Assembly: GCF_020084865.1 (NCBI RefSeq)
Contig: NZ_CP071953.1
Coordinates: 1,550,001 to 1,614,000 of the forward strand
From: Candidatus Kaistella beijingensis
GTDB lineage: Bacteria > Bacteroidota > Bacteroidia > Flavobacteriales > Weeksellaceae
Length of the DNA: 64,000 nt
Direction: 5' to 3'
Under the pieces are notes generated by a model. The model had not been told where the DNA came from. It searched no databases and was given only the letters and a program-made list of their open reading frames with translations. Positions 1-64,000 of the stretch are shown piece after piece (positions within the stretch are counted from its first letter, which is position 1; each line of letters starts with the position of its first letter). Both the position numbers and the translations under genes were made by a program.

Positions 1-26
1 TGAAACAATTCTTCATAATTATTTAA

Positions 27-40
27 TGTAATCGATTACA
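27..40. promoter_or_regulatory. LacI-family operator, left copy
   Basis: Perfect 14-bp palindrome TGTAATCGATTACA. The identical sequence lies on the kduI promoter at 13733-13746. Its form (central CG, even-length palindrome) is typical of LacI/GalR-family operators, and a LacI-family gene starts 156 bp away. It overlaps an outward-facing -7 box (39-46, minus strand), so it probably controls a gene beyond the left edge. It may also affect lacI itself. Binding is inferred. Confidence 0.8.
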
Positions 41-46
41 AATATA
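39..46 (-). promoter_or_regulatory. Outward promoter -7 box (gene left of window)
   Basis: On the minus strand this reads TATATTTG, matching the Bacteroidota -7 consensus TAnnTTTG, and it runs straight into the operator palindrome. The kduI promoter has nearly the same arrangement. No clear -33 TTG is seen at the ideal distance. The target gene is outside the window. Confidence 0.5.
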
Positions 47-113
47 AATAAAAAATTGTTACTTTGTACAAATAAAAAATCTTTTTTATTTTTTTTTCAA
101 CTGATTTTCAGCA

Positions 114-121
114 TATCTTTG
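114..121 (+). promoter_or_regulatory. Possible lacI -7 box
   Basis: TATCTTTG matches TAnnTTTG and lies 74 bp before the regulator's start codon. The expected -33 TTG is not obvious in the T-rich stretch upstream, so this is a moderate call. Confidence 0.4.
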
Positions 122-195
122 CGAATCGCTTATTTAGTCGAAGATTTGTAATGAAAATTTTTTGATATTTTTTTGGCAATTACAAAAACAAAACT

Positions 196-1212
196 ATGAA
201 CAACAAGGTCACCATCTACGACATTGCAGAAAAACTGAACATTACCGCTGCAACTGTTTCCAGAGCACTCAACGGAAATCCAAACATCAGCGAAAAAACT
301 CGCGAAACCGTTCTCGCTGCTGCAAAGGAGATGAATTACAAGCAGAACAAATTAGCATTGGCTTTAAAAAGTGGAAAAAGCAACCATATCGGTGTAATCG
401 TTCCCAGGATCAACACCAACTTTTTTGGTTCTGTAATTCGCGGCATCGAAGAAGAGCTTAATGCAAAAGGTTACAATATCATTATTTGCCAAAGCCACAA
501 CGACGAAGAAATGGAAGCGAAAAACATTGAAACCCTTATTGATTCTCACGTTGACGCTATTTTCATTTCATCTTCAAGTAAAAGTTCGGCGTCTTTGCAA
601 AAAGTTTTAGACGAGAAAATTCCGCTCATATTTTTTGACCGTAGAAAAATCATGAACAATGTAAGTTCAGTAACCATCGATGATTTTGCAGGTGGTTACA
701 TGGCGACAAAACATTTAATTGATTCAGGTTGCAGAAAAATTGCACATATTATTTCAGGTCCAATCGAATTAGAAATCTTCAAAGAGCGTCACAGAGGTTA
801 TCAACAGGCTCTCGAAGATCATAATATCGATTACAGAAAAGATTATGTTTTAAGAACAAACAGTAGCATTGAAGAAGGAAAAAGAGCTGTAGAAATATTA
901 TTTAGTTTGAATGAAAAACCGGACGCTATATTTTCAGCATCAGATTTTGTTGCATTAGGCGCAATTCAGGAATTACAGAAAAGAGGAATTAAAGTTCCCG
1001 ACGAAGTTTCTGTCATTGGTTTCGCAAACGAACCTTTCACCGATTTTCTTGAACTTTCGATCAGTACCATCGACCAGTTTCCTTTGGAAATGGGACGTAC
1101 CGTGGCGAGAGTTTACCTGAATCAAGAAACGGGTGATGAAGCTGGCGGAAATGTTCAGAAAAAAGTGGTGCTTCAACCGAAATTGATTGCAAGAAAATCC
1201 ACGAGAAATTAA
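196..1212 (+). CDS. LacI-family transcriptional regulator of the uronate/pectin locus
   Basis: This 338-aa protein is a LacI/GalR-type regulator. Residues about 5-50 form the DNA-binding helix-turn-helix and hinge helix (TIYDIAEKLNITAATVSRAL, then an NGNPNIS turn). The rest is a periplasmic-binding-protein-like sensor domain, with IGVIVPRINTNFF near residue 65 and a DAIFSASDFVALGA segment near 240. Length is normal for the family. It is transcribed toward the hexuronate operon, and its likely operator occurs both upstream of this gene and on the kduI promoter. The usual mode would be repression relieved by a uronate intermediate such as KDG or a hexuronate; the ligand cannot be read from the sequence. 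Family assignment is firm, regulon assignment is inferred from the shared palindrome. The start follows an A-rich leader without a Shine-Dalgarno sequence. Confidence 0.93.
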   Translation: MNNKVTIYDIAEKLNITAATVSRALNGNPNISEKTRETVLAAAKEMNYKQNKLALALKSGKSNHIGVIVPRINTNFFGSVIRGIEEELNAKGYNIIICQSHNDEEMEAKNIETLIDSHVDAIFISSSSKSSASLQKVLDEKIPLIFFDRRKIMNNVSSVTIDDFAGGYMATKHLIDSGCRKIAHIISGPIELEIFKERHRGYQQALEDHNIDYRKDYVLRTNSSIEEGKRAVEILFSLNEKPDAIFSASDFVALGAIQELQKRGIKVPDEVSVIGFANEPFTDFLELSISTIDQFPLEMGRTVARVYLNQETGDEAGGNVQKKVVLQPKLIARKSTRN

Positions 1213-1231
1213 AATTGTAAATATAATAAAG

Positions 1232-1264
1232 AATCCGTTCAACATAATGCTGAACGGATTTTTT
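1232..1264. terminator. Rho-independent terminator between lacI and higA
   Basis: A perfect 10-bp stem (1232-1241 with 1251-1260, loop of 9) is followed by a T run on the plus strand. It ends the lacI transcript and sits between convergent genes, so it may also stop the higBA transcript. Confidence 0.85.
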
Positions 1265-1281
1265 GGATTGTTTTAGAATGT

Positions 1282-1590
1282 TTAAACCACTACAAACTTT
1301 TCGAGTTGTATGTTTTCATCTTCAAACTCTTGTTCAGCCTTTCTTAAATCATAGGCAGTTTGTAAACTGACCCAAACGTTCGGAGTTCCACCAAAAACTT
1401 TCGAAATTCTAATCGCCATTTTAGGACTGATTGCACTTTTTCCATTAACAATATTTGAAAGATTTGGACGTGAAACACCTCGAAGTTGCGATGCTTTTTC
1501 CACAGTTAACTGATGATGCTTCAAAACTAATTCGGAAAGAATTTCTCCGGGATGCGTATTATGTTTTATTCCTAGTTCTATATTTTTCAT
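1282..1590 (-). CDS. higA: HigA-family antitoxin (XRE helix-turn-helix)
   Basis: This 102-aa protein matches the HigA/VapI antidote family. The N-terminus has the typical THPGEILSELVL segment, followed by an XRE helix-turn-helix at about residues 28-55 (TVEKASQLRGVSRPNLSNIV) and the NGKSAIS turn. HigA proteins bind and neutralise the mRNA-cleaving HigB toxin and repress their own promoter. The gene lies 25 bp downstream of the higB remnant, in the toxin-first order usual for higBA. The reading frame is intact although the toxin frame is not, as expected if the toxin decayed first. An orphan antitoxin could still act as a DNA-binding protein. Confidence 0.9.
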   Translation of the reverse strand: MKNIELGIKHNTHPGEILSELVLKHHQLTVEKASQLRGVSRPNLSNIVNGKSAISPKMAIRISKVFGGTPNVWVSLQTAYDLRKAEQEFEDENIQLEKFVVV

Positions 1591-1614
1591 TGCTTCTTAT
1601 CTTTTTTCAAAAAT

Positions 1615-1898
1615 TTAATGGGTATCAACTAAATCGATATCAAAGGCATTTTATCTTCAAACTTAAAAATAATTCGATAGTTTCCTTTAACATCCACAGA
1701 CCAAAATCCATTTAAGTCGCCTTTCAAAGGATGTATTCTCAAACTTTTAAACAGTTCAAAGTCTTGCGGAACTACTTCCACGCTGTCCAGTAAATCTGAG
1801 ATTAATCTAATCTTATTAACCATTTCATCCGGAATTTTTACTTGAATCTCCTTTTATCCAAAATAATTTCAACCCTTTATGATTGAATTTTCAATCAT
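1615..1898 (-). pseudogene. higB: HigB (RelE-superfamily) toxin, broken by three frameshifts
   Basis: Read on the minus strand from the ATG at 1896-1898, the family sequence continues only if the frame changes three times. MIE is followed in another frame by FNHKGLKLFWIKGDSSK, then in a third by IPDEMVNKIRLI through HPLKGDLNGFWSVDVKGNYR to FEDK, then in a fourth segment by AFDIDLVDTH and a TAA at 1615-1617. Each switch falls at a run of A: one base short, one base extra, one base short. The 284-nt span is one base under 95 codons, so the intact gene would encode 94 aa, the normal HigB size. Only the middle segment (1629-1823) is an open frame today. True decay and homopolymer sequencing errors cannot be separated from this sequence alone. 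Confidence 0.85.
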
Positions 1899-1975
1899 TT
1901 CAAATTCCGAAAGTATAAAGTTACTTTACAATTTTAATAAACAAATTTTAACCCTTTATTTTCTCGAATAAAAAA

Positions 1976-2007
1976 ATCCGCTCAACATATTGTTAAGCGG
2001 ATTTTTT
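1976..2007 (-). terminator. Terminator of the hexuronate operon
   Basis: Stem with arms ATCCGCT and AGCGGAT, extended by AACA/TGTT across one unpaired base, closing a short AT loop (1976-2002). T runs flank it on both strands. It lies 33 bp after the uxaA stop codon and is probably bidirectional. Confidence 0.8.
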
Positions 2008-2039
2008 ATAAAATTTTTATTCTGAAATAGTTCTAAAAT

Positions 2040-3650
2040 TTACAGCGAAACCGCTCCTCTTTTCCAAGGAATAAAAACATCCTGCTTCAAAATATCTGCT
2101 TTGGTCTTCACGTTTCCACTTGCCAAATCGATGATGTAATCTACGATTTCCTCTCCTACTTCCTGAATTGATTTTTCGCCTGTAATCACGGTTCCCGCGT
2201 TCACGTCGATGATGTCGTGCATTCTTTCTGCAACTCCCGTGTTTGAAGAAATTTTCACAACGGGTGCAATGGGGTTCCCCATCGGATTTCCTAAACCTGT
2301 GGTGAATAAAACAATCTGCGCACCTGCTCCAACCAATCCTGTGGTACATTCTGCATCATTTCCTGGTGTGTTCAGTAAAGTGAGACCTGGTTTTGAAACG
2401 TATTCACCGTAATCGAGTACATCAACAACCGGTGAAGTTCCGCCTTTTTTTGCTGCACCTGCAGATTTCATCGCGTCCGTAATCAAACCGTCTTTGATAT
2501 TTCCCGGACTTGGATTCATGTCGAAACCTGAACCTGCTGCAACTACGGCTTTCTCGAAATCCTGCATCAAACCGATGAATTTGTCTGCATCTTGTTCGTT
2601 TACGCAACGGTTCATCAATTCCTGTTCAACTCCGCAAAGTTCAGGGAATTCCGCTAAAATGGTTTTTCCGTCCAAAGCCGCAAAAATATCAGAAACCACT
2701 CCCAATGCAGGATTTGCAGAGATTCCTGAAAATCCGTCTGAACCGCCACATTCCAAACCAATCGTCAATTTGGAAATAGGTGCAGGTTTTCTTTCAATTT
2801 TATTGGCTCGTTTTATGGCTTCAAAAGAATCTTTGATGATTAACTGCATCATTTCATCTGTCGTTCCAATTTGTTGCTGCTCAAAAGTCAAGACTTCTTT
2901 ATCCAAATTTGGATTCATGTTCTTCAGAGCATCTTTGAAAATTTGAACCTGAAGATTTTGACAACCCAAACTCAAAACCGTTGCTCCTGCCACATTAGGA
3001 TTGTTTACATAACCTGCGAAAAGTTTCGCCAACAAATCAGAATCCTGACGAATTCCGCCGCAACCGCCTTCGTGACGAAGGAATTTCAGTTCAATATTGT
3101 CGAAGAAGTTATCTTCTCTTGTTTCAGGTTTTGGTTCTTGTTCAGTTCCACCAAGAAGTGAGCGTAAATAGGCTTTGTGTGGATCTTCTTTTTTCGGCAT
3201 CAATTCTTTGAAAACAGCCTCCAATTTCTCCACATTTTTATTTTCGCAGAAAACCAACGGGAAAAATAACCATATATTTTTCACGCCAACTTGTCCGTCA
3301 TTTCGGTGATAGCCCATGAAAGTTCTGTCTTTCCATCGGTCAACATTGGGAACAGTCCAACCAAGTTCTCCTGTTTTTTTTGTTGCTTTTTCGCTTTGAT
3401 GCTTTACGTTTTCGGTCGTCAAAACTTCTCCTTTTTTTATAGGCTGCACTGCTTTTCCAACCAAAACTCCGTACATTGTTATTGGATCGCCCACTTCGAA
3501 ATCGTTTTCCGCCATTTTGTGTTTGGCCTGAACATCGGTTAACGCGACATAATCTGTTCCTTCAAATCTTTGAATTTCCCCTTTTTTCACGTCTGCCAAA
3601 GCAACCAAAACATTGTCGTGGGGATTTACTTTTATGAGTTTATTTTCCAT
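2040..3650 (-). CDS. uxaA: Altronate dehydratase
   Basis: UxaA dehydrates D-altronate to 2-keto-3-deoxygluconate (KDG) in galacturonate breakdown. The 536-aa product has the two-part UxaA layout. A small SAF-type domain covers about residues 1-90 (starts MENKLIKVNPHDNVLVALAD). A large catalytic domain follows, with GYHRNDGQVGVKN near 115, HEGGCGGIRQDSD near 195 and LECGGSDGFSGISANPALG near 300. The conserved Cys and His residues that hold the metal in this family are present in these blocks. It is the last gene of the uronate operon, 12 bp after uxaB, and is followed by a terminator. Length is slightly above the E. coli enzyme (495 aa). Confidence 0.95.
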   Translation of the reverse strand: MENKLIKVNPHDNVLVALADVKKGEIQRFEGTDYVALTDVQAKHKMAENDFEVGDPITMYGVLVGKAVQPIKKGEVLTTENVKHQSEKATKKTGELGWTVPNVDRWKDRTFMGYHRNDGQVGVKNIWLFFPLVFCENKNVEKLEAVFKELMPKKEDPHKAYLRSLLGGTEQEPKPETREDNFFDNIELKFLRHEGGCGGIRQDSDLLAKLFAGYVNNPNVAGATVLSLGCQNLQVQIFKDALKNMNPNLDKEVLTFEQQQIGTTDEMMQLIIKDSFEAIKRANKIERKPAPISKLTIGLECGGSDGFSGISANPALGVVSDIFAALDGKTILAEFPELCGVEQELMNRCVNEQDADKFIGLMQDFEKAVVAAGSGFDMNPSPGNIKDGLITDAMKSAGAAKKGGTSPVVDVLDYGEYVSKPGLTLLNTPGNDAECTTGLVGAGAQIVLFTTGLGNPMGNPIAPVVKISSNTGVAERMHDIIDVNAGTVITGEKSIQEVGEEIVDYIIDLASGNVKTKADILKQDVFIPWKRGAVSL

Positions 3651-3662
3651 TATTTCAAATTT

Positions 3663-5132
3663 TTAAGAAAAATGTTTGATGTAATCCTGATATCCTTTTT
3701 CGATACCTTTTTCATCAATATTTTTAATGGCAAAAGTGATTGCCTCATTCAAACCATTTACGCTGTTAAGGTTTTCACCCCAAAATTCTTCATTGCCCAA
3801 AACTTCTTCAACGGTTTGTTCCAAAGAAGGGTTCGACCACGCTTTGTTCATCTTTTGTACAACATCTGCGGAATCTTTTACAGGAAGGGATTTCCCGTTC
3901 CATTCTTTTCCATAAAAACGAATCAAACACGCAAATCCGAAAACCAAATGATAAGGAAGTTTTCCGTTTTGTTCGAAATATTCCAAAATTGTTGGCAAAA
4001 CCCGGACTTTAAATTTAGAAACTGAATTCAAGGCGATATCTGAAAGTTGGTGACGGATAAACGGATTTCTGAAACGGTCAAGAACTTCTTCAGTGAAGTC
4101 CTTTAACTCTTTTTTATCCATATCCAAAGTTGGAACAATTTCATTGAATGCAATCTCTGAAACATAATTCATTGTGAAAGGATTTTCTACTGTTTCCTGA
4201 ACCAATTCATTTCCATACATCAATGAAAATGGAACCATCGCCGTGTGAACTCCGTTTAAAATTCTCACTTTTCTGTTTCGGTAAGGCTGCATATCCTTCA
4301 CGATTTTCACATCGAGATTGATTTTGTCGAAAGGTAATTTCGCTTTCAGCTGGTCGTCACCTTCAATCACCCAAAGGAAAAAAGGTTCTGCTGCAACCAT
4401 AAATTTATCCTGATAATCGATTCTGTTCCCAAATTCTTCTGCTTCTTCTCTCGGATAACCCGGAACAATTCTGTCCACCAAAGTATTGTGAAAAGCGCAG
4501 GCTTCGTTAATCCAATCAGCGAAATCTTTTTCCAAATTCCACAACTCACAATATTGCAACAAAATCGATTTTAATGTATCTGCATTGTAATTGATAAGCT
4601 CGCACGGAATAATTGTCAAACCTTTGCTTCGGTCACCGTTGAAATGTTTGTATCTTTCATACAAAACTGCGGCAACTTTTGCGGGATAAGATTTCGGACA
4701 TTCCTCTGAGAGCACATCGGTTTCCACTAATTCAATTCCTGCTTCTGTCGTATTGGAAATGATGAATTCCAAAGAATCCAACTTCGCCACATCGAGAAGT
4801 GTTTGGAAATTTTTATAAGGATTGATGGTTTTAACAATATTGTCCACCAGATGAATTTCCTGAATTTTATTTCCGTTTTTTACGCCATTTAGGAAAACGG
4901 TGTACATTGCATCCTGTTCGTCGAGCATTTCCACCATTCCTCCCGGAAGTGGCTGAACTACTGCAACTCCTGCGTTGAAATCCATTTCTTTATTCAGTTT
5001 GTGAAAAGCAAAATCTACGAATGCACGAAGGAAATTTCCTTCCCCGAACTGAAGAACTTTGATGGGGTATGTTTTACCGCCGCCAAAATTTTCGCGGTTC
5101 AGTTTAAGCTTATTATTGATTTGAGTGTCCAT
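3663..5132 (-). CDS. uxaB: Tagaturonate reductase (altronate oxidoreductase)
   Basis: This 489-aa protein belongs to the mannitol dehydrogenase/UxaB family. It reduces D-tagaturonate to D-altronate with NADH, between UxaC and UxaA. The N-terminal nucleotide-binding region shows VLQFGEGNFLRAFVDFAFHK (about residues 25-45). The C-terminal half has the family block RNRKVRILNGVHTAMVPFSL near residue 285. Length matches E. coli UxaB (483 aa). The closely related UxuB (fructuronate reductase) is the main alternative, but the partner gene here is uxaA, not uxuA, which favours UxaB. It is 8 bp downstream of exuT and 12 bp upstream of uxaA, so it is surely cotranscribed. Confidence 0.93.
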   Translation of the reverse strand: MDTQINNKLKLNRENFGGGKTYPIKVLQFGEGNFLRAFVDFAFHKLNKEMDFNAGVAVVQPLPGGMVEMLDEQDAMYTVFLNGVKNGNKIQEIHLVDNIVKTINPYKNFQTLLDVAKLDSLEFIISNTTEAGIELVETDVLSEECPKSYPAKVAAVLYERYKHFNGDRSKGLTIIPCELINYNADTLKSILLQYCELWNLEKDFADWINEACAFHNTLVDRIVPGYPREEAEEFGNRIDYQDKFMVAAEPFFLWVIEGDDQLKAKLPFDKINLDVKIVKDMQPYRNRKVRILNGVHTAMVPFSLMYGNELVQETVENPFTMNYVSEIAFNEIVPTLDMDKKELKDFTEEVLDRFRNPFIRHQLSDIALNSVSKFKVRVLPTILEYFEQNGKLPYHLVFGFACLIRFYGKEWNGKSLPVKDSADVVQKMNKAWSNPSLEQTVEEVLGNEEFWGENLNSVNGLNEAITFAIKNIDEKGIEKGYQDYIKHFS

Positions 5133-5140
5133 TTTAATTT

Positions 5141-6676
5141 TTATTCTTGAATTATTTTATATTTCGGAACTAAAGTTTTCATCACGAACCACGCAATTAA
5201 GTAAGCCACCGCACAAATTGAGAAGATAATCATATAACCCGTGTTGATTCCGTCTGAAATTACCGCACCCGATTCTTTCAGTTTTGTGAAGAAACCATCA
5301 GGAATTCTTTCGGTGTTGAATTGTGGATATTTCTGTAGGAAAGGAACTCCATCAACAGTGGTCCAATTTTTATGGGCGAAATCGAACAGTTTTCCTGAAC
5401 CTTTATTAATTAAAAAAGAACCAATTCCTCCCGCCATTCCACCGATTCCTGTGATGGTTGCGATGGCTTTTTTCGGGAACATATCTCCCACGGTTGAGAA
5501 AATATTGGCAGACCACGCTTGATGCGCCGCTCCTGCAATACCGATGATGATTACGGGAATCCAATAACTGATGTTTCCTCCTGGCTGTGCAAGTAATGCA
5601 AGCAATGGGAAAAATGCGAAAATCAACATTGCGCGCATTCTTCCTGAGTAAGGATTCATCCCAAATTTCTCCACAAAAACCCTTGGTAGCCAACCTCCGA
5701 TAATCGACAATAAAGTGATGACATACAACACGAAAAGCGGTAAAGCAGCTTGCGTACTGTCCATTCCGTAAACCGAACTTAAATAAGCCGGAGTCCAAAA
5801 AAGGTAGAACCACCAAACGCCATCGGTCATAAATTTTCCGAATGCAAATGCCCAAGTTTGTCTGTATTTGAAACTTTCTGCCAATGTGAATTTCTTGCCT
5901 GTATCTTCTCCTTCCACATTAATTGCTGGTGTATCTTCGATATCTTGATTGATATAGGCAAGTTCCGTTGTATTAACTTTTGGATGAAGGTGTGGTTTTT
6001 TATAGTAAAAAATCCAAAATCCCATCCAAACAAAACCAAGCGCACCAATAATGATGAACGCCATTTCCCAACCATACGCTTTTGCGATAAACGGAATGGA
6101 AATCGGTGCAGCTAATGCTCCAACTGTTGCACCTGCATTGAAAATACTTGTTGCAAATGCTCTGTCTTTTTTTGGGAAATATTCCGCTGTAGCCTTGATT
6201 GCTGCAGGAAAATTTCCCGCTTCACCGATGGCAAGAATCAATCTCGCAAAAATGAAAAGCGTAACACTCGTACTGATAACAAGACCTACGTTATTTACCG
6301 TTGCAATGTGTTCTTTTGCTCCCTCAAAACCTACGAACCAATTTCCTGTAAGAATTCCCGAAGTTGCAATTCCACAAAAAGCGTGGATTACCGCACCAAG
6401 CGACCAAATGAAAATCGCCCAAAGAAAACCTTTTTTGGTATCCATCCAATCAATGAATTTTCCTGCGAAAAGCATACTCACCGCATAGAAAATCGAGAAC
6501 AATGCCGTAATATTTCCATAATCATTATTGTCCCAATGGAATTCTGGCTGCATATAATCTTTCCAAGTTAAAGAAAGTACTTGCCTGTCCAAATAATTAA
6601 TGGTCGTAGCAAAAAACAGCATCACACAGATGGACCACCTGAAGTTTGTTGCTTTTGTATTGGTTCCCTGATTCAT
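5141..6676 (-). CDS. exuT: Hexuronate MFS transporter (ExuT-like, ACS family)
   Basis: A 511-aa inner-membrane carrier of the major facilitator superfamily, anion:cation symporter branch, with about 12 membrane segments. The first segment carries TTINYLDRQVLSLTWKDYMQ, a hallmark of ExuT/GudP-type carriers. The RLILAIGEAGNFPAAIKAT segment near residue 150 and the FPKKDRAFATSIFNAG loop also fit. It most likely imports galacturonate and glucuronate with protons. The protein is longer than E. coli ExuT (472 aa), with extra residues in the first periplasmic loop and near the C-terminus. A 182-bp gap with an inverted repeat separates it from kdgA upstream. Substrate is inferred from context. Confidence 0.9.
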   Translation of the reverse strand: MNQGTNTKATNFRWSICVMLFFATTINYLDRQVLSLTWKDYMQPEFHWDNNDYGNITALFSIFYAVSMLFAGKFIDWMDTKKGFLWAIFIWSLGAVIHAFCGIATSGILTGNWFVGFEGAKEHIATVNNVGLVISTSVTLFIFARLILAIGEAGNFPAAIKATAEYFPKKDRAFATSIFNAGATVGALAAPISIPFIAKAYGWEMAFIIIGALGFVWMGFWIFYYKKPHLHPKVNTTELAYINQDIEDTPAINVEGEDTGKKFTLAESFKYRQTWAFAFGKFMTDGVWWFYLFWTPAYLSSVYGMDSTQAALPLFVLYVITLLSIIGGWLPRVFVEKFGMNPYSGRMRAMLIFAFFPLLALLAQPGGNISYWIPVIIIGIAGAAHQAWSANIFSTVGDMFPKKAIATITGIGGMAGGIGSFLINKGSGKLFDFAHKNWTTVDGVPFLQKYPQFNTERIPDGFFTKLKESGAVISDGINTGYMIIFSICAVAYLIAWFVMKTLVPKYKIIQE

Positions 6677-6748
6677 AGATTCTGGTTTTGGTTGGTTAAA
6701 TTCTTGAAAGTTTTAATTTACTTTTTGGAGTTTTTAATCTATCATGAC

Positions 6749-6826
6749 GCTTCGAGAGCCTCAACATGACATCTCTAATACTAACTGTTTACATTTAGCT
6801 CTTTCTGAGGCTGAGGTTCTCGAAGC
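6749..6826. repeat. Inverted repeat in the kdgA-exuT gap
   Basis: Arms of 15 bp, GCTTCGAGAGCCTCA at 6749-6763 and its inverse with one mismatch at 6812-6826, are separated by 48 bp. There is no T run, so it does not look like a simple terminator. It resembles a dispersed palindromic intergenic element. It could attenuate exuT-uxaBA expression or mark an mRNA processing site; neither is shown. Confidence 0.6.
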
Positions 6827-6858
6827 CTTTAAAACACGAATAAATTCCTAAACTATTT

Positions 6859-7524
6859 TTACGATTTTTTTACTGAATGTACCGTTTCCAAAACCTTTTT
6901 CGTTTCAGATTCGATTACAGCATAATTTTGTTCGCTCATCAGTTTTTTGCTGATGAGTTTGCTTCCCATTCCTACTGCGGAAACGCCTGCTTTAAACCAA
7001 CCTTCGATGTTTTCGCGAGTCGTGTCAACTCCTCCTGTCGGCATAAAAAGTAGATTTGGGAAAATGTCTTTGATTCCACTTAAGAAATCAGGACCGAGCA
7101 TATTTCCTGGAAATAATTTGATGAAATTTACTCCTGCATTTTCAGCAGCAATAATTTCAGTCGGAGTCATACAACCCGGACTGTAAAATTTATCCTGTTT
7201 GATAAGAAAATCCGCAACTTCGGGAACGAATCCCGGAGAGATGAAGAAATCTGCACCTGCATCAACGAAATCTTTTGCTGCAGCCATATTTTTGATGGTT
7301 CCGATTCCTAAAAGTAAGTCGGACATTTCCACATTACGAACTTCAACCATTTTTTTGAAGTTTCTTAAAGCCGCTTCACCACGGTTGGTGTATTCTACCG
7401 CACGAATTCCCGCTTTGTAAATAGAACGAAGAATTTCAATGGTTACATTTTCATCGGCGTTGAAGTATAATGGAAGAATTCCCTGCTTTACAATTGCGTC
7501 GGAAACTTTTTGAATATTGCTCAT
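6859..7524 (-). CDS. kdgA: KDPG/KHG aldolase (2-keto-3-deoxy-6-phosphogluconate aldolase)
   Basis: KdgA splits KDPG into pyruvate and glyceraldehyde 3-phosphate, the last step of the pathway in this operon. The TIM-barrel enzyme is recognised by GIRAVEYTNRG (about residue 38, catalytic Glu), SPGFVPEVADF, and NFIKLFPGNMLGP (about 140), whose Lys forms the Schiff base. I place the start at the second Met (MSNIQKVSDAIVKQ), giving 221 aa. The longer frame to 7569 would add 15 residues encoded by repeat-like sequence. A striking period-7 array lies directly upstream (7543-7631). Confidence 0.92.
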   Translation of the reverse strand: MSNIQKVSDAIVKQGILPLYFNADENVTIEILRSIYKAGIRAVEYTNRGEAALRNFKKMVEVRNVEMSDLLLGIGTIKNMAAAKDFVDAGADFFISPGFVPEVADFLIKQDKFYSPGCMTPTEIIAAENAGVNFIKLFPGNMLGPDFLSGIKDIFPNLLFMPTGGVDTTRENIEGWFKAGVSAVGMGSKLISKKLMSEQNYAVIESETKKVLETVHSVKKS

Positions 7525-7542
7525 ATTTTTTAGATTTTTTTT

Positions 7543-7631
7543 AGAGAAAAGGACAAAGAATAAAGACATCCAAAGATTCGTTAAAAAATGTTTCTTTTGT
7601 CTTTTATCTTTATTCTTTCTTCTTTTTTCTT
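7543..7631. repeat. Inverted pair of period-7 arrays upstream of kdgA
   Basis: From 7590 to 7631 the plus strand is six consecutive 7-mers, each of form NNNTCTT with the first three bases changing from copy to copy (GTT, TTG, TTA, TAT, TCT, TTT). From 7543 to 7570 four 7-mers of the opposite sense follow (AGAGAAA, AGGACAA, AGAATAA, AGACATC). Read on the transcribed strand, the constant part is AAGA. The arms could fold into a loose hairpin. It occupies the gap between yhcH and kdgA. Confidence 0.75.
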
Positions 7632-7636
7632 GTGTG

Positions 7637-8086
7637 CTATATTTTAACTTTAAAAACTAATTTTTTAATTTCGCCATCACCAATCATCGGTGCGTGAACA
7701 TCTTCGGGAAAAAAGATCGCAAACTGACCGTCTTTCAGCTTGAAATAGGTGTCGGGTTCGTCACTGAAAAACTGAACATCTTTTTCCTCGTTAAAATTTC
7801 CGTTGAAATTTTTGCAGTCTTTACGGGATTTCCACTCAATTCGTTCGTTTCCTTTTACACAGATCTGAATGTCGATATTTCTATTGTGACACTCGAATTT
7901 CTGCAGACTTTCTTCTCTTGTTTTCCCGAATTTATTGCTCACAATCATTTTGAGTCCGTCTTCCAATTCGAAACTTCCGTCCTGAAAATTTTCAAGATTT
8001 TTTCCTTCCAAAAACTTGAATGCATTTTTGAAAAGAGGATGCAAACAATAGTATTGATAGGCGTTTTCTAAAGAATCAATAATCAT
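7637..8086 (-). CDS. YhcH/YjgK/YiaL-family protein (DUF386)
   Basis: A 149-aa cupin-like protein of the YhcH family, whose members are linked to sialic acid, galacturonate or alginate use; the biochemical role is mostly unknown. Family marks are HNRNIDIQICVKGNERIEW in the middle and QFAIFFPEDVHAPMI near the C-terminus; the conserved His and Glu residues in these blocks bind a metal in solved members. Position between the KDG kinases and kdgA suggests a helper step such as epimerisation or anomer conversion of a uronate intermediate. Full-length. Confidence 0.85.
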   Translation of the reverse strand: MIIDSLENAYQYYCLHPLFKNAFKFLEGKNLENFQDGSFELEDGLKMIVSNKFGKTREESLQKFECHNRNIDIQICVKGNERIEWKSRKDCKNFNGNFNEEKDVQFFSDEPDTYFKLKDGQFAIFFPEDVHAPMIGDGEIKKLVFKVKI

Positions 8087-8265
8087 TTTTGTTGTTTTTA
8101 ACGCACAGTGCGCAAAGATTTTTTTTAAAATTTTTTGCTTTTAAGTTCACAAAGATTCATCAAAGATGAATTGCAAAGACCGCAAAATTCTCTCTCGCTG
8201 ATTTCGCAGATGACGCAGATTATTATTTTTCAATCCGCGAAAATCTTCGCAATATGTGTGAAACT
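8087..8265. repeat. Repeat-rich gap between kdgK and yhcH
   Basis: No gene. The 179 bp hold several copies of a CGCAAAGAT-like word (variants CACAAAGAT, ATCAAAGAT, TGCAAAGAC). They also hold a period-9 stretch at 8200-8226 (GATTTCGCA, GATGACGCA, GATTATTAT), then inverse-sense copies around 8234-8250. The gap is large for an operon joint, so an internal start or processing site is possible, though I see no convincing TAnnTTTG box. Confidence 0.55.
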
Positions 8266-9306
8266 TTATCTCGCCACTCTTCCTGAAGCGTCGCCTCCCA
8301 TTAATTTCATTACTTCATCAACAGTAACCAGGTTTGCATCACCTTTAATCGTGTGTTTCAAGCAAGATGCTGCCACTGCGAAATCAAGGGCTTTTTGGTC
8401 GTCATCACCCCAAGTTAAAAGTCCGTAAATCAATCCGCCCATAAAACTGTCGCCACCTCCAACTCTATCTACGATATCGGTTATTTGGTATTGACGGGTT
8501 TCGAACATTTTTTCGCCATCCCATAAAACTCCGGCCCAAGTGTTGTGCGAAGCGGAAATAGAACCTCTCAAAGTGGTGATTACTTTTTTCGCACGAGGGA
8601 ATTTTTTCATCATTTGCTGACAAACGGAAAGGAATGCCTCTGCTTTCACATCGTGTCCGTGTTTGGTAACGTCCAAACCTTCAGGTTTGATTCCGAAATG
8701 CATTTCCGCATCTTCTTCGTTTCCTAAAATCACGTCGCAATAAGAAGTCAATTCCGTCATAATTTTTTCTCTGTCACCGCCGTATTTCCACAATTTTGCG
8801 CGGTAATTTAAATCTGTAGAGATTTTTAAACCTAATTTGCTGGCTGCTTTTACCGCTTCCAGACAAACATCTGCGGAACTTTGAGAAATTGCAGGGGTAA
8901 TTCCTGTCCAATGGAACCATTCCGCTCCTTGGAAAACTTCTTCCCAATTCACCATTCCCGGTTGTATTTCTGCCATTGCAGAATGCGCTCTGTCGTAAAC
9001 TACCTTACTTCCGCGGGAAACAGCGCCCGTTTCAAGGAAATAAATTCCCAATCTGTCGCCGCCCCAAACAATTTTGTCAACGCCAACTCCTCTTTTTCTC
9101 ATCTCCATCATTGCGCACTGACCGATGTCGTTTTTCGGCAAACGCGTTACAAAATCTACGGGAATTCCGTAATTCGCCAAGGAAACGGCCACGTTGGATT
9201 CGCCGCCACCGTAAACCACATCAAAATTATCTGCCTGTGAAAATCTTAAAAAACCGCTTGGTGCAAGTCTCAACATAATTTCTCCAAAAGTTACTACTCT
9301 GCTCAT
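8266..9306 (-). CDS. kdgK: 2-keto-3-deoxygluconate kinase (PfkB family), copy 1
   Basis: This 346-aa ribokinase/PfkB sugar kinase phosphorylates KDG to KDPG using ATP. The start MSRVVTFGEIMLRLAP and the YGGGESNVAVSLANYG block are typical of KdgK. The C-terminal PfkB signature reads DIVDRVGGGDSFMGGLIYG (about residue 285), with the catalytic Asp retained. A near paralog lies immediately upstream, with the same head and the same unusual C-terminal end GRVAR. One copy may prefer a different keto-deoxy sugar acid; the sequence does not tell which. Confidence 0.9.
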   Translation of the reverse strand: MSRVVTFGEIMLRLAPSGFLRFSQADNFDVVYGGGESNVAVSLANYGIPVDFVTRLPKNDIGQCAMMEMRKRGVGVDKIVWGGDRLGIYFLETGAVSRGSKVVYDRAHSAMAEIQPGMVNWEEVFQGAEWFHWTGITPAISQSSADVCLEAVKAASKLGLKISTDLNYRAKLWKYGGDREKIMTELTSYCDVILGNEEDAEMHFGIKPEGLDVTKHGHDVKAEAFLSVCQQMMKKFPRAKKVITTLRGSISASHNTWAGVLWDGEKMFETRQYQITDIVDRVGGGDSFMGGLIYGLLTWGDDDQKALDFAVAASCLKHTIKGDANLVTVDEVMKLMGGDASGRVAR

Positions 9307-9337
9307 TTGTTTACTATATTTTTTAATGTTTTAAATT

Positions 9338-10342
9338 TTATCTCGCCACTCTTCCGCCTCCAATTCCATTAACCAAAGCGTTGATTTCTTCGACTTTTGC
9401 TAAATTGATGTCGCCTGAAATGGAATGTTTCAAACAAGTCGCCGCAGCCGCAAATTCCAATGCATTTTGGTGATTTTCAGGCCACTCCATCAAACCATAA
9501 ATAATTCCTGCCATAAATGCGTCGCCTGCTCCAATCCTGTCGATAATGTGCGAAACGTGATATTGTTTCGATTTCAAAAACTCCGTTCCATTGTAAAAAA
9601 CTGCGCTTACACTGTTCGAGGAAGCATTTGCATTCAGTCTTTTGGTGGAAACAATATTTTTAATTTTAGGAAAAGTTTGCATCCATTTTGAAAAAATCAT
9701 TTCCGCCGTATCATTTTCCTCGGTTTTAATTCCTAAAACACTTTCTGATTCTGCAGTTCCTCCTAATAAAAGGTCACAATACTGAACCAAATTCGGCATT
9801 ATTTCGTTGGCTCTTTTGCCGTAGTTCCAAAGCGTTGGTCTGTAATTCAAATCTACAGAAATCGTCAATCCTTTTTCTGAAGCGACTTTCAAACCTTGTT
9901 CGCAAATTTCTGCAAGTTCCAAAGAAAGCGATGGCGTAATTCCCGACCAATGAAACCAAGTGGCATTCGCAAAAATATTTTCCCAATCAATCATTCCCTT
10001 TTTTAGGGTTGAGAATGAGGAATCTTCCCTGTCGTAAACAACTTTTCCCGGTCTTTCGGAAGCGCCGTGTTCGAAATAATAGATTCCCAATCTTTTTCCC
10101 TGAACAAAAGCAAGCGGTTCAACTCCGAAAGCACGCAACATACTTAATGAAGATTCTCCCAAATCATTATTCGGAACTGCGGTGATGAATTTCACGGGAA
10201 TTCCAAATTTTGCGAGTGAGGCAGCAACATTGGCTTCGGCGCAACCATAATACAAGTCGAAAGATGCTGTTTGCGATAACCTTAAATGACTTGGTGGCGA
10301 TAACCGAAGTAAAATCTCTCCAAATGTTACGACTTTACTCAT
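9338..10342 (-). CDS. kdgK: 2-keto-3-deoxygluconate kinase (PfkB family), copy 2
   Basis: A 334-aa PfkB-family kinase. The N-terminal MSKVVTFGEILLRLSP, the YGCAEANVAASLAKFG block and the signature HIIDRIGAGDAFMAGIIYG show an intact active site with the usual GAGD. It is clearly related along its length to the downstream kinase (8266-9306) but well diverged, so the duplication is not recent. Its start codon follows the kdgF stop directly. Likely KDG kinase; a changed substrate range for one copy is possible. Confidence 0.88.
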   Translation of the reverse strand: MSKVVTFGEILLRLSPPSHLRLSQTASFDLYYGCAEANVAASLAKFGIPVKFITAVPNNDLGESSLSMLRAFGVEPLAFVQGKRLGIYYFEHGASERPGKVVYDREDSSFSTLKKGMIDWENIFANATWFHWSGITPSLSLELAEICEQGLKVASEKGLTISVDLNYRPTLWNYGKRANEIMPNLVQYCDLLLGGTAESESVLGIKTEENDTAEMIFSKWMQTFPKIKNIVSTKRLNANASSNSVSAVFYNGTEFLKSKQYHVSHIIDRIGAGDAFMAGIIYGLMEWPENHQNALEFAAAATCLKHSISGDINLAKVEEINALVNGIGGGRVAR

Positions 10343-10669
10343 TTATTTTTCTAAAAAATCTTCTCTTTTTGGGCTGAAACATTCTACCAAAACTCCTTCT
10401 TCCAAACAAACTACACCGTGCATTAATTGAGAGTTGATGAAGAATACATCTCCGCTTTTTAAAATCTTTTTCTCGTTTTCAATCTGCACTTCAAATTTTC
10501 CTTTGGCAATATATGCCGCTTGAGAATGAATGTGATGGTGCAAATAACCAATTCCACCTTCTTTGAATTTCACGATGGTTTGCATCAATGAATCATCAAA
10601 ACCAACAATCGCTCTTTCAAGATTTTCGTCGATTTTTTCCCATTGCATTTGGTTTTGTTCAAGAAACAT
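10343..10669 (-). CDS. kdgF: KdgF-like cupin, unsaturated uronate ring-opening
   Basis: A 108-aa single-domain cupin. KdgF converts 4,5-unsaturated galacturonate to the linear DKI that KduI uses. The cupin metal site is visible as YLHHHIHSQAAYIAKGKFEV (about residues 42-61), followed by GDVFFINSQLMHGV with the later His. Size and neighbours (kduI, kduD, two KDG kinases) fit KdgF well. Other small sugar-binding cupins are possible on sequence alone. It sits 12 bp after uxaC. Confidence 0.85.
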   Translation of the reverse strand: MFLEQNQMQWEKIDENLERAIVGFDDSLMQTIVKFKEGGIGYLHHHIHSQAAYIAKGKFEVQIENEKKILKSGDVFFINSQLMHGVVCLEEGVLVECFSPKREDFLEK

Positions 10670-10681
10670 CTTTAAATATTT

Positions 10682-12082
10682 TTAAAAATTAAAATATTCC
10701 TTCGCGTTGAAATAACTGATGTCGGAAACCATTTTCCCCACCAAATCCATGTCTTGTGGAATTTCGCCACGCTGCATTTCATCACCCAAAATATTACACA
10801 AAAGCCGTCTGAAATATTCGTGTCTTGGGAACGAAAGGAAACTTCTAGAATCCGTCAACATTCCGATGAAACAACTCAATAATCCCATATTTGAAAGGGC
10901 GTTCAACTGTTTCGTCATTCCGTCTTTTTGGTCAAGAAACCACCATCCGGAACCAAATTGCACTTTTCCTTTTACACTTCCGTCGTTAAAATTTCCAATC
11001 ATCGTGGCAAAAACTTCGTTATCTGCAGGATTTAAGTTGTAGATAATGGTTTTCGTCAATTTATCGTTGGCATCAAGTCTATTTAAAAATTTGGAAAGTT
11101 TCTCCGCTTGAGAAAAATCGCCGATAGAATCCCAACCTGTGTCGGGACCTAAAATTCGGTGCATTCTCGTATTGTTATTTCGCAACGCTCCCAAGTGGAA
11201 TTGCTGAACCCAACCTAATTTGTGGTAAGATTCTGCCAATAAAATCAAGACTGCACTTTGGAATTTCAGTGCTTCTTCTTTGGAAACAGGTTGTCCGCTT
11301 CTTCTTTTCTTAAAGATTTGTGCGATTTCGTTTTCGGTAAAATTCTCAAAATAAATTTGATCCAAACCGTGGTCAGACAGTCGGCAACCATTATGGTGAA
11401 AGAACTGAAGTCTTTTCGTCAAAACATCCTGTAAATCCTGATACGTATTGATTTCAGTTTCCGCAACATTTGCCAAAGTGTTCAGATAATCGTTGTAAGA
11501 TTCGTTTTCAATCAAAATCACTTTGTCGGGACGGAATGCGGTGCTCACTTTAATATGGAAATCACTCGACGCCAACTTTTTGTGGTATTCCAAATTATCG
11601 GTTGGATCTTCCGTGGTGCAAACCAATTCTGCATTCACTTTTTTCAAAAGATTTTGCGTGCTGTATTCAGCGGAATTAATTTTTGCGGATGCTTCGTCGT
11701 AGATTTTCTCTGCGGTTTTTTCATTAAGCAGTTCATCAATATCAAAATACCTTGCCAATTCAAGATGCGTCCAATGATAGAGCGGGTTTCTCAACGTGTA
11801 AGGAACGGTTTTTCCCCACTGAAGAAACTTGTCTTTATCGGAAGCGTTTCCTGTGATGAAATTTTCATTGATGCCTAAAGTCCGCATTGCACGCCATTTG
11901 TAATGGTCGCCTTTAATCCAAACATCGGTCAGGTTTTCGAAAATGTGATTTTCAGCAATCAACGAAGGTGAAAGGTGATTGTGATAATCGATAATCGGCT
12001 GATTTTTAGAATAGTTGTGGTATAACTCTTCTGCAAATTTGTTCTCTAAAAGAAAATTGTCGTGTATAAATTGACTTGCCAT
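10682..12082 (-). CDS. uxaC: Glucuronate/galacturonate isomerase
   Basis: UxaC isomerises D-galacturonate to tagaturonate and D-glucuronate to fructuronate in the cytoplasm. The 466-aa protein matches the family length (470 in E. coli). It begins with the conserved PIIDYHNHLSPSLIAENHIF block (about residues 29-48), whose HxH is part of the metal site in this amidohydrolase-fold family. The GLLSCFIGMLTDSRSFLSFPRHEYFRR region near residue 395 is split by the family's typical RSF and RHEYFRR words. It lies 12 bp after kduD. Confidence 0.95.
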   Translation of the reverse strand: MASQFIHDNFLLENKFAEELYHNYSKNQPIIDYHNHLSPSLIAENHIFENLTDVWIKGDHYKWRAMRTLGINENFITGNASDKDKFLQWGKTVPYTLRNPLYHWTHLELARYFDIDELLNEKTAEKIYDEASAKINSAEYSTQNLLKKVNAELVCTTEDPTDNLEYHKKLASSDFHIKVSTAFRPDKVILIENESYNDYLNTLANVAETEINTYQDLQDVLTKRLQFFHHNGCRLSDHGLDQIYFENFTENEIAQIFKKRRSGQPVSKEEALKFQSAVLILLAESYHKLGWVQQFHLGALRNNNTRMHRILGPDTGWDSIGDFSQAEKLSKFLNRLDANDKLTKTIIYNLNPADNEVFATMIGNFNDGSVKGKVQFGSGWWFLDQKDGMTKQLNALSNMGLLSCFIGMLTDSRSFLSFPRHEYFRRLLCNILGDEMQRGEIPQDMDLVGKMVSDISYFNAKEYFNF

Positions 12083-12094
12083 TCTTAAATTATA

Positions 12095-12880
12095 TTATTC
12101 TTCGTTTGAAGGTTTTCCGATGGTCGCGAGAATTCCGCCATCCACATAAATCACTTGTCCGTTCACGAAATCGCTCGCTTTTGATGCAAGGAAAACTGCG
12201 GCACCACCCAAATCTTCGGGATTTCCCCATCTTCCTGCAGGAGTTCTGCTGATGATGAATTCATTGAAAGGATTTCCGTCCACACGAATGGGTTCGGTTT
12301 GTGAAGTTGCGAAATATCCTGGTCCAATTCCATTGACTTGAATATTGAATTTTGCCCATTCTGTCGCCAAATTTTGGGTAAGCATTTTCAAACCACCTTT
12401 TGCGGCGGCATAGGCGGAAACACTGTTTCTTCCCAATTCGCTCATCATCGAACAGATGTTGATAATTTTTCCTTCTTTTCGTTCAATCATCTGTTTTGCA
12501 ACCAATTGAGACATAATAAAAGGTCCTACCAAATCCACATCAATCACTTTTCGGAAATCGGAAACAGGCATCGAAATCGCTAATTCTCGTTTGATAATTC
12601 CTGCATTATTCACCAAAATATGGATATCTCCTACTTCTTTGGTGATGAGTTCCACATATTTTGCCGCGTCATTTTCATTGGTCACATCGAAAAGATAACC
12701 TTTCGAATCATAACCTTTTGAGTGATAATACGAAAGTGCTTCTTCCATTTTTGAAGGCGTGGTTCCGGTGATGATGAGTTTTGCGCCTGCCTTTGCAAGT
12801 GCTTCCGCCATCGCCATCCCAAGACCGTGAGTTCCGCCGGTAATGAGTGCGTTTTTATTTTTTAAACTGAATAAATCCAT
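12095..12880 (-). CDS. kduD: KduD: 2-deoxy-D-gluconate 3-dehydrogenase (SDR)
   Basis: A 261-aa short-chain dehydrogenase that reduces 2,5-diketo-3-deoxygluconate (DKII) to KDG. The NAD-binding glycine motif is TGGTHGLGMAMAEALAKAG (about residues 15-33). NNAG lies near 92, and the active-site Tyr-Lys pair is in SAYAAAKGG near 155. The start overlaps the kduI stop by one base (TAATG), so the two are translationally linked. A generic gluconate SDR is the alternative, but adjacency to kduI is decisive. Confidence 0.92.
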   Translation of the reverse strand: MDLFSLKNKNALITGGTHGLGMAMAEALAKAGAKLIITGTTPSKMEEALSYYHSKGYDSKGYLFDVTNENDAAKYVELITKEVGDIHILVNNAGIIKRELAISMPVSDFRKVIDVDLVGPFIMSQLVAKQMIERKEGKIINICSMMSELGRNSVSAYAAAKGGLKMLTQNLATEWAKFNIQVNGIGPGYFATSQTEPIRVDGNPFNEFIISRTPAGRWGNPEDLGGAAVFLASKASDFVNGQVIYVDGGILATIGKPSNEE

Positions 12881-13722
12881 TATTTTAATTCATTTGGTGG
12901 ACAAATATCCATATCGCCATAATCAAGATTTTCTCCTGCCATTCCCCAAATAAAAGAATAGTTGGAAGTTCCCGCTCCACTGTGAATCGACCATTCGGGA
13001 GAAAGAACCGCCTGATTATTTTGCATAAAAATATGTCGCGTTTCGTGCGTTTGTCCCATAAAATGTGAAATCGTCTGTCCTTCCGTCAAATCGAAATAGA
13101 AATATGCTTCCATTCTTCTAGAGTGCGTGTGTGCAGGCATCGTGTTCCAAATATTTCCCGGTAAAAGTTCGGTCAAACCCATTTGAAGTTGGTTGGTTTG
13201 AACCAATTCGTTTACGATCAGTTTGTTGAGAACCCTTTTGTTGCAGTTCTCTTGGTCTCCTAAATTGATGACCACCGCTTCTTCTTTGCCAATTTTTTTG
13301 GTTGGATATGCTTCGTGAGCAGGTGCAGAATTCAGATAAAATAAAGCAGGATTTTCAGCATCTTTACTTACGAAAAGGATCTCCTTCTTTCCTTTTCCAA
13401 CGTAAAGCGCTTCTTTTTTGTCGAGCTCAAAAACTTCTCCATCTACGTAAACTTCACCTTTTCCGCCCACGTTTACAATTCCGAGTTCTCTTCTATCGAG
13501 GAAATTTTCTGATTTTAAATAATCAATGGTTTCCAAATTGAGTCTTTCATTTACAGGCATTGCACCACCGACAATGAATCGGTCGTACATCGAATAAACC
13601 AGGTTGATTTCATTCTCCGTAAAAAGATTTTCAATTAAGAACTCGTTTCTTAATTTTTCCGTGTCATAAGATTTCACATCAGCGGGATTCGCCGCGTACC
13701 TGAAACTGTAATTCGTCTTCAT
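12880..13722 (-). CDS. kduI: 5-keto-4-deoxyuronate isomerase
   Basis: KduI turns DKI into DKII in breakdown of unsaturated uronates released from pectin. The 280-aa cupin-fold enzyme shows NTMPAHTHSRRMEAYFYFDL (about residues 187-206), holding the His and Glu metal ligands, and LSPEWSIHSGAGTSNYSFIW near 245. I start it at the Met of MKTNYSFRYAANPADVKSYD (13722). A longer frame to 13749 would run through the operator and the -7 box and is therefore rejected. First gene of the 11-gene operon, with an operator placed at its transcription start. Confidence 0.94.
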   Translation of the reverse strand: MKTNYSFRYAANPADVKSYDTEKLRNEFLIENLFTENEINLVYSMYDRFIVGGAMPVNERLNLETIDYLKSENFLDRRELGIVNVGGKGEVYVDGEVFELDKKEALYVGKGKKEILFVSKDAENPALFYLNSAPAHEAYPTKKIGKEEAVVINLGDQENCNKRVLNKLIVNELVQTNQLQMGLTELLPGNIWNTMPAHTHSRRMEAYFYFDLTEGQTISHFMGQTHETRHIFMQNNQAVLSPEWSIHSGAGTSNYSFIWGMAGENLDYGDMDICPPNELK

Positions 13723-13732
13723 AATAAAGATT

Positions 13733-13746
13733 TGTAATCGATTACA
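13733..13746. promoter_or_regulatory. LacI-family operator on the kduI promoter
   Basis: TGTAATCGATTACA, identical in all 14 bases to the site at 27-40. It starts directly after the -7 box on the minus strand, so it covers the expected transcription start. That is a classic repressor position. The regulator is probably the LacI protein at 196-1212. Confidence 0.85.
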
Positions 13747-13775
13747 CAAAGATATATAATATTTTCAAATTGCAA
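13747..13775 (-). promoter_or_regulatory. Promoter of the kduI-uxaA operon
   Basis: On the minus strand TTG (13773-13775) is followed after 18 bp by TATCTTTG (13747-13754), a good Bacteroidota -33/-7 pair. The -7 box is flanked by the LacI operator. The leader would be about 20 nt. Confidence 0.75.
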
Positions 13776-14103
13776 GAAAAAAATTGAGATAAAAATGGAA
13801 AGTTTTGATTTTAAAATATTTATTAATTGATTATCAATACTTTCATGCAGTTACAAAAAAGTTGCATTCTTGAAATATGGTATCCGTTTTATTCAAAAAC
13901 ATTCTTTCATTAAAAATAATTTCGTCTTAAATTTAAATTGATTGTGCAATTTTGTGTAATTTATTCAAATTCAACTTAAATTTAATTTGAAATTTATAAA
14001 GATTTTTATATTGCGTTTTTAAAAAAAATCTACTTTTGCCATAGATTATAAACTTCTTTATTCAAGTGTTTTAAATTATCATTCAGTTTAAAAACAAGTT
14101 CTT
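13776..14103 (+). promoter_or_regulatory. Polygalacturonase upstream region with promoter
   Basis: AT-rich, no gene seen. TTG at 14011-14013, then 17 bp, then TACTTTTG at 14031-14038 form a plausible promoter with a leader of about 60 nt. I find no copy of the LacI palindrome here, so this gene may be controlled differently from the operon on the other side. The 13776-14010 part shows no other signal. Confidence 0.6.
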
Positions 14104-15618
14104 ATGAATTACATTATTTCTAAAAAAATCATAATCACTCTCTGCTTTTCATTTTGCCTGCAATCGATTAATTCACAAACTACAGATTGGCAATCTTATG
14201 TGGATAAAGCACCATTTAAAGTTAAACTTCCTACAAATGCGAATATAAATTCAGGCAAAAAAATAATCTCTGTAAAGGATTTCGGTGCAATTCCTGATGC
14301 CAAAACTTTGACTACGGAAGCATTTCAAAAAGCAATCGACCAAAGTTCAAAGGATGGAAATACCATTATTAAAGTTCCTGCGGGAAATTGGCTTTTAAGT
14401 CCCATTGAACTGAAAAGCAATATTACCATTCATTTAGAAAAAGGAGCAGTAATGCAGTTTACGAAAGACCGCACCAAATTTCCGATGCTTGCAAAAAATT
14501 CAAAAGGAACCGAATATTTTGTGATGTCGCCGATTTACGCAAGAAACGTGGCGAATGTTATCATTACGGGGGAAGGAACTATCGACGGAGGTGGCGACAG
14601 TTGGAGACCTGTAAAAAAAGGAAAAGTGACCGCAGATTTTTGGGAAAACCTCATCAGAACAGGTGTTTTAAGCGACGACAAAAAAGTTTGGTGGCCAAGT
14701 TCTGACGCGATGAATGGCGACAATATTTTAAACAGTCTAAAAAAGAAAACAGATTTGACCGAAAAAGATTTTCTACCTGCGAGAGATTTTCTGCGTCCTT
14801 ATTTAATGAACCTCATCAACTGTAAAAACCTACAGATTCACGGAATTACGATTCAGAATTCGCCGAAACTGACGGTTTATGTTTCTCAATCGGATGGAGT
14901 TATTCTAAACAATCTGAAAGTTCTCAATCCAAAATGGGGACAAAACACAGACGGAATCGACATCAGTGGTTCTAAAAACGTTCTCGTTTACAATTGCACA
15001 GTCGATGTTGGCGACGATGGAATTTGCATGAAAAGTTCGAGCAAAAAAGACGATACTTCCACCCAACTTGAAAACATCATTATTGCAAAAAACACCGTTT
15101 TCAACGCACATGGCGGATTTTCAATTGGTTCAAATACAGACGGTGGAATGAACAATATTTTTGTAACAGACTGCAACTTTATCGGAACAGATATTGGAGT
15201 TCGCGTGAAAAGCAATGAAGGAATCGGCGGAAACGTTTCGAATATTTATATTGAGAATATTGTAATGAAAAACATCGTTGAAGAAGCCATTAATATGTCC
15301 TCTGTTTATGAAAACAGGCAAGTTGGAAAAACTCCCGACAACAATGTAAAAGGCGAAAAAATTCCTGAATATTTTAATTTTTATTTCAAAAATATTACGT
15401 GCGAAGGGGCTGAAACTGCGGTAAACCTTAATGGATTAGAAAATTCTCCTATTCATGATTTGTATTTTGAAAATGTGATGATTAAAGCAAACAATGGTTT
15501 TGTGGCGGAGAATGTGGAGCATGTTTTTATGAAGAATACGAAAATTTTGTGCGAAGGAAATCCTTTCAAATTGAAAAATGCGACAAATGTTTTGTTAGAT
15601 GGAAAGGTGGTGAGATAA
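14104..15618 (+). CDS. Secreted polygalacturonase (glycoside hydrolase family 28)
   Basis: A 504-aa GH28 enzyme that hydrolyses the alpha-1,4 bonds of polygalacturonate. Residues 1-25 form a signal peptide (KK, hydrophobic stretch, SQ end), so it is exported. The right-handed beta-helix domain starts near residue 60 (SVKDFGAIPDAKTLTTEAFQ). All GH28 active-site blocks are present: NTDGIDISG (about 283), GDDGICMKS (about 305), HGGFSIGS (about 340) and VRVKSNEG (about 365). The longer, insert-bearing form resembles exo-polygalacturonases, which release galacturonate directly usable by the neighbouring operon. Exo versus endo action is an inference. Confidence 0.92.
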   Translation: MNYIISKKIIITLCFSFCLQSINSQTTDWQSYVDKAPFKVKLPTNANINSGKKIISVKDFGAIPDAKTLTTEAFQKAIDQSSKDGNTIIKVPAGNWLLSPIELKSNITIHLEKGAVMQFTKDRTKFPMLAKNSKGTEYFVMSPIYARNVANVIITGEGTIDGGGDSWRPVKKGKVTADFWENLIRTGVLSDDKKVWWPSSDAMNGDNILNSLKKKTDLTEKDFLPARDFLRPYLMNLINCKNLQIHGITIQNSPKLTVYVSQSDGVILNNLKVLNPKWGQNTDGIDISGSKNVLVYNCTVDVGDDGICMKSSSKKDDTSTQLENIIIAKNTVFNAHGGFSIGSNTDGGMNNIFVTDCNFIGTDIGVRVKSNEGIGGNVSNIYIENIVMKNIVEEAINMSSVYENRQVGKTPDNNVKGEKIPEYFNFYFKNITCEGAETAVNLNGLENSPIHDLYFENVMIKANNGFVAENVEHVFMKNTKILCEGNPFKLKNATNVLLDGKVVR

Positions 15619-15640
15619 TTTATTGATGAAATAGCGATAA

Positions 15641-15676
15641 AAAAATCCGTTGCTAAATTTCTCGCAACGGATTTTT
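15641..15676. terminator. Bidirectional terminator between pehX-like gene and symporter
   Basis: Arms AAAAATCCGTTGC and GCAACGGATTTTT form a perfect 13-bp stem with a 10-base loop. A and T runs on both sides let it work in both directions between these convergent genes. Confidence 0.9.
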
Positions 15677-15696
15677 ATTTCAGTAATTTAATCAAC

Positions 15697-16947
15697 TTAC
15701 AAATCTCCGCCGTGACTATCCAACTGTCCTTCCCATTTTGAAACGGCAGAAGTTGCTAAAGCATTTCCAAGAACATTCGTCATACTTCTTCCCATATCAC
15801 AGAAATGGTCGATTGGCAAGATTAGCGCAATTCCTTCCGGGGGAATTCCGAACATGGTACAGGTTGCGACAATGATCACCAAACTTGCACGTGGAACTCC
15901 TGCAATTCCTTTGGAAGTCAACATAAGCACCAAAAGCATGGTGATTTGCTGTCCGATGGACATTTCAATTCCGTAAATCTGTGCGATGAAAATGGAAGCG
16001 AAAGTCATGTACATCATACTACCGTCGAGATTGAAGGAATATCCTAAAGGCAAAATAAAGGATACGATTCTGTTGTTGCAGCCAAATCTTTCGAGTTCTT
16101 CCACTAATTTTGGGAAAACTGCTTCGGAACTTGTAGTGGAAAATGCGATGAGTAAAGGTTCTTTAATTCTTCTTAATAATTCGAAAAGTCGGTTTCCTAA
16201 AATTAAATATCCAACAATACATAAAACCAACCACAAAATTCCCAATGCAAAAAAGAAATCACGGAGATAAATCGCATAAACTTTGAAAATCTCAAATCCG
16301 TTGGTTGCGACGACCGCAGCAATTGCACCCAAAACTCCAAAAGGTGCAAACCACATGATGTAACCTACCATTTTTAGAATTGCATGAGCGCAAATTTCAA
16401 AAGCTTTGATTAAAGGTTTTGTATATTCTTCGCCCATATTTGCCAAAGCAATTCCAAACATGATGGAGAAAACCACAATCTGCAAAACTTCATTCGTAGC
16501 AAATGCTTCAAAGACGCTCTTCGGGAAAATATGTTTTACAAAATCTTCCATGGAAAAACCTTTGCTAGTTTTCAAAAGTTCGTCGGCAGAAGCGGCATCG
16601 TGAATCGGAAGTTTGGTAACGTGTCCCGGTTCCAACCAATTCACCAAAACCAAACCAATCATCAAAGAAACTAAAGATGCGGAAATAAACCAAAGCATCG
16701 CTTTCGTTCCCACTCTTCCAATCATTTTCATGTCGCTCATCTTGGCGATTCCCACAACTAACGTGGTGAAAACCAAAGGAGCGATAATCATCTGAACGAG
16801 CCTGATGAAAATGGTTCCGAGAAGTTTGATGTTTTTTGAGAAAGATTCTGAACTTTCAGGATATTGTGTGTGAACGATTCCGCCGAGAATTACACCTAAA
16901 ATTAATGCAACCACAATGGCGATGAAGAGTTTGTTTTGGCCTTTCAT
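15697..16947 (-). CDS. Dicarboxylate/amino acid:cation symporter (DctA/GltP family)
   Basis: A 416-aa transporter of the DAACS (SLC1) family, which imports C4-dicarboxylates, glutamate or aspartate with Na+ or H+. It has about eight membrane segments and two re-entrant loops. Family marks are AFSTTSSEAVFPKLVEE (first re-entrant loop, serine-rich, about residue 268), FNLDGSMMYMTFASIFIAQ (NMDGT-like block, about 307) and SKGIAGVPRASLVI (second loop, about 348). Substrate cannot be fixed from sequence. It stands alone, facing the polygalacturonase terminator. Confidence 0.9.
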   Translation of the reverse strand: MKGQNKLFIAIVVALILGVILGGIVHTQYPESSESFSKNIKLLGTIFIRLVQMIIAPLVFTTLVVGIAKMSDMKMIGRVGTKAMLWFISASLVSLMIGLVLVNWLEPGHVTKLPIHDAASADELLKTSKGFSMEDFVKHIFPKSVFEAFATNEVLQIVVFSIMFGIALANMGEEYTKPLIKAFEICAHAILKMVGYIMWFAPFGVLGAIAAVVATNGFEIFKVYAIYLRDFFFALGILWLVLCIVGYLILGNRLFELLRRIKEPLLIAFSTTSSEAVFPKLVEELERFGCNNRIVSFILPLGYSFNLDGSMMYMTFASIFIAQIYGIEMSIGQQITMLLVLMLTSKGIAGVPRASLVIIVATCTMFGIPPEGIALILPIDHFCDMGRSMTNVLGNALATSAVSKWEGQLDSHGGDL

Positions 16948-17166
16948 AGGAGTTTATATTTTTTTCAGATAGCTTTAAATATAGTTTTTTGCGTTTGGAA
17001 AAGTAGGTTACTGAGTCAAGAAAAATGTTAGTAAATCAGTTCAACCACAAAATCCTGTCCCGATTCATCAGGCAAAGGATGAAAACGAAGAATACAATTG
17101 GAAAAACACATTTTTGGGGATGAGTAATTTTGAGTTCATTTTTTAATTTTCGTAAATATAAAAAAA

Positions 17167-17198
17167 TTCCTGACAGAAATCTGTCAGGAACCACATCA
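17167..17198 (-). terminator. Terminator of the thioredoxin-like lipoprotein gene
   Basis: A perfect 10-bp stem TTCCTGACAG/CTGTCAGGAA (17167-17176 with 17181-17190), loop of four, followed on the minus strand by a T run. It begins 22 bp after the stop codon at 17212. Confidence 0.9.
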
Positions 17199-17211
17199 TT
17201 TATCTTAAAAA

Positions 17212-18735
17212 TTATTTTGTAGCCGGTGCTTTTTGTTCTTGAGGTGCTTGATTTTGCGGTGCGAGCAAATCATTCTGCAGATGAGCTTCTGGCTGAACCA
17301 TTGGTGCTTTTAACCCTGTTACTTTATCAAGAACGGTCACTATTTCTGGATCACCCAGATTGTAGAAGAAACGGCTTGCAATTTTACCGTCTTTATCAAG
17401 AACGATAAATGAAGGCAATTTGAAACCATAAATACCGAAATCTTTGGCGACTTGTGAATTCAATCCGCCCTCACCATAAAGGTTTGTGCCCGGAATTCCT
17501 TTCAGCATGGCGTTACTCGTTTTTACGAACTGTTCTTTGGTATCATCTACATTCACAAAAGTGAAATTCATTTTCGATTTGTAGAAATTAACAACTTCTT
17601 TTAACACAGGCACCGTGGCTTCAGAAATATAGGGGTTCCAGGAAGCGTAAAACATCACCAAAGTAGGTTTTCCTTTACCGTCGAAAAGTTTATCGGAACT
17701 TCCGTCCTGCTTGATTAATTTTGAGGCAGGAGCTGCTTCGCCAACTTTAGGTCCTGAAATCACAAATAAAACTTTTTCCAAATCTTTTTTGATTTCAGCA
17801 TCTTTAACATTATCCTTGATTACTTTATCAAGTTTCGCAATATTTTCAGCAGGCATTCCCTGTTGAATATCAGTGCTTGAAAGCACGAATCCTAAAAGAT
17901 AATCTTTCGCGAGTTGAGACAGATCCTTTTTGGTGTTGATAAATTTTGCAAAAAGTTCAGAGGTTAATGCTTTACCATCCTTATTATTATCGGTAGCAAA
18001 TGTCTGGAAATCCTGGCTTAATTTGCCTAAGAGATAATTTCTGAAAATGGGCTGACTTCTGAGCATTTTATCAGTATCTCCTTCCAATTTTTTCTCAACA
18101 TCCCTGAAATTTTTAGAAACTTTGAAAGATGGATTTTGCGAAGCCAAACCATGATTCATTTCGTATTGGTTCATCAACCCAAGTAGGCTTGCATGCAGTT
18201 CGTCTTTTTTGAAATCTGCGACCTCACTGTCTGCTGAAGTCTTTTTTGCGGCTGCGTCAATTCCTTTTTCGATATCGTTTTTGATTCTGTCAATTGTTTT
18301 AAGGAAAGTTGCTTCATCTTGAGCTACCATTTCGCCGACATTTACTTTAGCTGCATAACCCTCAAAAAATTTCTGGAATTCTTTCAGTAAATCGTTATTA
18401 TTTTTAGCGTCACCAGTAACGGTAAACTGTTGTGGAAAATTTTGTGCCTGACCTGAAATATTTAGGGTTTGGCCGCCTTTCAAATAAACCATCGCCTGTT
18501 TTCCCGCGTAGGTCATGATATACATTCCATTTTTTGGAGCTTCGAAACTTCCTGTAAAACTTCCTTTAGAATCTACCCCAATATTGGTTAACGGAAGCGT
18601 TGCAACACCAGAAGCTTCGATAAACTCGATTCTTTCAAGAGGTGAACCGCCAGCAAAATTACCTTTAACCTCCACTTTTTTGGAACATGAAACTGCTAAA
18701 ATCGAGAAAAGTAATACTAAAAAATACGTCTTCAT
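17212..18735 (-). CDS. Thioredoxin-fold lipoprotein (TlpA/DUF4369-like), CxxC missing
   Basis: A 507-aa exported lipoprotein: a signal peptide ends in the lipobox LAVSC with Cys at 17. The N-terminal 100 residues are a beta-rich DUF4369-like domain, the middle is helical and charged, and about residues 320-470 are a TlpA/AhpC-like thioredoxin domain (VGEAAPASKLI, then PTLVMFYASWNPYISEATVP). At the place of the usual WCxxC the sequence is WNPYI, so both redox cysteines are gone. The tail is rich in Q, P and A. A non-redox, binding or structural role in the cell envelope is more likely than disulfide exchange. A TATTTTTG box lies at 18756-18763 on the minus strand. Confidence 0.82.
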   Translation of the reverse strand: MKTYFLVLLFSILAVSCSKKVEVKGNFAGGSPLERIEFIEASGVATLPLTNIGVDSKGSFTGSFEAPKNGMYIMTYAGKQAMVYLKGGQTLNISGQAQNFPQQFTVTGDAKNNNDLLKEFQKFFEGYAAKVNVGEMVAQDEATFLKTIDRIKNDIEKGIDAAAKKTSADSEVADFKKDELHASLLGLMNQYEMNHGLASQNPSFKVSKNFRDVEKKLEGDTDKMLRSQPIFRNYLLGKLSQDFQTFATDNNKDGKALTSELFAKFINTKKDLSQLAKDYLLGFVLSSTDIQQGMPAENIAKLDKVIKDNVKDAEIKKDLEKVLFVISGPKVGEAAPASKLIKQDGSSDKLFDGKGKPTLVMFYASWNPYISEATVPVLKEVVNFYKSKMNFTFVNVDDTKEQFVKTSNAMLKGIPGTNLYGEGGLNSQVAKDFGIYGFKLPSFIVLDKDGKIASRFFYNLGDPEIVTVLDKVTGLKAPMVQPEAHLQNDLLAPQNQAPQEQKAPATK

Positions 18736-18821
18736 TATTTAAATTTAAATTTTCGCAAAAATAACTTTTTCAATCCTTTAAAGAAAATATTATTGATTAT
18801 TTGTGAAAGATTTAACAACGA

Positions 18822-18855
18822 AAAATCGCTCCCAATAAACATTGAAAGCGATTTT
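18822..18855 (-). terminator. Terminator after sdhB
   Basis: Stem AAAATCGCT/AGCGATTTT (18822-18830 with 18847-18855), loop of 16, 20 bp after the sdhB stop. The flanking A/T runs fit a factor-independent terminator, though the loop is large. Confidence 0.65.
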
Positions 18856-18874
18856 AACTATTAAAAAAGAAATT

Positions 18875-19642
18875 TTAACCTTTATCCACCATTGCTCCCA
18901 TAAACTCGCGGTTCATTCTTGCAATTACCTCCAAAGAAATTCCTTTCGGACATTCTACTTCGCAAGCTCCGGTGTTGGAACAGTTTCCGAATCCTTCTTC
19001 ATCCATTGCGGCAACCATCGATAAAACTCTTCTTTTCGCCTCAACCTGACCTTGTGGAAGCAATGCATATTGGGAAACTTTTGCTCCAACAAACAGCATC
19101 GCTGAACCATTTTTACAAGTCGCAACACACGCTCCACAACCGATACAAGCTGCAGCGTCCATCGCCTTATCTGCTTCAGGTTTTGGAACTAAAATATTAT
19201 TGGCATCGGTTGTTCTTCCGGAAGTGTTTACCGAAATAAATCCACCTGCAGCCATTACTCTATCGAATGCACTTCTGTCCACCACCAAATCTTTAATGAT
19301 TGGGAACGCCGCACTTCTCCAAGGTTCAATGGTGATGGTTTCACCGTCTTTGAACATTCTCATGTGTAACTGACAAGTCGTAATTCCAGTATCCGGACCG
19401 TGAGGACGACCGTTGATGTAAAGGGAACACATTCCGCAGATTCCTTCGCGACAGTCGTGGTCGAAAGCTACAGGTTCGCTTCCGTTGTTCACCAGTTGCT
19501 CGTTGAGCATATCCAACATTTCGAGGAATGATGAATCGGTAGAAACGTCAGAAAGTTTGTAGGTTTCAAACTGTCCTTTTGATTTATTGTTTTTCTGTCT
19601 CCAAATTTTCAGAGTCAGATTTAAGCCTTTTTTTGTACTCAT
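18875..19642 (-). CDS. sdhB: Succinate dehydrogenase/fumarate reductase iron-sulfur subunit
   Basis: A 255-aa electron-transfer subunit that links the flavoprotein to the membrane haem subunit. The N-terminal [2Fe-2S] cluster ligands are in [20 protein letters not shown] (about residues 65-84). The two C-terminal clusters are held by [14 protein letters not shown] (about 167) and [15 protein letters not shown] (about 220). It is the last gene of sdhCAB, 21 bp after sdhA. The subtype, with a single cytochrome b subunit, is the Bacteroidota-type enzyme; succinate oxidation in an aerobic TCA cycle is the likely direction, since gltA is present nearby. Confidence 0.95.
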
Positions 19643-19663
19643 TTTCTTTACTGTTTTTGGAGA

Positions 19664-21676
19664 TTATTTATAACTTCTTGTTTTCACTTCGATATTTTCG
19701 TAAACCAAATCTTCTTTGTGAAGGATTTCAGCATTAATATCTTCTCCATTATATTCCCAACACGAAACAAATTTGAAATTTGCATCATCTCTTTCAGCTT
19801 CTCCTTCTGGTGTTGCGTGATCCCAACGGAAATGTCCACCGCAAGATTCTTCTCTTGTTAAAGCATCTTTCGCCATCAGTTGACCCAATTCCAAGAAGTC
19901 TGCAACACGGAATGCTTTTTCCAATTCAGGATTCATTTCGTCGTTGGAACCTGGAACTCTAACGTCTTTCCAAAATTCTTTTCTTACTTCTTCGATTTCA
20001 GAAATCGCTTCACTCAAACCTTCCGGAGTTCTTCCCATTCCTACTTTGTTCCACATGATGTGGCCCAATTTTTTGTGGAAGTAATCAACCGAATGTTTTC
20101 CTTTATTATTAAGGAAGAAATGGATTTTGTCTTTCACTTCTTTTTCAGCAGCGTCAAAATCTGCTGTATTTGTTGGAATTGCTCCTGTTCTGATGTCCGC
20201 AGAAAGATAATCCGCAATCGTGTAAGGAAGCACGAAATAACCGTCTGCTAAACCTTGCATCAATGCAGAAGCACCCAATCTGTTTGCACCGTGGTCGGAG
20301 AAATTCGCCTCGCCAATCACGAAACATCCTGGAATTGTGGACTGCAAGTTATAATCAACCCAAACTCCGCCCATTGTGTAGTGAACTGCAGGATAAATCT
20401 TCATCGGCGTTACATAAGGATTGTCTGCCGTAATTTTTTCGTACATTACGAAAAGGTTTCCGTATTTTTCTTCCACCCACGCTTTTCCTAAATCGTAAAT
20501 CTGCTGTTGAGACGGGTTGTGAATATTTTTTTCCAAAGCGGCTTCTTTTCCTTTTTTCATAATTTCCGTAGAGAAATCTAGGAAAACGCCTTCTTTCGTA
20601 TCATTATTTTCAATTCCGTAACCTGCATCACATCTTTCTTTTGCTGCTCTGGAAGCCACATCACGAGGAACCAAGTTTCCGAAAGCCGGATATCTTCTTT
20701 CCAAGTAATAATCACGGTCTTCTTCTTTAATATTTTCCGGTCTTAATCTTCCTTCGCGAATCGCTACAGCATCTTCAATGTTTTTTGGAACCCAAATTCG
20801 TCCTGAGTTTCTTAAAGATTCCGACATTAAAGTTAATTTCGATTGCTGCGTTCCGTGAACCGGAATACAAGTCGGGTGAATCTGCACATAACAAGGATTT
20901 GCGAAATACGCTCCTTTTTTATGAATTTTCCAAGAGGCTGAAACGTTGGAACCCATCGCGTTGGTAGAAAGGAAATAGACATTTCCGTAACCTCCGGAAG
21001 CGATAACGACTGCGTGTGCAGAATGTCTTTCGATTTCTCCGGTTACTAAATTTCTTGCGATAATTCCTCTCGCTTTTCCGTCAACAACTACCAATTCAAG
21101 CATTTCGTGACGGTTGTACATTTTTATTTTTCCTTTTCCGATTTGTCGGCTCATTGCGGAATATGCTCCCAACAATAATTGCTGCCCGGTTTGACCTTTT
21201 GCGTAGAAAGTTCTTTTCACCTGAACACCACCGAAGGAACGGTTATCCAATTGTCCGCCGTATTCTCTACCGAAAGGAACACCTTGCGCAACACACTGGT
21301 CGATGATATTTCCGGAAACTTCTGCTAAACGATATACGTTTGCTTCTCTTGCGCGGTAATCGCCACCTTTTATCGTGTCGTAAAATAATCTGTAGATAGA
21401 GTCACCATCGTTTTGATAATTTTTTGCTGCGTTGATCCCTCCTTGAGCCGCGATAGAGTGCGCTCTTCTTGGTGAATCCTGGTAGCAAAATGCTTTTACA
21501 TTATAGCCTTGCTCCGCCAAAGTTGCGGCTGCAGAACCACCTGCAAGTCCGGTTCCCACCACAATAATATCAATTTTATCGCGGTTGTTTGGTGCAACCA
21601 AGTTCATGTGGTCTTTATGATTTTTCCATTTGTCCGCTAAAGGACCTGCCGGAATTTTTGAATCTAATACTCCCAT
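19664..21676 (-). CDS. sdhA: Succinate dehydrogenase/fumarate reductase flavoprotein subunit
   Basis: The 670-aa catalytic subunit binds FAD covalently and oxidises succinate to fumarate. The N-terminal Rossmann motif is [20 protein letters not shown] (about residue 40). The flavin-linking His lies in [18 protein letters not shown] (about 70-87). Active-site blocks [11 protein letters not shown] (about 267) and [17 protein letters not shown] (about 465) are intact. The length and the long C-terminal region fit the Bacteroidota/epsilon type. It lies 12 bp after sdhC. Confidence 0.96.
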
Positions 21677-21688
21677 TTTAATTGAAAA

Positions 21689-22357
21689 TTATTGAGTTAC
21701 GTAATGAAAAATTGCGATGAAGATAAAACCTGCAGGAATCAGGATGGAATACCAATTTCCTAAAGCCTTAATCACCGGTGTATATTTTGGATGTCTTGCT
21801 CCGATGGACTGGAACGACGATTGGAAACCGTGCGCCAAATGTAAACCAAGCAAAACAAAAGAAATTACATAAAGTACCACTCTCCAAATCTCTCCAAATT
21901 TTGCGTGAAGTTCACCCCAAAATCTTGTCATATCATTTGGATCTCCTTCTCCTGGAACATATTTGTAAGTCATTTCATGTGCCCAGAAATCATACATGTG
22001 AAGTGCAAGAAACGCCAAAATCACGGCTCCGGAAATAATCATATTTCTCGACATCCACGTTGAATTTGCTGCAGAACCGTTTACTGCGTATTTTACAGGT
22101 CTTGCTTTGTTGTTTTTCATTTCTAAAACGAAGCCCATGATGAAGTGAAAGAACACCGCAAAAACTAAAATAGGCTGCATCAGAAACTGAACCGCGGGAT
22201 TGTAACCCATAAAATAGGACGCACTGTTGAACGCATCTTCGCTGAAAACCGAGAGCATATTAACCGAAAGGTGCATCACAAGAAAAATCAGCAAAAACAT
22301 TGCGGACAATGCCATTGCATACTTTCTACCGATGGTAGAACTCGTTAAACCTGCCAT
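21689..22357 (-). CDS. sdhC: Succinate dehydrogenase cytochrome b subunit
   Basis: A 222-aa membrane subunit with five predicted helices that anchors SdhAB and passes electrons between menaquinone and the iron-sulfur subunit. It is the fused, di-haem b558 type (one membrane protein instead of SdhC plus SdhD). Haem-ligating histidines are likely among MHLSVNM (helix 1), FHFIMGF (helix 2), ALHMYDFWAHEM (helix 3), LLGLHLAHGFQS (helix 4) and AIFHYVTQ (helix 5). First gene of the operon. Confidence 0.92.
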   Translation of the reverse strand: MAGLTSSTIGRKYAMALSAMFLLIFLVMHLSVNMLSVFSEDAFNSASYFMGYNPAVQFLMQPILVFAVFFHFIMGFVLEMKNNKARPVKYAVNGSAANSTWMSRNMIISGAVILAFLALHMYDFWAHEMTYKYVPGEGDPNDMTRFWGELHAKFGEIWRVVLYVISFVLLGLHLAHGFQSSFQSIGARHPKYTPVIKALGNWYSILIPAGFIFIAIFHYVTQ

Positions 22358-22382
22358 AAAATTTGATTATTTTGAATTTTCA

Positions 22383-22390
22383 CAAAGTTA
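22383..22390 (-). promoter_or_regulatory. Likely sdhCAB promoter -7 box
   Basis: Minus-strand TAACTTTG fits TAnnTTTG and lies 26 bp before the sdhC start. The -33 part is weak. Confidence 0.5.
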
Positions 22391-22494
22391 AAGAATTGTT
22401 AAGGTAACTAAAAGTGAGATTCGTCAGAATTTTACAGTTTGTAATGTTTCTAAATAAGAGGTGCGAGGATTCGGGTTTGCAAGGTTTTTGAAAT

Positions 22495-24303
22495 TTATTT
22501 CATACGATACTCCACTCCATTAATCCTTATTTTTTCAGTTTCTTTTGGAATAACTCTTATTTCAAAATTATTTGTTCTTCTTGAAGTTAGATAGGGTTCA
22601 ATCAGATAAGTTTTTATCTTTTCCAAATTTGATTTTTCAGAAATTAGGAATTGGACTTTATCCTTATTTTTAATTGAAACAATTTGTTCTTTGAAATATT
22701 GATGAACTAAAACTTCATTAATTTGATTGGCCCTAAAATTCAGAAAAAACCTTAAAGCAATAAAAACCGCGAGATAATAAGCCACTTTCGAAACATTGTT
22801 GATATTGAATTTTTGAATGGCAAATCTTAAATAATAAATGATGATGAATGCAGCCAAAACCTCCAAAAGCGTGATTGGAATCATTTTGTGAAACGCGAAA
22901 TCAATGTCAGCGAAAAAGTGAATCAGCTTCAAAATCCAAGTCACGCTGAAATCATACAGTACATTAATCCAGGAAAATTGAAGCGAAAATGTGATTAAAA
23001 CCGTCATCAACAAAGCAAAAACTATCAAAATTTCCGCAAAAGTAATCACCACCAAATTGGCCAAAATCGAAATAAAAGACCACTGATGAAAATAATAAAT
23101 CACCAATGGAAGCGTCGCAATCTGTGCCGCAAAGCTCACAGAAATAATGTTGATTAATGTATTTTGGAATTTGTTTTTAGGTTTTGGCAGATATTTTAAA
23201 ATCGGCTTATTTAACCAAAAAATTCCCAGAACCGCTAAAAAACTCAGTTGAAACCCTACATCAAAAAGTTGGTTGGTATCTGCAATTAGTATCGCAAACG
23301 CTGCCACCGCCATCGAATGTAGCAAATCGGCTTTCCGTTGCAGCAACACATAAATGTAGTAACACGAAATCATCATACAACTCCGAACAACCGAACTTCC
23401 ATAATCTATGAAAATTGCAAACGTCCAAATTAAAAGCAGCGCGACAACAATCTTTATATTTCTAAGTTTTACTGGAAACACTGGTTTTAAAAGAATCAAA
23501 ATCAGCCAGAAAATCACCGCCATGTGAGAACCAGAAATCGCCAAAATGTGCATCAAACCTGATTTCTGAAAATCCTGCACGGTTTCTTTGTCCATTTCAG
23601 TTCGGTCGGCGAGGATGATTCCCTTGGTGAATTCACGGGTTCTTTTGCTTAAAGCCGATTGATCGATTTTTTTTAAAGTTTCCAAGCGTTTTTGTCGAAT
23701 TTTTTCAGCTAAGGTAAGGTCGTTTCTTTTTGCACTTTGATAGGAATTCGGAAGATAGCATTGAAAATAAATATCTCTTCTCGCCAAATATTTCCCATAA
23801 TCAAACTGGAAATCGCTGTACGGTTTTTGGATTTTATTGATGTACACTTCACCTTTGTAATAATGCTGAAAATCGAGGTCTTTTTCCTCTTTCGGCATGG
23901 AAAGAACGCTTTGAAAAAACTCTTTGTTGCTCCATGCAGCCACTTCATAACGTTTATTTTTCTCGTTGGAATTCAATTTTTTAGTAATTTTAAAATAGAT
24001 GAATTCCTTTCCTTGAAGGTCTGGAATTTTTGGTTTTTGCATCTTTAGGAAATGTGCGAAAATTCCTAATGAAAAGAAAAGCAAAAGCAGTGAGGTATAC
24101 CGAAATTTATGAAAGTAGAAGTTTTTAATAAAAAAAGAAAAAAGCGTTAAAAAACTGAAAACCAGAAAAATATAAATTGTTTTTTCAGCCAAATAATATT
24201 CATCCTGCAAGAAAATTCCTAGAATAAACGAAACGCAGAGAATGAGTAGAGGTTGTTTGTTCAATTGGTGTTTTAAGGTAAAATTACCAAATTGCTCTGA
24301 CAA
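22495..24303 (-). CDS. comEC: ComEC/Rec2-family membrane protein (DNA uptake channel)
   Basis: A 602-aa inner-membrane protein. After two or three N-terminal helices comes an OB-like soluble part (about residues 90-190), then the Competence domain with the hallmark block HILAISGSHMAVIFWLILIL (about 250), preceded by GIILADRTEMD, and about seven more helices. ComEC forms the channel that brings single-stranded DNA into the cytoplasm. The C-terminal metallo-beta-lactamase-like nuclease domain of longer ComEC proteins is absent; only a short soluble tail of about 90 residues follows the last helix. It lies 14 bp downstream of lpxB, likely cotranscribed. Confidence 0.88.
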   Translation of the reverse strand: MSEQFGNFTLKHQLNKQPLLILCVSFILGIFLQDEYYLAEKTIYIFLVFSFLTLFSFFIKNFYFHKFRYTSLLLLFFSLGIFAHFLKMQKPKIPDLQGKEFIYFKITKKLNSNEKNKRYEVAAWSNKEFFQSVLSMPKEEKDLDFQHYYKGEVYINKIQKPYSDFQFDYGKYLARRDIYFQCYLPNSYQSAKRNDLTLAEKIRQKRLETLKKIDQSALSKRTREFTKGIILADRTEMDKETVQDFQKSGLMHILAISGSHMAVIFWLILILLKPVFPVKLRNIKIVVALLLIWTFAIFIDYGSSVVRSCMMISCYYIYVLLQRKADLLHSMAVAAFAILIADTNQLFDVGFQLSFLAVLGIFWLNKPILKYLPKPKNKFQNTLINIISVSFAAQIATLPLVIYYFHQWSFISILANLVVITFAEILIVFALLMTVLITFSLQFSWINVLYDFSVTWILKLIHFFADIDFAFHKMIPITLLEVLAAFIIIYYLRFAIQKFNINNVSKVAYYLAVFIALRFFLNFRANQINEVLVHQYFKEQIVSIKNKDKVQFLISEKSNLEKIKTYLIEPYLTSRRTNNFEIRVIPKETEKIRINGVEYRMK

Positions 24304-24317
24304 AATCTACCGTGAAA

Positions 24318-25424
24318 TCACCCATTTACAATAATTTCTGCAGCGTGATCACTTGCTCCTTTTCCGCCTAATTTTTCACGAAGTGCTTCATAGTTTTTAA
24401 GCATTTTTGTGCGGTTTTCTCCTTCAAAAATTTTAGTTAATTCTTTTACCAAATTATTGGTGTTCAGTTCATTTTGAATAAGTTCCGTCACAATTTCTTC
24501 ATCCATAATTAAGTTGACTAACGAAATGTATTTGATGTTTTTCACCACTCGTTTTCCAATTTCATAAGAAATTTTGGAACTTCTGTAGCAAACCACTTCT
24601 GGGATATTTAAAAGTGCTGTTTCCAAGGTTGCCGTTCCCGAAGTCACCAAAGCCGCTTTTGAACTCCTCAATAAATCGTACGTTTTATTGGAAACGAAAT
24701 GTACATTTTCATCCACAAATTTTTGGTAGAAACTTTTGGGTAAACTTGGCGCACCCGCAATTACAAATTGATGTTTCGGGAAATAAGGACGAACCGAAAG
24801 CATGATTTGTAACATCTTTTCAACTTCTTGCTCCCTCGAACCCGGAAGAAGCGCAATAATTTCTTTTTCGTTTAGATTATTTTCTGATTTGAATTTTTGT
24901 AAGTCCAATGTTGGCAAATCAGAAATCGCATCAAGCAAAGGATGTCCCACGAAATGGGCTTCAACTTGATGTTTTTTATAGAAATCCTTCTCGAAGGGAA
25001 GAATTACGAGCATCTCATCGACGAACTTTTTGATTTTCTCGACGCGGCCTTCTTTCCAGGCCCAAAGCTGTGGTGAAATGTAATAGACGATTTTGATTCC
25101 AAGACTTTTTGCAAATTCCGCAATCCTTAAATTAAAGCCGGGATAATCTACCAAAACCAAAACATCGGGTTTATATTTCTGAATATCTTCTTTACAGAAT
25201 TTAATGTTTTTAAGTATGGTATTCAGATTTTTCGCAACTTCTAAAAAACCCATGAATGCTAAATCTTTGTAATGTTTCACGGGAGAAATTCCGGCAACTT
25301 TCTGCATTAAATCTCCGCCCCAAAATCTAAACTCTGCGTTGGAATCTTTTTTCAGAATCGACTTCATTAGATTGGAGGCATGCAAATCTCCTGATGCTTC
25401 TCCTGCGATGATGTAGTATTTCAA
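24318..25424 (-). CDS. lpxB: Lipid-A-disaccharide synthase
   Basis: LpxB joins UDP-2,3-diacylglucosamine and lipid X to make the lipid A disaccharide at the inner membrane. The 368-aa protein (E. coli 382) starts with the signature YYIAGEASGDLHASNLMKSI. It has the family blocks FWGGDLMQKVAG, LVDYPGFNLRIAEFAK (about 92), YYISPQLWAWKEGRV (about 115), ALLPGSREQEVEKML (about 190) and SGTATLETALL (about 262). The start codon is preceded by a TCAAATC tandem array only 5 nt away. Confidence 0.95.
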   Translation of the reverse strand: MKYYIIAGEASGDLHASNLMKSILKKDSNAEFRFWGGDLMQKVAGISPVKHYKDLAFMGFLEVAKNLNTILKNIKFCKEDIQKYKPDVLVLVDYPGFNLRIAEFAKSLGIKIVYYISPQLWAWKEGRVEKIKKFVDEMLVILPFEKDFYKKHQVEAHFVGHPLLDAISDLPTLDLQKFKSENNLNEKEIIALLPGSREQEVEKMLQIMLSVRPYFPKHQFVIAGAPSLPKSFYQKFVDENVHFVSNKTYDLLRSSKAALVTSGTATLETALLNIPEVVCYRSSKISYEIGKRVVKNIKYISLVNLIMDEEIVTELIQNELNTNNLVKELTKIFEGENRTKMLKNYEALREKLGGKGASDHAAEIIVNG

Positions 25425-25428
25425 TGTA

Positions 25429-25455
25429 GATTTGAGATTTGAGATTTGAGATTTT
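25429..25455 (-). repeat. Period-7 array in the lpxB leader
   Basis: Three full 7-mers GATTTGA on the plus strand (TCAAATC on the transcribed strand) plus a partial fourth. The array ends 5 nt before the lpxB start codon, where a ribosome-binding site would normally lie. Confidence 0.8.
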
Positions 25456-25507
25456 AAAAAAACAAATCAAATATTTAACTTAATTTTGTTTCAAAGATAA
25501 AATAAAA

Positions 25508-26017
25508 ATGGCAGAAGATTTCGAAATAAAAAATAAGGTGGCAGAAAGCGGTTTGGTGAATTTCGACCTTTCCAAACTAGTTCCGAAAGGGAAAAGAATC
25601 GGGATTGACCTGAAGGATTTTCTTTTTGAAGGGTTGATTTTAAGGGAAAAGGACTTCCGAGAAAAAGTGGCTTCTTTGAATACAGAAGATTATGCAGATT
25701 CCTATGTTTACATCTACAATTCTGCTGATGTGATTGTTCCACTTTGGGCTTACTTTCTGATTACTGCAAAATTAACAGACTCCGCCAAAAAAATTGTTTA
25801 CGGAAATCGTGAGGATTTGGAAGTTTTGTTAATGCACAACGCAATCCAAACTTATGATTATACGGATTTGATGCAGAAAAGAGTTTTGGTTAAAGGCTGT
25901 TCCGATGAATCGATTCCCGAAAACGCCTACATCGAATTGGTGGAACAACTGAAACCCATCGTGAAATCCCTGATGTTCGGCGAAGCGTGTTCGAATGTAC
26001 CGATTTTTAAGAATTAG
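25508..26017 (+). CDS. DUF2480-family protein
   Basis: A 169-aa cytoplasmic protein of a family (DUF2480) found almost only in Bacteroidota; function unknown. Features are the FDLSKLVPKGKRIGIDLKDF start, acidic and aromatic YADSYVYIYNSADVIVPLWA near residue 65, and a C-terminal Cys pair region (VKGCSD, GEACSNVP). No signal peptide or membrane segment. A plus-strand TAATTTTG box lies at 25481-25488. Divergent from lpxB, and 2 bp before the next gene. Confidence 0.8.
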   Translation: MAEDFEIKNKVAESGLVNFDLSKLVPKGKRIGIDLKDFLFEGLILREKDFREKVASLNTEDYADSYVYIYNSADVIVPLWAYFLITAKLTDSAKKIVYGNREDLEVLLMHNAIQTYDYTDLMQKRVLVKGCSDESIPENAYIELVEQLKPIVKSLMFGEACSNVPIFKN

Positions 26018-26019
26018 AT

Positions 26020-27288
26020 ATGAGTTCAAAGTATTTTCCGTACACCATATTTTTTATTTTTATTTTTTTGTACGCGATCGGAAGTTTTAGCAGGATTCCC
26101 TTCGGTGATTGTGTGGGGTACATTTATACCACAGAAACAGAAAAGTTTGTTAATGCCTTTACTTCTACTTCTCACCTCTTGTACATCAATTCCACCATCA
26201 TCATCAAAAAAATGTTGGGTTTTGACGCTGTACTGTCACACCGTTTTTTGATCATTGTTTCAGCTGCATTCACCGTTTTTATTCTCTATAAGATTACACA
26301 GTTGTTTTCTGTTAAACCATGGGTGTCCATTACCACCTCTATTGTTTTCGGGTTGAGTTTTACGTTTTGGCGAAATGCTGAAATTGTGGAAGTTTATACA
26401 TTTAACACCTTTTTGATTGCGCTTTTCCTTTATTCTATGGTCTTAAGCTTCCAACAAAAAAATTCTTCTTATTATATAAGTTTAAGCGGTTTTTTTCTTG
26501 GTTTGAGCCTATGGTCTCACATTCAGAACATTTTTTTTATACCTTCTTTTTTACTTTTTTTATATTACTTCAGGACACAGCGAAAAAGCATTTTTATCTC
26601 GTTATTCCTATTCATATTGCTTTTTTCCTTAATGTTTGTTGTAAATCAAATAAGCGGACTTGCATTATTATCGCCTTTCACTTCCGACCAAGGAGTTAGC
26701 TGGGTGCAGGATTCTTTGGAAAAAGACCTGAAAACCTACACCAAAGACGTGGGCGTTTCCATTCTATATTTACTGTACAATTTTAATATCTTCACTTTTT
26801 TCGGAATTATTGGGGTGGGTGAACTTTACCGGTATAACAAGAAAATATTTTACCTTTTATTTATTGCAGGTACTTTGAATTTTGGCTTCGCAACATTTTA
26901 CGCGGTTTCCGATAATTATGTCTTCTTTATCCCTGCCTATCTCATTTTTGCTATTGGAATCGGGCTTGGATTAAAAAGATTTAAAAACTCTGTTTCTATA
27001 AGGAGACTGGTTATTTTATCACTATTCATCCCTCTTTTTTATTGTTTAACATTCTATTTTGTTTCAAATATTCCTCAAAGTGTTTCCTTCCAGGAAAAAA
27101 AATCTTATAAAGGCGGGTTGAGCTACTATCTTCTACCATGGATGAGCAACAATGTCGGCATTTTAGAATTCACTATTGAAAAAAGGCATGCACCCGAACC
27201 AATAAACTGGATGACCGCAAGCGCAATAGAATTTATTGAATTGAAAAAATCCCAAGGTTATACATTGGAAGAAATCAAAAAACTTTAA
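26020..27288 (+). CDS. Membrane glycosyltransferase-like protein (DUF2723/GT-C fold)
   Basis: A 422-aa protein with about ten membrane helices. An acidic residue early in the first periplasmic loop (FGDCVGYIYTTETEKF, about residue 30) and the block FTFWRNAEIVEVYTFNTFL near 125 resemble DUF2723 proteins, a GT-C branch related to protein O-mannosyltransferases that use lipid-linked sugars. It is much shorter than typical DUF2723 proteins and lacks their long soluble tail. Substrate unknown. A two-base gap to the DUF2480 gene suggests cotranscription. Confidence 0.7.
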   Translation: MSSKYFPYTIFFIFIFLYAIGSFSRIPFGDCVGYIYTTETEKFVNAFTSTSHLLYINSTIIIKKMLGFDAVLSHRFLIIVSAAFTVFILYKITQLFSVKPWVSITTSIVFGLSFTFWRNAEIVEVYTFNTFLIALFLYSMVLSFQQKNSSYYISLSGFFLGLSLWSHIQNIFFIPSFLLFLYYFRTQRKSIFISLFLFILLFSLMFVVNQISGLALLSPFTSDQGVSWVQDSLEKDLKTYTKDVGVSILYLLYNFNIFTFFGIIGVGELYRYNKKIFYLLFIAGTLNFGFATFYAVSDNYVFFIPAYLIFAIGIGLGLKRFKNSVSIRRLVILSLFIPLFYCLTFYFVSNIPQSVSFQEKKSYKGGLSYYLLPWMSNNVGILEFTIEKRHAPEPINWMTASAIEFIELKKSQGYTLEEIKKL

Positions 27289-27376
27289 CAATATTTTATA
27301 TTTTAAACGGTAGCAAGGGGAATAATTTTTGGTAACTTTGATTCTCAGTTTTTAAACAATTTAAAATAAACAAACT

Positions 27377-28039
27377 ATGAGTTTAATAGACCTCATCACA
27401 GGAAATGCCGGAAATCAAGTCGCTTCCGATGCTGAAAACAAATTCGGAATCAGTAAAAATCAGGTAATTGCACTTTTAGCAGTGGCTGCACCTTTGGTAA
27501 TTTCTTATTTAAGAAAAAAATCGCAAGAAAGTCCGGACGAAGCAAATGCTTTGAATAACGCACTTGACAGAGATCACGACGGAAGCATCCTGAATGACCC
27601 TTCACAAGCCGCAGCAAGACAACAAGAAGGAGGTTCTATTCTTGACCACATTTTCGGCGGACAAAAAGCTACTGTTGAAAACCAACTTTCTCAAAATACG
27701 GGAATCTCAATGGATAAAATTGGACCTATTTTAGCAATGTTGGCTCCATTAATTATGGGTTACATCGGAAAAGAAAAACAAGCAAACAATGTAAATTCTG
27801 GTGGCGGTTTAGGCGATTTGTTGGGCGGAATTTTGGGCGGCGCTCAAAACCAAGCTCAGGCTCAACCATCAAATCCTTTGAACGATATTTTAGGACAAGT
27901 TCTTGGCGGCGGTCAACAACAGCAATCCTCAGGAAATCCTTTGAACGACATTCTTGGTCAAGTTCTTGGCGGTGGTCAACAACAGCAACAGCAAGGTGGA
28001 CTTGGAGGACTTTTAGGTTCAATTCTTGGCGGAAGATAA
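27377..28039 (+). CDS. DUF937 protein with Gln/Gly-rich repeat tail
   Basis: A 220-aa protein of the DUF937 family (function unknown, related to the YidB group). The first half has the family core (FGISKNQVIALLAVAAPLVI and a second ISMDKIGPILAMLAPLIMGY copy). Between them is DRDHDGSILND, which looks like an EF-hand-type calcium loop. From about residue 130 the tail consists of LGGxLGG and NPLNDILGQVLGGG units followed by runs of glutamine; two NPLNDILGQVLGGGQQQQ units are near-identical copies of each other at DNA level (about 27871-27926 and 27943-27998). A TAACTTTG box lies at 27333-27340. Confidence 0.82.
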   Translation: MSLIDLITGNAGNQVASDAENKFGISKNQVIALLAVAAPLVISYLRKKSQESPDEANALNNALDRDHDGSILNDPSQAAARQQEGGSILDHIFGGQKATVENQLSQNTGISMDKIGPILAMLAPLIMGYIGKEKQANNVNSGGGLGDLLGGILGGAQNQAQAQPSNPLNDILGQVLGGGQQQQSSGNPLNDILGQVLGGGQQQQQQGGLGGLLGSILGGR

Positions 28040-28060
28040 TTTCCCCAAATAACAATAAAA

Positions 28061-28084
28061 AAACCGAAGATTATTCTTCGGTTT
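28061..28084. terminator. Bidirectional terminator, overlaps the bTHX stop
   Basis: A perfect stem AAACCGAAGA/TCTTCGGTTT with loop TTAT and T runs on both sides. The left arm lies past the bTHX stop; the right arm and loop include the last bTHX codons (the stop codon is 28071-28073). It serves the convergent DUF937 and bTHX genes. Confidence 0.9.
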
Positions 28085-28298
28085 TTTTTGCTTTTGTTGC
28101 TTTTGGTTTTGCTTCTTTTGGCTCTTCAGTTTTTTCAGCTTTTGCTTTCGGTGCAGCTTTCGGTTTTGCCTCCTTCATTGGTTTTTCAACTTTCTCAACT
28201 ACAGCGGGTGCAGGTTTTGATGACTTTCTCGGTCTTTTCTTACCATAACTTCCTGCCGTGATTTTTCCTCTTCTGGATTTTTGATCTCCTTTTCCCAT
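28071..28298 (-). CDS. 30S ribosomal protein bTHX with a long Lys/Ala/Glu tail
   Basis: A 75-aa basic protein. The first 26 residues, MGKGDQKSRRGKITAGSYGK followed by KRPRKS, match bTHX (Thx, bS31), a small protein that stabilises the head of the 30S subunit in Thermus and is widespread in Bacteroidota. The remaining 45-50 residues are a low-complexity tail of K, A, P and E. Classical bTHX is under 30 residues long, so the tail is an addition. It has its own TAACTTTG box at 28329-28336 on the minus strand. Naming is by the N-terminal motif and is fairly secure. Confidence 0.85.
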   Translation of the reverse strand: MGKGDQKSRRGKITAGSYGKKRPRKSSKPAPAVVEKVEKPMKEAKPKAAPKAKAEKTEEPKEAKPKATKAKKTEE

Positions 28299-28379
28299 AA
28301 TTAAATGAATTTTGTTAATTGATTTTCACAAAGTTAATTAAAAAACTAACATTTTAAATCTTAAAAATTCATAAAATTT

Positions 28380-28590
28380 TGGTGTGTCCTACCCTACGCT
28401 TAAACCTCATAGGTTTCGGAAACCCATGAGGTTTCCCCACAACTGGAGTCGGGCTTTTCAGGGCTCGAATTCGTTTCGGTGCTTCGCTTCGCTGCGCACT
28501 ACTCCGTTCATTCGCACCCTTACAATCTCTGACCCAAAGTCCCACCTTCTTTAAAATACTAGCATCAGTTAAAAAACTTCGCAAAAGTTC
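28380..28590. repeat. Palindrome-bearing intergenic element upstream of aspS
   Basis: No credible gene in this stretch. At 28402-28434 a long hairpin is formed by AAACCTCAT and ATGAGGTTT around an inner GGTTTC/GAAACC stem, with single mismatches between the two. To its right lies a GC-richer block (about 28445-28530) with repeated GCTTCGCTTCGCTGCG-like words. The minus-strand open frame here (71 codons, basic, Pro-rich) looks like a chance reading. The composition differs from the flanks, which suggests a dispersed element. Confidence 0.55.
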
Positions 28591-28625
28591 GGAGCTTTGT
28601 CGAAGTTAGAATCACCCAAAAACCT

Positions 28626-28633
28626 TATCTTTG
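28626..28633 (+). promoter_or_regulatory. aspS promoter -7 box
   Basis: TATCTTTG lies 71 bp before the chosen aspS start. It falls inside the longer open frame that begins at 28597, so it argues for the downstream start. Confidence 0.6.
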
Positions 28634-28656
28634 CAAACGAAATTTTTGATGTAACC

Positions 28657-28696
28657 ACTTCAAATGATTTCAAACAATTTCAAACGACTTCAAACA
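28657..28696 (+). repeat. Four-copy period-10 array in the aspS leader
   Basis: Four consecutive 10-mers of form AYTTCAAAYR: ACTTCAAATG, ATTTCAAACA, ATTTCAAACG, ACTTCAAACA. They end 8 nt before the aspS start codon. Two more copies of the same 10-mer occur downstream of rplQ, at about 41660-41680. Confidence 0.8.
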
Positions 28697-28704
28697 AAAC
28701 TTCT

Positions 28705-30459
28705 ATGTTCAGAACGCATACCAACGGCGAATTATCGCTGAAAAATCTTGATGAAAAAGTAACTCTTTCCGGTTGGGTACAAACCATCCGCGACAAAGGT
28801 TTTATGATTTGGATTGATTTACGCGACCGTTATGGAATTACGCAGTTGGTTTTTGATGCAGACAGAACTTCCGCAGAAATTTTAGAAAAAGCCAAAAAAT
28901 TGGGACGCGAATTTGTCATTCAAGTGGAAGGAAAAGTGATTGAAAGAAGTTCTAAAAATCCAAAAATTCCAACCGGAGAAATTGAAATTTTAGTTGAAAA
29001 CTTAAACATTTTAAACGAAGCACAACTTCCACCTTTCACCATTGAAGATGAAACCGATGGTGGCGAAGAACTTCGTATGAAATACAGATATTTGGACATC
29101 CGCAGAAATCCAGTGAAAGACAAACTGATTTTCCGTCACAAAATGGCGCAGAAAGTAAGAAATTACCTTTCCGATGCAGGATTTATCGAAGTCGAAACGC
29201 CAGTTCTCATCAAATCCACTCCGGAAGGTGCGAGAGATTTTGTGGTTCCGAGCAGAATGAATGCAGGACAGTTTTATGCACTTCCGCAATCACCACAAAC
29301 TTTCAAACAATTGTTGATGGTTGGTGGAATGGACCGATATTTTCAAATCGTAAAATGTTTCCGTGATGAAGATTTAAGAGCAGACCGACAACCGGAATTT
29401 ACCCAAATCGATTGTGAAATGGCGTTTGTAGAGCAGGAAGATGTGTTGGAAACTTTTGAAGGATTAACCGCAAGTTTGCTGAAAGACATCACTGGAAAAG
29501 ATTTTGGAAAATTCCCAAGAATGACTTTCGAGGAAGCGATGAAAACATACGGAAACGACAAGCCGGACATCCGTTTTGGAATGAAATTCGTGGAAGTTAA
29601 TGATTTGGTAAAAGGGAAAGATTTTAAAATTTTTGATGACGCAGAATTGGTAGTTGGAATCAACGTTGAAGGTTGTGCAGATTATACTAGAAAACAAATT
29701 GACGAACTCATAGATTGGGTAAAACGCCCCCAAATTGGTGCTTCAGGAATGGTTTGGATTAAATTCCAAAATGATGGCGTTTTAACTTCCTCCGTAAATA
29801 AATTTTATTCTGAAGATGACTTAAAGAAAATCGCAGAAAAATTCAATGCAAAAGCAGGAGATTTAATTTTCTTGATGAGCGGAGATGCCAATAAAGTGAG
29901 AACCCAACTTTCGGCGCTCCGAATGGAACTTGGAAATCGTCTTGGGTTAAGAAAAGGCGACGAATTCGCTCCACTTTGGGTGATAGATTTCCCACTTTTG
30001 GAATGGGATGAAGAATCAGGAAGATATCATGCAATGCACCATCCTTTTACTTCGCCAAAACCGGAAGATGTTCATTTATTGGAAAGCGAGCCGGGAAAAG
30101 CAAGAGCCAACGCCTACGATATGGTTCTTAACGGAAACGAAATTGGCGGCGGTTCTGTAAGAATTTTTGATAGAGATTTGCAGAGCAAAATGTTCGATTT
30201 GTTAGGCTTTTCCAAAGAAGAAGCAGAAGCACAATTCGGATTTCTGATGAACGCCTTCAAATATGGAGCTCCTCCGCACGCAGGTTTGGCGTTTGGTTTT
30301 GACCGTTTGGTTGCGATTTTGGATGGAAACGAAGTCATTAGAGATTATATCGCTTTCCCGAAAAATAATTCCGGACGTGATGTGATGATTGATGCACCAA
30401 GTCCGATTGCGGATTTGCAGTTGGAAGAACTTTCGTTGAAAGTGGAAACGAAAGAATAA
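28705..30459 (+). CDS. aspS: Aspartyl-tRNA synthetase
   Basis: A 584-aa class II synthetase that charges tRNA-Asp. The N-terminal OB-fold anticodon domain starts at [19 protein letters not shown]. Motif 2 is [20 protein letters not shown] (about residues 215-234). The GAD insertion domain lies about 300-420. Motif 3 is [15 protein letters not shown] near 530. The size matches the bacterial type. I reject the longer frame from 28597 because it includes the -7 box and the 10-mer array, and because family proteins begin at the Met used here. Confidence 0.96.
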
Positions 30460-30468
30460 AAATTTTTA

Positions 30469-30632
30469 AACCACAAAATTCACAAAAGATTTTTAGTGGA
30501 AATTTAACACGCAAAGAACCACACAAAAGATAGAAAATCAAAGATTTACATTTAAAAATCTTTGATTTTTTCTTTTTTAAACTTTTAAAAAAACTTCTGT
30601 TTATACAAATGCTTTTGTGACTTTTGTGGTTA
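30469..30632. repeat. Inverted repeat of CACAAAA-type words with central terminator
   Basis: ACCACAAAATTCACAAAAGA (about 30471-30490) is mirrored by CTTTTGTGACTTTTGTGGT at about 30613-30631. Each arm is itself a roughly 10-bp tandem repeat. Between them a perfect stem AAAATCAAAGATTT/AAATCTTTGATTTT (30534-30547 with 30556-30569) with a T run ends the aspS transcript and faces the convergent SDR gene. Confidence 0.7.
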
Positions 30633-30635
30633 ATT

Positions 30636-31370
30636 CTACGGCAACCTCGCCACTAAACTTTCCGGCATATTTTTCAGAAGTTGGTAAATCAACTTCCATT
30701 TGAAATTCGGAACATTTATAAATGAATTTCCAACGTTCACGATTTTTTCTGCAACATAATCCGGCTCCATTATCAAAGATTGATTCAGTTGCAAACCTTC
30801 ATTAATTTTACTTCGGATATATCCCAAAACAAAAACATTCACTTGAATTTTTCGTGAAGATAATTCTTGTCGAAGTCCGGCTAAATATTGCGTAAAAGCC
30901 GATTTAGTGCTTCCATAAACGAAATTACTTTTCCGTCCACGAACTCCAGAAAGTGAGGACAAGCCGATAATTCTTTCTAAATTTTTGTTGGATTTGTCCA
31001 TCGCAATAATATTCAAAACAGAAACTGCACAGCAATAATTGGTGTGCATCATCGTCAAGGTTTTTTCAAAATCTTGAAAAGCCTCGTAATTTTGAACTAA
31101 GAATCCTGCGGAATACAATACGATATTTGGTTTTGAATGAAGTTCATCATAAAATTTTTGATGGGAAGTAAAATCCACTGCGTCAAAATATTTCAATTCA
31201 ATTTTATCGGAATTCAAATGGTTTTCATTGATGAAATTTTTCATTTCGTCTAAATTTCGAGAAGCCATGATTACTTTGAAACTTTTATTCAAGTATAATT
31301 TCGCACATTCTTTCGCCACATCGGAATTGGCTCCTAAAATCAAAACATTTTTTTCTGAATTCATTTGCAA
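30636..31370 (-). CDS. Short-chain dehydrogenase/reductase
   Basis: A 244-aa SDR oxidoreductase. The NAD(P)-binding motif is LILGANSDVAKECAKLYL (about residues 10-27). NNAG is replaced by LYSAGF near 85. Catalytic Ser-Tyr-Lys are in GLSSLSGVRGRKSNFVYGSTKSAF-type context (YGSTK near 152), given here in shortened form. The C-terminal ends without extra domains. Start could also be the Met two codons later (MNSEKN). It is 15 bp after the enoyl-CoA hydratase, so the pair may act on an acyl substrate; the actual substrate is unknown. Confidence 0.82.
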   Translation of the reverse strand: MQMNSEKNVLILGANSDVAKECAKLYLNKSFKVIMASRNLDEMKNFINENHLNSDKIELKYFDAVDFTSHQKFYDELHSKPNIVLYSAGFLVQNYEAFQDFEKTLTMMHTNYCCAVSVLNIIAMDKSNKNLERIIGLSSLSGVRGRKSNFVYGSTKSAFTQYLAGLRQELSSRKIQVNVFVLGYIRSKINEGLQLNQSLIMEPDYVAEKIVNVGNSFINVPNFKWKLIYQLLKNMPESLVARLP

Positions 31371-31385
31371 TCTAAAATAGAATTT

Positions 31386-32150
31386 CTATTTCGCCCTCAA
31401 TCTTTCCTTAATTTTTTCAATATTTTGTTTGGCAGAATCTTCTAGAATCAAAGAAGCACTCATATGAATTCTTTCCGGCATCAATTCTGAAAAATGTTCC
31501 GTTCCTTCCCAAGACACTTTTTTAATTAACGCCAATGCATCTGAACTTCTGGAGGATAATTTCTGTAAAAAACTAAAAATTTCTTCATCCATTTGCTCAA
31601 TCGTATGTGAAACAGAATGATAAATATTGTGGGTTTTAGCCCAATCTGAACTCCTGAAGTCCGCATCAATCGCCATAGCTGCGAATTGTGATTTCCCAAT
31701 TTTTCGCTCAACATAAGGTCCAATCACGAACGGTCCAATTCCCAAATTGATTTCCGTAAGCGCCAAACTTGCATTCTCTGTGGCAAAACAATAATCTGCT
31801 CCACAAGCAATTCCTACTCCACCTCCCGTCGTTTTTCCCTGAACACGAACTACTACGATTTTTCCACAAGTTCGCATGGCATTTAACACTTTGGCAAATC
31901 CTCCAAAAAACTTTTTTGAGGTTTCTAAATCTTGAATTTCTAAAAGTTCATCAAAACTTGCTCCTCCGCAAAATGCTTTTTCGCCTTCGGATTTCAGTAA
32001 AATTGCTTTTACTTCAGTTTTCGCGCCTTCATCCAAAATAGTTTGGGCCAGTTTTTCTAAAATATGCCCCGGTAAAGAATTGCTTTTCGGGGTTCCGAAA
32101 GTGATTTCGGCAATGCTGTTTTTGATTTCTGATGTTACAAATGCTTCCAT
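31386..32150 (-). CDS. Enoyl-CoA hydratase/isomerase family protein
   Basis: A 254-aa crotonase-fold protein. The first oxyanion-hole block reads KAFCGGASFDELLEI (about residues 58-72) and the second GKTTGGGVGIACGADYCFAT (about 104-123). The catalytic Glu positions of true hydratases appear as ALTEINLGIGPFVIGP. Family members hydrate enoyl-CoA or isomerise double bonds in fatty acid, branched-chain or phenylacetate breakdown. A paaZ gene lies 1.8 kb upstream, so a PaaF/PaaG-type role is possible but unproven. An array of 8-mers (32193-32248) precedes it. Confidence 0.82.
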   Translation of the reverse strand: MEAFVTSEIKNSIAEITFGTPKSNSLPGHILEKLAQTILDEGAKTEVKAILLKSEGEKAFCGGASFDELLEIQDLETSKKFFGGFAKVLNAMRTCGKIVVVRVQGKTTGGGVGIACGADYCFATENASLALTEINLGIGPFVIGPYVERKIGKSQFAAMAIDADFRSSDWAKTHNIYHSVSHTIEQMDEEIFSFLQKLSSRSSDALALIKKVSWEGTEHFSELMPERIHMSASLILEDSAKQNIEKIKERLRAK

Positions 32151-32192
32151 AATTTTTTTACACGCAAAGAAGCGCTTCTCCTCGCAATTTTA

Positions 32193-32248
32193 AATACAAT
32201 TTCTTACTTAAATAATTTCTTAATCTCCTGATTACTTAATTGTTTAAT
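32193..32248 (-). repeat. Seven-copy period-8 array upstream of the hydratase gene
   Basis: Seven consecutive 8-mers on the plus strand, mostly ending in AAT or AT: AATACAAT, TTCTTACT, TAAATAAT, TTCTTAAT, CTCCTGAT, TACTTAAT, TGTTTAAT. On the transcribed strand the common form is ATTAAnnn. The array begins at the stop codon of the upstream glycosylase gene and lies 43-98 nt before the next start. Confidence 0.65.
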
Positions 32249-32933
32249 GATTTAGCGCTAAAATGTACTTGTCAATATACAACTGTTTTTCCTTTGATTT
32301 ATATTGTTGAATGTATCTCGGATGTTCCAAAACAGTCATTTTTTCAAAAAAATTTTCTTTATCGTTGATTTTCTTGATGAATTCAGCGTTTTTCTTTCCT
32401 AAAATAAACACTTCCGACGTATCCAAACCTAAAATGATGTGTTTTTTGACACTTTCAATCATAAAATTTTCAACGCATTTGAAAAGTTCTTTGTCATCAT
32501 AATAATTGGCGTTCAACGATTGTCCATTTTTATTTTTTCTCGTAATCGCCAATGGAAAGGGCGAATTGATATAATACTGACTGTAAAATTTTTCAACGCC
32601 ACCAAATTCCTCAATCATATCATACATAAAAACGGAGGAAATTTCGTGCGTTCGTGCAGAAGTCATTTTGATGCCGCAATATTTTTCCAAGTTTTTGGTA
32701 TCGGTAAACGGAACTCCTGTAACACCCGCTCCGTGACGACTTGGATTGATGCCGATAATGAATTTTCTTTTTCGGTTATCGTTGTAAAACTTTTCATAAA
32801 ACTCCTTCATCACCACCAAAGTTTCAGGATTTTCCAAAAAAGGGTTCATCACCGAAAAATCTTTTGGCAATTTCCCTGAATATTTCAGGTTTTTATTGAA
32901 GGAGATGACTTTTTGGCCGAAGGTTTTATTCAT
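32244..32933 (-). CDS. SMUG2-type uracil-DNA glycosylase family protein (DUF4918)
   Basis: A 229-aa protein with the uracil-DNA-glycosylase fold. Motif 1 is FIIGINPSRHGAGVTGVPFT (about residues 59-78), like the GMNPGxxGxxxTGVPFG of SMUG enzymes. Motif 2 is LEHPRYIQQY near 205, matching the HPSPR-type loop. This fits SMUG2/DUF4918 proteins, common in Bacteroidota, which excise uracil or related bases from DNA. The Asn of motif 1 that positions water is present. Confidence 0.8.
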   Translation of the reverse strand: MNKTFGQKVISFNKNLKYSGKLPKDFSVMNPFLENPETLVVMKEFYEKFYNDNRKRKFIIGINPSRHGAGVTGVPFTDTKNLEKYCGIKMTSARTHEISSVFMYDMIEEFGGVEKFYSQYYINSPFPLAITRKNKNGQSLNANYYDDKELFKCVENFMIESVKKHIILGLDTSEVFILGKKNAEFIKKINDKENFFEKMTVLEHPRYIQQYKSKEKQLYIDKYILALNH

Positions 32934-32947
32934 CTATTATTTAGATA

Positions 32948-33312
32948 GCGTTCCTACGGAACGCATTTACAAACTTTAAACTTTATTTTTACACAGATTA
33001 CATTCCTACGGAATGCTTCTTTCTGCTTTATCTTTTTTCTACAGAGATTGCATTCCTATGGAATGCTCCGTTTATCGTTAATTTTTTCCTACGGAGGTTG
33101 CATTCCTACGGGAATGCCTTCAATCGATCTTCAGATATTTCTAAACAGATTACATTCCTGCGGAATGAACTTTTCTTCTATATTTTTATTCTAAATTTAC
33201 CACTAATTAGTATCATTTTCTTTTAATTTTAAGTGCGTTGGTGGATTCCGTAGGAATCTTATCTGTGTAGGAATAACATTGGATTGCGATTTAGGGCACT
33301 CCGTAGGAGTGC
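32948..33312. repeat. REP-like palindrome array downstream of the transposase (7 units)
   Basis: Seven imperfect copies of a hairpin around TCCTACGGA: 32948-32964, 33001-33015, 33050-33066, 33100-33117 and 33153-33167 in one direction, 33244-33258 and 33296-33312 in the other. Stems vary but stay paired: GCGTTCCTACGGAACGC, GCATTCCTATGGAATGC, GCACTCCTACGGAGTGC (reverse). Each is preceded by a GAT-containing word (GATA, GATTA, GATTG). The compensating changes point to selection on the hairpin. No gene otherwise in this 404-bp gap. Confidence 0.85.
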
Positions 33313-33337
33313 TATCTTTTTCAAAAATAGTTAAAAG

Positions 33338-33802
33338 TCAATCATAAAATTCAAATAAATATTCATCCTTAAATTCAATTTCAAACGCCTTCAACAATGC
33401 TAAATATTCTTCTTTAAAACTTTTCTTCTTGTGATGTTCTTCCTGATTTAAAACATAATTCACCACTTTATCTTTTTGACTTTTAGAATATGAAAATGCT
33501 CCATAACCTTCCTGCCAATTAAATTTTCCTAAACAAAGTCTGTTATCATTAATGAAGTTTGAAGATTCTATTTTTGCAGTTTTCACTAATTCCGGAATGG
33601 TAATCTGCAAATTTTTATAACTGAAAAAGATATGCAAATGGTCTGGATTTGCATAGATTGCTAAAACTTTCTGTTTTTTATTGTTGAAAATTCCACATAT
33701 ATATTTTTCGATTTCGTCACGAACGTTGGAAGATATTTTTATATCCCTTCCTTTTGTAGCGAAGATGATTTGCAAATAAATTTGTGTGTATGTGTTTGGC
33801 AT
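33338..33802 (-). CDS. Y1 (HUH) transposase, IS200/REP-associated type
   Basis: A 154-aa single-strand transposase of the Y1/TnpA family. The metal-binding HUH motif is HLH in YANPDHLHIFFSY (about residues 49-61). The catalytic Tyr is expected in the FNWQEGYGAFSYSKSQKDKV block (about 94-113), followed by the QEEHHKKKSFKEEYLALLKA helix that is typical of this branch. It is surrounded on both sides by the TCCTACGGA palindromes, the arrangement of REP-associated tyrosine transposases (RAYTs). The frame is intact, so it may be active. Confidence 0.9.
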   Translation of the reverse strand: MPNTYTQIYLQIIFATKGRDIKISSNVRDEIEKYICGIFNNKKQKVLAIYANPDHLHIFFSYKNLQITIPELVKTAKIESSNFINDNRLCLGKFNWQEGYGAFSYSKSQKDKVVNYVLNQEEHHKKKSFKEEYLALLKAFEIEFKDEYLFEFYD

Positions 33803-33833
33803 ATTTAAATTTTCTAAAAAAATATTGAAGATA

Positions 33834-33901
33834 GCGTTCCTACGGAACGCCCTTATCCTGCGCTAATTATATTTCTACACGGATAACATTCCTACGGAAT
33901 G
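33834..33901. repeat. REP-like palindromes upstream of the transposase (2 units)
   Basis: GCGTTCCTACGGAACGC at 33834-33850, preceded by GATA, and CATTCCTACGGAATG at 33887-33901, preceded by GATAA. The first is identical to the unit at 32948-32964. With the reverse-oriented unit at 33296-33312 it forms an inverted, GATAGC-headed pair that closely brackets the transposase gene. Confidence 0.85.
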
Positions 33902-33957
33902 TTCCAAACGCCTTCTCTTTATACAGTAAATTGATAAATTGTTACATTTCCACATTG

Positions 33958-36450
33958 TTATATTAGATTAAACTGCTCAAAATGATGCGTGAAATGCTTT
34001 CTTTGAAAAAGTTCCATCATTTCTTTATTCAAGAGTCCAAATCTCGGATGGAAATTCTGTGATTTTGGATGTTCTTTGAAAAATATCAAATATTCTGATA
34101 AAGTATTGAGAAGTTCTTCCTTTGCACTATCGAGATTCTTATATCTCAAAATTGGCGTTTCGCCTTCTTTTAATAATGGATATTTCGCTCCGGGAAGGAT
34201 TTTTTTATTCGTGTAAAGCCAATCTTGCAACTTTTCCAGGTGCTCCTCAGGAATTTCTGGAAAATCTGCAGGATTTAGTTTTCTAATGCTGTTTTGCATT
34301 ACATCTTGCAAGTGTTCAACCATCATTTGTGGCGTCATTTCTCCAAATTTTCTTTCTGAATTTTGCGTCAAACCATTCAACAATTTTTGAATTTTGTCTT
34401 TTTTCAGTTCAATAAATGGCGATTTTTTAGCAACCAAAGTCAAAATCGTGGCAACGCAAACCACTTCTTCACGCTGATTAACCACCTCGACCAACCATTT
34501 TACAACTCCGGAAGGGATATTCCTTCCTTTAACACCACGGTTGATTTTTTCTTTCGCCGTCAGATAAACCGTAATCGTGTCTCCTGCGTAAACCGGTTTG
34601 AAAAATGCCGCATTTTCCAATCCGTAATTCGCGATAACAGGGCCTTTTTTTCCTGAAACAAACAAACCAGCCGCCGCAGAAAGAATGAAATATCCGTGTG
34701 CAACCACCTCATCGAAAATAGTTCCGGTTAAACTCGTCGCATCGGTGTGAGCGTAAAAATGATCCCAAGAAACATTGGAAAAATTCACGATATCGGCTTG
34801 TGTAACGGTTCTTCCGGCGGTTTCTAAACTGTCACCAACTTCCACTTCTTCAAAATATTTTTGGAACGGATGTTTGTCGCTGTATTTTTTTTCGGCGCCT
34901 TGCGTATAAATTTTGGTAATCGCCGTCAAAATATCCGGAGAACCTTGAATTGCGGTTTTCTGCAAAAAGAAGTGAAGTCCGTTCAATCCGCCCATTTCTT
35001 CGCCACCTCCTGCTCTTCCGGGACCGCCGTGCATTAAAGTAGGCAACGGAGAACCGTGACCTGTACTTTCTTTGGCGTTATCACGGTTCAGTACAAAAAT
35101 TCTTCCGTGTGTGGATGCCATTTTCCAAGAAGTTTCGGCGACAAATTTTTCGTCGTGAGAAACGATGGAACCAACCAAACTTCCTTTTCCGCGTTTTGCC
35201 AAAGCGGCGGCTTCTTCCGCATCTTTGTAAGGCATCAAGGTGGAAACCGGACCGAATGCTTCTACTTCGTGCGAAATATCTTTATCAAAAGGTTTGTCGT
35301 TCAAGAATAGTTTTGGGGACATAAATGCGCCGTTTTCGTAATCGGCATCAACTAAATCGTGTTTTCCGTCGTAGATGAGTTCAGTTTCGGCTTTCAATAA
35401 ATCGATTTTTCTTTGAACTTCCTCATACTGGATTTTTCCGACCAAAGAACCCATTCTCGTTTCCCGGTTGAGAGGATTTCCGATTTTCGTTTGGTCTAAA
35501 GCCTTTGACAAAGCATTTTGAACATCACCTATTAAATTTTCAGGAACGATAATTCGGCGGATTGCCGTACATTTTTGTCCGGCTTTTGTCGTCATTTCAT
35601 TGCGAACTTCTTTGATGAACAAATCAAATTCGGGAGTTCCGGGTTTTGCATCCAAACCGAGAATAGAACAGTTCAAAGAATCGGCTTCCATATTGAAACG
35701 CACCGCATTTTTGGCAACGGAAGGAAGTGATTTTAATTTTCGTCCCGTAGTTGCAGAACCGGTAAACAAAACGCTGTCACCATCCTGAACGAAATCCAAA
35801 ATATTTCCGGGTTCGCCGCAAACCAACTGTATGGCGCCTTCCGGAAGTAAACCACTTTCAATCATATCCTGAAAAACGGCGTTGGTAAGATAAGAACCAT
35901 ATGGCGAAGGTTTTACAATGCTTGGAACTCCTGCCAACAAAGAAGTTGACAATTTTTCCAGCATTCCCCAAACCGGAAAATTATACGCATTTATTTGAAC
36001 AGAAACACCTTCACTTGGCGTTAAAATATGTGTTCCGAGGTGTGTTCCGCTGGCTGAAATTTTCTGAACATCACCATCAACCCAAAATGGAGTGTTTGGC
36101 AGCATTCTTTTTGCCAAACCGGAGTAGGTGAAAAAAGTTCCGAAACCGCCTTCAATATCCACCCAGGAATCTGCGTGCGTGGCTCCGGTTTTGTAGGAAA
36201 GTTCATAGTATTTTTTCTTTCTTTCGAGGAGGTAAAGTGCGACTTTTTTTAGCATTTCGCCACGGTCGTAAAATGTCATTGATGACAAGTTTTCGTAGCC
36301 GACTGTTCTTCCGTACTGGAGTGCTTCTTCAAAATTAATTCCTTCGGTGTCGGAAATGACAACCAGTTCACCGTTTACAGCGTTCCTTAGTTCAATTCCC
36401 TCTCCGGTGCCTTCAATCCATTGGCCGGCGATATAGTTTTTTAGTTTCAT
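33958..36450 (-). CDS. paaZ: PaaZ-like bifunctional ring-opening enzyme with extra DinB-like domain
   Basis: PaaZ opens oxepin-CoA and oxidises the resulting aldehyde in aerobic phenylacetate breakdown. Residues about 1-520 are the aldehyde dehydrogenase part (INAYNFPVWGMLEKLSTSLL near 145; catalytic Cys in AGQKCTAIRRIIVP near 290). About 535-680 form the MaoC-type hydratase (AGRTVTQADIVNFSNVSWDH; then FDEVVAHGYFILSAAAG). E. coli PaaZ stops there at 681 aa. This protein has 830, and the last 140 residues (MTPQMMVEHLQDVMQNS, then HPRFGLLNKEMMELFQRKHF and THHFEQF) resemble a DUF1569/DinB-like metal-binding four-helix domain. No other paa genes are adjacent. Confidence 0.88.
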   Translation of the reverse strand: MKLKNYIAGQWIEGTGEGIELRNAVNGELVVISDTEGINFEEALQYGRTVGYENLSSMTFYDRGEMLKKVALYLLERKKKYYELSYKTGATHADSWVDIEGGFGTFFTYSGLAKRMLPNTPFWVDGDVQKISASGTHLGTHILTPSEGVSVQINAYNFPVWGMLEKLSTSLLAGVPSIVKPSPYGSYLTNAVFQDMIESGLLPEGAIQLVCGEPGNILDFVQDGDSVLFTGSATTGRKLKSLPSVAKNAVRFNMEADSLNCSILGLDAKPGTPEFDLFIKEVRNEMTTKAGQKCTAIRRIIVPENLIGDVQNALSKALDQTKIGNPLNRETRMGSLVGKIQYEEVQRKIDLLKAETELIYDGKHDLVDADYENGAFMSPKLFLNDKPFDKDISHEVEAFGPVSTLMPYKDAEEAAALAKRGKGSLVGSIVSHDEKFVAETSWKMASTHGRIFVLNRDNAKESTGHGSPLPTLMHGGPGRAGGGEEMGGLNGLHFFLQKTAIQGSPDILTAITKIYTQGAEKKYSDKHPFQKYFEEVEVGDSLETAGRTVTQADIVNFSNVSWDHFYAHTDATSLTGTIFDEVVAHGYFILSAAAGLFVSGKKGPVIANYGLENAAFFKPVYAGDTITVYLTAKEKINRGVKGRNIPSGVVKWLVEVVNQREEVVCVATILTLVAKKSPFIELKKDKIQKLLNGLTQNSERKFGEMTPQMMVEHLQDVMQNSIRKLNPADFPEIPEEHLEKLQDWLYTNKKILPGAKYPLLKEGETPILRYKNLDSAKEELLNTLSEYLIFFKEHPKSQNFHPRFGLLNKEMMELFQRKHFTHHFEQFNLI

Positions 36451-36689
36451 TTTATGTTGGGTGTTTGATGTTGCGTGATGGATGTTTTCAAAAATTTGAA
36501 AATATATTTTGTTATCAAAAATATTATAAAAAGTATGACGGCAATCTCAATGATTAAAAAAATTGAAGTGAAAATTTCAATACAAAGTTGTTTATTTTCA
36601 AGAGCTTTAATTATAATATAAAACACAATAACATTTATAAAAATAAATACTATGAAAGAAATAAAACCCGTTTTCTTTGAAAATTTCAT
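36447..36689 (-). CDS. Small two-helix membrane protein, unknown
   Basis: An 80-aa hydrophobic protein (start at MKFSKKTGFISFIVF; a longer frame to 36713 adds 8 residues). Two membrane helices are predicted, separated by a short charged loop. The last 12 residues are encoded by a period-7 repeat array, and the stop codon overlaps the paaZ start by four bases. No known family. It could be a real small gene or an open frame kept by chance ahead of paaZ. Confidence 0.45.
   Translation of the reverse strand: MKFSKKTGFISFIVFIFINVIVFYIIIKALENKQLCIEIFTSIFLIIEIAVILFIIFLITKYIFKFLKTSITQHQTPNIK
36455..36489 (-). repeat. Five-copy period-7 array just before paaZ
   Basis: Five consecutive 7-mers on the plus strand starting TG: TGTTGGG, TGTTTGA, TGTTGCG, TGATGGA, TGTTTTC. 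It ends 5 nt upstream of the paaZ start codon and also forms the 3' end of the small upstream frame. Confidence 0.75.
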
Positions 36690-36700
36690 TTTATAAATTT

Positions 36701-36749
36701 TGGCTAAAGCCAATTGATTTTTTGATTTTTTGAAAATGGGCTAAAGCCC
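36701..36749. repeat. Pair of GGCTAAAGCC palindromes
   Basis: TGGCTAAAGCCA (36701-36712) and GGGCTAAAGCCC (36738-36749), 25 bp apart, the second followed by GTTCCTATTGATG. A two-hairpin layout like this is common for REP-type intergenic elements. It lies between the small membrane ORF and a lipoprotein gene, and could also act as a weak transcription stop. Confidence 0.6.
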
Positions 36750-36766
36750 GTTCCTATTGATGCTAT

Positions 36767-37441
36767 TTACTGTGCTTGTAATTTCCTCACCTCTTCTAAT
36801 GTATAAATTTTATATTGAAAATCTTTTCCGTATAAATCTTTGGAATATTCTTCAATTGTTTGAACAAAACCAGCTTCTTTTCTTAATTCATTTACTTTTT
36901 CGGAATTTTCAATTGGCCAAAAAGCGGGTTTCCCATTTACTTCAAAAAACTGAGAACCATAAATTTGCTTTTTTCCCTGATACATTAGGTTTCTGTCTTC
37001 CGTTAGAGCCAGTGATTGTCTATCAAGATCGCCATTTTTAACTGCTTCACGAAGCATTGGTAAATATTTTTGAATAACTTGGGGTGAAGAATGTTGAATT
37101 ACAATCCAAGCTGCACGGTTTTCCGGAGTTCCAACAAGAGCTTTTCCGGGATAACCATATTTCGCAATTATTTCTTCTACTCTTTTAATATTTTCACCAT
37201 CTAAAGTAACCGAAACTGATTTATAATTGTTTTTGAAATAAGTTGGATCTACCTTAATCCTTTTTGCAATCAGATCAAGGCTGTCCTTTGGTGTTTGGTC
37301 TGTAATAAAGCGTAATGCCTGATCGCGGAATTCAATTTCTGAAAGCTCTTTTTTTAGTTCAAGATTAATTGAAGTTTTTTCTACCTTTTTGCAGGAAAAT
37401 AGAATTAAAAATAAAAATGCGATTGCAGAAAATTTATGCAT
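36767..37441 (-). CDS. DUF6624-like lipoprotein
   Basis: A 224-aa exported lipoprotein: signal peptide with lipobox LILFSC (Cys at 17). The mature part has IEFRDQALRF, then AAWIVIQHSSPQVIQKYLPM near residue 110, and LTEDRNLMYQGKKQIYGSQF near 145. The WxxxQH and DR...G..Q.YG pattern is that of DUF6624, a family of unknown function in Bacteroidota. No enzymatic role can be given. Confidence 0.75.
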   Translation of the reverse strand: MHKFSAIAFLFLILFSCKKVEKTSINLELKKELSEIEFRDQALRFITDQTPKDSLDLIAKRIKVDPTYFKNNYKSVSVTLDGENIKRVEEIIAKYGYPGKALVGTPENRAAWIVIQHSSPQVIQKYLPMLREAVKNGDLDRQSLALTEDRNLMYQGKKQIYGSQFFEVNGKPAFWPIENSEKVNELRKEAGFVQTIEEYSKDLYGKDFQYKIYTLEEVRKLQAQ

Positions 37442-37577
37442 TGTTTTTTGGCTAAGTTTTTTTTATCCTTCTAGAAACTCAGGATAACAAAGTTTTGGTT
37501 TGATTCTGCGTAGTTGATAAAATTTAAAATTTTCTAGAGTGTTAAGATACTGAAATTTTAAGTTTTGCTAAAATAGA

Positions 37578-37740
37578 TTTTCGGGGCGGTAACTGCGCCC
37601 CGGATGGAACGGCATGTTTGAGCTCTTTTTTCGGCGGCGGCGGCTTCGCCGCCGCCGAAAAAAAGCGAGTAGTGACAGCCGGAAATGTGCGCCGTATAAA
37701 ATAAAGTTAATAATCATTCGACGCAGTGAAATGTGCGCCA
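37578..37740. repeat. GC-rich structured intergenic element
   Basis: No gene in 37442-37795. The element starts with a GGGGCGGTAACTGCGCCCC hairpin (37582-37600). A long stem follows: CTTTTTTCGGCGGCGGC pairs with GCCGCCGCCGAAAAAA and closing G (37625-37665). An outer CGGC/GCCG pairing (about 37610 and 37677) encloses it. The word GAAATGTGCGCC occurs twice (about 37682-37693 and 37728-37739). GC content is far above the surroundings. I recall similar sequences as dispersed elements in Chryseobacterium, but this is memory, not a search. A structured RNA or palindromic mobile element is possible. Confidence 0.65.
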
Positions 37741-37745
37741 AAAAA

Positions 37746-37776
37746 AATCCCTTTCAAAATCAATTGAAAGGGAATT
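37746..37776 (-). terminator. Terminator of gltA
   Basis: Stem CCCTTTCAA/TTGAAAGGG (37749-37757 with 37764-37772), followed on the minus strand by a long T run, 20 bp after the gltA stop. Confidence 0.88.
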
Positions 37777-37795
37777 TGAAATGTATGATAAAAAT

Positions 37796-39082
37796 TTATC
37801 TTGCGCTCATTGGAACGTATTCTCTTTTTTGTGCTCCTTGGTAAACCTGTCTTGGTCTTCCGATTGGGTCGTTGTGGAGACGCATTTCTTTCCATTGTGA
37901 AATCCATCCCGGAAGTCTTCCCAATGCGAACATTACGGTGAACATTTCGGTTGGAATTCCTAATGCCCGGTAAATAATTCCTGAATAGAAATCTACGTTT
38001 GGATAGAGTTTTCTGCTTACGAAATAATCGTCTTCCAACGCTACTCTTTCCAACTGCATTGCGATGTCTAAAGCTTTATCTTCAATTCCAAGTGCATCCA
38101 AAATATCGTCTGCTGCTTTTTTGATGATTTTTGCTCTTGGATCGAAGTTTTTGTACACTCGGTGTCCGAATCCCATCAAACGGAAATTGTCGTCCTTATT
38201 TTTTGCTTTTTCTACATATTTTGCAACGTCGCCGCCATCTTGTTCGATCATTTCGAGCATTTCTATTACTGCCTGATTTGCACCACCGTGAAGTGGACCC
38301 CAAAGTGCAGAAATCCCCGCTGAAACTGAAGCGAACAAACCTGTGTGTGCAGAACCAACCATTCTTACGGTAGAAGTAGAACAGTTTTGCTCATGATCTG
38401 CGTGAAGCATTAATAATTTGTCTAGAGCGTCAACAACAACAGGATTCATCTCGAATTCTTCGTTTGGACGACGGAAACACATTTTGTAGAAATTCTCCAC
38501 ATAATTTAAGCTGTTGTCTCCGTGATTGATTGGGAATCCCATTTTTTTGCGGTAAGTCCATGCGCAAAGATGTGAGAACTTCGCAATTAACATTTCTGCG
38601 GCGTGATCTAAATCTTCTTTTGAATTGACGTTCACTGCTTTTGGATTAAAGGCAGTCAATGCAGAGGTCAAAGATGAAAGAACTCCCATTGGATGCGCCG
38701 AACGTGGGAAAACATCTATCAAACGCTTCATTTCGTCCGCAACGTAGTTGTAATTTTTAATTCCTTTGTCGAATTTATTGAACTGTTCCTGATTTGGCAA
38801 TTCACCATGAAGCAAAAGATACATTACTTCTGTGAAGTTGGAGTCTTCAGCAATTTGCTCAATCGGATAACCTCTGTAGTAAAGTTCTCCGTTGTCACCA
38901 TCGAGGTAGGTAATTTCGCTGATGGTTGCTCCGGTGTTTTTGTAACCCAAGTCTAAAGTAATCAATCCTGTTTGATCTCTCAGTTTGGAAATATCGATTC
39001 CTCTGTCGCCGAGAGTGCTGTCTACAATCGGATATTCGTAGGAATTGCCGTCATAGTTCAATACAACTTTATTATCTGACAT
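37796..39082 (-). CDS. gltA: Citrate synthase
   Basis: Condenses acetyl-CoA and oxaloacetate to citrate, the entry step of the TCA cycle. The 428-aa protein is the type II (hexameric, NADH-sensitive class) form, as in E. coli (427 aa), with an N-terminal beta domain (LNYDGNSYEYPIVDSTLG). Active-site residues are in LHADHEQNCSTSTVRMVGS (about residue 228), GPLHGGANQAV (about 262) and MGFGHRVYKNFDPRAKIIKK (about 302-321). It is followed by its own terminator and lies 82 bp downstream of eno. Confidence 0.96.
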   Translation of the reverse strand: MSDNKVVLNYDGNSYEYPIVDSTLGDRGIDISKLRDQTGLITLDLGYKNTGATISEITYLDGDNGELYYRGYPIEQIAEDSNFTEVMYLLLHGELPNQEQFNKFDKGIKNYNYVADEMKRLIDVFPRSAHPMGVLSSLTSALTAFNPKAVNVNSKEDLDHAAEMLIAKFSHLCAWTYRKKMGFPINHGDNSLNYVENFYKMCFRRPNEEFEMNPVVVDALDKLLMLHADHEQNCSTSTVRMVGSAHTGLFASVSAGISALWGPLHGGANQAVIEMLEMIEQDGGDVAKYVEKAKNKDDNFRLMGFGHRVYKNFDPRAKIIKKAADDILDALGIEDKALDIAMQLERVALEDDYFVSRKLYPNVDFYSGIIYRALGIPTEMFTVMFALGRLPGWISQWKEMRLHNDPIGRPRQVYQGAQKREYVPMSAR

Positions 39083-39164
39083 TTTAAATTTATTTTTTTA
39101 CTAATTTATGATTATTGATAGAGAATAGCAAACGAAATTCACGAATCCCGATAAATTTTTTCTA

Positions 39165-40475
<1,311 letters not shown>

Positions 40476-40492
40476 TTACGGTTTAATTTGTT

Positions 40493-40520
40493 AGGTGCAG
40501 GATACGTGATGCAGGGTGCA
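40493..40520 (-). repeat. Four-copy period-7 array in the eno leader
   Basis: On the plus strand: AGGTGCA, GGATACG, TGATGCA, GGGTGCA. The TGCA half is kept in three of four units. It lies 36-63 nt before the eno start. Confidence 0.65.
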
Positions 40521-40559
40521 ACAAAATTTCTGCAAAAATTGACTTTATTTTTTGAAGTA

Positions 40560-40567
40560 CAAATTTA
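40560..40567 (-). promoter_or_regulatory. Possible eno promoter -7 box
   Basis: Minus-strand TAAATTTG, 103 bp before the eno start; it would place the period-7 array inside the transcribed leader. No good -33 TTG is seen. The remaining part of the 294-bp gap (40568-40751) shows no gene. Confidence 0.4.
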
Positions 40568-40751
40568 GTTAAAATTGAATTATTTTTAAGGCTACTTTTA
40601 ATGATTTTAGTAAGGTTTGCGTTAAATTTTAGTTAATTGTAAATCATTTTTAAGGTTTCGGAAAAGAATCGTCAACTCTTCGAAAATATTTGAAGGTTTT
40701 TCATGAAAACATTTAGTTTTCATTAAACCACCATTCACAAAATCAAGAAAA

Positions 40752-41084
40752 TTAAGAAACCAAGGAAAAATGTTCCTGGTACATGGGTTTGTCCTCTTCG
40801 GAATGTGCTTCGACTAAAAGTTCTTCGGTAACCAAATACAATAATGCCGATAAACCAAACGATAAAACCAACTCCATCCAATAATCACACCTGCGGCAAA
40901 ATGCAGGTGATGCTTCTAAAGCTTTTCCTGGTTTTTTGTAGGTTTCGATAATTCCTCCTGCAACAAACGTTACCAATGGAATCATCGTGTGAAGCAGAAT
41001 GGTTTGTAAAGTTTCTGACGTTTTAAGGAGATATTTAACCAAATTTACGAAAACAAGTGGGTCTAAAATGCGGATAAAAATCAT
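40752..41084 (-). CDS. Small membrane protein, unknown
   Basis: A 110-aa protein with three predicted membrane segments (IRILDPLVFVNLVKYLL, LHTMIPLVTFVAGGII, and LVLSFGLSALLYLVTEEL). Between segments two and three is a Cys pair in SPAFCRRCDYWMEL. No family recognised. I start it at MIFIRILDPL; the frame runs upstream to 41255 but would then overlap the opposite lipoprotein gene. Divergent from that gene. Confidence 0.6.
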   Translation of the reverse strand: MIFIRILDPLVFVNLVKYLLKTSETLQTILLHTMIPLVTFVAGGIIETYKKPGKALEASPAFCRRCDYWMELVLSFGLSALLYLVTEELLVEAHSEEDKPMYQEHFSLVS

Positions 41085-41091
41085 AAATTTG
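41084..41091 (+). promoter_or_regulatory. -7 box for the MliC-like lipoprotein gene
   Basis: TAAATTTG, 18 bp before the lipoprotein start codon. The -33 part is weak. Confidence 0.45.
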
Positions 41092-41109
41092 AAAATAAAT
41101 TTAAGAAAA

Positions 41110-41547
41110 ATGAAAAAATCAGTTTTAATTATTTCCTCCATTGCATTTTTAGCCATTTTCAGTTGCAAGAAAACCACGGATGGAAATAAAAACGTCATCG
41201 TAGAAGAAAACGTTACAGAAAACGTTTCCAACAATAATGGAAAAGTTGACAGCACTTATGCCGCGGAGAAAACGGTAAAAAATGGTGACAGTCAAGTTCA
41301 GGAATACACTTATCGTTACGTTGCAGATGATGGAAGTTCGGCTTTGGTAACCTTTAAAAATTCCGATAAAGAAAATACCATCAGCATCAAAAGCAACAAC
41401 AAAACCATCACCTTACCACAAAAAGAAGCCTGGGCAAAAGGCGCGATTTATTCGGATGGAAGTATCGAAGTGAAATCTGAAGGCGACAATATCACGATTA
41501 CGCAAGGAAACGCGGTAATTAGTTTGAAAAAAGCGAGAGGTCAGTAA
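41110..41547 (+). CDS. MliC-like lipoprotein
   Basis: A 145-aa exported lipoprotein: a signal peptide of MKKSVLIISSIAFLAIFSC type gives lipidation at Cys 19. After a flexible Asn/Glu-rich linker, the last 80 residues (EYTYRYVADDGSSALVTFKN and following beta-strand pattern with IYSDGSIEVKSEGDNITI) resemble the MliC fold, a family of C-type lysozyme inhibitors. The resemblance is to fold pattern and size; the inhibitory loop is not clearly identifiable, so inhibitor function is only a possibility. A longer upstream frame (from 40999) lacks a signal peptide and is rejected. Confidence 0.7.
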   Translation: MKKSVLIISSIAFLAIFSCKKTTDGNKNVIVEENVTENVSNNNGKVDSTYAAEKTVKNGDSQVQEYTYRYVADDGSSALVTFKNSDKENTISIKSNNKTITLPQKEAWAKGAIYSDGSIEVKSEGDNITITQGNAVISLKKARGQ

Positions 41548-41685
41548 ACAAGAGCCAAGTAAAAGAACCAAGTTTTGAAAATGGTGAACTTGCTTCTCTG
41601 CGAATTTTGCTACGCAAGTGAATGGTGAATTTTCAAAGTCAATCAAATCACAACAAACCATTTCAAACAACTTCAAACCAAATAA

Positions 41686-41719
41686 AAAAAGCCGTTCAGA
41701 CATTTCTGAACGGCTTTTT
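41686..41719. terminator. Terminator of the ribosomal superoperon (after rplQ)
   Basis: An 11-bp perfect stem AGCCGTTCAGA/TCTGAACGGCT with loop CATT and flanking A and T runs; works in both directions between rplQ and the lipoprotein gene. The gap 41548-41685 also holds words like GAGCCAA and GAACCAA, and two ATTTCAAACA-type 10-mers, but no gene. Confidence 0.9.
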
Positions 41720-41741
41720 AAGTATATGGAACTTTGGAAAA

Positions 41742-42272
41742 TTATTCCGCAGTTTCTTCTGTAGAATCAGCAGCTTCTGCTTTTGTTTCTTCAGTTTTCG
41801 CTTCTTCTTTTGCAGGAGCTGCCTTTACTTCAGCAACAGCTTCCGTTTTTTTGGTTGTAGCTCTTCTGCTTCTTCTTGTTGCTTTTTTCTCTTCAGCATT
41901 CGGGTTGTAAAGTTCGTTGAAATCTACAAGTTCGATCATTGCAGTATCTGCAGCGTCTCCCGGTCTGAATCCGGTTTTGATGATTCTGGTGTAACCACCG
42001 TTTCTCTCAGCAATTTTCGGAGCTACAGTTCTGAATAATTCAGTAACTGCCTCTTTGCTTTGCAGGTAAGAGAAAACCGTTCTTCTGTTATGAGTTGTAT
42101 CTTCTTTCGCTTTTGTAAGGATTGGTTCAACATAAACTCTCAAAGCTTTCGCTTTGGCAACAGTTGTGTTGATTCTTTTATGCTCAATAAGAGAACAAGC
42201 CATATTAGAAAGCAATGCGCTTCTGTGTGAAGCAGTTCTTCCTAAGTGATTGAATTTTTTACCGTGTCTCAT
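41742..42272 (-). CDS. rplQ: 50S ribosomal protein bL17 with acidic/Ala-rich tail
   Basis: The first about 120 residues are canonical bL17 ([20 protein letters not shown]; then [20 protein letters not shown]), which binds near the peptide exit tunnel. The remaining 55 or so residues are a tail rich in Ala, Lys, Glu and Thr, absent in E. coli bL17 (127 aa) but usual in Bacteroidota. Last gene of the alpha operon, 6 bp after rpoA. Confidence 0.95.
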
Positions 42273-42278
42273 TGTTTT

Positions 42279-43274
42279 TTATTTATCAGCGTCTAATTTA
42301 TATTTAGCAACGTCGAAACCGAAGTTAAGACCTTTTGCATGCACTAATTCTTCTAATTCTGTTAAAGATTTTTTACCGAAATTTCTGAATTTCATCAAAT
42401 CAGACTTGGTGTAAGAAACCAACTCGCCCAAAGTTTCCACTTCGGCAGCTTTCAAACAGTTCAATGCTCTTACTGAAAGATCCATGTCGGTCAATTTAGA
42501 TTTAAGCAATTGTCTTGTGTGAAGTGTTTCTTCGTCGTATTGGATGGATGCTTTTACTGCTTCAGTTTCCAAGGTGATTCTCTCATCAGAGAACAACATG
42601 AAATGATAGATTAATATCTTCGAAGCTTCCGTCAAAGCGTTTTGAGGACTGATTGAACCATCAGTTTCAATATCCAAAACGAGTTTTTCGTAGTCTGTTT
42701 TTTGCTCTACACGATAATTTTCAATACTGTACTGCACTTTCTTGATCGGTGTGAAGATAGAGTCAATCGCAATGGTTCCGATAGGAGCATTGTTTGACTT
42801 GTTTTGTTCCGATGGAACGTAACCTCTTCCTTTTTCGATGCTGAAAGTCAATTCAAACTTCACGTCTTTATTCAGCGTACAGATCACCAAATCAGGGTTC
42901 AAAACTTCAAAACCTGAAATTGATTTTCCTAAATCTCCTGCTGTAACAGTAGTTTGCCCGGAAACTTTAGCGGTAACCTGTTCTGCGGTTGCATTTTCAG
43001 ATTTAGCTTTAAGTCTTAATTGCTTTAAGTTCAGAATAATTTCTGTAACGTCTTCAATTACTCCAGGAATAGTTGAAAATTCGTGCTCTACGCCTTCTAT
43101 TTTGATAGATGAGATAGCATATCCTTCTAGAGAAGAAAGCAAAACTCTTCTCAAAGCATTACCGATAGTAAGTCCAAATCCCGGTTCTAATGGTCTGAAT
43201 TCAAATTGTCCTTTGAAGTCATCAGAATTAAGAAGGATTACTTTATCGGGTTTAATAAATGTTAAAATTGCCAT
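42279..43274 (-). CDS. rpoA: RNA polymerase alpha subunit
   Basis: A 331-aa subunit that nucleates polymerase assembly and, through its C-terminal domain, contacts promoter DNA and activators. The N-terminal domain shows [20 protein letters not shown] and [11 protein letters not shown]. The C-terminal domain has [20 protein letters not shown] and [17 protein letters not shown] start at [12 protein letters not shown] rather than at an upstream in-frame Met (43292), which adds six residues not seen in the family. Confidence 0.96.
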
Positions 43275-43308
43275 ATAATTTGGGTTGAGCAAAAATTTGA
43301 AAAAATTA

Positions 43309-43917
43309 TTATTTAGAGTAAAGTTCGACGATCAATTGTTCTTTGATATCTTCCGGAATTTGGATTCTTTCCGGTGCAGAAATGAAAGTACCTTCTTTTT
43401 TCTCGTCGTTGAATTGTAACCACTCATAGTTTGCTTTTGAAGCCAATGAATCAGCGATCACTCCAAGAGATTTTGATTTCTCTCTGATTGCCACTACATC
43501 ACCCGCTTTCAACAAATAAGATGGAATGTTTACCAATTCTCCGTTTACTGTTACGTGTCTGTGAGACACCAACTGACGTGCAGCAGCTCTGGTTTTTGCG
43601 AAACCAAGTCTGTACACCACGTTGTCTAATCTCGACTCACACAACTGTAAAAGAACTTCACCTGTAACGCCTTTTGCTCTTTGCGCTTTTTCGTATAGGT
43701 TAGCAAATTGTCTTTCCAAAATACCGTAAGTGTATTTTGCTTTTTGCTTTTCAGTTAACTGAACTGCGTATTCTGATTTTTTTGCTCCTCTTCTTTTATT
43801 CGGGCCGTGTTGTCCCGGTGGTTGGTTTTTTCTTTTCTCGAAGTTTTTGTCGTCTCCGTAGATTGCAGCACCAAATTTTCTTGCAATCTTAGTTTTAGGT
43901 CCAATATATCTTGCCAT
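43309..43917 (-). CDS. rpsD: 30S ribosomal protein uS4
   Basis: A 202-aa primary 16S rRNA-binding protein. The N-terminus has [20 protein letters not shown] with no zinc-binding cysteines (the C- form). The S4 RNA-binding domain is [20 protein letters not shown] (about 92-111) and [20 protein letters not shown]. In many bacteria uS4 represses this operon; no leader element for that is visible here. The leader holds a GATTCAA tandem array. Confidence 0.96.
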
Positions 43918-43926
43918 AAAATTTTA

Positions 43927-43960
43927 GATTTAAGATTCAAGATTCAAGATTCAAGATTTT
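43927..43960 (-). repeat. Period-7 array in the rpsK-rpsD gap
   Basis: Plus-strand units GATTTAA, then GATTCAA three times, then GATTTTT. It ends 10 nt before the rpsD start codon. Confidence 0.8.
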
Positions 43961-43993
43961 TATGTTGAATATTAAATTTTGAATTTTGAATTA

Positions 43994-44383
43994 TTATACT
44001 CTTCTTCTTTTTGGTGGTCTGCATCCGTTGTGTGGCATTGGAGTCACGTCAACGATTTCACTTACTTCAATTCCTGAATTGTGGATGGTTCTGATGGCAG
44101 ATTCTCTACCTGCACCTGGACCTTTCACAAACACCTTTACTCTTCTAAGACCTGCTTCGTGAGCAACTTGCGAGCAATTTTCTGCAGCCATTTGCGCTGC
44201 GAATGGAGTATTCTTTTTAGAACCTCTGAATCCCATTTTTCCGGCAGATGCCCAAGAGATTACTTCTCCGTTTTTATTCGTTAAAGAAATAATAATGTTG
44301 TTGAATGATGCCTGGATGTGTGCTTCACCGATCGCCTCAACTTTTACTTTTCTTTTTTTAACAACTTTTGTCTGTTTTGCCAT
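43994..44383 (-). CDS. rpsK: 30S ribosomal protein uS11
   Basis: A 129-aa protein of the 30S platform, next to the mRNA exit. Marks are [40 protein letters not shown] and the C-terminal [17 protein letters not shown]. Full length, 15 bp after rpsM. Confidence 0.96.
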
Positions 44384-44398
44384 AATTAATTCTAAAGA

Positions 44399-44776
44399 TT
44401 ATTTACTTGCTTTTTTCTTGTTAGCAACAGTTTTTCTTCTTCCTTTTCGGGTTCTAGAATTGTTTTTAGTTCTTTGGCCTCTTAAAGGTAATCCCAGTCT
44501 GTGACGTATTCCTCGTTGGCAACCGATGTCCATCAATCGCTTGATGTTCAACTGTACTTCAGAACGCAATTCACCTTCAACTTTTACGTTGTCTGTGATG
44601 TAGTTTCTGATCAATGCCAATTCATCGTCATTCCATTCGTAGACTTTCTTGTCTTCGCTGATTCCAGCGTTCTTCAAAATTTCAGCAGCCGTACTTCTTC
44701 CGATTCCGTAGATGTAAGTAAGTCCGATTACTCCTCTTTTGTTTTTTGGTAAATCAATACCTGAAATTCTCGCCAT
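44399..44776 (-). CDS. rpsM: 30S ribosomal protein uS13
   Basis: A 125-aa protein of the 30S head that contacts P-site tRNA and the 50S subunit. Starts [20 protein letters not shown], with the signature [20 protein letters not shown] and a basic tail. 9 bp after rpmJ. Confidence 0.96.
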
Positions 44777-44785
44777 AATTTAATT

Positions 44786-44902
44786 TTAGCCTTGTCTTTG
44801 TTTAAATTTTGGATTCTTCTTGTTGATCACAAACAGAACACCTTTACGGCGAACGATTTTGCAATCAGCACTTCTTTTTTTGATAGATGCTCTAACTTTC
44901 AT
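44786..44902 (-). CDS. rpmJ: 50S ribosomal protein bL36
   Basis: A 38-aa protein, [20 protein letters not shown] followed by a [18 protein letters not shown] end. Only one Cys is present (residue 14), so this is the zinc-free form. Found by reading the gap between infA and rpsM. Confidence 0.95.
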
Positions 44903-44925
44903 TTGATTTTGCTTTTAGCAATCCG

Positions 44926-44953
44926 CTTTCGGCTTTCGGCTTTCGGCTTTTCG
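44926..44953 (-). repeat. Period-7 array in the infA-rpmJ gap
   Basis: CTTTCGG three times, then CTTTTCG, on the plus strand (CCGAAAG on the transcribed strand). It is GC-richer than its surroundings and lies 23-51 nt before the rpmJ start. Confidence 0.75.
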
Positions 44954-44991
44954 CATTTTATGTTTAAAAGTATTCTTCTATTTATTTCAGA

Positions 44992-45207
44992 TTAGTATCT
45001 GAAAGTAATTCTCCCTTTCGATAAATCATAGGGAGAAAGTTCTAATTTCACCTTGTCTCCAGGTAAAAGTTTGATGTAATGCATTCTCATTTTACCTGAA
45101 ATGTGGGCGATGAGGACATGCCCATTTTCAAGCTCAACACGAAACATGGCGTTAGAAAGTGCTTCCACGATCACGCCATCTTGTTCGATATGTTTTTGTT
45201 TTGCCAT
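44992..45207 (-). CDS. infA: Translation initiation factor IF-1
   Basis: A 71-aa OB-fold protein that occupies the ribosomal A site during initiation. [20 protein letters not shown] and [19 protein letters not shown] are typical. 6 bp after secY. Confidence 0.96.
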
Positions 45208-45213
45208 AAATGA

Positions 45214-46593
45214 TTACTGGTTTGTATTTCTGGATAATTTTGACTGCATTAAGCCATCATAATGATGATTCAACAAATAAGTATTAATTTGCTGAACAGT
45301 ATCTAGGATTACTCCAACCATGATTAACAGCGATGTACCCCCGAAAAACAGGGCAAATCTATCCGTCTGTACAAACGTTCCGTGCAAAAATGCCGGAAGG
45401 ACTGCAAAGATAGCCAAAAATATGGAACCTGGCAAAGTAATTTTTGATAAAATATCATCCAGATAATCAGCCGTTTCCTTCCCTGGTCTTACTTTAGGAA
45501 TTAATCCGCCGTTACGTTTCAAATCATCTGCCATTTGATTTACCGGAATTGTAATCGCGGTATAAAAGAATGAGAAAATGATAATCAACAACGCGTACAA
45601 CAAATTATACTGCCAACTGAATACATTTTTGAAGCCTGCAAGGAACGTGTTGGTTTCATCAACTTTTGTCAATAATCCCGGAACGAACATTAATGCCTGT
45701 GCAAAGATGATCGGCATAACTCCCGCTGCATTCACTTTCAATGGAATCCATTGTCTTGCTCCCTGCATCAAGTTTCTGTTTACTCCACCTCTCGCTTGAG
45801 CGCGGCTTACATATTGAATTGGGATTTTTCTTACCGCAACCGATAAGATAATGGCAAGAAGAACTACCAACATCCAGAACAATACTTCAATTAAAATCAT
45901 GATGGTTCCTAAACCTCCTTTTCCAGTTTGTGTTGCCACTTCCTGAATGAAAGCTCCCGGAAGATCCGCAAGAATCCCCACCATAATCAAGATAGAAATA
46001 CCGTTACCAATACCTTTATCTGTAATTTTTTCTCCCAACCACATTGCAAATACAGAACCTGCCACCAAAATTACAATACTCGGAAGCCAAAACATAACTG
46101 ACTGTGGATGAACGTAATAAGCCGATGCAAACTGTGCATGCGGCAAGAACATCTGAGTAATTGAAGTAAGATAAGAAGGAGCCTGTACCAAACAAACTGC
46201 GATTGTTAACCATCTTGTAATTTGGTTCAAAGTATTTCTGCCGCTTTCCCCATCCTTCTGAAGTTTCTGAAGATAAGGAATGGCCATTCCCATTAACTGT
46301 ACGATAATGGAAGCAGAAATGTAGGGCATAATTCCGAGTGCCATAATCGACGCTCGAGAGAATGCACCACCTGTAAACGAAGAAAGCAACCCAAGAAGTC
46401 CTGCTCCCTGCTTGTTGCCGCCCTGGTTTTTGTAATGTTCCAAAAGATTCCCTACTTCTGCCATATTGATCGCAGGTAGGGAAATATAAGATGCGAATCT
46501 ATACACTAGGATAATCCCAAGAGTGAAAAGAATTTTTTCCCTAAGTTCCTTAAGACTCCAAATGTTTTTTAGTGTTTGTATAAATTCTTTCAT
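45214..46593 (-). CDS. secY: Preprotein translocase subunit SecY
   Basis: A 459-aa channel of the Sec translocon with ten membrane helices. N-terminal block MKEFIQTLKNIWSLKELREK, then GIMPYISASIIVQLMGMAIP (about residue 87), the GIGNGISILI segment (about 195) and PIQYVSRAQARGGVNRNLMQ near 257. Lies between rplO and infA, the usual place in Bacteroidota. Confidence 0.96.
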   Translation of the reverse strand: MKEFIQTLKNIWSLKELREKILFTLGIILVYRFASYISLPAINMAEVGNLLEHYKNQGGNKQGAGLLGLLSSFTGGAFSRASIMALGIMPYISASIIVQLMGMAIPYLQKLQKDGESGRNTLNQITRWLTIAVCLVQAPSYLTSITQMFLPHAQFASAYYVHPQSVMFWLPSIVILVAGSVFAMWLGEKITDKGIGNGISILIMVGILADLPGAFIQEVATQTGKGGLGTIMILIEVLFWMLVVLLAIILSVAVRKIPIQYVSRAQARGGVNRNLMQGARQWIPLKVNAAGVMPIIFAQALMFVPGLLTKVDETNTFLAGFKNVFSWQYNLLYALLIIIFSFFYTAITIPVNQMADDLKRNGGLIPKVRPGKETADYLDDILSKITLPGSIFLAIFAVLPAFLHGTFVQTDRFALFFGGTSLLIMVGVILDTVQQINTYLLNHHYDGLMQSKLSRNTNQ

Positions 46594-46601
46594 GAGTAAA
46601 A

Positions 46602-47048
46602 TTATAGAGTAATTGCTTTACCTCCCGCTTTAGAGATTGCCTCTTCAGCAGATTTTGTGAATTTGTTCGCAGAGATTGAAACACCTGATTTCAATTCACC
46701 TCTACCCATAATTTTCACGATTTCAGATTTTTTAGCCAATCCGTTTTCTACCAAAACATCTTTGGTGACGTCTGTGATATTTTTCGCATCCGCTAAAGCC
46801 TGAATAGTATCAAGATTAATTGCTCTGTACTCTTTTCTGTTTACATTGTTGAAACCGAATTTAGGCAATCTTCTCTGTAAAGGCATCTGTCCACCTTCGA
46901 AACCGATTTTCTGTGAATAACCAGCTCTGGATTTCTGACCTTTGTGACCTTTTGTTGAAGTACCGCCATATCCGCTTCCTTGTCCTCTACCAATTCTTTT
47001 CTGGCTGTGAGTGGAACCTGCTGCCGGTTTTATGTTATTTAAATTCAT
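46602..47048 (-). CDS. rplO: 50S ribosomal protein uL15
   Basis: A 148-aa protein of the large subunit core. The Gly-rich N-terminus KRIGRGQGSGYGGTSTKGHK and GFEGGQMPLQRRLPKFGF are canonical. 8 bp before secY; its leader has an inverted pair of 6-mer arrays. Confidence 0.96.
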   Translation of the reverse strand: MNLNNIKPAAGSTHSQKRIGRGQGSGYGGTSTKGHKGQKSRAGYSQKIGFEGGQMPLQRRLPKFGFNNVNRKEYRAINLDTIQALADAKNITDVTKDVLVENGLAKKSEIVKIMGRGELKSGVSISANKFTKSAEEAISKAGGKAITL

Positions 47049-47062
47049 TATTTTAAAATTAA

Positions 47063-47112
47063 AGGTTAAGGTTAAGGCAGAGGTTGAGCATTAACTCAAC
47101 CTAATCCTTATC
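47063..47112 (-). repeat. Inverted pair of period-6 arrays in the rpmD-rplO gap
   Basis: On the plus strand GGTTAA, GGTTAA, GGCAGA, GGTTGA, then a short spacer, then TCAACC, TAATCC, TTATCC, which are the inverse sense (GGTTGA, GGATTA, GGATAA). The inner arms GTTGAG/CTCAAC pair perfectly, so the RNA could form an imperfect hairpin 15 nt before the rplO start. Confidence 0.7.
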
Positions 47113-47119
47113 CTAAAAA

Positions 47120-47296
47120 TTATTTTTGAACTTCTACTAAATGACTAACCGCAGCTACCATTCCAAGGATTGCAGGAGTTGCCTCATGTTCTACAACTTG
47201 GTGAAGTTTTTTCAATCCTAATGCTTCAAGCGTTCTCTTTTGGGTTTTTGTTCTACCAATAGCGCTTCTTACTTGTTTTACCTGAATTTTTGCCAT
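47120..47296 (-). CDS. rpmD: 50S ribosomal protein uL30
   Basis: A 58-aa protein, starting MAKIQVKQVRSAIGRTKTQK with LEALGLKKLHQVVEHEATPA and ending LVEVQK. Read directly from the gap between rpsE and rplO, where uL30 is expected. Confidence 0.95.
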   Translation of the reverse strand: MAKIQVKQVRSAIGRTKTQKRTLEALGLKKLHQVVEHEATPAILGMVAAVSHLVEVQK

Positions 47297-47306
47297 TGTT
47301 TTAATA

Positions 47307-47828
47307 TTAACCGTTAAACACTTTTTCTAATGAAACACCTCTCAATTTTGCAATTTCTTCAGGTCTTCTGATATCCAACAATGCTTTGAAAGTAGCTTTC
47401 ACCACGTTGTGCGGGTTTGAAGATCCTTTAGATTTTGAAAGAATATCTTTAATTCCTGCTGCTTCTACCACCATACGCACTGTTCCACCCGCAATTACAC
47501 CGGTACCGTGAGTTGCAGGTCTCAAGAAGATATCTGCGCCACCGTATCTAGCGGAAGTTTGGTGAGGAATGGTGTGGTTTACTACAGGAACTTTTACCAA
47601 ATTTTTCTTTGCATCTTCTACTGCTTTTGCAATAGCGGAAGCAACTTCTTTTGATTTTCCTAAACCATAACCTACAGTTCCGGCTTCGTCTCCTACAACC
47701 ACGATTGCAGAAAATCCGAATGCACGTCCACCTTTGGTTACTTTGGTTACTCTGTTTACAGCTACGAGACGATCTTTAAGTTCTAATCCGCCCGGTTTTA
47801 CTTTTTCTATATTATCTAGTCCTAACAT
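47307..47828 (-). CDS. rpsE: 30S ribosomal protein uS5
   Basis: A 173-aa protein involved in decoding accuracy and mRNA unwinding. Blocks: [40 protein letters not shown], and [20 protein letters not shown]. 10 bp before rpmD. Confidence 0.96.
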
Positions 47829-47847
47829 ATTTTCCGAAATTTAATGA

Positions 47848-48195
47848 TTAGAATTTTAGTCCGCCTTCTCTCGCTCCATCAGCAAGAGCTTTCACTCTAC
47901 CGTGGTAAACGAAACCGTTTCTGTCGAACACAATATTTTCAATACCTGCAGCTTTAGCTTTTTCAGCGATTGCTTTACCTACTTCTGCAGAGATTTCTAC
48001 TTTTGTACCTTTAGCGTTCATAGCTCTTGAAGAAGCTGAAGCTAAGGTTTTACCTTCTTTATCGTCGATCAATTGCGCGTAAATTTCCTTGTTACTTTTG
48101 TAAACGGATAATCTTGGCAATTCAGCAGAGCCGGAGATTTTTCCACGAACTCTTCTTTTGATTCTGTCTCTTTTTTGTACTTTATTCAGTGCCAT
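47848..48195 (-). CDS. rplR: 50S ribosomal protein uL18
   Basis: A 115-aa 5S rRNA-binding protein: [20 protein letters not shown] and [20 protein letters not shown]. Full length. Confidence 0.96.
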
Positions 48196-48209
48196 TTTCT
48201 TAAATTTTA

Positions 48210-48755
48210 TTAAGCAGATTTACCAGCTTTACGTCTAACAATTTCTCCTACGAAACGAACTCCTTTTCCTTTGTAAGGTTCAGGTTTTCTGAATGATCTG
48301 ATTTTAGCGGCAACCATTCCCAAAAGTTGCTTGTCATAAGACGTCAACGTGATGATTGGGTTTTTACCTTTTTCAGAAAGTGTTTCTACGGTCACTTCTT
48401 TTGGAAGATCCAATACGATACCGTGAGAGAATCCCAAAGCCAGTTCCAGTTTGTTACCGGTATTTGATGCTCTGTATCCTACCCCAACAAGTTCAAGTTG
48501 CTTAGTCCAACCTGTAGCTGTACCTTGAACCATGTTATTGATTAACGCTCTGTAAAGACCGTGTAATGCTTTGTGCTGTTTTGATTCTGAAGCTCTATCT
48601 AGAGTAAGAACTCCGTCTTCTTGCTTTAGAGTGATTCCCTCATTAAGTTGCTGTGTAAGTTCTCCTTTCGGACCTTTCACAGTTACCAAACCATCCTTTT
48701 CAGTAATGGTAACTCCTGCTGGAATTTCTATAATTGCTTTACCAATTCTTGACAT
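48210..48755 (-). CDS. rplF: 50S ribosomal protein uL6
   Basis: A 181-aa protein near the factor-binding site. [20 protein letters not shown] at the start and [20 protein letters not shown] at the end are typical. Confidence 0.96.
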
Positions 48756-48772
48756 TTTCCTTGGATTAAAAA

Positions 48773-49171
48773 TTAATAAACATAGCAGATTACTTCTCCA
48801 CCAACTTTTTCTTGTCTGGCTTTCTTATCAGTCATTACTCCTTTAGAAGTTGAGATGATAGCCACTCCCAAACCGTTTAGTACTCTTGGAAGTTCTTCTG
48901 AACCTTTGTACTGTCTCAAACCTGGTCTTGAAGCTCTCTGAATGCTCTTGATTGCTGGTTTGTTGGTTTGTTTGTCATACTTTAAAGCGATTTTGATATT
49001 TCCTTGCACAGCGTTGTCCTCGAACTTATAGTTCAAGATATAACCCTGGTCAAACAAAATTTTCGTAATCTCCTTTTTGATTTTCGATGCAGGAATTTCC
49101 ACCACTTTGTGGCCTGCGCTTTGTGCGTTCCTTACTCTGGTCAGGAAATCTGAAATTGGATCTGTTACCAT
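48773..49171 (-). CDS. rpsH: 30S ribosomal protein uS8
   Basis: A 132-aa 16S rRNA-binding protein: [20 protein letters not shown] at the start, [20 protein letters not shown] near the end. In E. coli S8 represses the spc operon; no matching leader is seen here. The gap before it holds a two-armed period-7 array. Confidence 0.96.
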
Positions 49172-49208
49172 TTTTCTGTTTTAAATTATTGGTTTATGAT
49201 AGTTAGTT

Positions 49209-49296
49209 TTGATTGAGATTCAAGAACCTAGACACAAGATTCAAGACTTACATCCAGGCTCTTGCTTCTTGGCTCTTGATTCTAACAATCAACTTT
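49209..49296. repeat. Inverted pair of period-7 arrays in the rpsN-rpsH gap
   Basis: Plus strand: GATTCAA, GAACCTA, GACACAA, GATTCAA, GACTTAC follow one another at exact 7-bp steps (about 49216-49250). Then the opposite strand shows GAATCAA, GAGCCAA, GAAGCAA, GAGCCTG at the same step (about 49257-49284). The common form is GAnnnAA on both strands, pointing inward, so the arms can pair loosely. Confidence 0.75.
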
Positions 49297-49319
49297 ACTA
49301 TCTCGATTGTTCTAAATTG

Positions 49320-49589
49320 TTACCAACTTGCTTTTTTCACTCCCGGGATCAAACCTGCGTTTGCCATTTCACGGAAAGTTACTCTAGAAATACCGAAGGT
49401 TCTCATGTAACCTCTTGGTCTTCCTGTTAATTTACATCTGTTGTGTAATCTTACTGGTGAAGCGTCTTTCGGCAATTTTTGTAATGCTTCGTAATCTCCG
49501 GCTTCTTTCAAAGCTTTTCTTTTCTCGGCATATTTTGCTACTGTAGCTTCTCTTTTGCGCTCACGCGCTTTCATTGATTCTTTAGCCAT
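49320..49589 (-). CDS. rpsN: 30S ribosomal protein uS14
   Basis: An 89-aa protein of the long, zinc-free form: [20 protein letters not shown], then [20 protein letters not shown] and the C-terminal VKKASW. Only one Cys, so no zinc finger. 3 bp after rplE. Confidence 0.96.
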
Positions 49590-49592
49590 CTT

Positions 49593-50144
49593 TTAGTTCT
49601 TTTTGAATGGTAAACCGAAGTGAGTTAATAATGCTTTTGCTTCTTTGTCTGTCTTCGCAGAAGTTACGAAAGTGATGTCCATCCCTTGGATTTTTTTCAC
49701 TTTGTCGATTACGATTTCAGGGAAGATGATTTGCTCGGTAATCCCTAAGTTGTAATTTCCTCTTCCGTCGAAACCATCAGCTTTGATACCGTTGAAATCT
49801 CTGATTCGCGGTAAAGCTGAAGAAGTTAATCTGTCTAAAAACTCATACATTTGGTTTGCTCTTAGAGTCACTCTTGCTCCTACAGGCATTCCTTTTCTTA
49901 GTTTGAACGCTGCCTCGTCTTTTTTAGAGAGTGTTCCAACTGCTTTTTGGCCGGTAATTGCTGTAAGTTCTTCTACTGCATAGTCAACAATTTTCTTGTC
50001 AGCTGTTGCAGCTCCCAAACCTTGTGATACAACGATTTTCTCTAATTTAGGAACCTGCATTACAGATTTGTACCCAAATTCTTCCATCATTGCAGGAACA
50101 ATTTTCTCTTTATATGCTTTTTTTGGTCTTGCTACGTATTCCAT
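49593..50144 (-). CDS. rplE: 50S ribosomal protein uL5
   Basis: A 183-aa 5S rRNA-binding protein of the central protuberance: [20 protein letters not shown], then [20 protein letters not shown] and [11 protein letters not shown]. 2 bp after rplX. Confidence 0.96.
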
Positions 50145-50146
50145 AA

Positions 50147-50473
50147 TTAAATTTCCTTACCGGTTGTTTTAGCAATTCTTACTTTTTTATCTCCGTCCAC
50201 TTTGTAACCCACTTTGGTTGCTTTTCCGTTTGCATCAAGCAATGCTACGTTTGAAATATGGATGGATGCTTCTTTCTCTACAATTCCGCCTTGAGGATTT
50301 CCTGCAGATGGTTTGGTGTGTTTTTTCACTATGTTCAAACCTGCTACGATTACTCTTGCGTCTTTGCCTTCTTTACGAATCACTTCAATAACTTCACCTT
50401 TTTTACCTTTGATTTCTTTTCTTCCGGTAGTGATGATTACGTTATCTCCTCTTTTGATTTTTAACTTTGTCAT
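50147..50473 (-). CDS. rplX: 50S ribosomal protein uL24
   Basis: A 108-aa assembly-initiating protein with the KOW motif [20 protein letters not shown] followed by KGEVIEVI, and [19 protein letters not shown]. Full length. Confidence 0.96.
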
Positions 50474-50492
50474 TTTCTTGTAAATTTTAAAA

Positions 50493-50861
50493 TTAAAGTA
50501 CTTCAGGAGCTAATGAAATGACTTTCATATATTCTTTATCTCTCAGTTCACGAGCAACCGGTCCGAAAACACGGGTTCCTCTCATTTCGCCTGCAGCGTT
50601 CAAAAGAACACAAGCGTTGTCGTCGAACTTAATGTATGAACCATCTTTTCTACGAACTGCTTTTTTAGTTCTTACTACTACTGCTTTAGAAACGGTACCT
50701 TTTTTTGCGTTTCCCTGTGGTGTAGAATCTTTGATAGTAACTACGATTTTATCACCAACTGAAGCATATCTTCTTCTAGTTCCACCTAGAACTCTGATTA
50801 CAAGTACTTCTTTTGCACCTGTGTTATCAGCAACTTTTAATCTTGATTCTGTTTGTAACAT
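50493..50861 (-). CDS. rplN: 50S ribosomal protein uL14
   Basis: A 122-aa protein at the subunit interface: [20 protein letters not shown], then [20 protein letters not shown] and [15 protein letters not shown]. Its start codon shares one base with the rpsQ stop region. Confidence 0.96.
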
Positions 50862-51115
50862 TACTTAGCTTTTTCAATGATTCTTACTAATCTCCATCTC
50901 TTACTTTTGCTCAAAGGTCTTGTTTCAGTGATTAATACTGTATCGCCTTCGTTGCACTCGTTGTTCTCGTCGTGAGCGGTATATTTTTTCGTTTTCAAAA
51001 CGAATTTACCGTACATCGGGTGCTTCATTCTCATCGTTTCACTTACAACAATGGTTTTCTCCATCTTATTGCTAGAAACGATTCCGATTCTTTCTTTTCT
51101 TAAATTTCTATCCAT
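50861..51115 (-). CDS. rpsQ: 30S ribosomal protein uS17
   Basis: An 84-aa OB-fold 16S rRNA-binding protein: [20 protein letters not shown] and [20 protein letters not shown]. Overlaps rplN by one base. Confidence 0.96.
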
Positions 51116-51125
51116 GATGAAATCC

Positions 51126-51314
51126 TTATTGTTGTTTAAGTGTTAATTCAGTTTCTAATCTTGCGATTGTTTTTCTCAAATCTCTGATTTGGATTGGGTT
51201 TTCAATCGGGCTGATTCTGTGGGCCAATTTCAATTTGGTGAAATCTGCTTTTGCCTCAGCTAATTTGTTTTGGATGTCTCCTGCGCTTAGATTTTTGATG
51301 TCAGCTTTCTTCAT
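51126..51314 (-). CDS. rpmC: 50S ribosomal protein uL29
   Basis: A 62-aa helical protein near the tunnel exit: [20 protein letters not shown], ending [12 protein letters not shown] use the Met at 51314; an in-frame Met at 51341 would overlap rplP and adds residues not found in the family. Confidence 0.95.
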
Positions 51315-51324
51315 TTCTTTAAAA

Positions 51325-51750
51325 TTATTGAGGTTGAACAAAATCGTTAGCGACTACAAATTTGGTAACTACCGGTAATTTTTGTGCGGCAAGTCTAAGT
51401 GCTTCTTTCGCTACTTCGTAAGGAACACCTCCTACTTCGAACATAATTTTACCAGGCTTTACTACAGCTACCCAATATTCCACGGCACCTTTACCTTTAC
51501 CCATACGTACTTCCGCAGGTTTTTTGGTAATTGGCTTATCCGGGAAGATTTTGATCCATAGCTGACCTTCTCTTTTCATATATCTTGTAGCGGCGATACG
51601 CGCAGCTTCAATTTGTCTTGCAGTGATCCAAGCTCCTTCAGTTGCTTTGATACCGAAAGTTCCGTAAGCGAGTTGATTACCTCTTTGAGCAATCCCCTTC
51701 ATCTTCATTTTGTGAACTTTACGGAATTTAGTTCTTCTTGGTTGTAACAT
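51325..51750 (-). CDS. rplP: 50S ribosomal protein uL16
   Basis: A 141-aa protein near the A site: [20 protein letters not shown] and [20 protein letters not shown], with the [20 protein letters not shown] loop. The leader carries a five-unit period-7 array. Confidence 0.96.
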
Positions 51751-51767
51751 GATTTTTCTAAATTTTA

Positions 51768-51802
51768 GATTTCAGATTTCAGATTTCAGATTTCAGATTT
51801 AA
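51768..51802 (-). repeat. Five-copy period-7 array in the rpsC-rplP gap
   Basis: GATTTCA four times in a row plus GATTTAA on the plus strand (TGAAATC on the transcribed strand), 18-52 nt before the rplP start. The gap between rpsC and rplP is 97 bp, unusually wide for this operon. Confidence 0.85.
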
Positions 51803-51847
51803 AAAGTAACGGTAATTTAAAACTTGGTCTATCAATCTAAAATTTAA

Positions 51848-52582
51848 TTATTTTCTATCTCTTGGTCTTCTGTCTCCTCTGTCACCTCTCTCGCTTCTCT
51901 CTCCTCTACCTGCAGGTGCTTTTTTCTGTTGTCCTACTAATGGGCTAAGTTCTCTTTTACCGTAAACCTCACCTTTCATGATCCAAACTTTCACTCCAAG
52001 CTTTCCGTACTGAGTAAGTGCTTCACCGATGTGGTAATCGATATCTGCACGGAAAGTTGACAATGGGATTCTTCCTTCTTTGAAAGACTCGCTTCTTGCC
52101 ATTTCCGCTCCGTTCAATCTTCCAGAAATCTGAACTTTGATTCCTTCTGCACCCATTCTCATTGTGGAAGCCATTGCCATCTTAACTGCTCTTCTGTAAG
52201 AGATACGGTTTTCGATTTGTTTAGCAATGCTGTCTGCAACCAATACTGCGTCAAGTTCAGGTCTTTTAATTTCGAAGATGTTGATTTGGATATCCTTGTC
52301 GGTAATCTTTTTCAATTCTTCTTTCAATTTATCAACTTCCTGCCCTCCTTTACCGATGATCAATCCCGGTCTAGCTGTAGTGATTGTTACTGTTACTAAT
52401 TTCAGGGTTCTTTCAATAAAGATTTTTGAAATACCACCTTTAGATAATCTCGCTTCAAGGTATCTTCTGATTTTGTAGTCTTCCGCGATTCTGTCTCCAT
52501 AATCGTTTCCGCCAAACCAGTTAGAATCCCATCCTCTGATGATTCCTAATCTGTTACCAATTGGATTTGTCTTCTGTCCCAT
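51848..52582 (-). CDS. rpsC: 30S ribosomal protein uS3
   Basis: A 244-aa protein at the mRNA entry tunnel, with the KH domain block [20 protein letters not shown] (about residue 72). After the core a tail rich in Arg, Gly, Asp and Ser ([20 protein letters not shown]) extends the protein beyond E. coli length, probably binding RNA through charge. Confidence 0.96.
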
Positions 52583-52590
52583 ACCTTGAA

Positions 52591-52992
52591 TTATTTGTTA
52601 TCTTTAGTACCTAAGATTAATGTGATGTGGTTGCTTCTCTTTCTGATTCTGTAACCTCTTCCTTGTGGAGCCGGTCTTAGTCTCTTCAATTGTCTTGCAC
52701 TGTCCACATGAATTTCCTTCACGATAAGTCCTGCTTCTTCAATGTCTGCACCTTCGTTTTTCAACTGCCAGTTTGCCATTGCAGAAAGTAAAACTTTCTC
52801 TAATTTGTTGGATGCTTCTTTCTTTGAAAATTTAAGGATTGCCAATGCTTTGTCAACCTCAACTCCTCTGATGATGTCTGCAACCAATCTCATTTTTCTT
52901 GGAGAAGAAGGGCAGTCGTTATGTAAGGCTTTTGCCACATCCTGGTTTGCTATTTTACGTGCCAATGCACTTTCTCTTTTTCTTGATCCCAT
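52591..52992 (-). CDS. rplV: 50S ribosomal protein uL22
   Basis: A 133-aa tunnel-lining protein: [20 protein letters not shown] and [20 protein letters not shown], followed by [11 protein letters not shown]. The N-terminal extension [13 protein letters not shown] is longer than in E. coli. Confidence 0.96.
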
Positions 52993-52994
52993 GA

Positions 52995-53273
52995 TTATCT
53001 ACCTCCTTTATTTTTGTTACCACCGTGACCTCTGAAAGATCTTGTCGGAGAAAATTCGCCTAACTTGTGACCAACCATGTTTTCGGTTACATAAACTGGG
53101 ATAAAAGATTTCCCGTTGTGTACCGCAATAGTCTGTCCTACGAAGTCCGGAGAGATCATAGATGCTCTGGACCAAGTCTTGATAACTGTCTTTTTATTAG
53201 ACTCTATATTTGCCTGAACCTTCTTATCTAAAGTATGATGAATGAAAGGTCCTTTCTTAAGTGATCTTGCCAT
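52995..53273 (-). CDS. rpsS: 30S ribosomal protein uS19
   Basis: A 92-aa protein of the 30S head: [40 protein letters not shown] and [15 protein letters not shown]. 2 bp before rplV. Confidence 0.96.
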
Positions 53274-53275
53274 AA

Positions 53276-54097
53276 TTATTTTCTTTTAGATACGATGAAT
53301 CGGTTAGACGCTTTATTTTTCTTTCTTGTTTTGTAACCTTTAGCCGGTTTACCGTTTCTTGATCTTGGGTGACCTCCAGAAGAACGTCCTTCACCACCTC
53401 CCATCGGGTGATCTACAGGGTTCATTGCTACTGGTCTTGTTCTTGGTCTTCTACCCAACCATCTGCTTCTACCAGCTTTTCCTGAAACGGTCAACTGGTG
53501 GTCAGAGTTTGAAACTGAACCAATCATTGCCATACATTCAGTAAGGATCATTCTGGATTCTCCTGAAGGCAATTTCACGATTGCATATTTCCCGTCTCTT
53601 GAAGTCAATTGCGCTGAAGAACCTGCAGATCTTGCCATAATTGCACCTTGTCCAGGTTTCAATTCGATACAAGAGATTACAGTTCCCAAAGGAATGTTTT
53701 TCAGTTTCATTGCGTTACCAACTTCTGGTTCAGCAGTTTCTGCAGAGATTACTTTCTGGTCTACTTTGATTCCGTTTGGAGCGATGATGTATCTCTTCTC
53801 TCCATCCGCGTACTCAAGTAGCGCGATGAAAGCAGTTCTGTTTGGATCGTACTCTACAGTTTTTACCGTAGCTTCAACGTTGAATTTATTTCTCTTGAAG
53901 TCGATAATTCTGTATTTCTTTTTGTGTCCACCTCCGGTGTAACGCATGGTCATTTTACCAGTTTGGTTACGTCCACCTGACTTTTTAATACCAACTGTTA
54001 GAGATTTCTCTGGTTTGTTGGTAGTAATTTCCTCAAAGTTGTTTACAACTCTGAATCTCTGTCCCGGGGTGATAGGTTTTAATTTTCTAACAGACAT
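53276..54097 (-). CDS. rplB: 50S ribosomal protein uL2
   Basis: A 273-aa protein close to the peptidyl transferase centre: PTTPGQRF-like start ([20 protein letters not shown]), [20 protein letters not shown], and the [20 protein letters not shown] block with the conserved His. 2 bp before rpsS. Confidence 0.97.
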
Positions 54098-54116
54098 TAC
54101 TATTGTTTATATTTAA

Positions 54117-54407
54117 TTAATTCGTTGCAAAAATATCGATAACTTCACCTTCAACAAGCTTCACTACCGCTTTTTTCAATTTGTTGGTTTTCCCAACCTG
54201 TAATCCTTTTTTGGTGTATTTTGATGAAACTTTAGGAGCGTAAATCATGGTGTTTACTTCCGCTACTTTCACACCGTAAGCATCTTCTACCGCTTTTTTA
54301 ATCTGGATTTTATTCGCTTTAGTATCCACTAAAAAAGAATAAGTCCCTCTTAAATCAGTAAGGTAATTTGCTTTTTCTGAAATAACTGGTTTAATAATTA
54401 CTGACAT
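54117..54407 (-). CDS. rplW: 50S ribosomal protein uL23
   Basis: A 96-aa protein at the tunnel exit that docks trigger factor and SRP: IIKPVISEKANYLTDLRGTY and VKVAEVNTMIYAPKVSSKYT. Full length. Confidence 0.95.
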   Translation of the reverse strand: MSVIIKPVISEKANYLTDLRGTYSFLVDTKANKIQIKKAVEDAYGVKVAEVNTMIYAPKVSSKYTKKGLQVGKTNKLKKAVVKLVEGEVIDIFATN

Positions 54408-54410
54408 GAT

Positions 54411-55040
54411 TTATTTTCTTAAATTTTCCTGGAATTTTTCGATAGCACCTTCTAAGAATACAATCTCACCTGCATGTACCAAGTCGTAAGAACTGATCTC
54501 GTTATAAGTCAATACTTTAGTTTTCGGTAAATTTCTTGATGAAAGATATACGTTCTTGTTTGCTTCAGGCAAAATGTACAAAGACTTTTTCCCTTCGAAA
54601 CCTAATGCGTTGTTCAAGTTGATAAATTCTTTAGTTTTAGGAGCGTCGAAAGTGAATGCTTCCAAAACTTTGATAGAATTATCTCTCAATTTTTGAGAAA
54701 GCACAGATTTTTTAGCCAATCTTTTCAAAGCTTTGTTCAATTTGAATCTGTAGTCTCTTGGTTTTGGACCAAAAACTCTACCTCCACCTTTGAAAGTTGG
54801 CGACTTGATGTCACCGTATCTCGCAGATCCTGAACCTTTTTGCTTTTTAAGCTTTCTAGTAGAAGCAGTGATTTCGCTTCTTTCTTTTGATTTATGTGTT
54901 CCTTGTCTTTGTGCAGCAAGGTATTGTTTCACTTCTAAGTAAACCGCGTGCTGATTTGGCTCGATTCCGAAGATGGTTTCGTCCAAAGTTACTTTTCTTC
55001 CGGTTTCTTTTCCTGATGTATTATAAACTACTAACTCCAT
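54411..55040 (-). CDS. rplD: 50S ribosomal protein uL4
   Basis: A 209-aa protein: [20 protein letters not shown], the [20 protein letters not shown] loop that reaches the exit tunnel, and [20 protein letters not shown]. In E. coli L4 represses the S10 operon. Overlaps rplC by 10 bp. Confidence 0.96.
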
Positions 55041-55654
55041 CTTCTGATAATTACGTATGAATTTTTCGCTCCCGGAACAGCACCTTTTACTACTAAAAGA
55101 TTTTGCTCTTCATCTACTCTTAACACTTCAAGGTTTTGTACGGTTACTTGTTTACCGCCCATTCTTCCCGCCATTCTCATTCCTTTGAAAACTCTTGACG
55201 GATCGGAACCTGCACCGATAGAACCTGGAGCTCTTAATCTGTTGTGCTGTCCGTGAGTTGCCTGCATTACACCACCGAAGTTGTGTCTTTTAACAACACC
55301 CTGGAAACCTTTACCTTTTGAAGTTCCTGTAACGTCCACATATTCACCTTCTGCGAATAGGTTTACTTTCACTTCGTCTCCTACTTTCAAGTGGTCGAAC
55401 CCGTGGTGGAATTCTACCAATTTAGCTTTAGGAGTTGAACCTGCCTTTTTGAAATGGCCGGTTAACGCTTTACCAACGTTCTTCTCACTCTTGTCATCGA
55501 AACCCAACTGAAAGCCAACATAGCCATCAGTTTCTTTGGTTCTGACCTGTAAAACCGAGCATGGACCTGCTTGAATAACGGTACAAGGAATATTTTTTCC
55601 TTCTTCGTTAAACAGGGAAGTCATCCCGATTTTTTTACCAATAATACCTGACAT
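55031..55654 (-). CDS. rplC: 50S ribosomal protein uL3
   Basis: A 207-aa protein near the peptidyl transferase centre: [39 protein letters not shown] and [20 protein letters not shown]. It is the first gene of the S10 part here, since rpsJ is separated from it by four unrelated genes. Confidence 0.96.
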
Positions 55655-55780
55655 TATTTATATATATCTATTAAGTTCTTCATTATCAATCAGAGATTGC
55701 AGTGATTTCTACGTATGAAATAGGCACACTTCTTCCCCAAATTGAGTGTGCAAATGTAAGAAGATTTTTTGAATTGACAA
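55655..55780 (-). promoter_or_regulatory. Promoter and about 90-nt leader of the rplC operon
   Basis: On the minus strand TTG (55778-55780), 19 bp, then TACATTTG (55751-55758): a textbook Bacteroidota promoter. Transcription would start near 55744, giving a leader of about 90 nt. This is long compared with the str leader, so it could hold a feedback site for a ribosomal protein, but I see no confident structure. The rest of the gap, 55781-55948, shows nothing. Confidence 0.8.
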
Positions 55781-55948
55781 TGAGTGAGTTAAAAAAATAT
55801 TAATAAAAACTCAAAAAACTTAAAATTGCTCCCATTGTGGATTAATACATCATTGAAATAAAAAATATAAGTCATGGAGAAGGAAAAGTGCTGCGAAATC
55901 AACAATATCTCCGCATCTTGTGGTATATGATGAAATAAGCAAATCACA

Positions 55949-56500
55949 TTAATCTTCAAATGCGCCGTTCAAGTCTCTGCCCCTTTTTTTGAATTCATGG
56001 TTATTTTTGGCAGCATCGATAGAATGAGACTGATGCAAATCATTATCGCTTTCCGCCAAATCTGATAATTCCTCGTAAAACTTATGCAAGTTATCCAGCT
56101 CCTTTTCCGTCAAATCCTCAATATCCACAATTCTATTGCTGGCCTTTTCACTGGCGGCAATCAATTCATTTAATTTAATTTGGATCGCTTTGGAATCTTT
56201 GTTTTGCGCCTTTTGAATTAAAAAAACCATCAAAAACGTAATAATTGTAGTACCAGTATTGATGATCATTTGCCAGGTTTCTGAATATTGAAAAAAGGGA
56301 CCGGTAGCTGCCCATACAATAACTAATACCATTGCTCCAAGAAATGCTCCGGGACTTCCTGTAAAGTTTGTTGCCCAGTTAGCAAACCTATCGAAAAAAC
56401 TAACCTTTTTGTCGTTGCTTATTGTTTTCACCTTCTTTTTATTTAAAATTTTGACCCAGTAATTTAACACGGATTTTTCATAATCAAATTTAAAAAACAT
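55949..56500 (-). CDS. Low-affinity iron permease-like membrane protein
   Basis: A 183-aa protein of the PF04120 type, named for yeast Fet4. Two membrane helices are clear (about residues 52-72, and about 85-105), with the family block TWQMIINTGTTIITFLMVFL and then IQKAQNKDSKAIQIKLNELI. Most bacterial members are small and their role in iron transport is unproven. The acidic, helical C-terminus (about 60 residues) is variable in the family. The start could lie further in. It lies in the unusual gap between rplC and rpsJ. Confidence 0.75.
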   Translation of the reverse strand: MFFKFDYEKSVLNYWVKILNKKKVKTISNDKKVSFFDRFANWATNFTGSPGAFLGAMVLVIVWAATGPFFQYSETWQMIINTGTTIITFLMVFLIQKAQNKDSKAIQIKLNELIAASEKASNRIVDIEDLTEKELDNLHKFYEELSDLAESDNDLHQSHSIDAAKNNHEFKKRGRDLNGAFED

Positions 56501-56563
56501 TTGTGTTAAAGCACAACTTCAAAGAATTTTAAAGTACGTTGAAAAGAATTTATAAATTTGAAC

Positions 56564-57376
56564 ATGCAGAAATTTTCACAGTTCTTAATTTTAACCATCT
56601 TCCTCGCCTGCCAAAATCAGGAAAACCATCCCTATACATTCTATTATTGGCGCACAAACCTCTCTTTAAACCAAACAGAAAAACAGGAACTAAAAAAAGC
56701 AACTATACCTTATCTATATGCACGGTTTTTCGACATCGAAAAAGTGGATGGTAAATTTCAACCGGTTGCGATAATTAACAAGGACAAATCTTTTGAAACC
56801 GACAAAGAAATCGTTCCGGTGGTTTTTATTAAAAATGACGTGTTTTATGATATTAAATTAGATGAAATTGCCTTCCTCGCAAAAAATGTGTATTCTTTGA
56901 TAAAGAAAAAACAGAACGAATTTGGTTTTAAAATCTCCAAAGAAATCCAAATCGATTGCGATTGGACAGCAGGAACTAACAAAGAGTATTTCGAATTTTT
57001 AAAACAGCTGAAGGAAATTTCGGAAAAAGAAATCACCTGCACTTTGCGCCTTCATCAAATTCATCACCGGGCACTTTCCGGAGTTCCGCCGGTGGAAAAG
57101 GTTTATTTGATGTGCTACTCCACTTCTTCTCCATTGGAAGATTCAGATAAAAATTCAATTCTTGAGCTCAAGACGTTGAAAAAATATTTGGCCTACGTTC
57201 ACCGTTATCCCGTTGATATAGACATTGTACTTCCAGTAAAGGGATTTCGGACAAAATCAGGTGATATTTCCGACATACAGCTGCTTGAAGTGCGAAAATA
57301 CTTGGACCAAAAATTAAACAGCTACAATATCGTTTATTATCATTTGAACAGCAATTTTGGAAATTTTGGTTTTTAA
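56564..57376 (+). CDS. Putative lipoprotein, unknown (DUF3142-like?)
   Basis: A 270-aa exported protein; the signal peptide ends at a lipobox-like FLAC (start at MQKFSQFL, two codons after an upstream Met). The body alternates strands and helices as in a TIM barrel: YTFYYWRTNLSLN, TIPYLYARFFDIEKV, IQIDCDWTAG (near residue 135), VYLMCYSTSSP, VDIDIVLPVKGF. The IDCDW block recalls DUF3142 and glycosidase-like barrels, but this is a weak resemblance. It is the only plus-strand gene between the ribosomal operons. Confidence 0.55.
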   Translation: MQKFSQFLILTIFLACQNQENHPYTFYYWRTNLSLNQTEKQELKKATIPYLYARFFDIEKVDGKFQPVAIINKDKSFETDKEIVPVVFIKNDVFYDIKLDEIAFLAKNVYSLIKKKQNEFGFKISKEIQIDCDWTAGTNKEYFEFLKQLKEISEKEITCTLRLHQIHHRALSGVPPVEKVYLMCYSTSSPLEDSDKNSILELKTLKKYLAYVHRYPVDIDIVLPVKGFRTKSGDISDIQLLEVRKYLDQKLNSYNIVYYHLNSNFGNFGF

Positions 57377-57389
57377 TTTCGTTGCCTAA

Positions 57390-58223
57390 TCAGCGTTTTT
57401 TAGTAGGATATTTTAAAGCCTTATCGATTTCAATCGGATTGTTTTCTTTGCGCATCATTTCCTGAAATCGTTCCGTAAGCTCTTTGAACTGCTCAATGCT
57501 TTTAACTTCAATCCCCAAAACAGAAAATTTTCCGGCGCCATTACTCTTTTTAAAATCTTCTTTGAAGTCTCTTAAAGGATCGTTAAAAAGTTCCATTCTC
57601 TTTTTCAATAGAACCTTCTCATTAATCGGGATGGGTTTTTTACCACCGAAAGATTCCAAAAACTCGGACGTGTCATAAGTATTTTTAAATTTCTGACTTT
57701 TGACCAAACTGAAAATAAAATTCTGTTGATCATCTTGAATTTCAAAAATTAAACCCGGCAATCCTCTGAATTTGTAAGGTCCTTCACTTAAATTCACTTC
57801 TTTGGAAAACCAAGCCGTCCATTTTCTTCCACCGAAATTGGTGGTTGCTTTTTGCAAAGTATATTGAGCGGATTTTTTGGTTTCGTTTGAAAGATTCCAA
57901 CTGATTTTGTCTTCGGTCTGAAAGCTGAAAAAATCGTTCAATAAAATATAGGAAATATTGGTATATGAATTTTTGTTGCGCTTCAAAGCAGGAAGTTGGT
58001 CATCCCACATGATGTTTTTGTAATTGCGAACTTTCCCCAAAGAATCGTTTTCTGCGTAAGCGTAAGGATAAAATTTGAATTCATCGGGATTAATATCCAA
58101 TACCATGTTTTCAGTCCGAAATTCTTTGGAGAGCGAATCACTCTTAAATTTAAACTCAAAAATAAAACGGTGGGTTTGCGCGGAAAACAATAGAGGAAAC
58201 AAGATGAGGATGAACTTTTTCAT
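57390..58223 (-). CDS. GLPGLI-family secreted protein
   Basis: A 277-aa protein with a signal peptide (MKKFILILFPLLFSAQ). The family signature is seen as GPYKFRGLPGLIFEIQDD near residue 150, and WTAWFSKEVNLSEGPY before it. GLPGLI proteins are common in Flavobacteriia and of unknown function, thought to be cell-envelope proteins. It overlaps the DUF1294 gene upstream by four bases, so these two are cotranscribed. Confidence 0.85.
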   Translation of the reverse strand: MKKFILILFPLLFSAQTHRFIFEFKFKSDSLSKEFRTENMVLDINPDEFKFYPYAYAENDSLGKVRNYKNIMWDDQLPALKRNKNSYTNISYILLNDFFSFQTEDKISWNLSNETKKSAQYTLQKATTNFGGRKWTAWFSKEVNLSEGPYKFRGLPGLIFEIQDDQQNFIFSLVKSQKFKNTYDTSEFLESFGGKKPIPINEKVLLKKRMELFNDPLRDFKEDFKKSNGAGKFSVLGIEVKSIEQFKELTERFQEMMRKENNPIEIDKALKYPTKKR

Positions 58224-58492
58224 TTAATTCCATATCTATAGACCAAATATATCAATAAAAGCTGAACGGAAACCAATATAAAAAATTTCATTAAGAAGCT
58301 TCTCTTCGCGATCTTATGGTTGAAAATAAACATCGCTAAAACTGAACCTATGGTTCCACCGAAAAATGTGGTAACGAGTAGAGTGGCTTCTGAAATTCTT
58401 GCGCGGCTATTTTTAGCTAAAAATTTATCCGTTCCGAATACTGCAAAACTGGTAACCGAAATGAAAAGCAAGTATATTACTACGAATGACAT
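58220..58492 (-). CDS. DUF1294 small membrane protein
   Basis: A 90-aa protein with three helices, starting at MSFVVIYLLFISVTSFAVFG. The block GTDKFLAKNSRARISEATLL and the FFGGTIGSVLAMFIFNHKIA-KRSF segment are typical of DUF1294, found in many bacteria, no known function. The open frame extends upstream to 58597 but would run through a terminator hairpin, so the inner Met is preferred. Confidence 0.82.
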   Translation of the reverse strand: MSFVVIYLLFISVTSFAVFGTDKFLAKNSRARISEATLLVTTFFGGTIGSVLAMFIFNHKIAKRSFLMKFFILVSVQLLLIYLVYRYGIK

Positions 58493-58543
58493 TTGCAGAA
58501 TTTTATCAAAGATAATATTATGTAGGTTTTTGACAAGAAAAAA

Positions 58544-58569
58544 AATCCGCCCTCTTTCGAGAACGGATT
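58544..58569 (-). terminator. Terminator after rpsJ
   Basis: Minus-strand stem of 11 pairs (AATCCG/CGGATT, two G-T pairs, CTC/GAG) closed by a GAAA loop and followed by a long T run. It shows that the str operon ends after rpsJ here. Confidence 0.88.
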
Positions 58570-58592
58570 TGTTATCATAGCAAAGTGCTGTT

Positions 58593-58617
58593 GACACGCG
58601 ATAAATCGCGTCTCTAC
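58593..58617 (-). repeat. REP-like palindrome with GTAG head
   Basis: Minus strand: GTAGAG followed by ACGCGATTTATCGCGT (58596-58611 is a perfect palindromic stem with a two-base loop). A GTAG tetranucleotide before a hairpin is the mark of REP elements moved by RAYT transposases. It sits between the rpsJ stop and its terminator. Confidence 0.7.
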
Positions 58618-58621
58618 AAAA

Positions 58622-58927
58622 TCACACTTTAATTTCTACGTCAACTCCTGAAGGAAGCTCCAATTTCATAAGAGCATCTACAGTTTTAGAAGAAGAAGAA
58701 TAGATGTCCATCAATCTTTTGTGTGCAGAAAGTTGGAACTGTTCTCTTGCTTTTTTGTTTACGTGCGGAGATCTCAACACGGTGAAGATTCTCTTGTTTG
58801 TTGGCAATGGGATTGGTCCGTTTACAACAGCTCCAGTCGCTTTTACCGTTTTTACGATTTTCTCAGCAGATTTGTCCACCAAATTGTAATCGTAAGATTT
58901 TAATTTTATTCTGATTCTTTGTGACAT
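58622..58927 (-). CDS. rpsJ: 30S ribosomal protein uS10
   Basis: A 101-aa protein of the 30S head that also pairs with NusB in antitermination: [20 protein letters not shown], then [20 protein letters not shown] and [15 protein letters not shown]. In most bacteria it leads the S10 operon; here it is the last gene of the str operon, followed by a terminator. Confidence 0.96.
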
Positions 58928-58946
58928 TTTAATCTAATTTTTAAAA

Positions 58947-61064
58947 TTAACCTTTAGCTTTTGCGATTACTTCTTCGGCAACGTTTGTAGGTGCTGCTTC
59001 ATATCTTTCGAATTCCATTGAAGAGGTTGCTCTACCTGAAGATAAAGTTCTCAACGATGTTACATATCCGAACATTTCAGAAAGTGGCACGAAAGCTTTG
59101 ATTACTTTGGCGTTATTTCTATCGTCCATACCGTTTACGGTTCCTCTTCTTCTGTTAAGGTCGCCCACGATATCTCCCATGTATTCTTCCGGAGTTACTA
59201 CTTCCAGTTTCATAATTGGTTCCATGATTACCGGCTTCGCTTTCTTACCAGCTTCACGGAATCCCATTTTAGCTGCCAATTCGAAAGATAACTGATCAGA
59301 GTCAACTGCGTGGAAAGATCCGTCTTTAAGGGTAACTTTGATACCTTCGATTTCGAAACCTGCCAATGGACCGTTCTTCATGGATTCTTTGAATCCTTTC
59401 TCCACTGAAGGGATAAATTCTTTAGGAATGTTACCACCTTTAATTTCGTTGATGAATTCCAATCCTGGTTTTCCGTCATCAGTTGGTCCAAGTTCGAAAA
59501 CGATATCTGCGAATTTACCACGACCACCTGATTGCTTTTTGTAAACTTCTCTGTGGTTTGTAGTTGTAGTAAGGTTTTCTTTGTACTCTACCTGCGGTTG
59601 ACCTTGGTTAACTTCTACCTTGAATTCTCTTCTCATACGGTCAACGATGATGTCCAAGTGAAGTTCACCCATTCCGGAAATAATCGTTTGTCCAGAAGCT
59701 TCGTCAGTTTTTACCTGGAAAGTAGGATCTTCTTCTGCCAATTTAGCAAGAGCGTTACCCATTTTATCCTGGTCTGCTTTAGTTTTAGGCTCAACTGCGA
59801 TACCAATTACCGGATCTGGGAAAATCATCGATTCTAGAACGATTGGGTTTTTCTCGTCAGATAAAGTATCACCTGTTTTAATATCTTTAAATCCTACCGC
59901 TGCACCGATATCTCCTGCTTCAATCATTTCAACAGGATTTTGCTTGTTTGCGTGCATTTGGTAAATTCTAGAAATTCTTTCTTTGTTACCAGATCTTGTG
60001 TTCAAAACATAAGAACCTGCATCCAATTTCCCTGAATAAGCTCTAAAGAATGCCAATCTTCCTACGAATGGATCTGTTGCAATTTTGAAAGCCAATGCAG
60101 AGAATGGTTCTGTAACTGAAGGTTTTCTTTCGATCTCTTCGTCAGTTCTTGGGTCAGTTCCTTTAATATTGTCTTTATCCATTGGTGAAGGCAAATATTT
60201 ACAAACTGCATCCAACATAAACTGAACACCTTTGTTCTTAAAAGAAGAACCACAAGTCATCGGGATAATTGATAAATCGATGGTTGCTTTTCTCAACGCT
60301 TCGTTGATTTCTTCTTCTGTGATTGAATCTGGGTCTTCGAAGAATTTCTCCATCAAAGTATCGTCATAATCAGCAACAGCTTCTACCAACTTTTCGCGGT
60401 ATTCCATCACTTCGTCCTTCATGTTATCAGGAATTGGAACTACTTCATAAGTTGCTCCCTGTCCTGCCTCGTCCCAAACGATTGCTCTGTTTTTAATTAA
60501 GTCAACTACGCCTTTGAAATCTTCTTCAGCACCGATTGGTAGAACGATAGGAACTGCATTGGAACCTAACATTTCTTTTACTTGTTTTACAACGTTCAAG
60601 AAATCAGCACCTTGTCTGTCCATTTTGTTTACGAATCCCATTCTCGCCACTTTGTAGTTGTCTGCCAATCTCCAATTGGTTTCAGATTGAGGCTCAACTC
60701 CGTCAACCGCAGAGAAAAGGAATACCAATCCATCCAATACTCTCAAAGAACGGTTTACCTCTACGGTAAAATCAACGTGTCCCGGTGTATCGATGATGTT
60801 GAAATGATATTCTTTAGATTCTGGTAAAAGTTTACCCTGTGTAGTTGGGAAGTTCCACTTACAGGTTGTAGCTGCAGAAGTAATGGTAATCCCTCTCTCT
60901 GCTTCCTGCTCCATCCAGTCCATTGTAGAAGCACCTTCGTGAACTTCACCAATTTTGTGGGTTTTCCCTGTGTAGAACAAAATTCTTTCTGTAGTGGTGG
61001 TTTTCCCTGCGTCAATGTGAGCAGCAATACCAATGTTTCTTGTGTATCTAAGGTCTCTTGCCAT
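58947..61064 (-). CDS. fusA: Elongation factor G
   Basis: A 705-aa GTPase that moves tRNAs and mRNA through the ribosome. G1 is [20 protein letters not shown] (near residue 15), the switch II block is [20 protein letters not shown] and the [10 protein letters not shown] motif follows. Domains II-V are complete ([20 protein letters not shown] in domain [22 protein letters not shown] in domain V). Full length. 6 bp after rpsG. Confidence 0.97.
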
Positions 61065-61070
61065 TTCAGA

Positions 61071-61547
61071 TTAGAATTTAAAGTGTGAAAATGCTTTGTT
61101 AGCTTCAGCCATTCTGTGAGTGTCTGTTTTCTTTTTGTACGCAGCACCTTCTTCTTTAGCAGCCGCGATAACTTCTGACGCTAATTTTTGAGCCATCGAT
61201 TTATCGTTTCTTGCCTTAGAATATTTGATTAACCACTTCATCGCCATAGAAATTTTTCTATCGGCTCTGATTGGCATAGGAATTTGGAAGTTTGCACCAC
61301 CGATTCTTCTTGAACGTACTTCTACGTGCGGCATTACGTTGGTTAAAGCATCTTTCCAGATTTCCAAAGAAGTTTTTTCGTTTTCTCCTTTTTTAGCCTC
61401 TACGATGTCTAAAGCATCATAGAAAATTTTGAATGCGATTGACTTCTTACCGTCAAGCATCAAATTGTTTACGAATCTTGTTACCAATTGATCATTAAAT
61501 TTCGGATCCGGTAACAACGGTCTTTTTTTCGCTTTTGTCTTTCTCAT
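61071..61547 (-). CDS. rpsG: 30S ribosomal protein uS7
   Basis: A 158-aa head-assembly protein: [20 protein letters not shown], then [20 protein letters not shown] and the C-terminal [15 protein letters not shown]. 25 bp after rpsL. Confidence 0.96.
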
Positions 61548-61572
61548 TGTTTCGTTTCTTAAAAATTAATGA

Positions 61573-61986
61573 TTACTTTTTCTTACCTTTTGCAGGTGCT
61601 GCTGCAGCTTGACCTGGTTTTGGTCTCTTAGCTCCATACTTCGATCTTCTCTGAGTTCTTCCGTTAACTCCTGCGGTATCCAAAGCTCCACGAACAATGT
61701 GATAACGTACTCCCGGTAGGTCTTTCACCCTTCCGCCTCTTACCAATACTATCGAGTGCTCTTGAAGATTGTGTCCTTCGCCCGGGATATAAGCGTTGAC
61801 TTCTTTACCGTTAGAAAGTCTTACCCTTGCTACTTTTCTAAGTGCAGAGTTAGGTTTCTTCGGTGTGGTAGTATATACTCTTGTACATACCCCTCGTCTT
61901 TGTGGACAAGATTCAAGGGCAGCCGATTTGCTCTTCTTGGCAAGTGTGGCTCTTCCTTTTCTTACTAGTTGTTGAATAGTAGGCAT
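61573..61986 (-). CDS. rpsL: 30S ribosomal protein uS12
   Basis: A 137-aa decoding-centre protein: [40 protein letters not shown] and [20 protein letters not shown]. Both lysines that mutate in streptomycin resistance (in PKKPNS and in GRVKDLPG) are the wild-type residue, so the drug site looks sensitive. A short Ala/Lys tail ends the protein. First gene of the str operon. Confidence 0.97.
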
Positions 61987-62010
61987 TTAATTGCTTTTTA
62001 TTTTAGGGTG

Positions 62011-62040
62011 CAAAAGTAGGAATAAAATTTTAATTGACAA
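62011..62040 (-). promoter_or_regulatory. Promoter of the str operon (rpsL)
   Basis: Minus-strand TTG (62038-62040), 19 bp, then TACTTTTG (62011-62018). Transcription would start about 20 nt before rpsL, so the leader is short. Confidence 0.85.
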
Positions 62041-62138
62041 ACTGCTTTTTAAATTTATTTCTGAATTAAATCATTAGCAATCATCCCCTTTCGATTATTG
62101 ATTTTTGATATATTTGCCAGAAAAGAAAATCCTTAAAT

Positions 62139-63005
62139 ATGAGAATTATTACATTTTTAGTTTGTCTGCTAATGGCACAAATGGCCTTTTCGCAGATTGA
62201 AAAGAAAAATATGACATCTGGTGAAATGACTCTGGTTAATAATGACAAAATCCTTTTTAAAGATTTGACTTGGAAAAACGACAAGGCTTTCTATATTAAT
62301 GCAAACAACAATCAAGCGGAAGAATTGTTCGATGCTTCCATTAAAACAATAGAAGAAAAGGAGATCACTACTGCTGCTCCTTTGGCAAATGTTCCGACGA
62401 AAAATGAAGAGAAAAAAATCACCAGTTCCAGTTTCGGGTATCCTACAGGTGTTTACAAAACAAAGGAGGATTTCATCAGCAAGACACCAAGTTCGAATCC
62501 ACAAATTTCAAAAAGAGGATTAATCGGCTTCGAGAAACCATTAGTTGGAGATGATGAAAATTACTGCTTTTTCTACGATACTTCTGATTCTAAATTGAAA
62601 AACGTATTCGCAGTTGTTCACAATGGATATCTTTATTTCAACATCGCGGCAATTTTAGTAAACCGAAACAAAAACGACAGAGCACAAACTTCCGACTTCC
62701 CAAATAGTTATACAAAAGTAATTTTTGGAGGCGAAAACTACCTTTATACCGAGGCGGACCTTGCAAATGTTTGGGCCAAAGGTCTTGCCTATAGCGCAGG
62801 AGCCGCAGGAGGTGCGGTAGCTTCAACTTTGAATACCGGAAAAGGAATTGTTTGGGATTTCAAAAACCAAGAGTTCAACATCTTTAAAAATTGCACTGAT
62901 TACAATGATTTCATCAAAGATAAATCCGCAGAGGATGTGCAGAAATGTGAAAACCAGCAACCCAACAATCTGCAGGTAAGGGAAGCGGTGATGAAAATCA
63001 AATAA
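62139..63005 (+). CDS. Secreted protein of unknown function
   Basis: A 288-aa protein with a cleavable signal peptide (MRIITFLVCLLMAQMAFSQ). The mature part is rich in Asn, Lys and Thr at first, then has aromatic strands (YCFFYDTSDSKLKNVFAVVH, GYLYFNIAAILVN, YTKVIFGGENYLYTEADLAN) and a Gly/Ala-rich GLAYSAGAAGGAVASTL stretch. Two Cys near the C-terminus (KNCTDYND, QKCENQQ) may form a disulfide. No family recognised. A TATATTTG box lies at 62109-62116. Confidence 0.75.
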   Translation: MRIITFLVCLLMAQMAFSQIEKKNMTSGEMTLVNNDKILFKDLTWKNDKAFYINANNNQAEELFDASIKTIEEKEITTAAPLANVPTKNEEKKITSSSFGYPTGVYKTKEDFISKTPSSNPQISKRGLIGFEKPLVGDDENYCFFYDTSDSKLKNVFAVVHNGYLYFNIAAILVNRNKNDRAQTSDFPNSYTKVIFGGENYLYTEADLANVWAKGLAYSAGAAGGAVASTLNTGKGIVWDFKNQEFNIFKNCTDYNDFIKDKSAEDVQKCENQQPNNLQVREAVMKIK

Positions 63006-64000
63006 CTATTTTAAAACATAGAACCACTGCTCCACATTTTTGTTCAAATCAAATTTCATCAGGTTTTGCTGGAGCGGTTTTACCTGTTCTGTTTCTAAGG
63101 CGTAAAAAACTACACGGTCAATTGCAGCGGCTTTGTTGTCTTGTATTTTCCACGACGCAACTGGAAGCCAACTTGCGGGAGTTTTTCCAGGAAACCATTC
63201 TGGATAAATTACAGCGATTACAAAGTTATTTTTAGCGGTATAATTAATAAGAAAATTTCTATATTTTTCATCAAAAACTTTTCTTGGCAACTTCTTATTC
63301 TCCATCTTAAACTTGGCGACTTGAGTTGATCCAAGTCCAACAATATCAAAAAGTTGAACACCACTGTAATAAGAGATCGCCCCAATATCGTTTGCAGCAA
63401 CTTTTTGGCCACGATAATATTTCCCAAGAAAGCGCGACATCTCCACTTGCTGCTCATAAATGTTTTTAGAACTCACCATCGAGGGTTTATGCATGAACTG
63501 AAATCGGTAAAGAGAGAAAACAGTCATCATTACCAAACTAAAAAGCATCACCACATTTGCAATATTGAGTTTTCTTTTCTCCTCATTAAATCTCTTGAAG
63601 AACGCTGAAATGACAGGAATAACGACCATCAATACCGAAATCATCACATAATTTTCGTAACGGTACTTCAAGAAGGCAAATAAACTATGGATGATCGACA
63701 TCGAAACAATTGTAATCATCAATGTTTCATTTTTAAAAAACAGATTGATTTTTTTAGACCTGTATTTTCCGGTTAAATAAACAATCAATATCACAAAAGG
63801 GAAAAACAGACATTTATAAAAACTTGTGTTCAGAAAAATTCCTTTCTTAACTAAAGTCACCACATTTTCCACAATATTATTTCCCGATGGAAGACTTCCT
63901 TTAATCATCACCGAATTCGGGAAGAAATATCCACCGTGAATTTCAGAAATTATTCCAAAAATCACAATCGCTGAAAATCCAGCAACCATTACTAAAATTC
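63006..64000 (-). CDS. Membrane glycosyltransferase-like protein, cut by the window edge
   Basis: The C-terminal 331 residues or so of a larger protein; the frame is open to the right edge with no stop before it, so the Met at 63989 is probably internal. At least five membrane helices are seen, followed by a soluble domain from about residue 180 of the visible part. The block VAANDIGAISYYSGVQLFDI, then VGLGS, is typical of the periplasmic part of GT-C glycosyltransferases (GT39/ArnT-like and related), which use lipid-linked sugars. Substrate unknown. Its stop codon directly abuts the stop of the convergent secreted-protein gene. Confidence 0.7.
   Translation of the reverse strand, partial: ILVMVAGFSAIVIFGIISEIHGGYFFPNSVMIKGSLPSGNNIVENVVTLVKKGIFLNTSFYKCLFFPFVILIVYLTGKYRSKKINLFFKNETLMITIVSMSIIHSLFAFLKYRYENYVMISVLMVVIPVISAFFKRFNEEKRKLNIANVVMLFSLVMMTVFSLYRFQFMHKPSMVSSKNIYEQQVEMSRFLGKYYRGQKVAANDIGAISYYSGVQLFDIVGLGSTQVAKFKMENKKLPRKVFDEKYRNFLINYTAKNNFVIAVIYPEWFPGKTPASWLPVASWKIQDNKAAAIDRVVFYALETEQVKPLQQNLMKFDLNKNVEQWFYVLK

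Follow-up and report, generated by a model that had tools for sequence, protein, structure and literature searches.

The analysed window, a 64,000-nt stretch of the Candidatus Kaistella beijingensis genome, carries arrays of short units at a near-constant step beside kdgA, lpxB, aspS and paaZ and in five spacers of the ribosomal-protein cluster (Table 1). The score of each array was compared with those of 1000 dinucleotide shuffles of the spacer that holds it. Of the eight loci initially annotated with a 7-bp step, seven (kdgA, lpxB, paaZ, rpsD, rpmJ, rpsH and rplP) proved significant, while the eighth, at eno, did not (670/1000 shuffles). The infA>rpmJ array stands about 19 nt from the rpmJ start (44902). 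An 8-bp 'hydratase' array, 263 nt from the paaZ start, is a different thing because it sits inside a dispersed 68-bp palindrome pair. An ordinary REP-like pair is present in the window at 36693-36761. Three exact copies of AATCTTG were found in 1 of 61 genomes of the phylum, that one being the genome under study.

Table 1. Repeat features of the window, with position, strand and evidence.
Feature	Position	Strand	Evidence
kdgA-side array, AAGANNN x about 6, upstream arm	7593..7631	-	score 19.5; 0/1000 shuffles
Repeated-TCTT stretch downstream of the kdgA array, possible complementary arm	7544..7576	-	sequence reading
lpxB leader array, AAATCTC, 3.9 copies	25428..25454	-	a few nt before TTG start at 25424; 0/1000 shuffles
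aspS 10-nt ladder, TCAAA(T/C) x4, linkers GATT, AATT, GACT	28660..28695	+	ends 9 nt before ATG at 28705; 0/1000 shuffles
paaZ leader array, CATCCAA-type, imperfect, lag 14	36451..36486	-	score 12; 7/1000 shuffles
rpsK>rpsD spacer, start-side arm, AATCTTG array	43921..43958	-	score 26; 0/1000 shuffles; arms co-vary, 17 distinct alleles
rpsK>rpsD spacer, stop-side arm, AATTCAA array	43962..43992	-	array scan, folding, arm swap
infA>rpmJ spacer array, GCCGAAA	44922..44958	-	score 20; 0/1000 shuffles; halves without co-variation
rpmD>rplO spacer, 6-nt step in the window	47049..47119	-	0/1000 shuffles; 7-nt arrays in 15/36 genus genomes
rpsN>rpsH spacer, predicted heptad-arm hairpin tip (49205-49290) on co-varying basal stem	49172..49319	-	0/1000 shuffles; fold, arm swap
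rpsC>rplP spacer array, AAATCTG	51756..51800	-	score 30.5; 0/1000 shuffles; arrays here in 35/36 genus genomes

For the genome-wide census, 58 stretches of 20 kb and the window were combined, covering 1.224 of the 2.816 Mb (43%) of this Kaistella-group genome. The intergenic set (797 regions, 153.8 kb) came from our own gene-calling script, which misses small genes such as rpmJ and infA. Strong arrays were those scoring at least 12, the null was the mean of 20 shuffles, and two arrays in one spacer were counted separately in the census and in the placement analysis but once in the count of shared words. The scan of periods 6 to 10 against shuffled sequence that the initial annotation had proposed gave 49 intergenic arrays of period 7, far above the shuffled count of 0.9. 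Period 14 gave 17 (0.25 shuffled), period 10 gave 11 (0.6) and period 8 gave 9 (0.6); in the same set, periods 6 (2 versus 0.65) and 9 (1 versus 0.9) were not enriched as classes. On these counts the 7-nt step is dominant, 8 and 10 are real minor classes, and 6 and 9 are unenriched. The arrays annotated with other steps are nevertheless significant locally (rplO 6-bp, yhcH gap 9-bp and aspS 10-bp, 0/1000 shuffles each; 'hydratase' 8-bp, 4/1000), so that for 6 and 9 the individual arrays stand and the genome-wide class does not. Coding DNA, sampled at 6.4 times the intergenic amount (983 kb), held 4 strong period-7 arrays. The period-7 phenomenon is real and genome-wide, with more than a hundred arrays beside genes (110 in the sampled DNA).

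By spacer type, 90 arrays fall in 102 kb of co-directional, 15 in 30 kb of divergent and 5 in 21.6 kb of convergent spacers. Arrays also occur between genes reading as tRNA-Ile and tRNA-Ala. The expected enrichment upstream of start codons was borne out, 32 of the 90 co-directional period-7 arrays ending within 10 nt of a start, and 26 lie within 10 nt of a stop, against 14.3 expected at either edge. Reading outward from the nearest gene end, 61 of the 72 arrays within 20 nt of an edge have more G than C, 8 have more C than G and 3 are equal; ATG outnumbers CAT 119 to 5 in this test. The polarity is identical at starts and stops, with 27 of 31 stop-side arrays polar outward, and array-free stop edges, taken as control, are balanced (193 versus 189). 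Start-codon avoidance alone was rejected as its source, since the stop-side arrays, including five in convergent spacers, are polar as well. The original reading of the arrays as leader or ribosome-binding elements is therefore too narrow: they occupy both spacer ends, convergent spacers and tRNA gaps, with the same polarity at stops.

Inside the units, the division into constant and variable letters that had been noted initially is confirmed. Across 68 arrays, the letters that vary cluster in a small number of columns, so that 3.72 columns are invariant versus 2.85 expected (z 11.1), and the split is sharpest in the aspS TCAAAC ladder. Words are common to unrelated loci, with 91 such pairs against 18.6 and 14.4 under two nulls; a universal triplet such as TCT was not found across the arrays. 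In one sample of arrays from related genomes, three Kaistella loci were reduced to two because one contained runs of N, and among the 16 Flavobacteriaceae arrays listed, 11 are variants of a single AT-rich sequence.

The 10-nt class behaves differently from the copying of identical units. Between three species, the hexamers of the aspS ladder agree at 70 of 72 positions and its linkers at 20 of 36, a pattern that such copying does not give; here the earlier argument against plain identical-copy slippage holds, constant parts being kept while linkers change. All nine exact TCAAAC ladders are in sense orientation, and 13 of 15 loose ones end 5-15 nt before a start. Of 15 ladders of this genome that were readable with their context, 8 were within 12 nt of an open reading frame (ORF), 3 at 66-135 nt, and 4 had none within 200 nt. 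A search of ten ladder genes gave no obvious regulon. TRAP-type ladders consist of a short triplet repeated with short linkers; the TCAAAC ladder shares with them a short constant motif, a near-fixed step, variable linkers and a place before a start, but has another motif and step. Constant motif, free linkers and fixed step are seen together in this class, at aspS in the three species. It is a separate class, likely kept by selection as repeated sites for a putative binding factor near the start.

In the ribosomal cluster, arrays occur in 5 of 22 spacers, the long ones, and are found there in 35, 18, 15, 5 and 27 of 36 genomes. The two halves of each spacer were compared with halves exchanged between species (arm swap, 20000 permutations). 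The species' own halves fit better at rpsK>rpsD (z -5.0, 17 alleles), rpsN>rpsH (z -8.3, 16 alleles) and rpmD>rplO (z -4.6, 17 alleles), each at 0/20000 permutations; the test was not significant at rpsC>rplP (z -1.3), and infA>rpmJ gave no co-variation (z -0.3). In three of the five long spacers, then, the halves change together from species to species as the two arms of a predicted RNA hairpin would. Because the rpmD>rplO alleles do not align, their alignment yielded no consensus structure and the arm-swap test was used instead. The rpsN>rpsH spacer has a fold z of about -7 and -6.2 in two analyses, and its predicted basal stem comprises 10 pairs, 4 of them with two-sided changes and 11 of 360 cells unpaired. 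With a conserved basal stem that co-varies and stands ahead of a ribosomal-protein gene, the spacer resembles ribosomal-protein mRNA leaders; it differs from them in its hairpin tip, which has been rewritten from one near species to another. The rplP spacers fold no better than shuffles (mean z -0.52).

Such hairpins are not special to arrays, because other spacers fold as well and also pass the arm swap. In this genome, array spacers have a mean fold z of -1.57 (n=59) against -1.94 for other spacers (n=328), and array-free spacers pass the arm swap with z -12.6 (150 of 328). A hairpin as general mark of array spacers was accordingly rejected, as neither fold energy nor arm swap separates the two sets. 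An inverted partner better than in all 10 control spacers was found for 32 of 110 arrays, where about 10 are expected, and a clear partner was missing for the other 78. A general module of 5 paired bases and a 2-nt loop was likewise discarded: it appears in single predicted hairpins, and there is no overall 7-nt phasing of internal loops. The window has no Rfam match at gathering score. Repetitive extragenic palindromes (REP/BIME) are intergenic, palindromic and present in many copies. The arrays are like them in these respects, but have no common sequence and build their arms in 7-nt steps; instead of one palindromic consensus in many copies, there are many words in locus-specific arrangements.

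Where near genomes have flanks that are at least 96% identical, 6 of the 14 spacers with arrays differ completely versus 0 of 43 array-free ones, with the identity cut of 0.70 chosen after the values were seen and one of the 14 being a tRNA-plus-terminator spacer. Five of these six lie in the ribosomal cluster; outside it, 1 of 5 array spacers and 2 of 92 array-free spacers are replaced, and without the flank filter the counts are 8 of 18 versus 18 of 161. The overall median identity of array and array-free spacers does not differ (p 0.43). Identities of array spacers are two-fold, either 0.86-1.00 or 0.15-0.68. The near-genome pairs are G027/G025, G026/G022 and G031/G017. At rpsC>rplP, spacers that differ completely lie between two identical stretches of 90 nt. 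The rpmD>rplO spacer is identical in the window and genome G034 at 71 of 71 positions, between flanks of 0.88 and 0.83; as the identity extends for another 27 nt ahead of the spacer and 14 nt beyond it, an exchange tract of about 112 nt would do, and ordinary homologous exchange may be the cause of replacement. The rpsK>rpsD spacer occurs in filled (76-95 nt) and short (18-19 nt) states, and no target duplication was seen between them. Several array spacers differ completely in sister species whose neighbour genes are nearly identical, and the arrays are likely a fast-changing class of intergenic spacer.

Cyanobacterial short tandemly repeated repetitive sequences (STRR) are heptanucleotide units in intergenic DNA. 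We know of no gene-edge polarity or wholesale spacer differences in STRR or in long simple sequence repeats (LSSR). The latter have units of 5-11 nt (Mrazek 2007, as reported in PMC4679880). With their tandem 7-nt excess and intergenic location, the Kaistella arrays belong with these heptanucleotide repeats, but their units are mostly imperfect with variable columns. Beggiatoaceae, cyanobacteria and five Bacteroidetes have TAACTGA heptamer direct repeats, a large share of which precede start codons (MacGregor 2015, PMC4679880). They are alike in being 7-nt, tandem, intergenic and present in some Bacteroidetes; the Kaistella arrays are enriched just before starts and equally at stops. The TAACTGA repeats have a single dominant word with few related ones, whereas the Kaistella arrays use many words (the commonest unit occurs in 7 of 100 array regions), both edges, polarity and some inverted arms. 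The initial annotation had known of no described equivalent; this agrees with the open-licence papers listed for Kaistella and Chryseobacterium, none of which describes such arrays in its title or abstract beginning, but is partly wrong in view of the TAACTGA arrays of five Bacteroidetes. Heptanucleotide repeats before starts are already known elsewhere, and the Kaistella arrays are a variant of them.

The origin, exchange and function of the arrays we infer as follows. Slippage-like duplication at a 7-nt step would make the arrays, and whole spacers would be replaced in one or a few events by gene conversion, template switching or very short recombination tracts. Within single predicted hairpins, though not generally, a unit's constant part may often be paired and its variable part form an internal loop. 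Between co-transcribed genes the arrays would work as RNA hairpins, likely as a foldable spacer that keeps the stop near the next start once the mRNA is folded. Taken jointly (edge-placed polar 7-nt arrays, arm-like halves in three spacers, 7-nt duplication, whole-spacer exchange and a role as RNA hairpins), this reading is held tentatively, at somewhat below an even chance. Less likely is that these are neutral heptanucleotide repeats, in which replication slips in 7-nt steps, copies build up in weakly constrained operon spacers and decay by point mutation, and the constant/variable split follows from mutation of some columns and then further duplication. This agrees with the avoidance of coding DNA, the greater density in spacers whose flanking genes run in the same direction and the fact that array spacers fold no better than others; in many prokaryotes rich in repeats, moreover, units of 7 nt are the commonest, and polymerase slippage has been proposed (Mrazek 2007, as reported in PMC4679880). 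Neutral slippage does not, however, predict the outward polarity at stops, the re-use of words across loci, the arm co-variation at three spacers or the two-fold spacer identities.

Three further explanations are less probable still. We consider it improbable that the arrays are lineage-specific ladder codes beside genes, that is fixed-step motifs (7-nt hairpin arms; TCAAAC at 8 or 10 nt) read by putative trans-acting factors, with active cassette swapping of the stop-start spacer that spares the flanking genes. Slightly more doubtful is that the arrays serve a translation regulator as multi-copy leader sites, the role suggested for TAACTGA repeats: the excess of arrays just before starts speaks for this, and the orientation and spacing of the TCAAAC ladders suit it well, but 7-nt arrays are equally enriched after stops, occur in convergent spacers and between tRNA genes and have no single word or triplet in common, and of the 15 TCAAAC ladders read with context, 3 lie 66-135 nt from an ORF and 4 have none within 200 nt. 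Least probable of all are small mobile or copied hairpin elements, palindromes of 65-80 nt with heptad arms that spread between loci like REP and overwrite each other. Near full-length one-word hairpins at several unrelated loci and species and the filled and short states of rpsK>rpsD would fit such elements; yet likeness at unrelated loci is only about 72-81% and comes chiefly from the heptads, much as expected if arrays of the same word had formed independently at both, and no target duplication was seen between those two states.

Spacers between co-transcribed genes are usually taken as featureless. Those of Kaistella, in ribosomal-protein operons and elsewhere, contain an ordered, polar sequence class in which the step is kept while the words change. 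The near-genome pairs and the three-species aspS ladder make the question of the prevalence and neutrality of 7-nt repeats directly testable.

Our genome sample of 1.224 Mb, for which gene calls were made in-house, comprised 58 evenly spaced 20-kb stretches and the window (positions 1,550,001 to 1,614,000 of the single 2.816-Mb contig). With a score of at least 12, 49 period-7 arrays were found in 797 intergenic regions (153.8 kb) versus 0.9 per shuffle, and four were found in 983 kb of coding DNA. Periods 14, 10 and 8 rank after 7 in this intergenic DNA; of the other steps claimed in the initial annotation, 10 and 8 bp rise above the shuffles, while 6 and 9 bp stay near background. The score of every named array at its lag was compared with 1000 shuffles of the spacer it sits in; of the eight loci credited with a 7-bp step, seven retained it and eno did not. 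An NCBIfam search with ten window genes confirmed the kdgA-like aldolase, YhcH, lpxB, paaZ, eno, rpsD, rpsH, rplP and aspS. Ribosomal protein S5 from the window is 97% identical to S5 of both Kaistella solincola and a Chryseobacterium MAG. An excess of period 7 is likewise seen at the ribosomal cluster in two Kaistella-type loci (7 versus 0.1) and in 14 Chryseobacterium and Elizabethkingia loci (19 versus 0.0), and is less distinct in 62 other Flavobacteriaceae loci (14 versus 0.9, mostly one AT-rich sequence).

At period 7 or 14 and a score of at least 10, we obtained 110 arrays, distributed over co-directional (90), divergent (15) and convergent (5) spacers. For arrays within 20 nt of the nearest gene end, the sequence was read 5' to 3' outward from that end. 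G exceeds C in 34 of 41 start-side and 27 of 31 stop-side arrays, and ATG occurs 119 times versus 5 for CAT in these outward-read arrays. In array-free spacers, stretches at starts have more G in 316 cases and more C in 151, and stretches at stops are balanced (193 versus 189). Beyond 20 nt from a gene end, arrays follow no clear polarity rule (20 versus 16). The five convergent-spacer arrays all lie closest to a stop and, judged by eye, obey the rule, and a purine-first order also appears in hairpins between what we take, from sequence, to be tRNA-Ile and tRNA-Ala genes. These heptad-type hairpins were seen at loci L247-L252, with an identical allele at four places in genome G017. Polarity is the same at starts and stops and extends to convergent and putative tRNA spacers, so the pattern is not a property of leaders; it marks gene ends symmetrically, like the arms of a palindrome.

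Across 36 genus genomes, we compared 22 spacers of the ribosomal-protein cluster, each named by the genes it separates. The 17 with a median length below 35 nt carry a 7-nt array in none of the genomes. Arrays occupy the long spacers rpsC>rplP (35 genomes), rpsK>rpsD (27), rpsN>rpsH (18), rpmD>rplO (15) and infA>rpmJ (5), and their words are not the same from species to species. The predicted folds of several of these spacers contain short helices with mismatches between them every 7 nt. When 5' halves were combined with 3' halves from other distinct alleles, own halves fitted better in rpsK>rpsD (z -5.0, 17 alleles), rpsN>rpsH (z -8.3, 16 alleles) and rpmD>rplO (z -4.6, 17 alleles), and no better in rpsC>rplP (z -1.3, 5 alleles) and infA>rpmJ (z -0.3, 10 alleles). 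The basal stem of rpsN>rpsH has 10 pairs, four with two-sided changes, and contains G-U in nine cells and A-C in one; this spacer has no Rfam match and is a candidate ribosomal-protein leader RNA. Hairpins as a general property of arrays are not supported, since array spacers fold no better than other spacers, array-free spacers also pass the arm-swap test, a clear inverted partner is present in 32 of 110 arrays and lacking in 78, and 7-nt phasing of internal loops is absent overall.

Window coordinates of individual features
Feature	Position	Observation
rpsN>rpsH spacer	49172-49319	Basal stem GATAGT...ACTATC conserved, with two-sided changes over 36 genomes
Palindrome pair	36693-36761	GGCTAAAGCC + GGGCTAAAGCCC, flanking the spacer that carries the 8-bp repeat; many dispersed copies in own genome and genus; REP-like
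Tandem repeat	32951-33117	Unit of ~50 bp, 2-3 copies (TTCCTACGGAA...); no relation to 7-nt arrays

Three near-genome pairs yielded 236 orthologous spacers (a match of at least 100 nt required on each side), of which 179 are at least 40 nt long in one genome. Where flank identity is 96% or more, spacer identity is below 0.70 in 6 of 14 spacers with arrays and in none of the 43 without (Fisher p = 8e-5); the other eight array spacers reach at least 0.86. Five of these six belong to the ribosomal cluster; outside it, with flanks of at least 93%, 1 of 5 array and 2 of 92 array-free spacers are below 0.70. Without a flank filter the figures are 8 of 18 and 18 of 161, and the two classes do not differ in median identity. 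In rpsC>rplP, the 90 nt on either side are identical between G027 and G025, and the spacers themselves (110 and 82 nt) are wholly different. Between the window and G034, the 71-nt rpmD>rplO spacer is identical, with 100-nt flanks at 0.88 and 0.83, in which the match runs on unbroken for 27 nt before the spacer and 14 nt after it.

Among 100 array regions, 91 pairs have a common unit; random intergenic 7-mers give 18.6 such pairs and permuted letters 14.4. One-word hairpins reappear nearly full length at unrelated loci in several genomes (~72-81% identity), and words seem genome-specific: an ATCTGAA-type hairpin arm is matched 22 times in G032, far more often than in most other genus genomes. 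Variant letters of arrays cluster in few columns, which would be expected from mutation and duplication and from selection alike. The earlier argument that plain slippage is insufficient finds its best backing in gene-end polarity and in the TCAAAC ladder.

The 10-bp array before aspS is one of these ladders, a class built of TCAAAC copies spaced in steps of 8-10 nt and joined by differing linkers. TCAAAC is the top hexamer ladder of the genome sample, with nine exact cases versus three for the next non-overlapping word; all nine have the same orientation as the gene that follows, and five lie 7-10 nt before its start. Of 15 loose ladders, 13 stop 5-15 nt short of a start. In L124, an overlapping ladder of ATCAAA has no start after it. 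The pattern matches 37 times (26 sites) in the own genome, 50 times (27 sites) in G032, twice each in G028 and G029, once each in G012, G014 and G016, and nowhere in the remaining 29 genus genomes; the reversed pattern has zero matches in the genus, and 1 of 98 other phylum genomes has a match. We obtained 30 aspS loci, one without an identified start (six genus genomes yielded no locus), and among the 29 leaders examined the ladder occurs in G000, G028 and G032. Pairwise comparison of these three finds 70 of 72 hexamer positions and 20 of 36 linker positions in agreement; G000 and G032 alone have 10 of 12 linker positions in common. A search of ten ladder genes found no obvious regulon.

For the heptad arrays, we infer slippage as the origin, together with a mechanism of exchange and a function as RNA. 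Taken together, they form a variant of the heptanucleotide repeats already described in intergenic DNA, from which they differ in their mixed words and gene-edge polarity, in arms that co-vary in part of the cases, and in wholesale spacer differences between near species.
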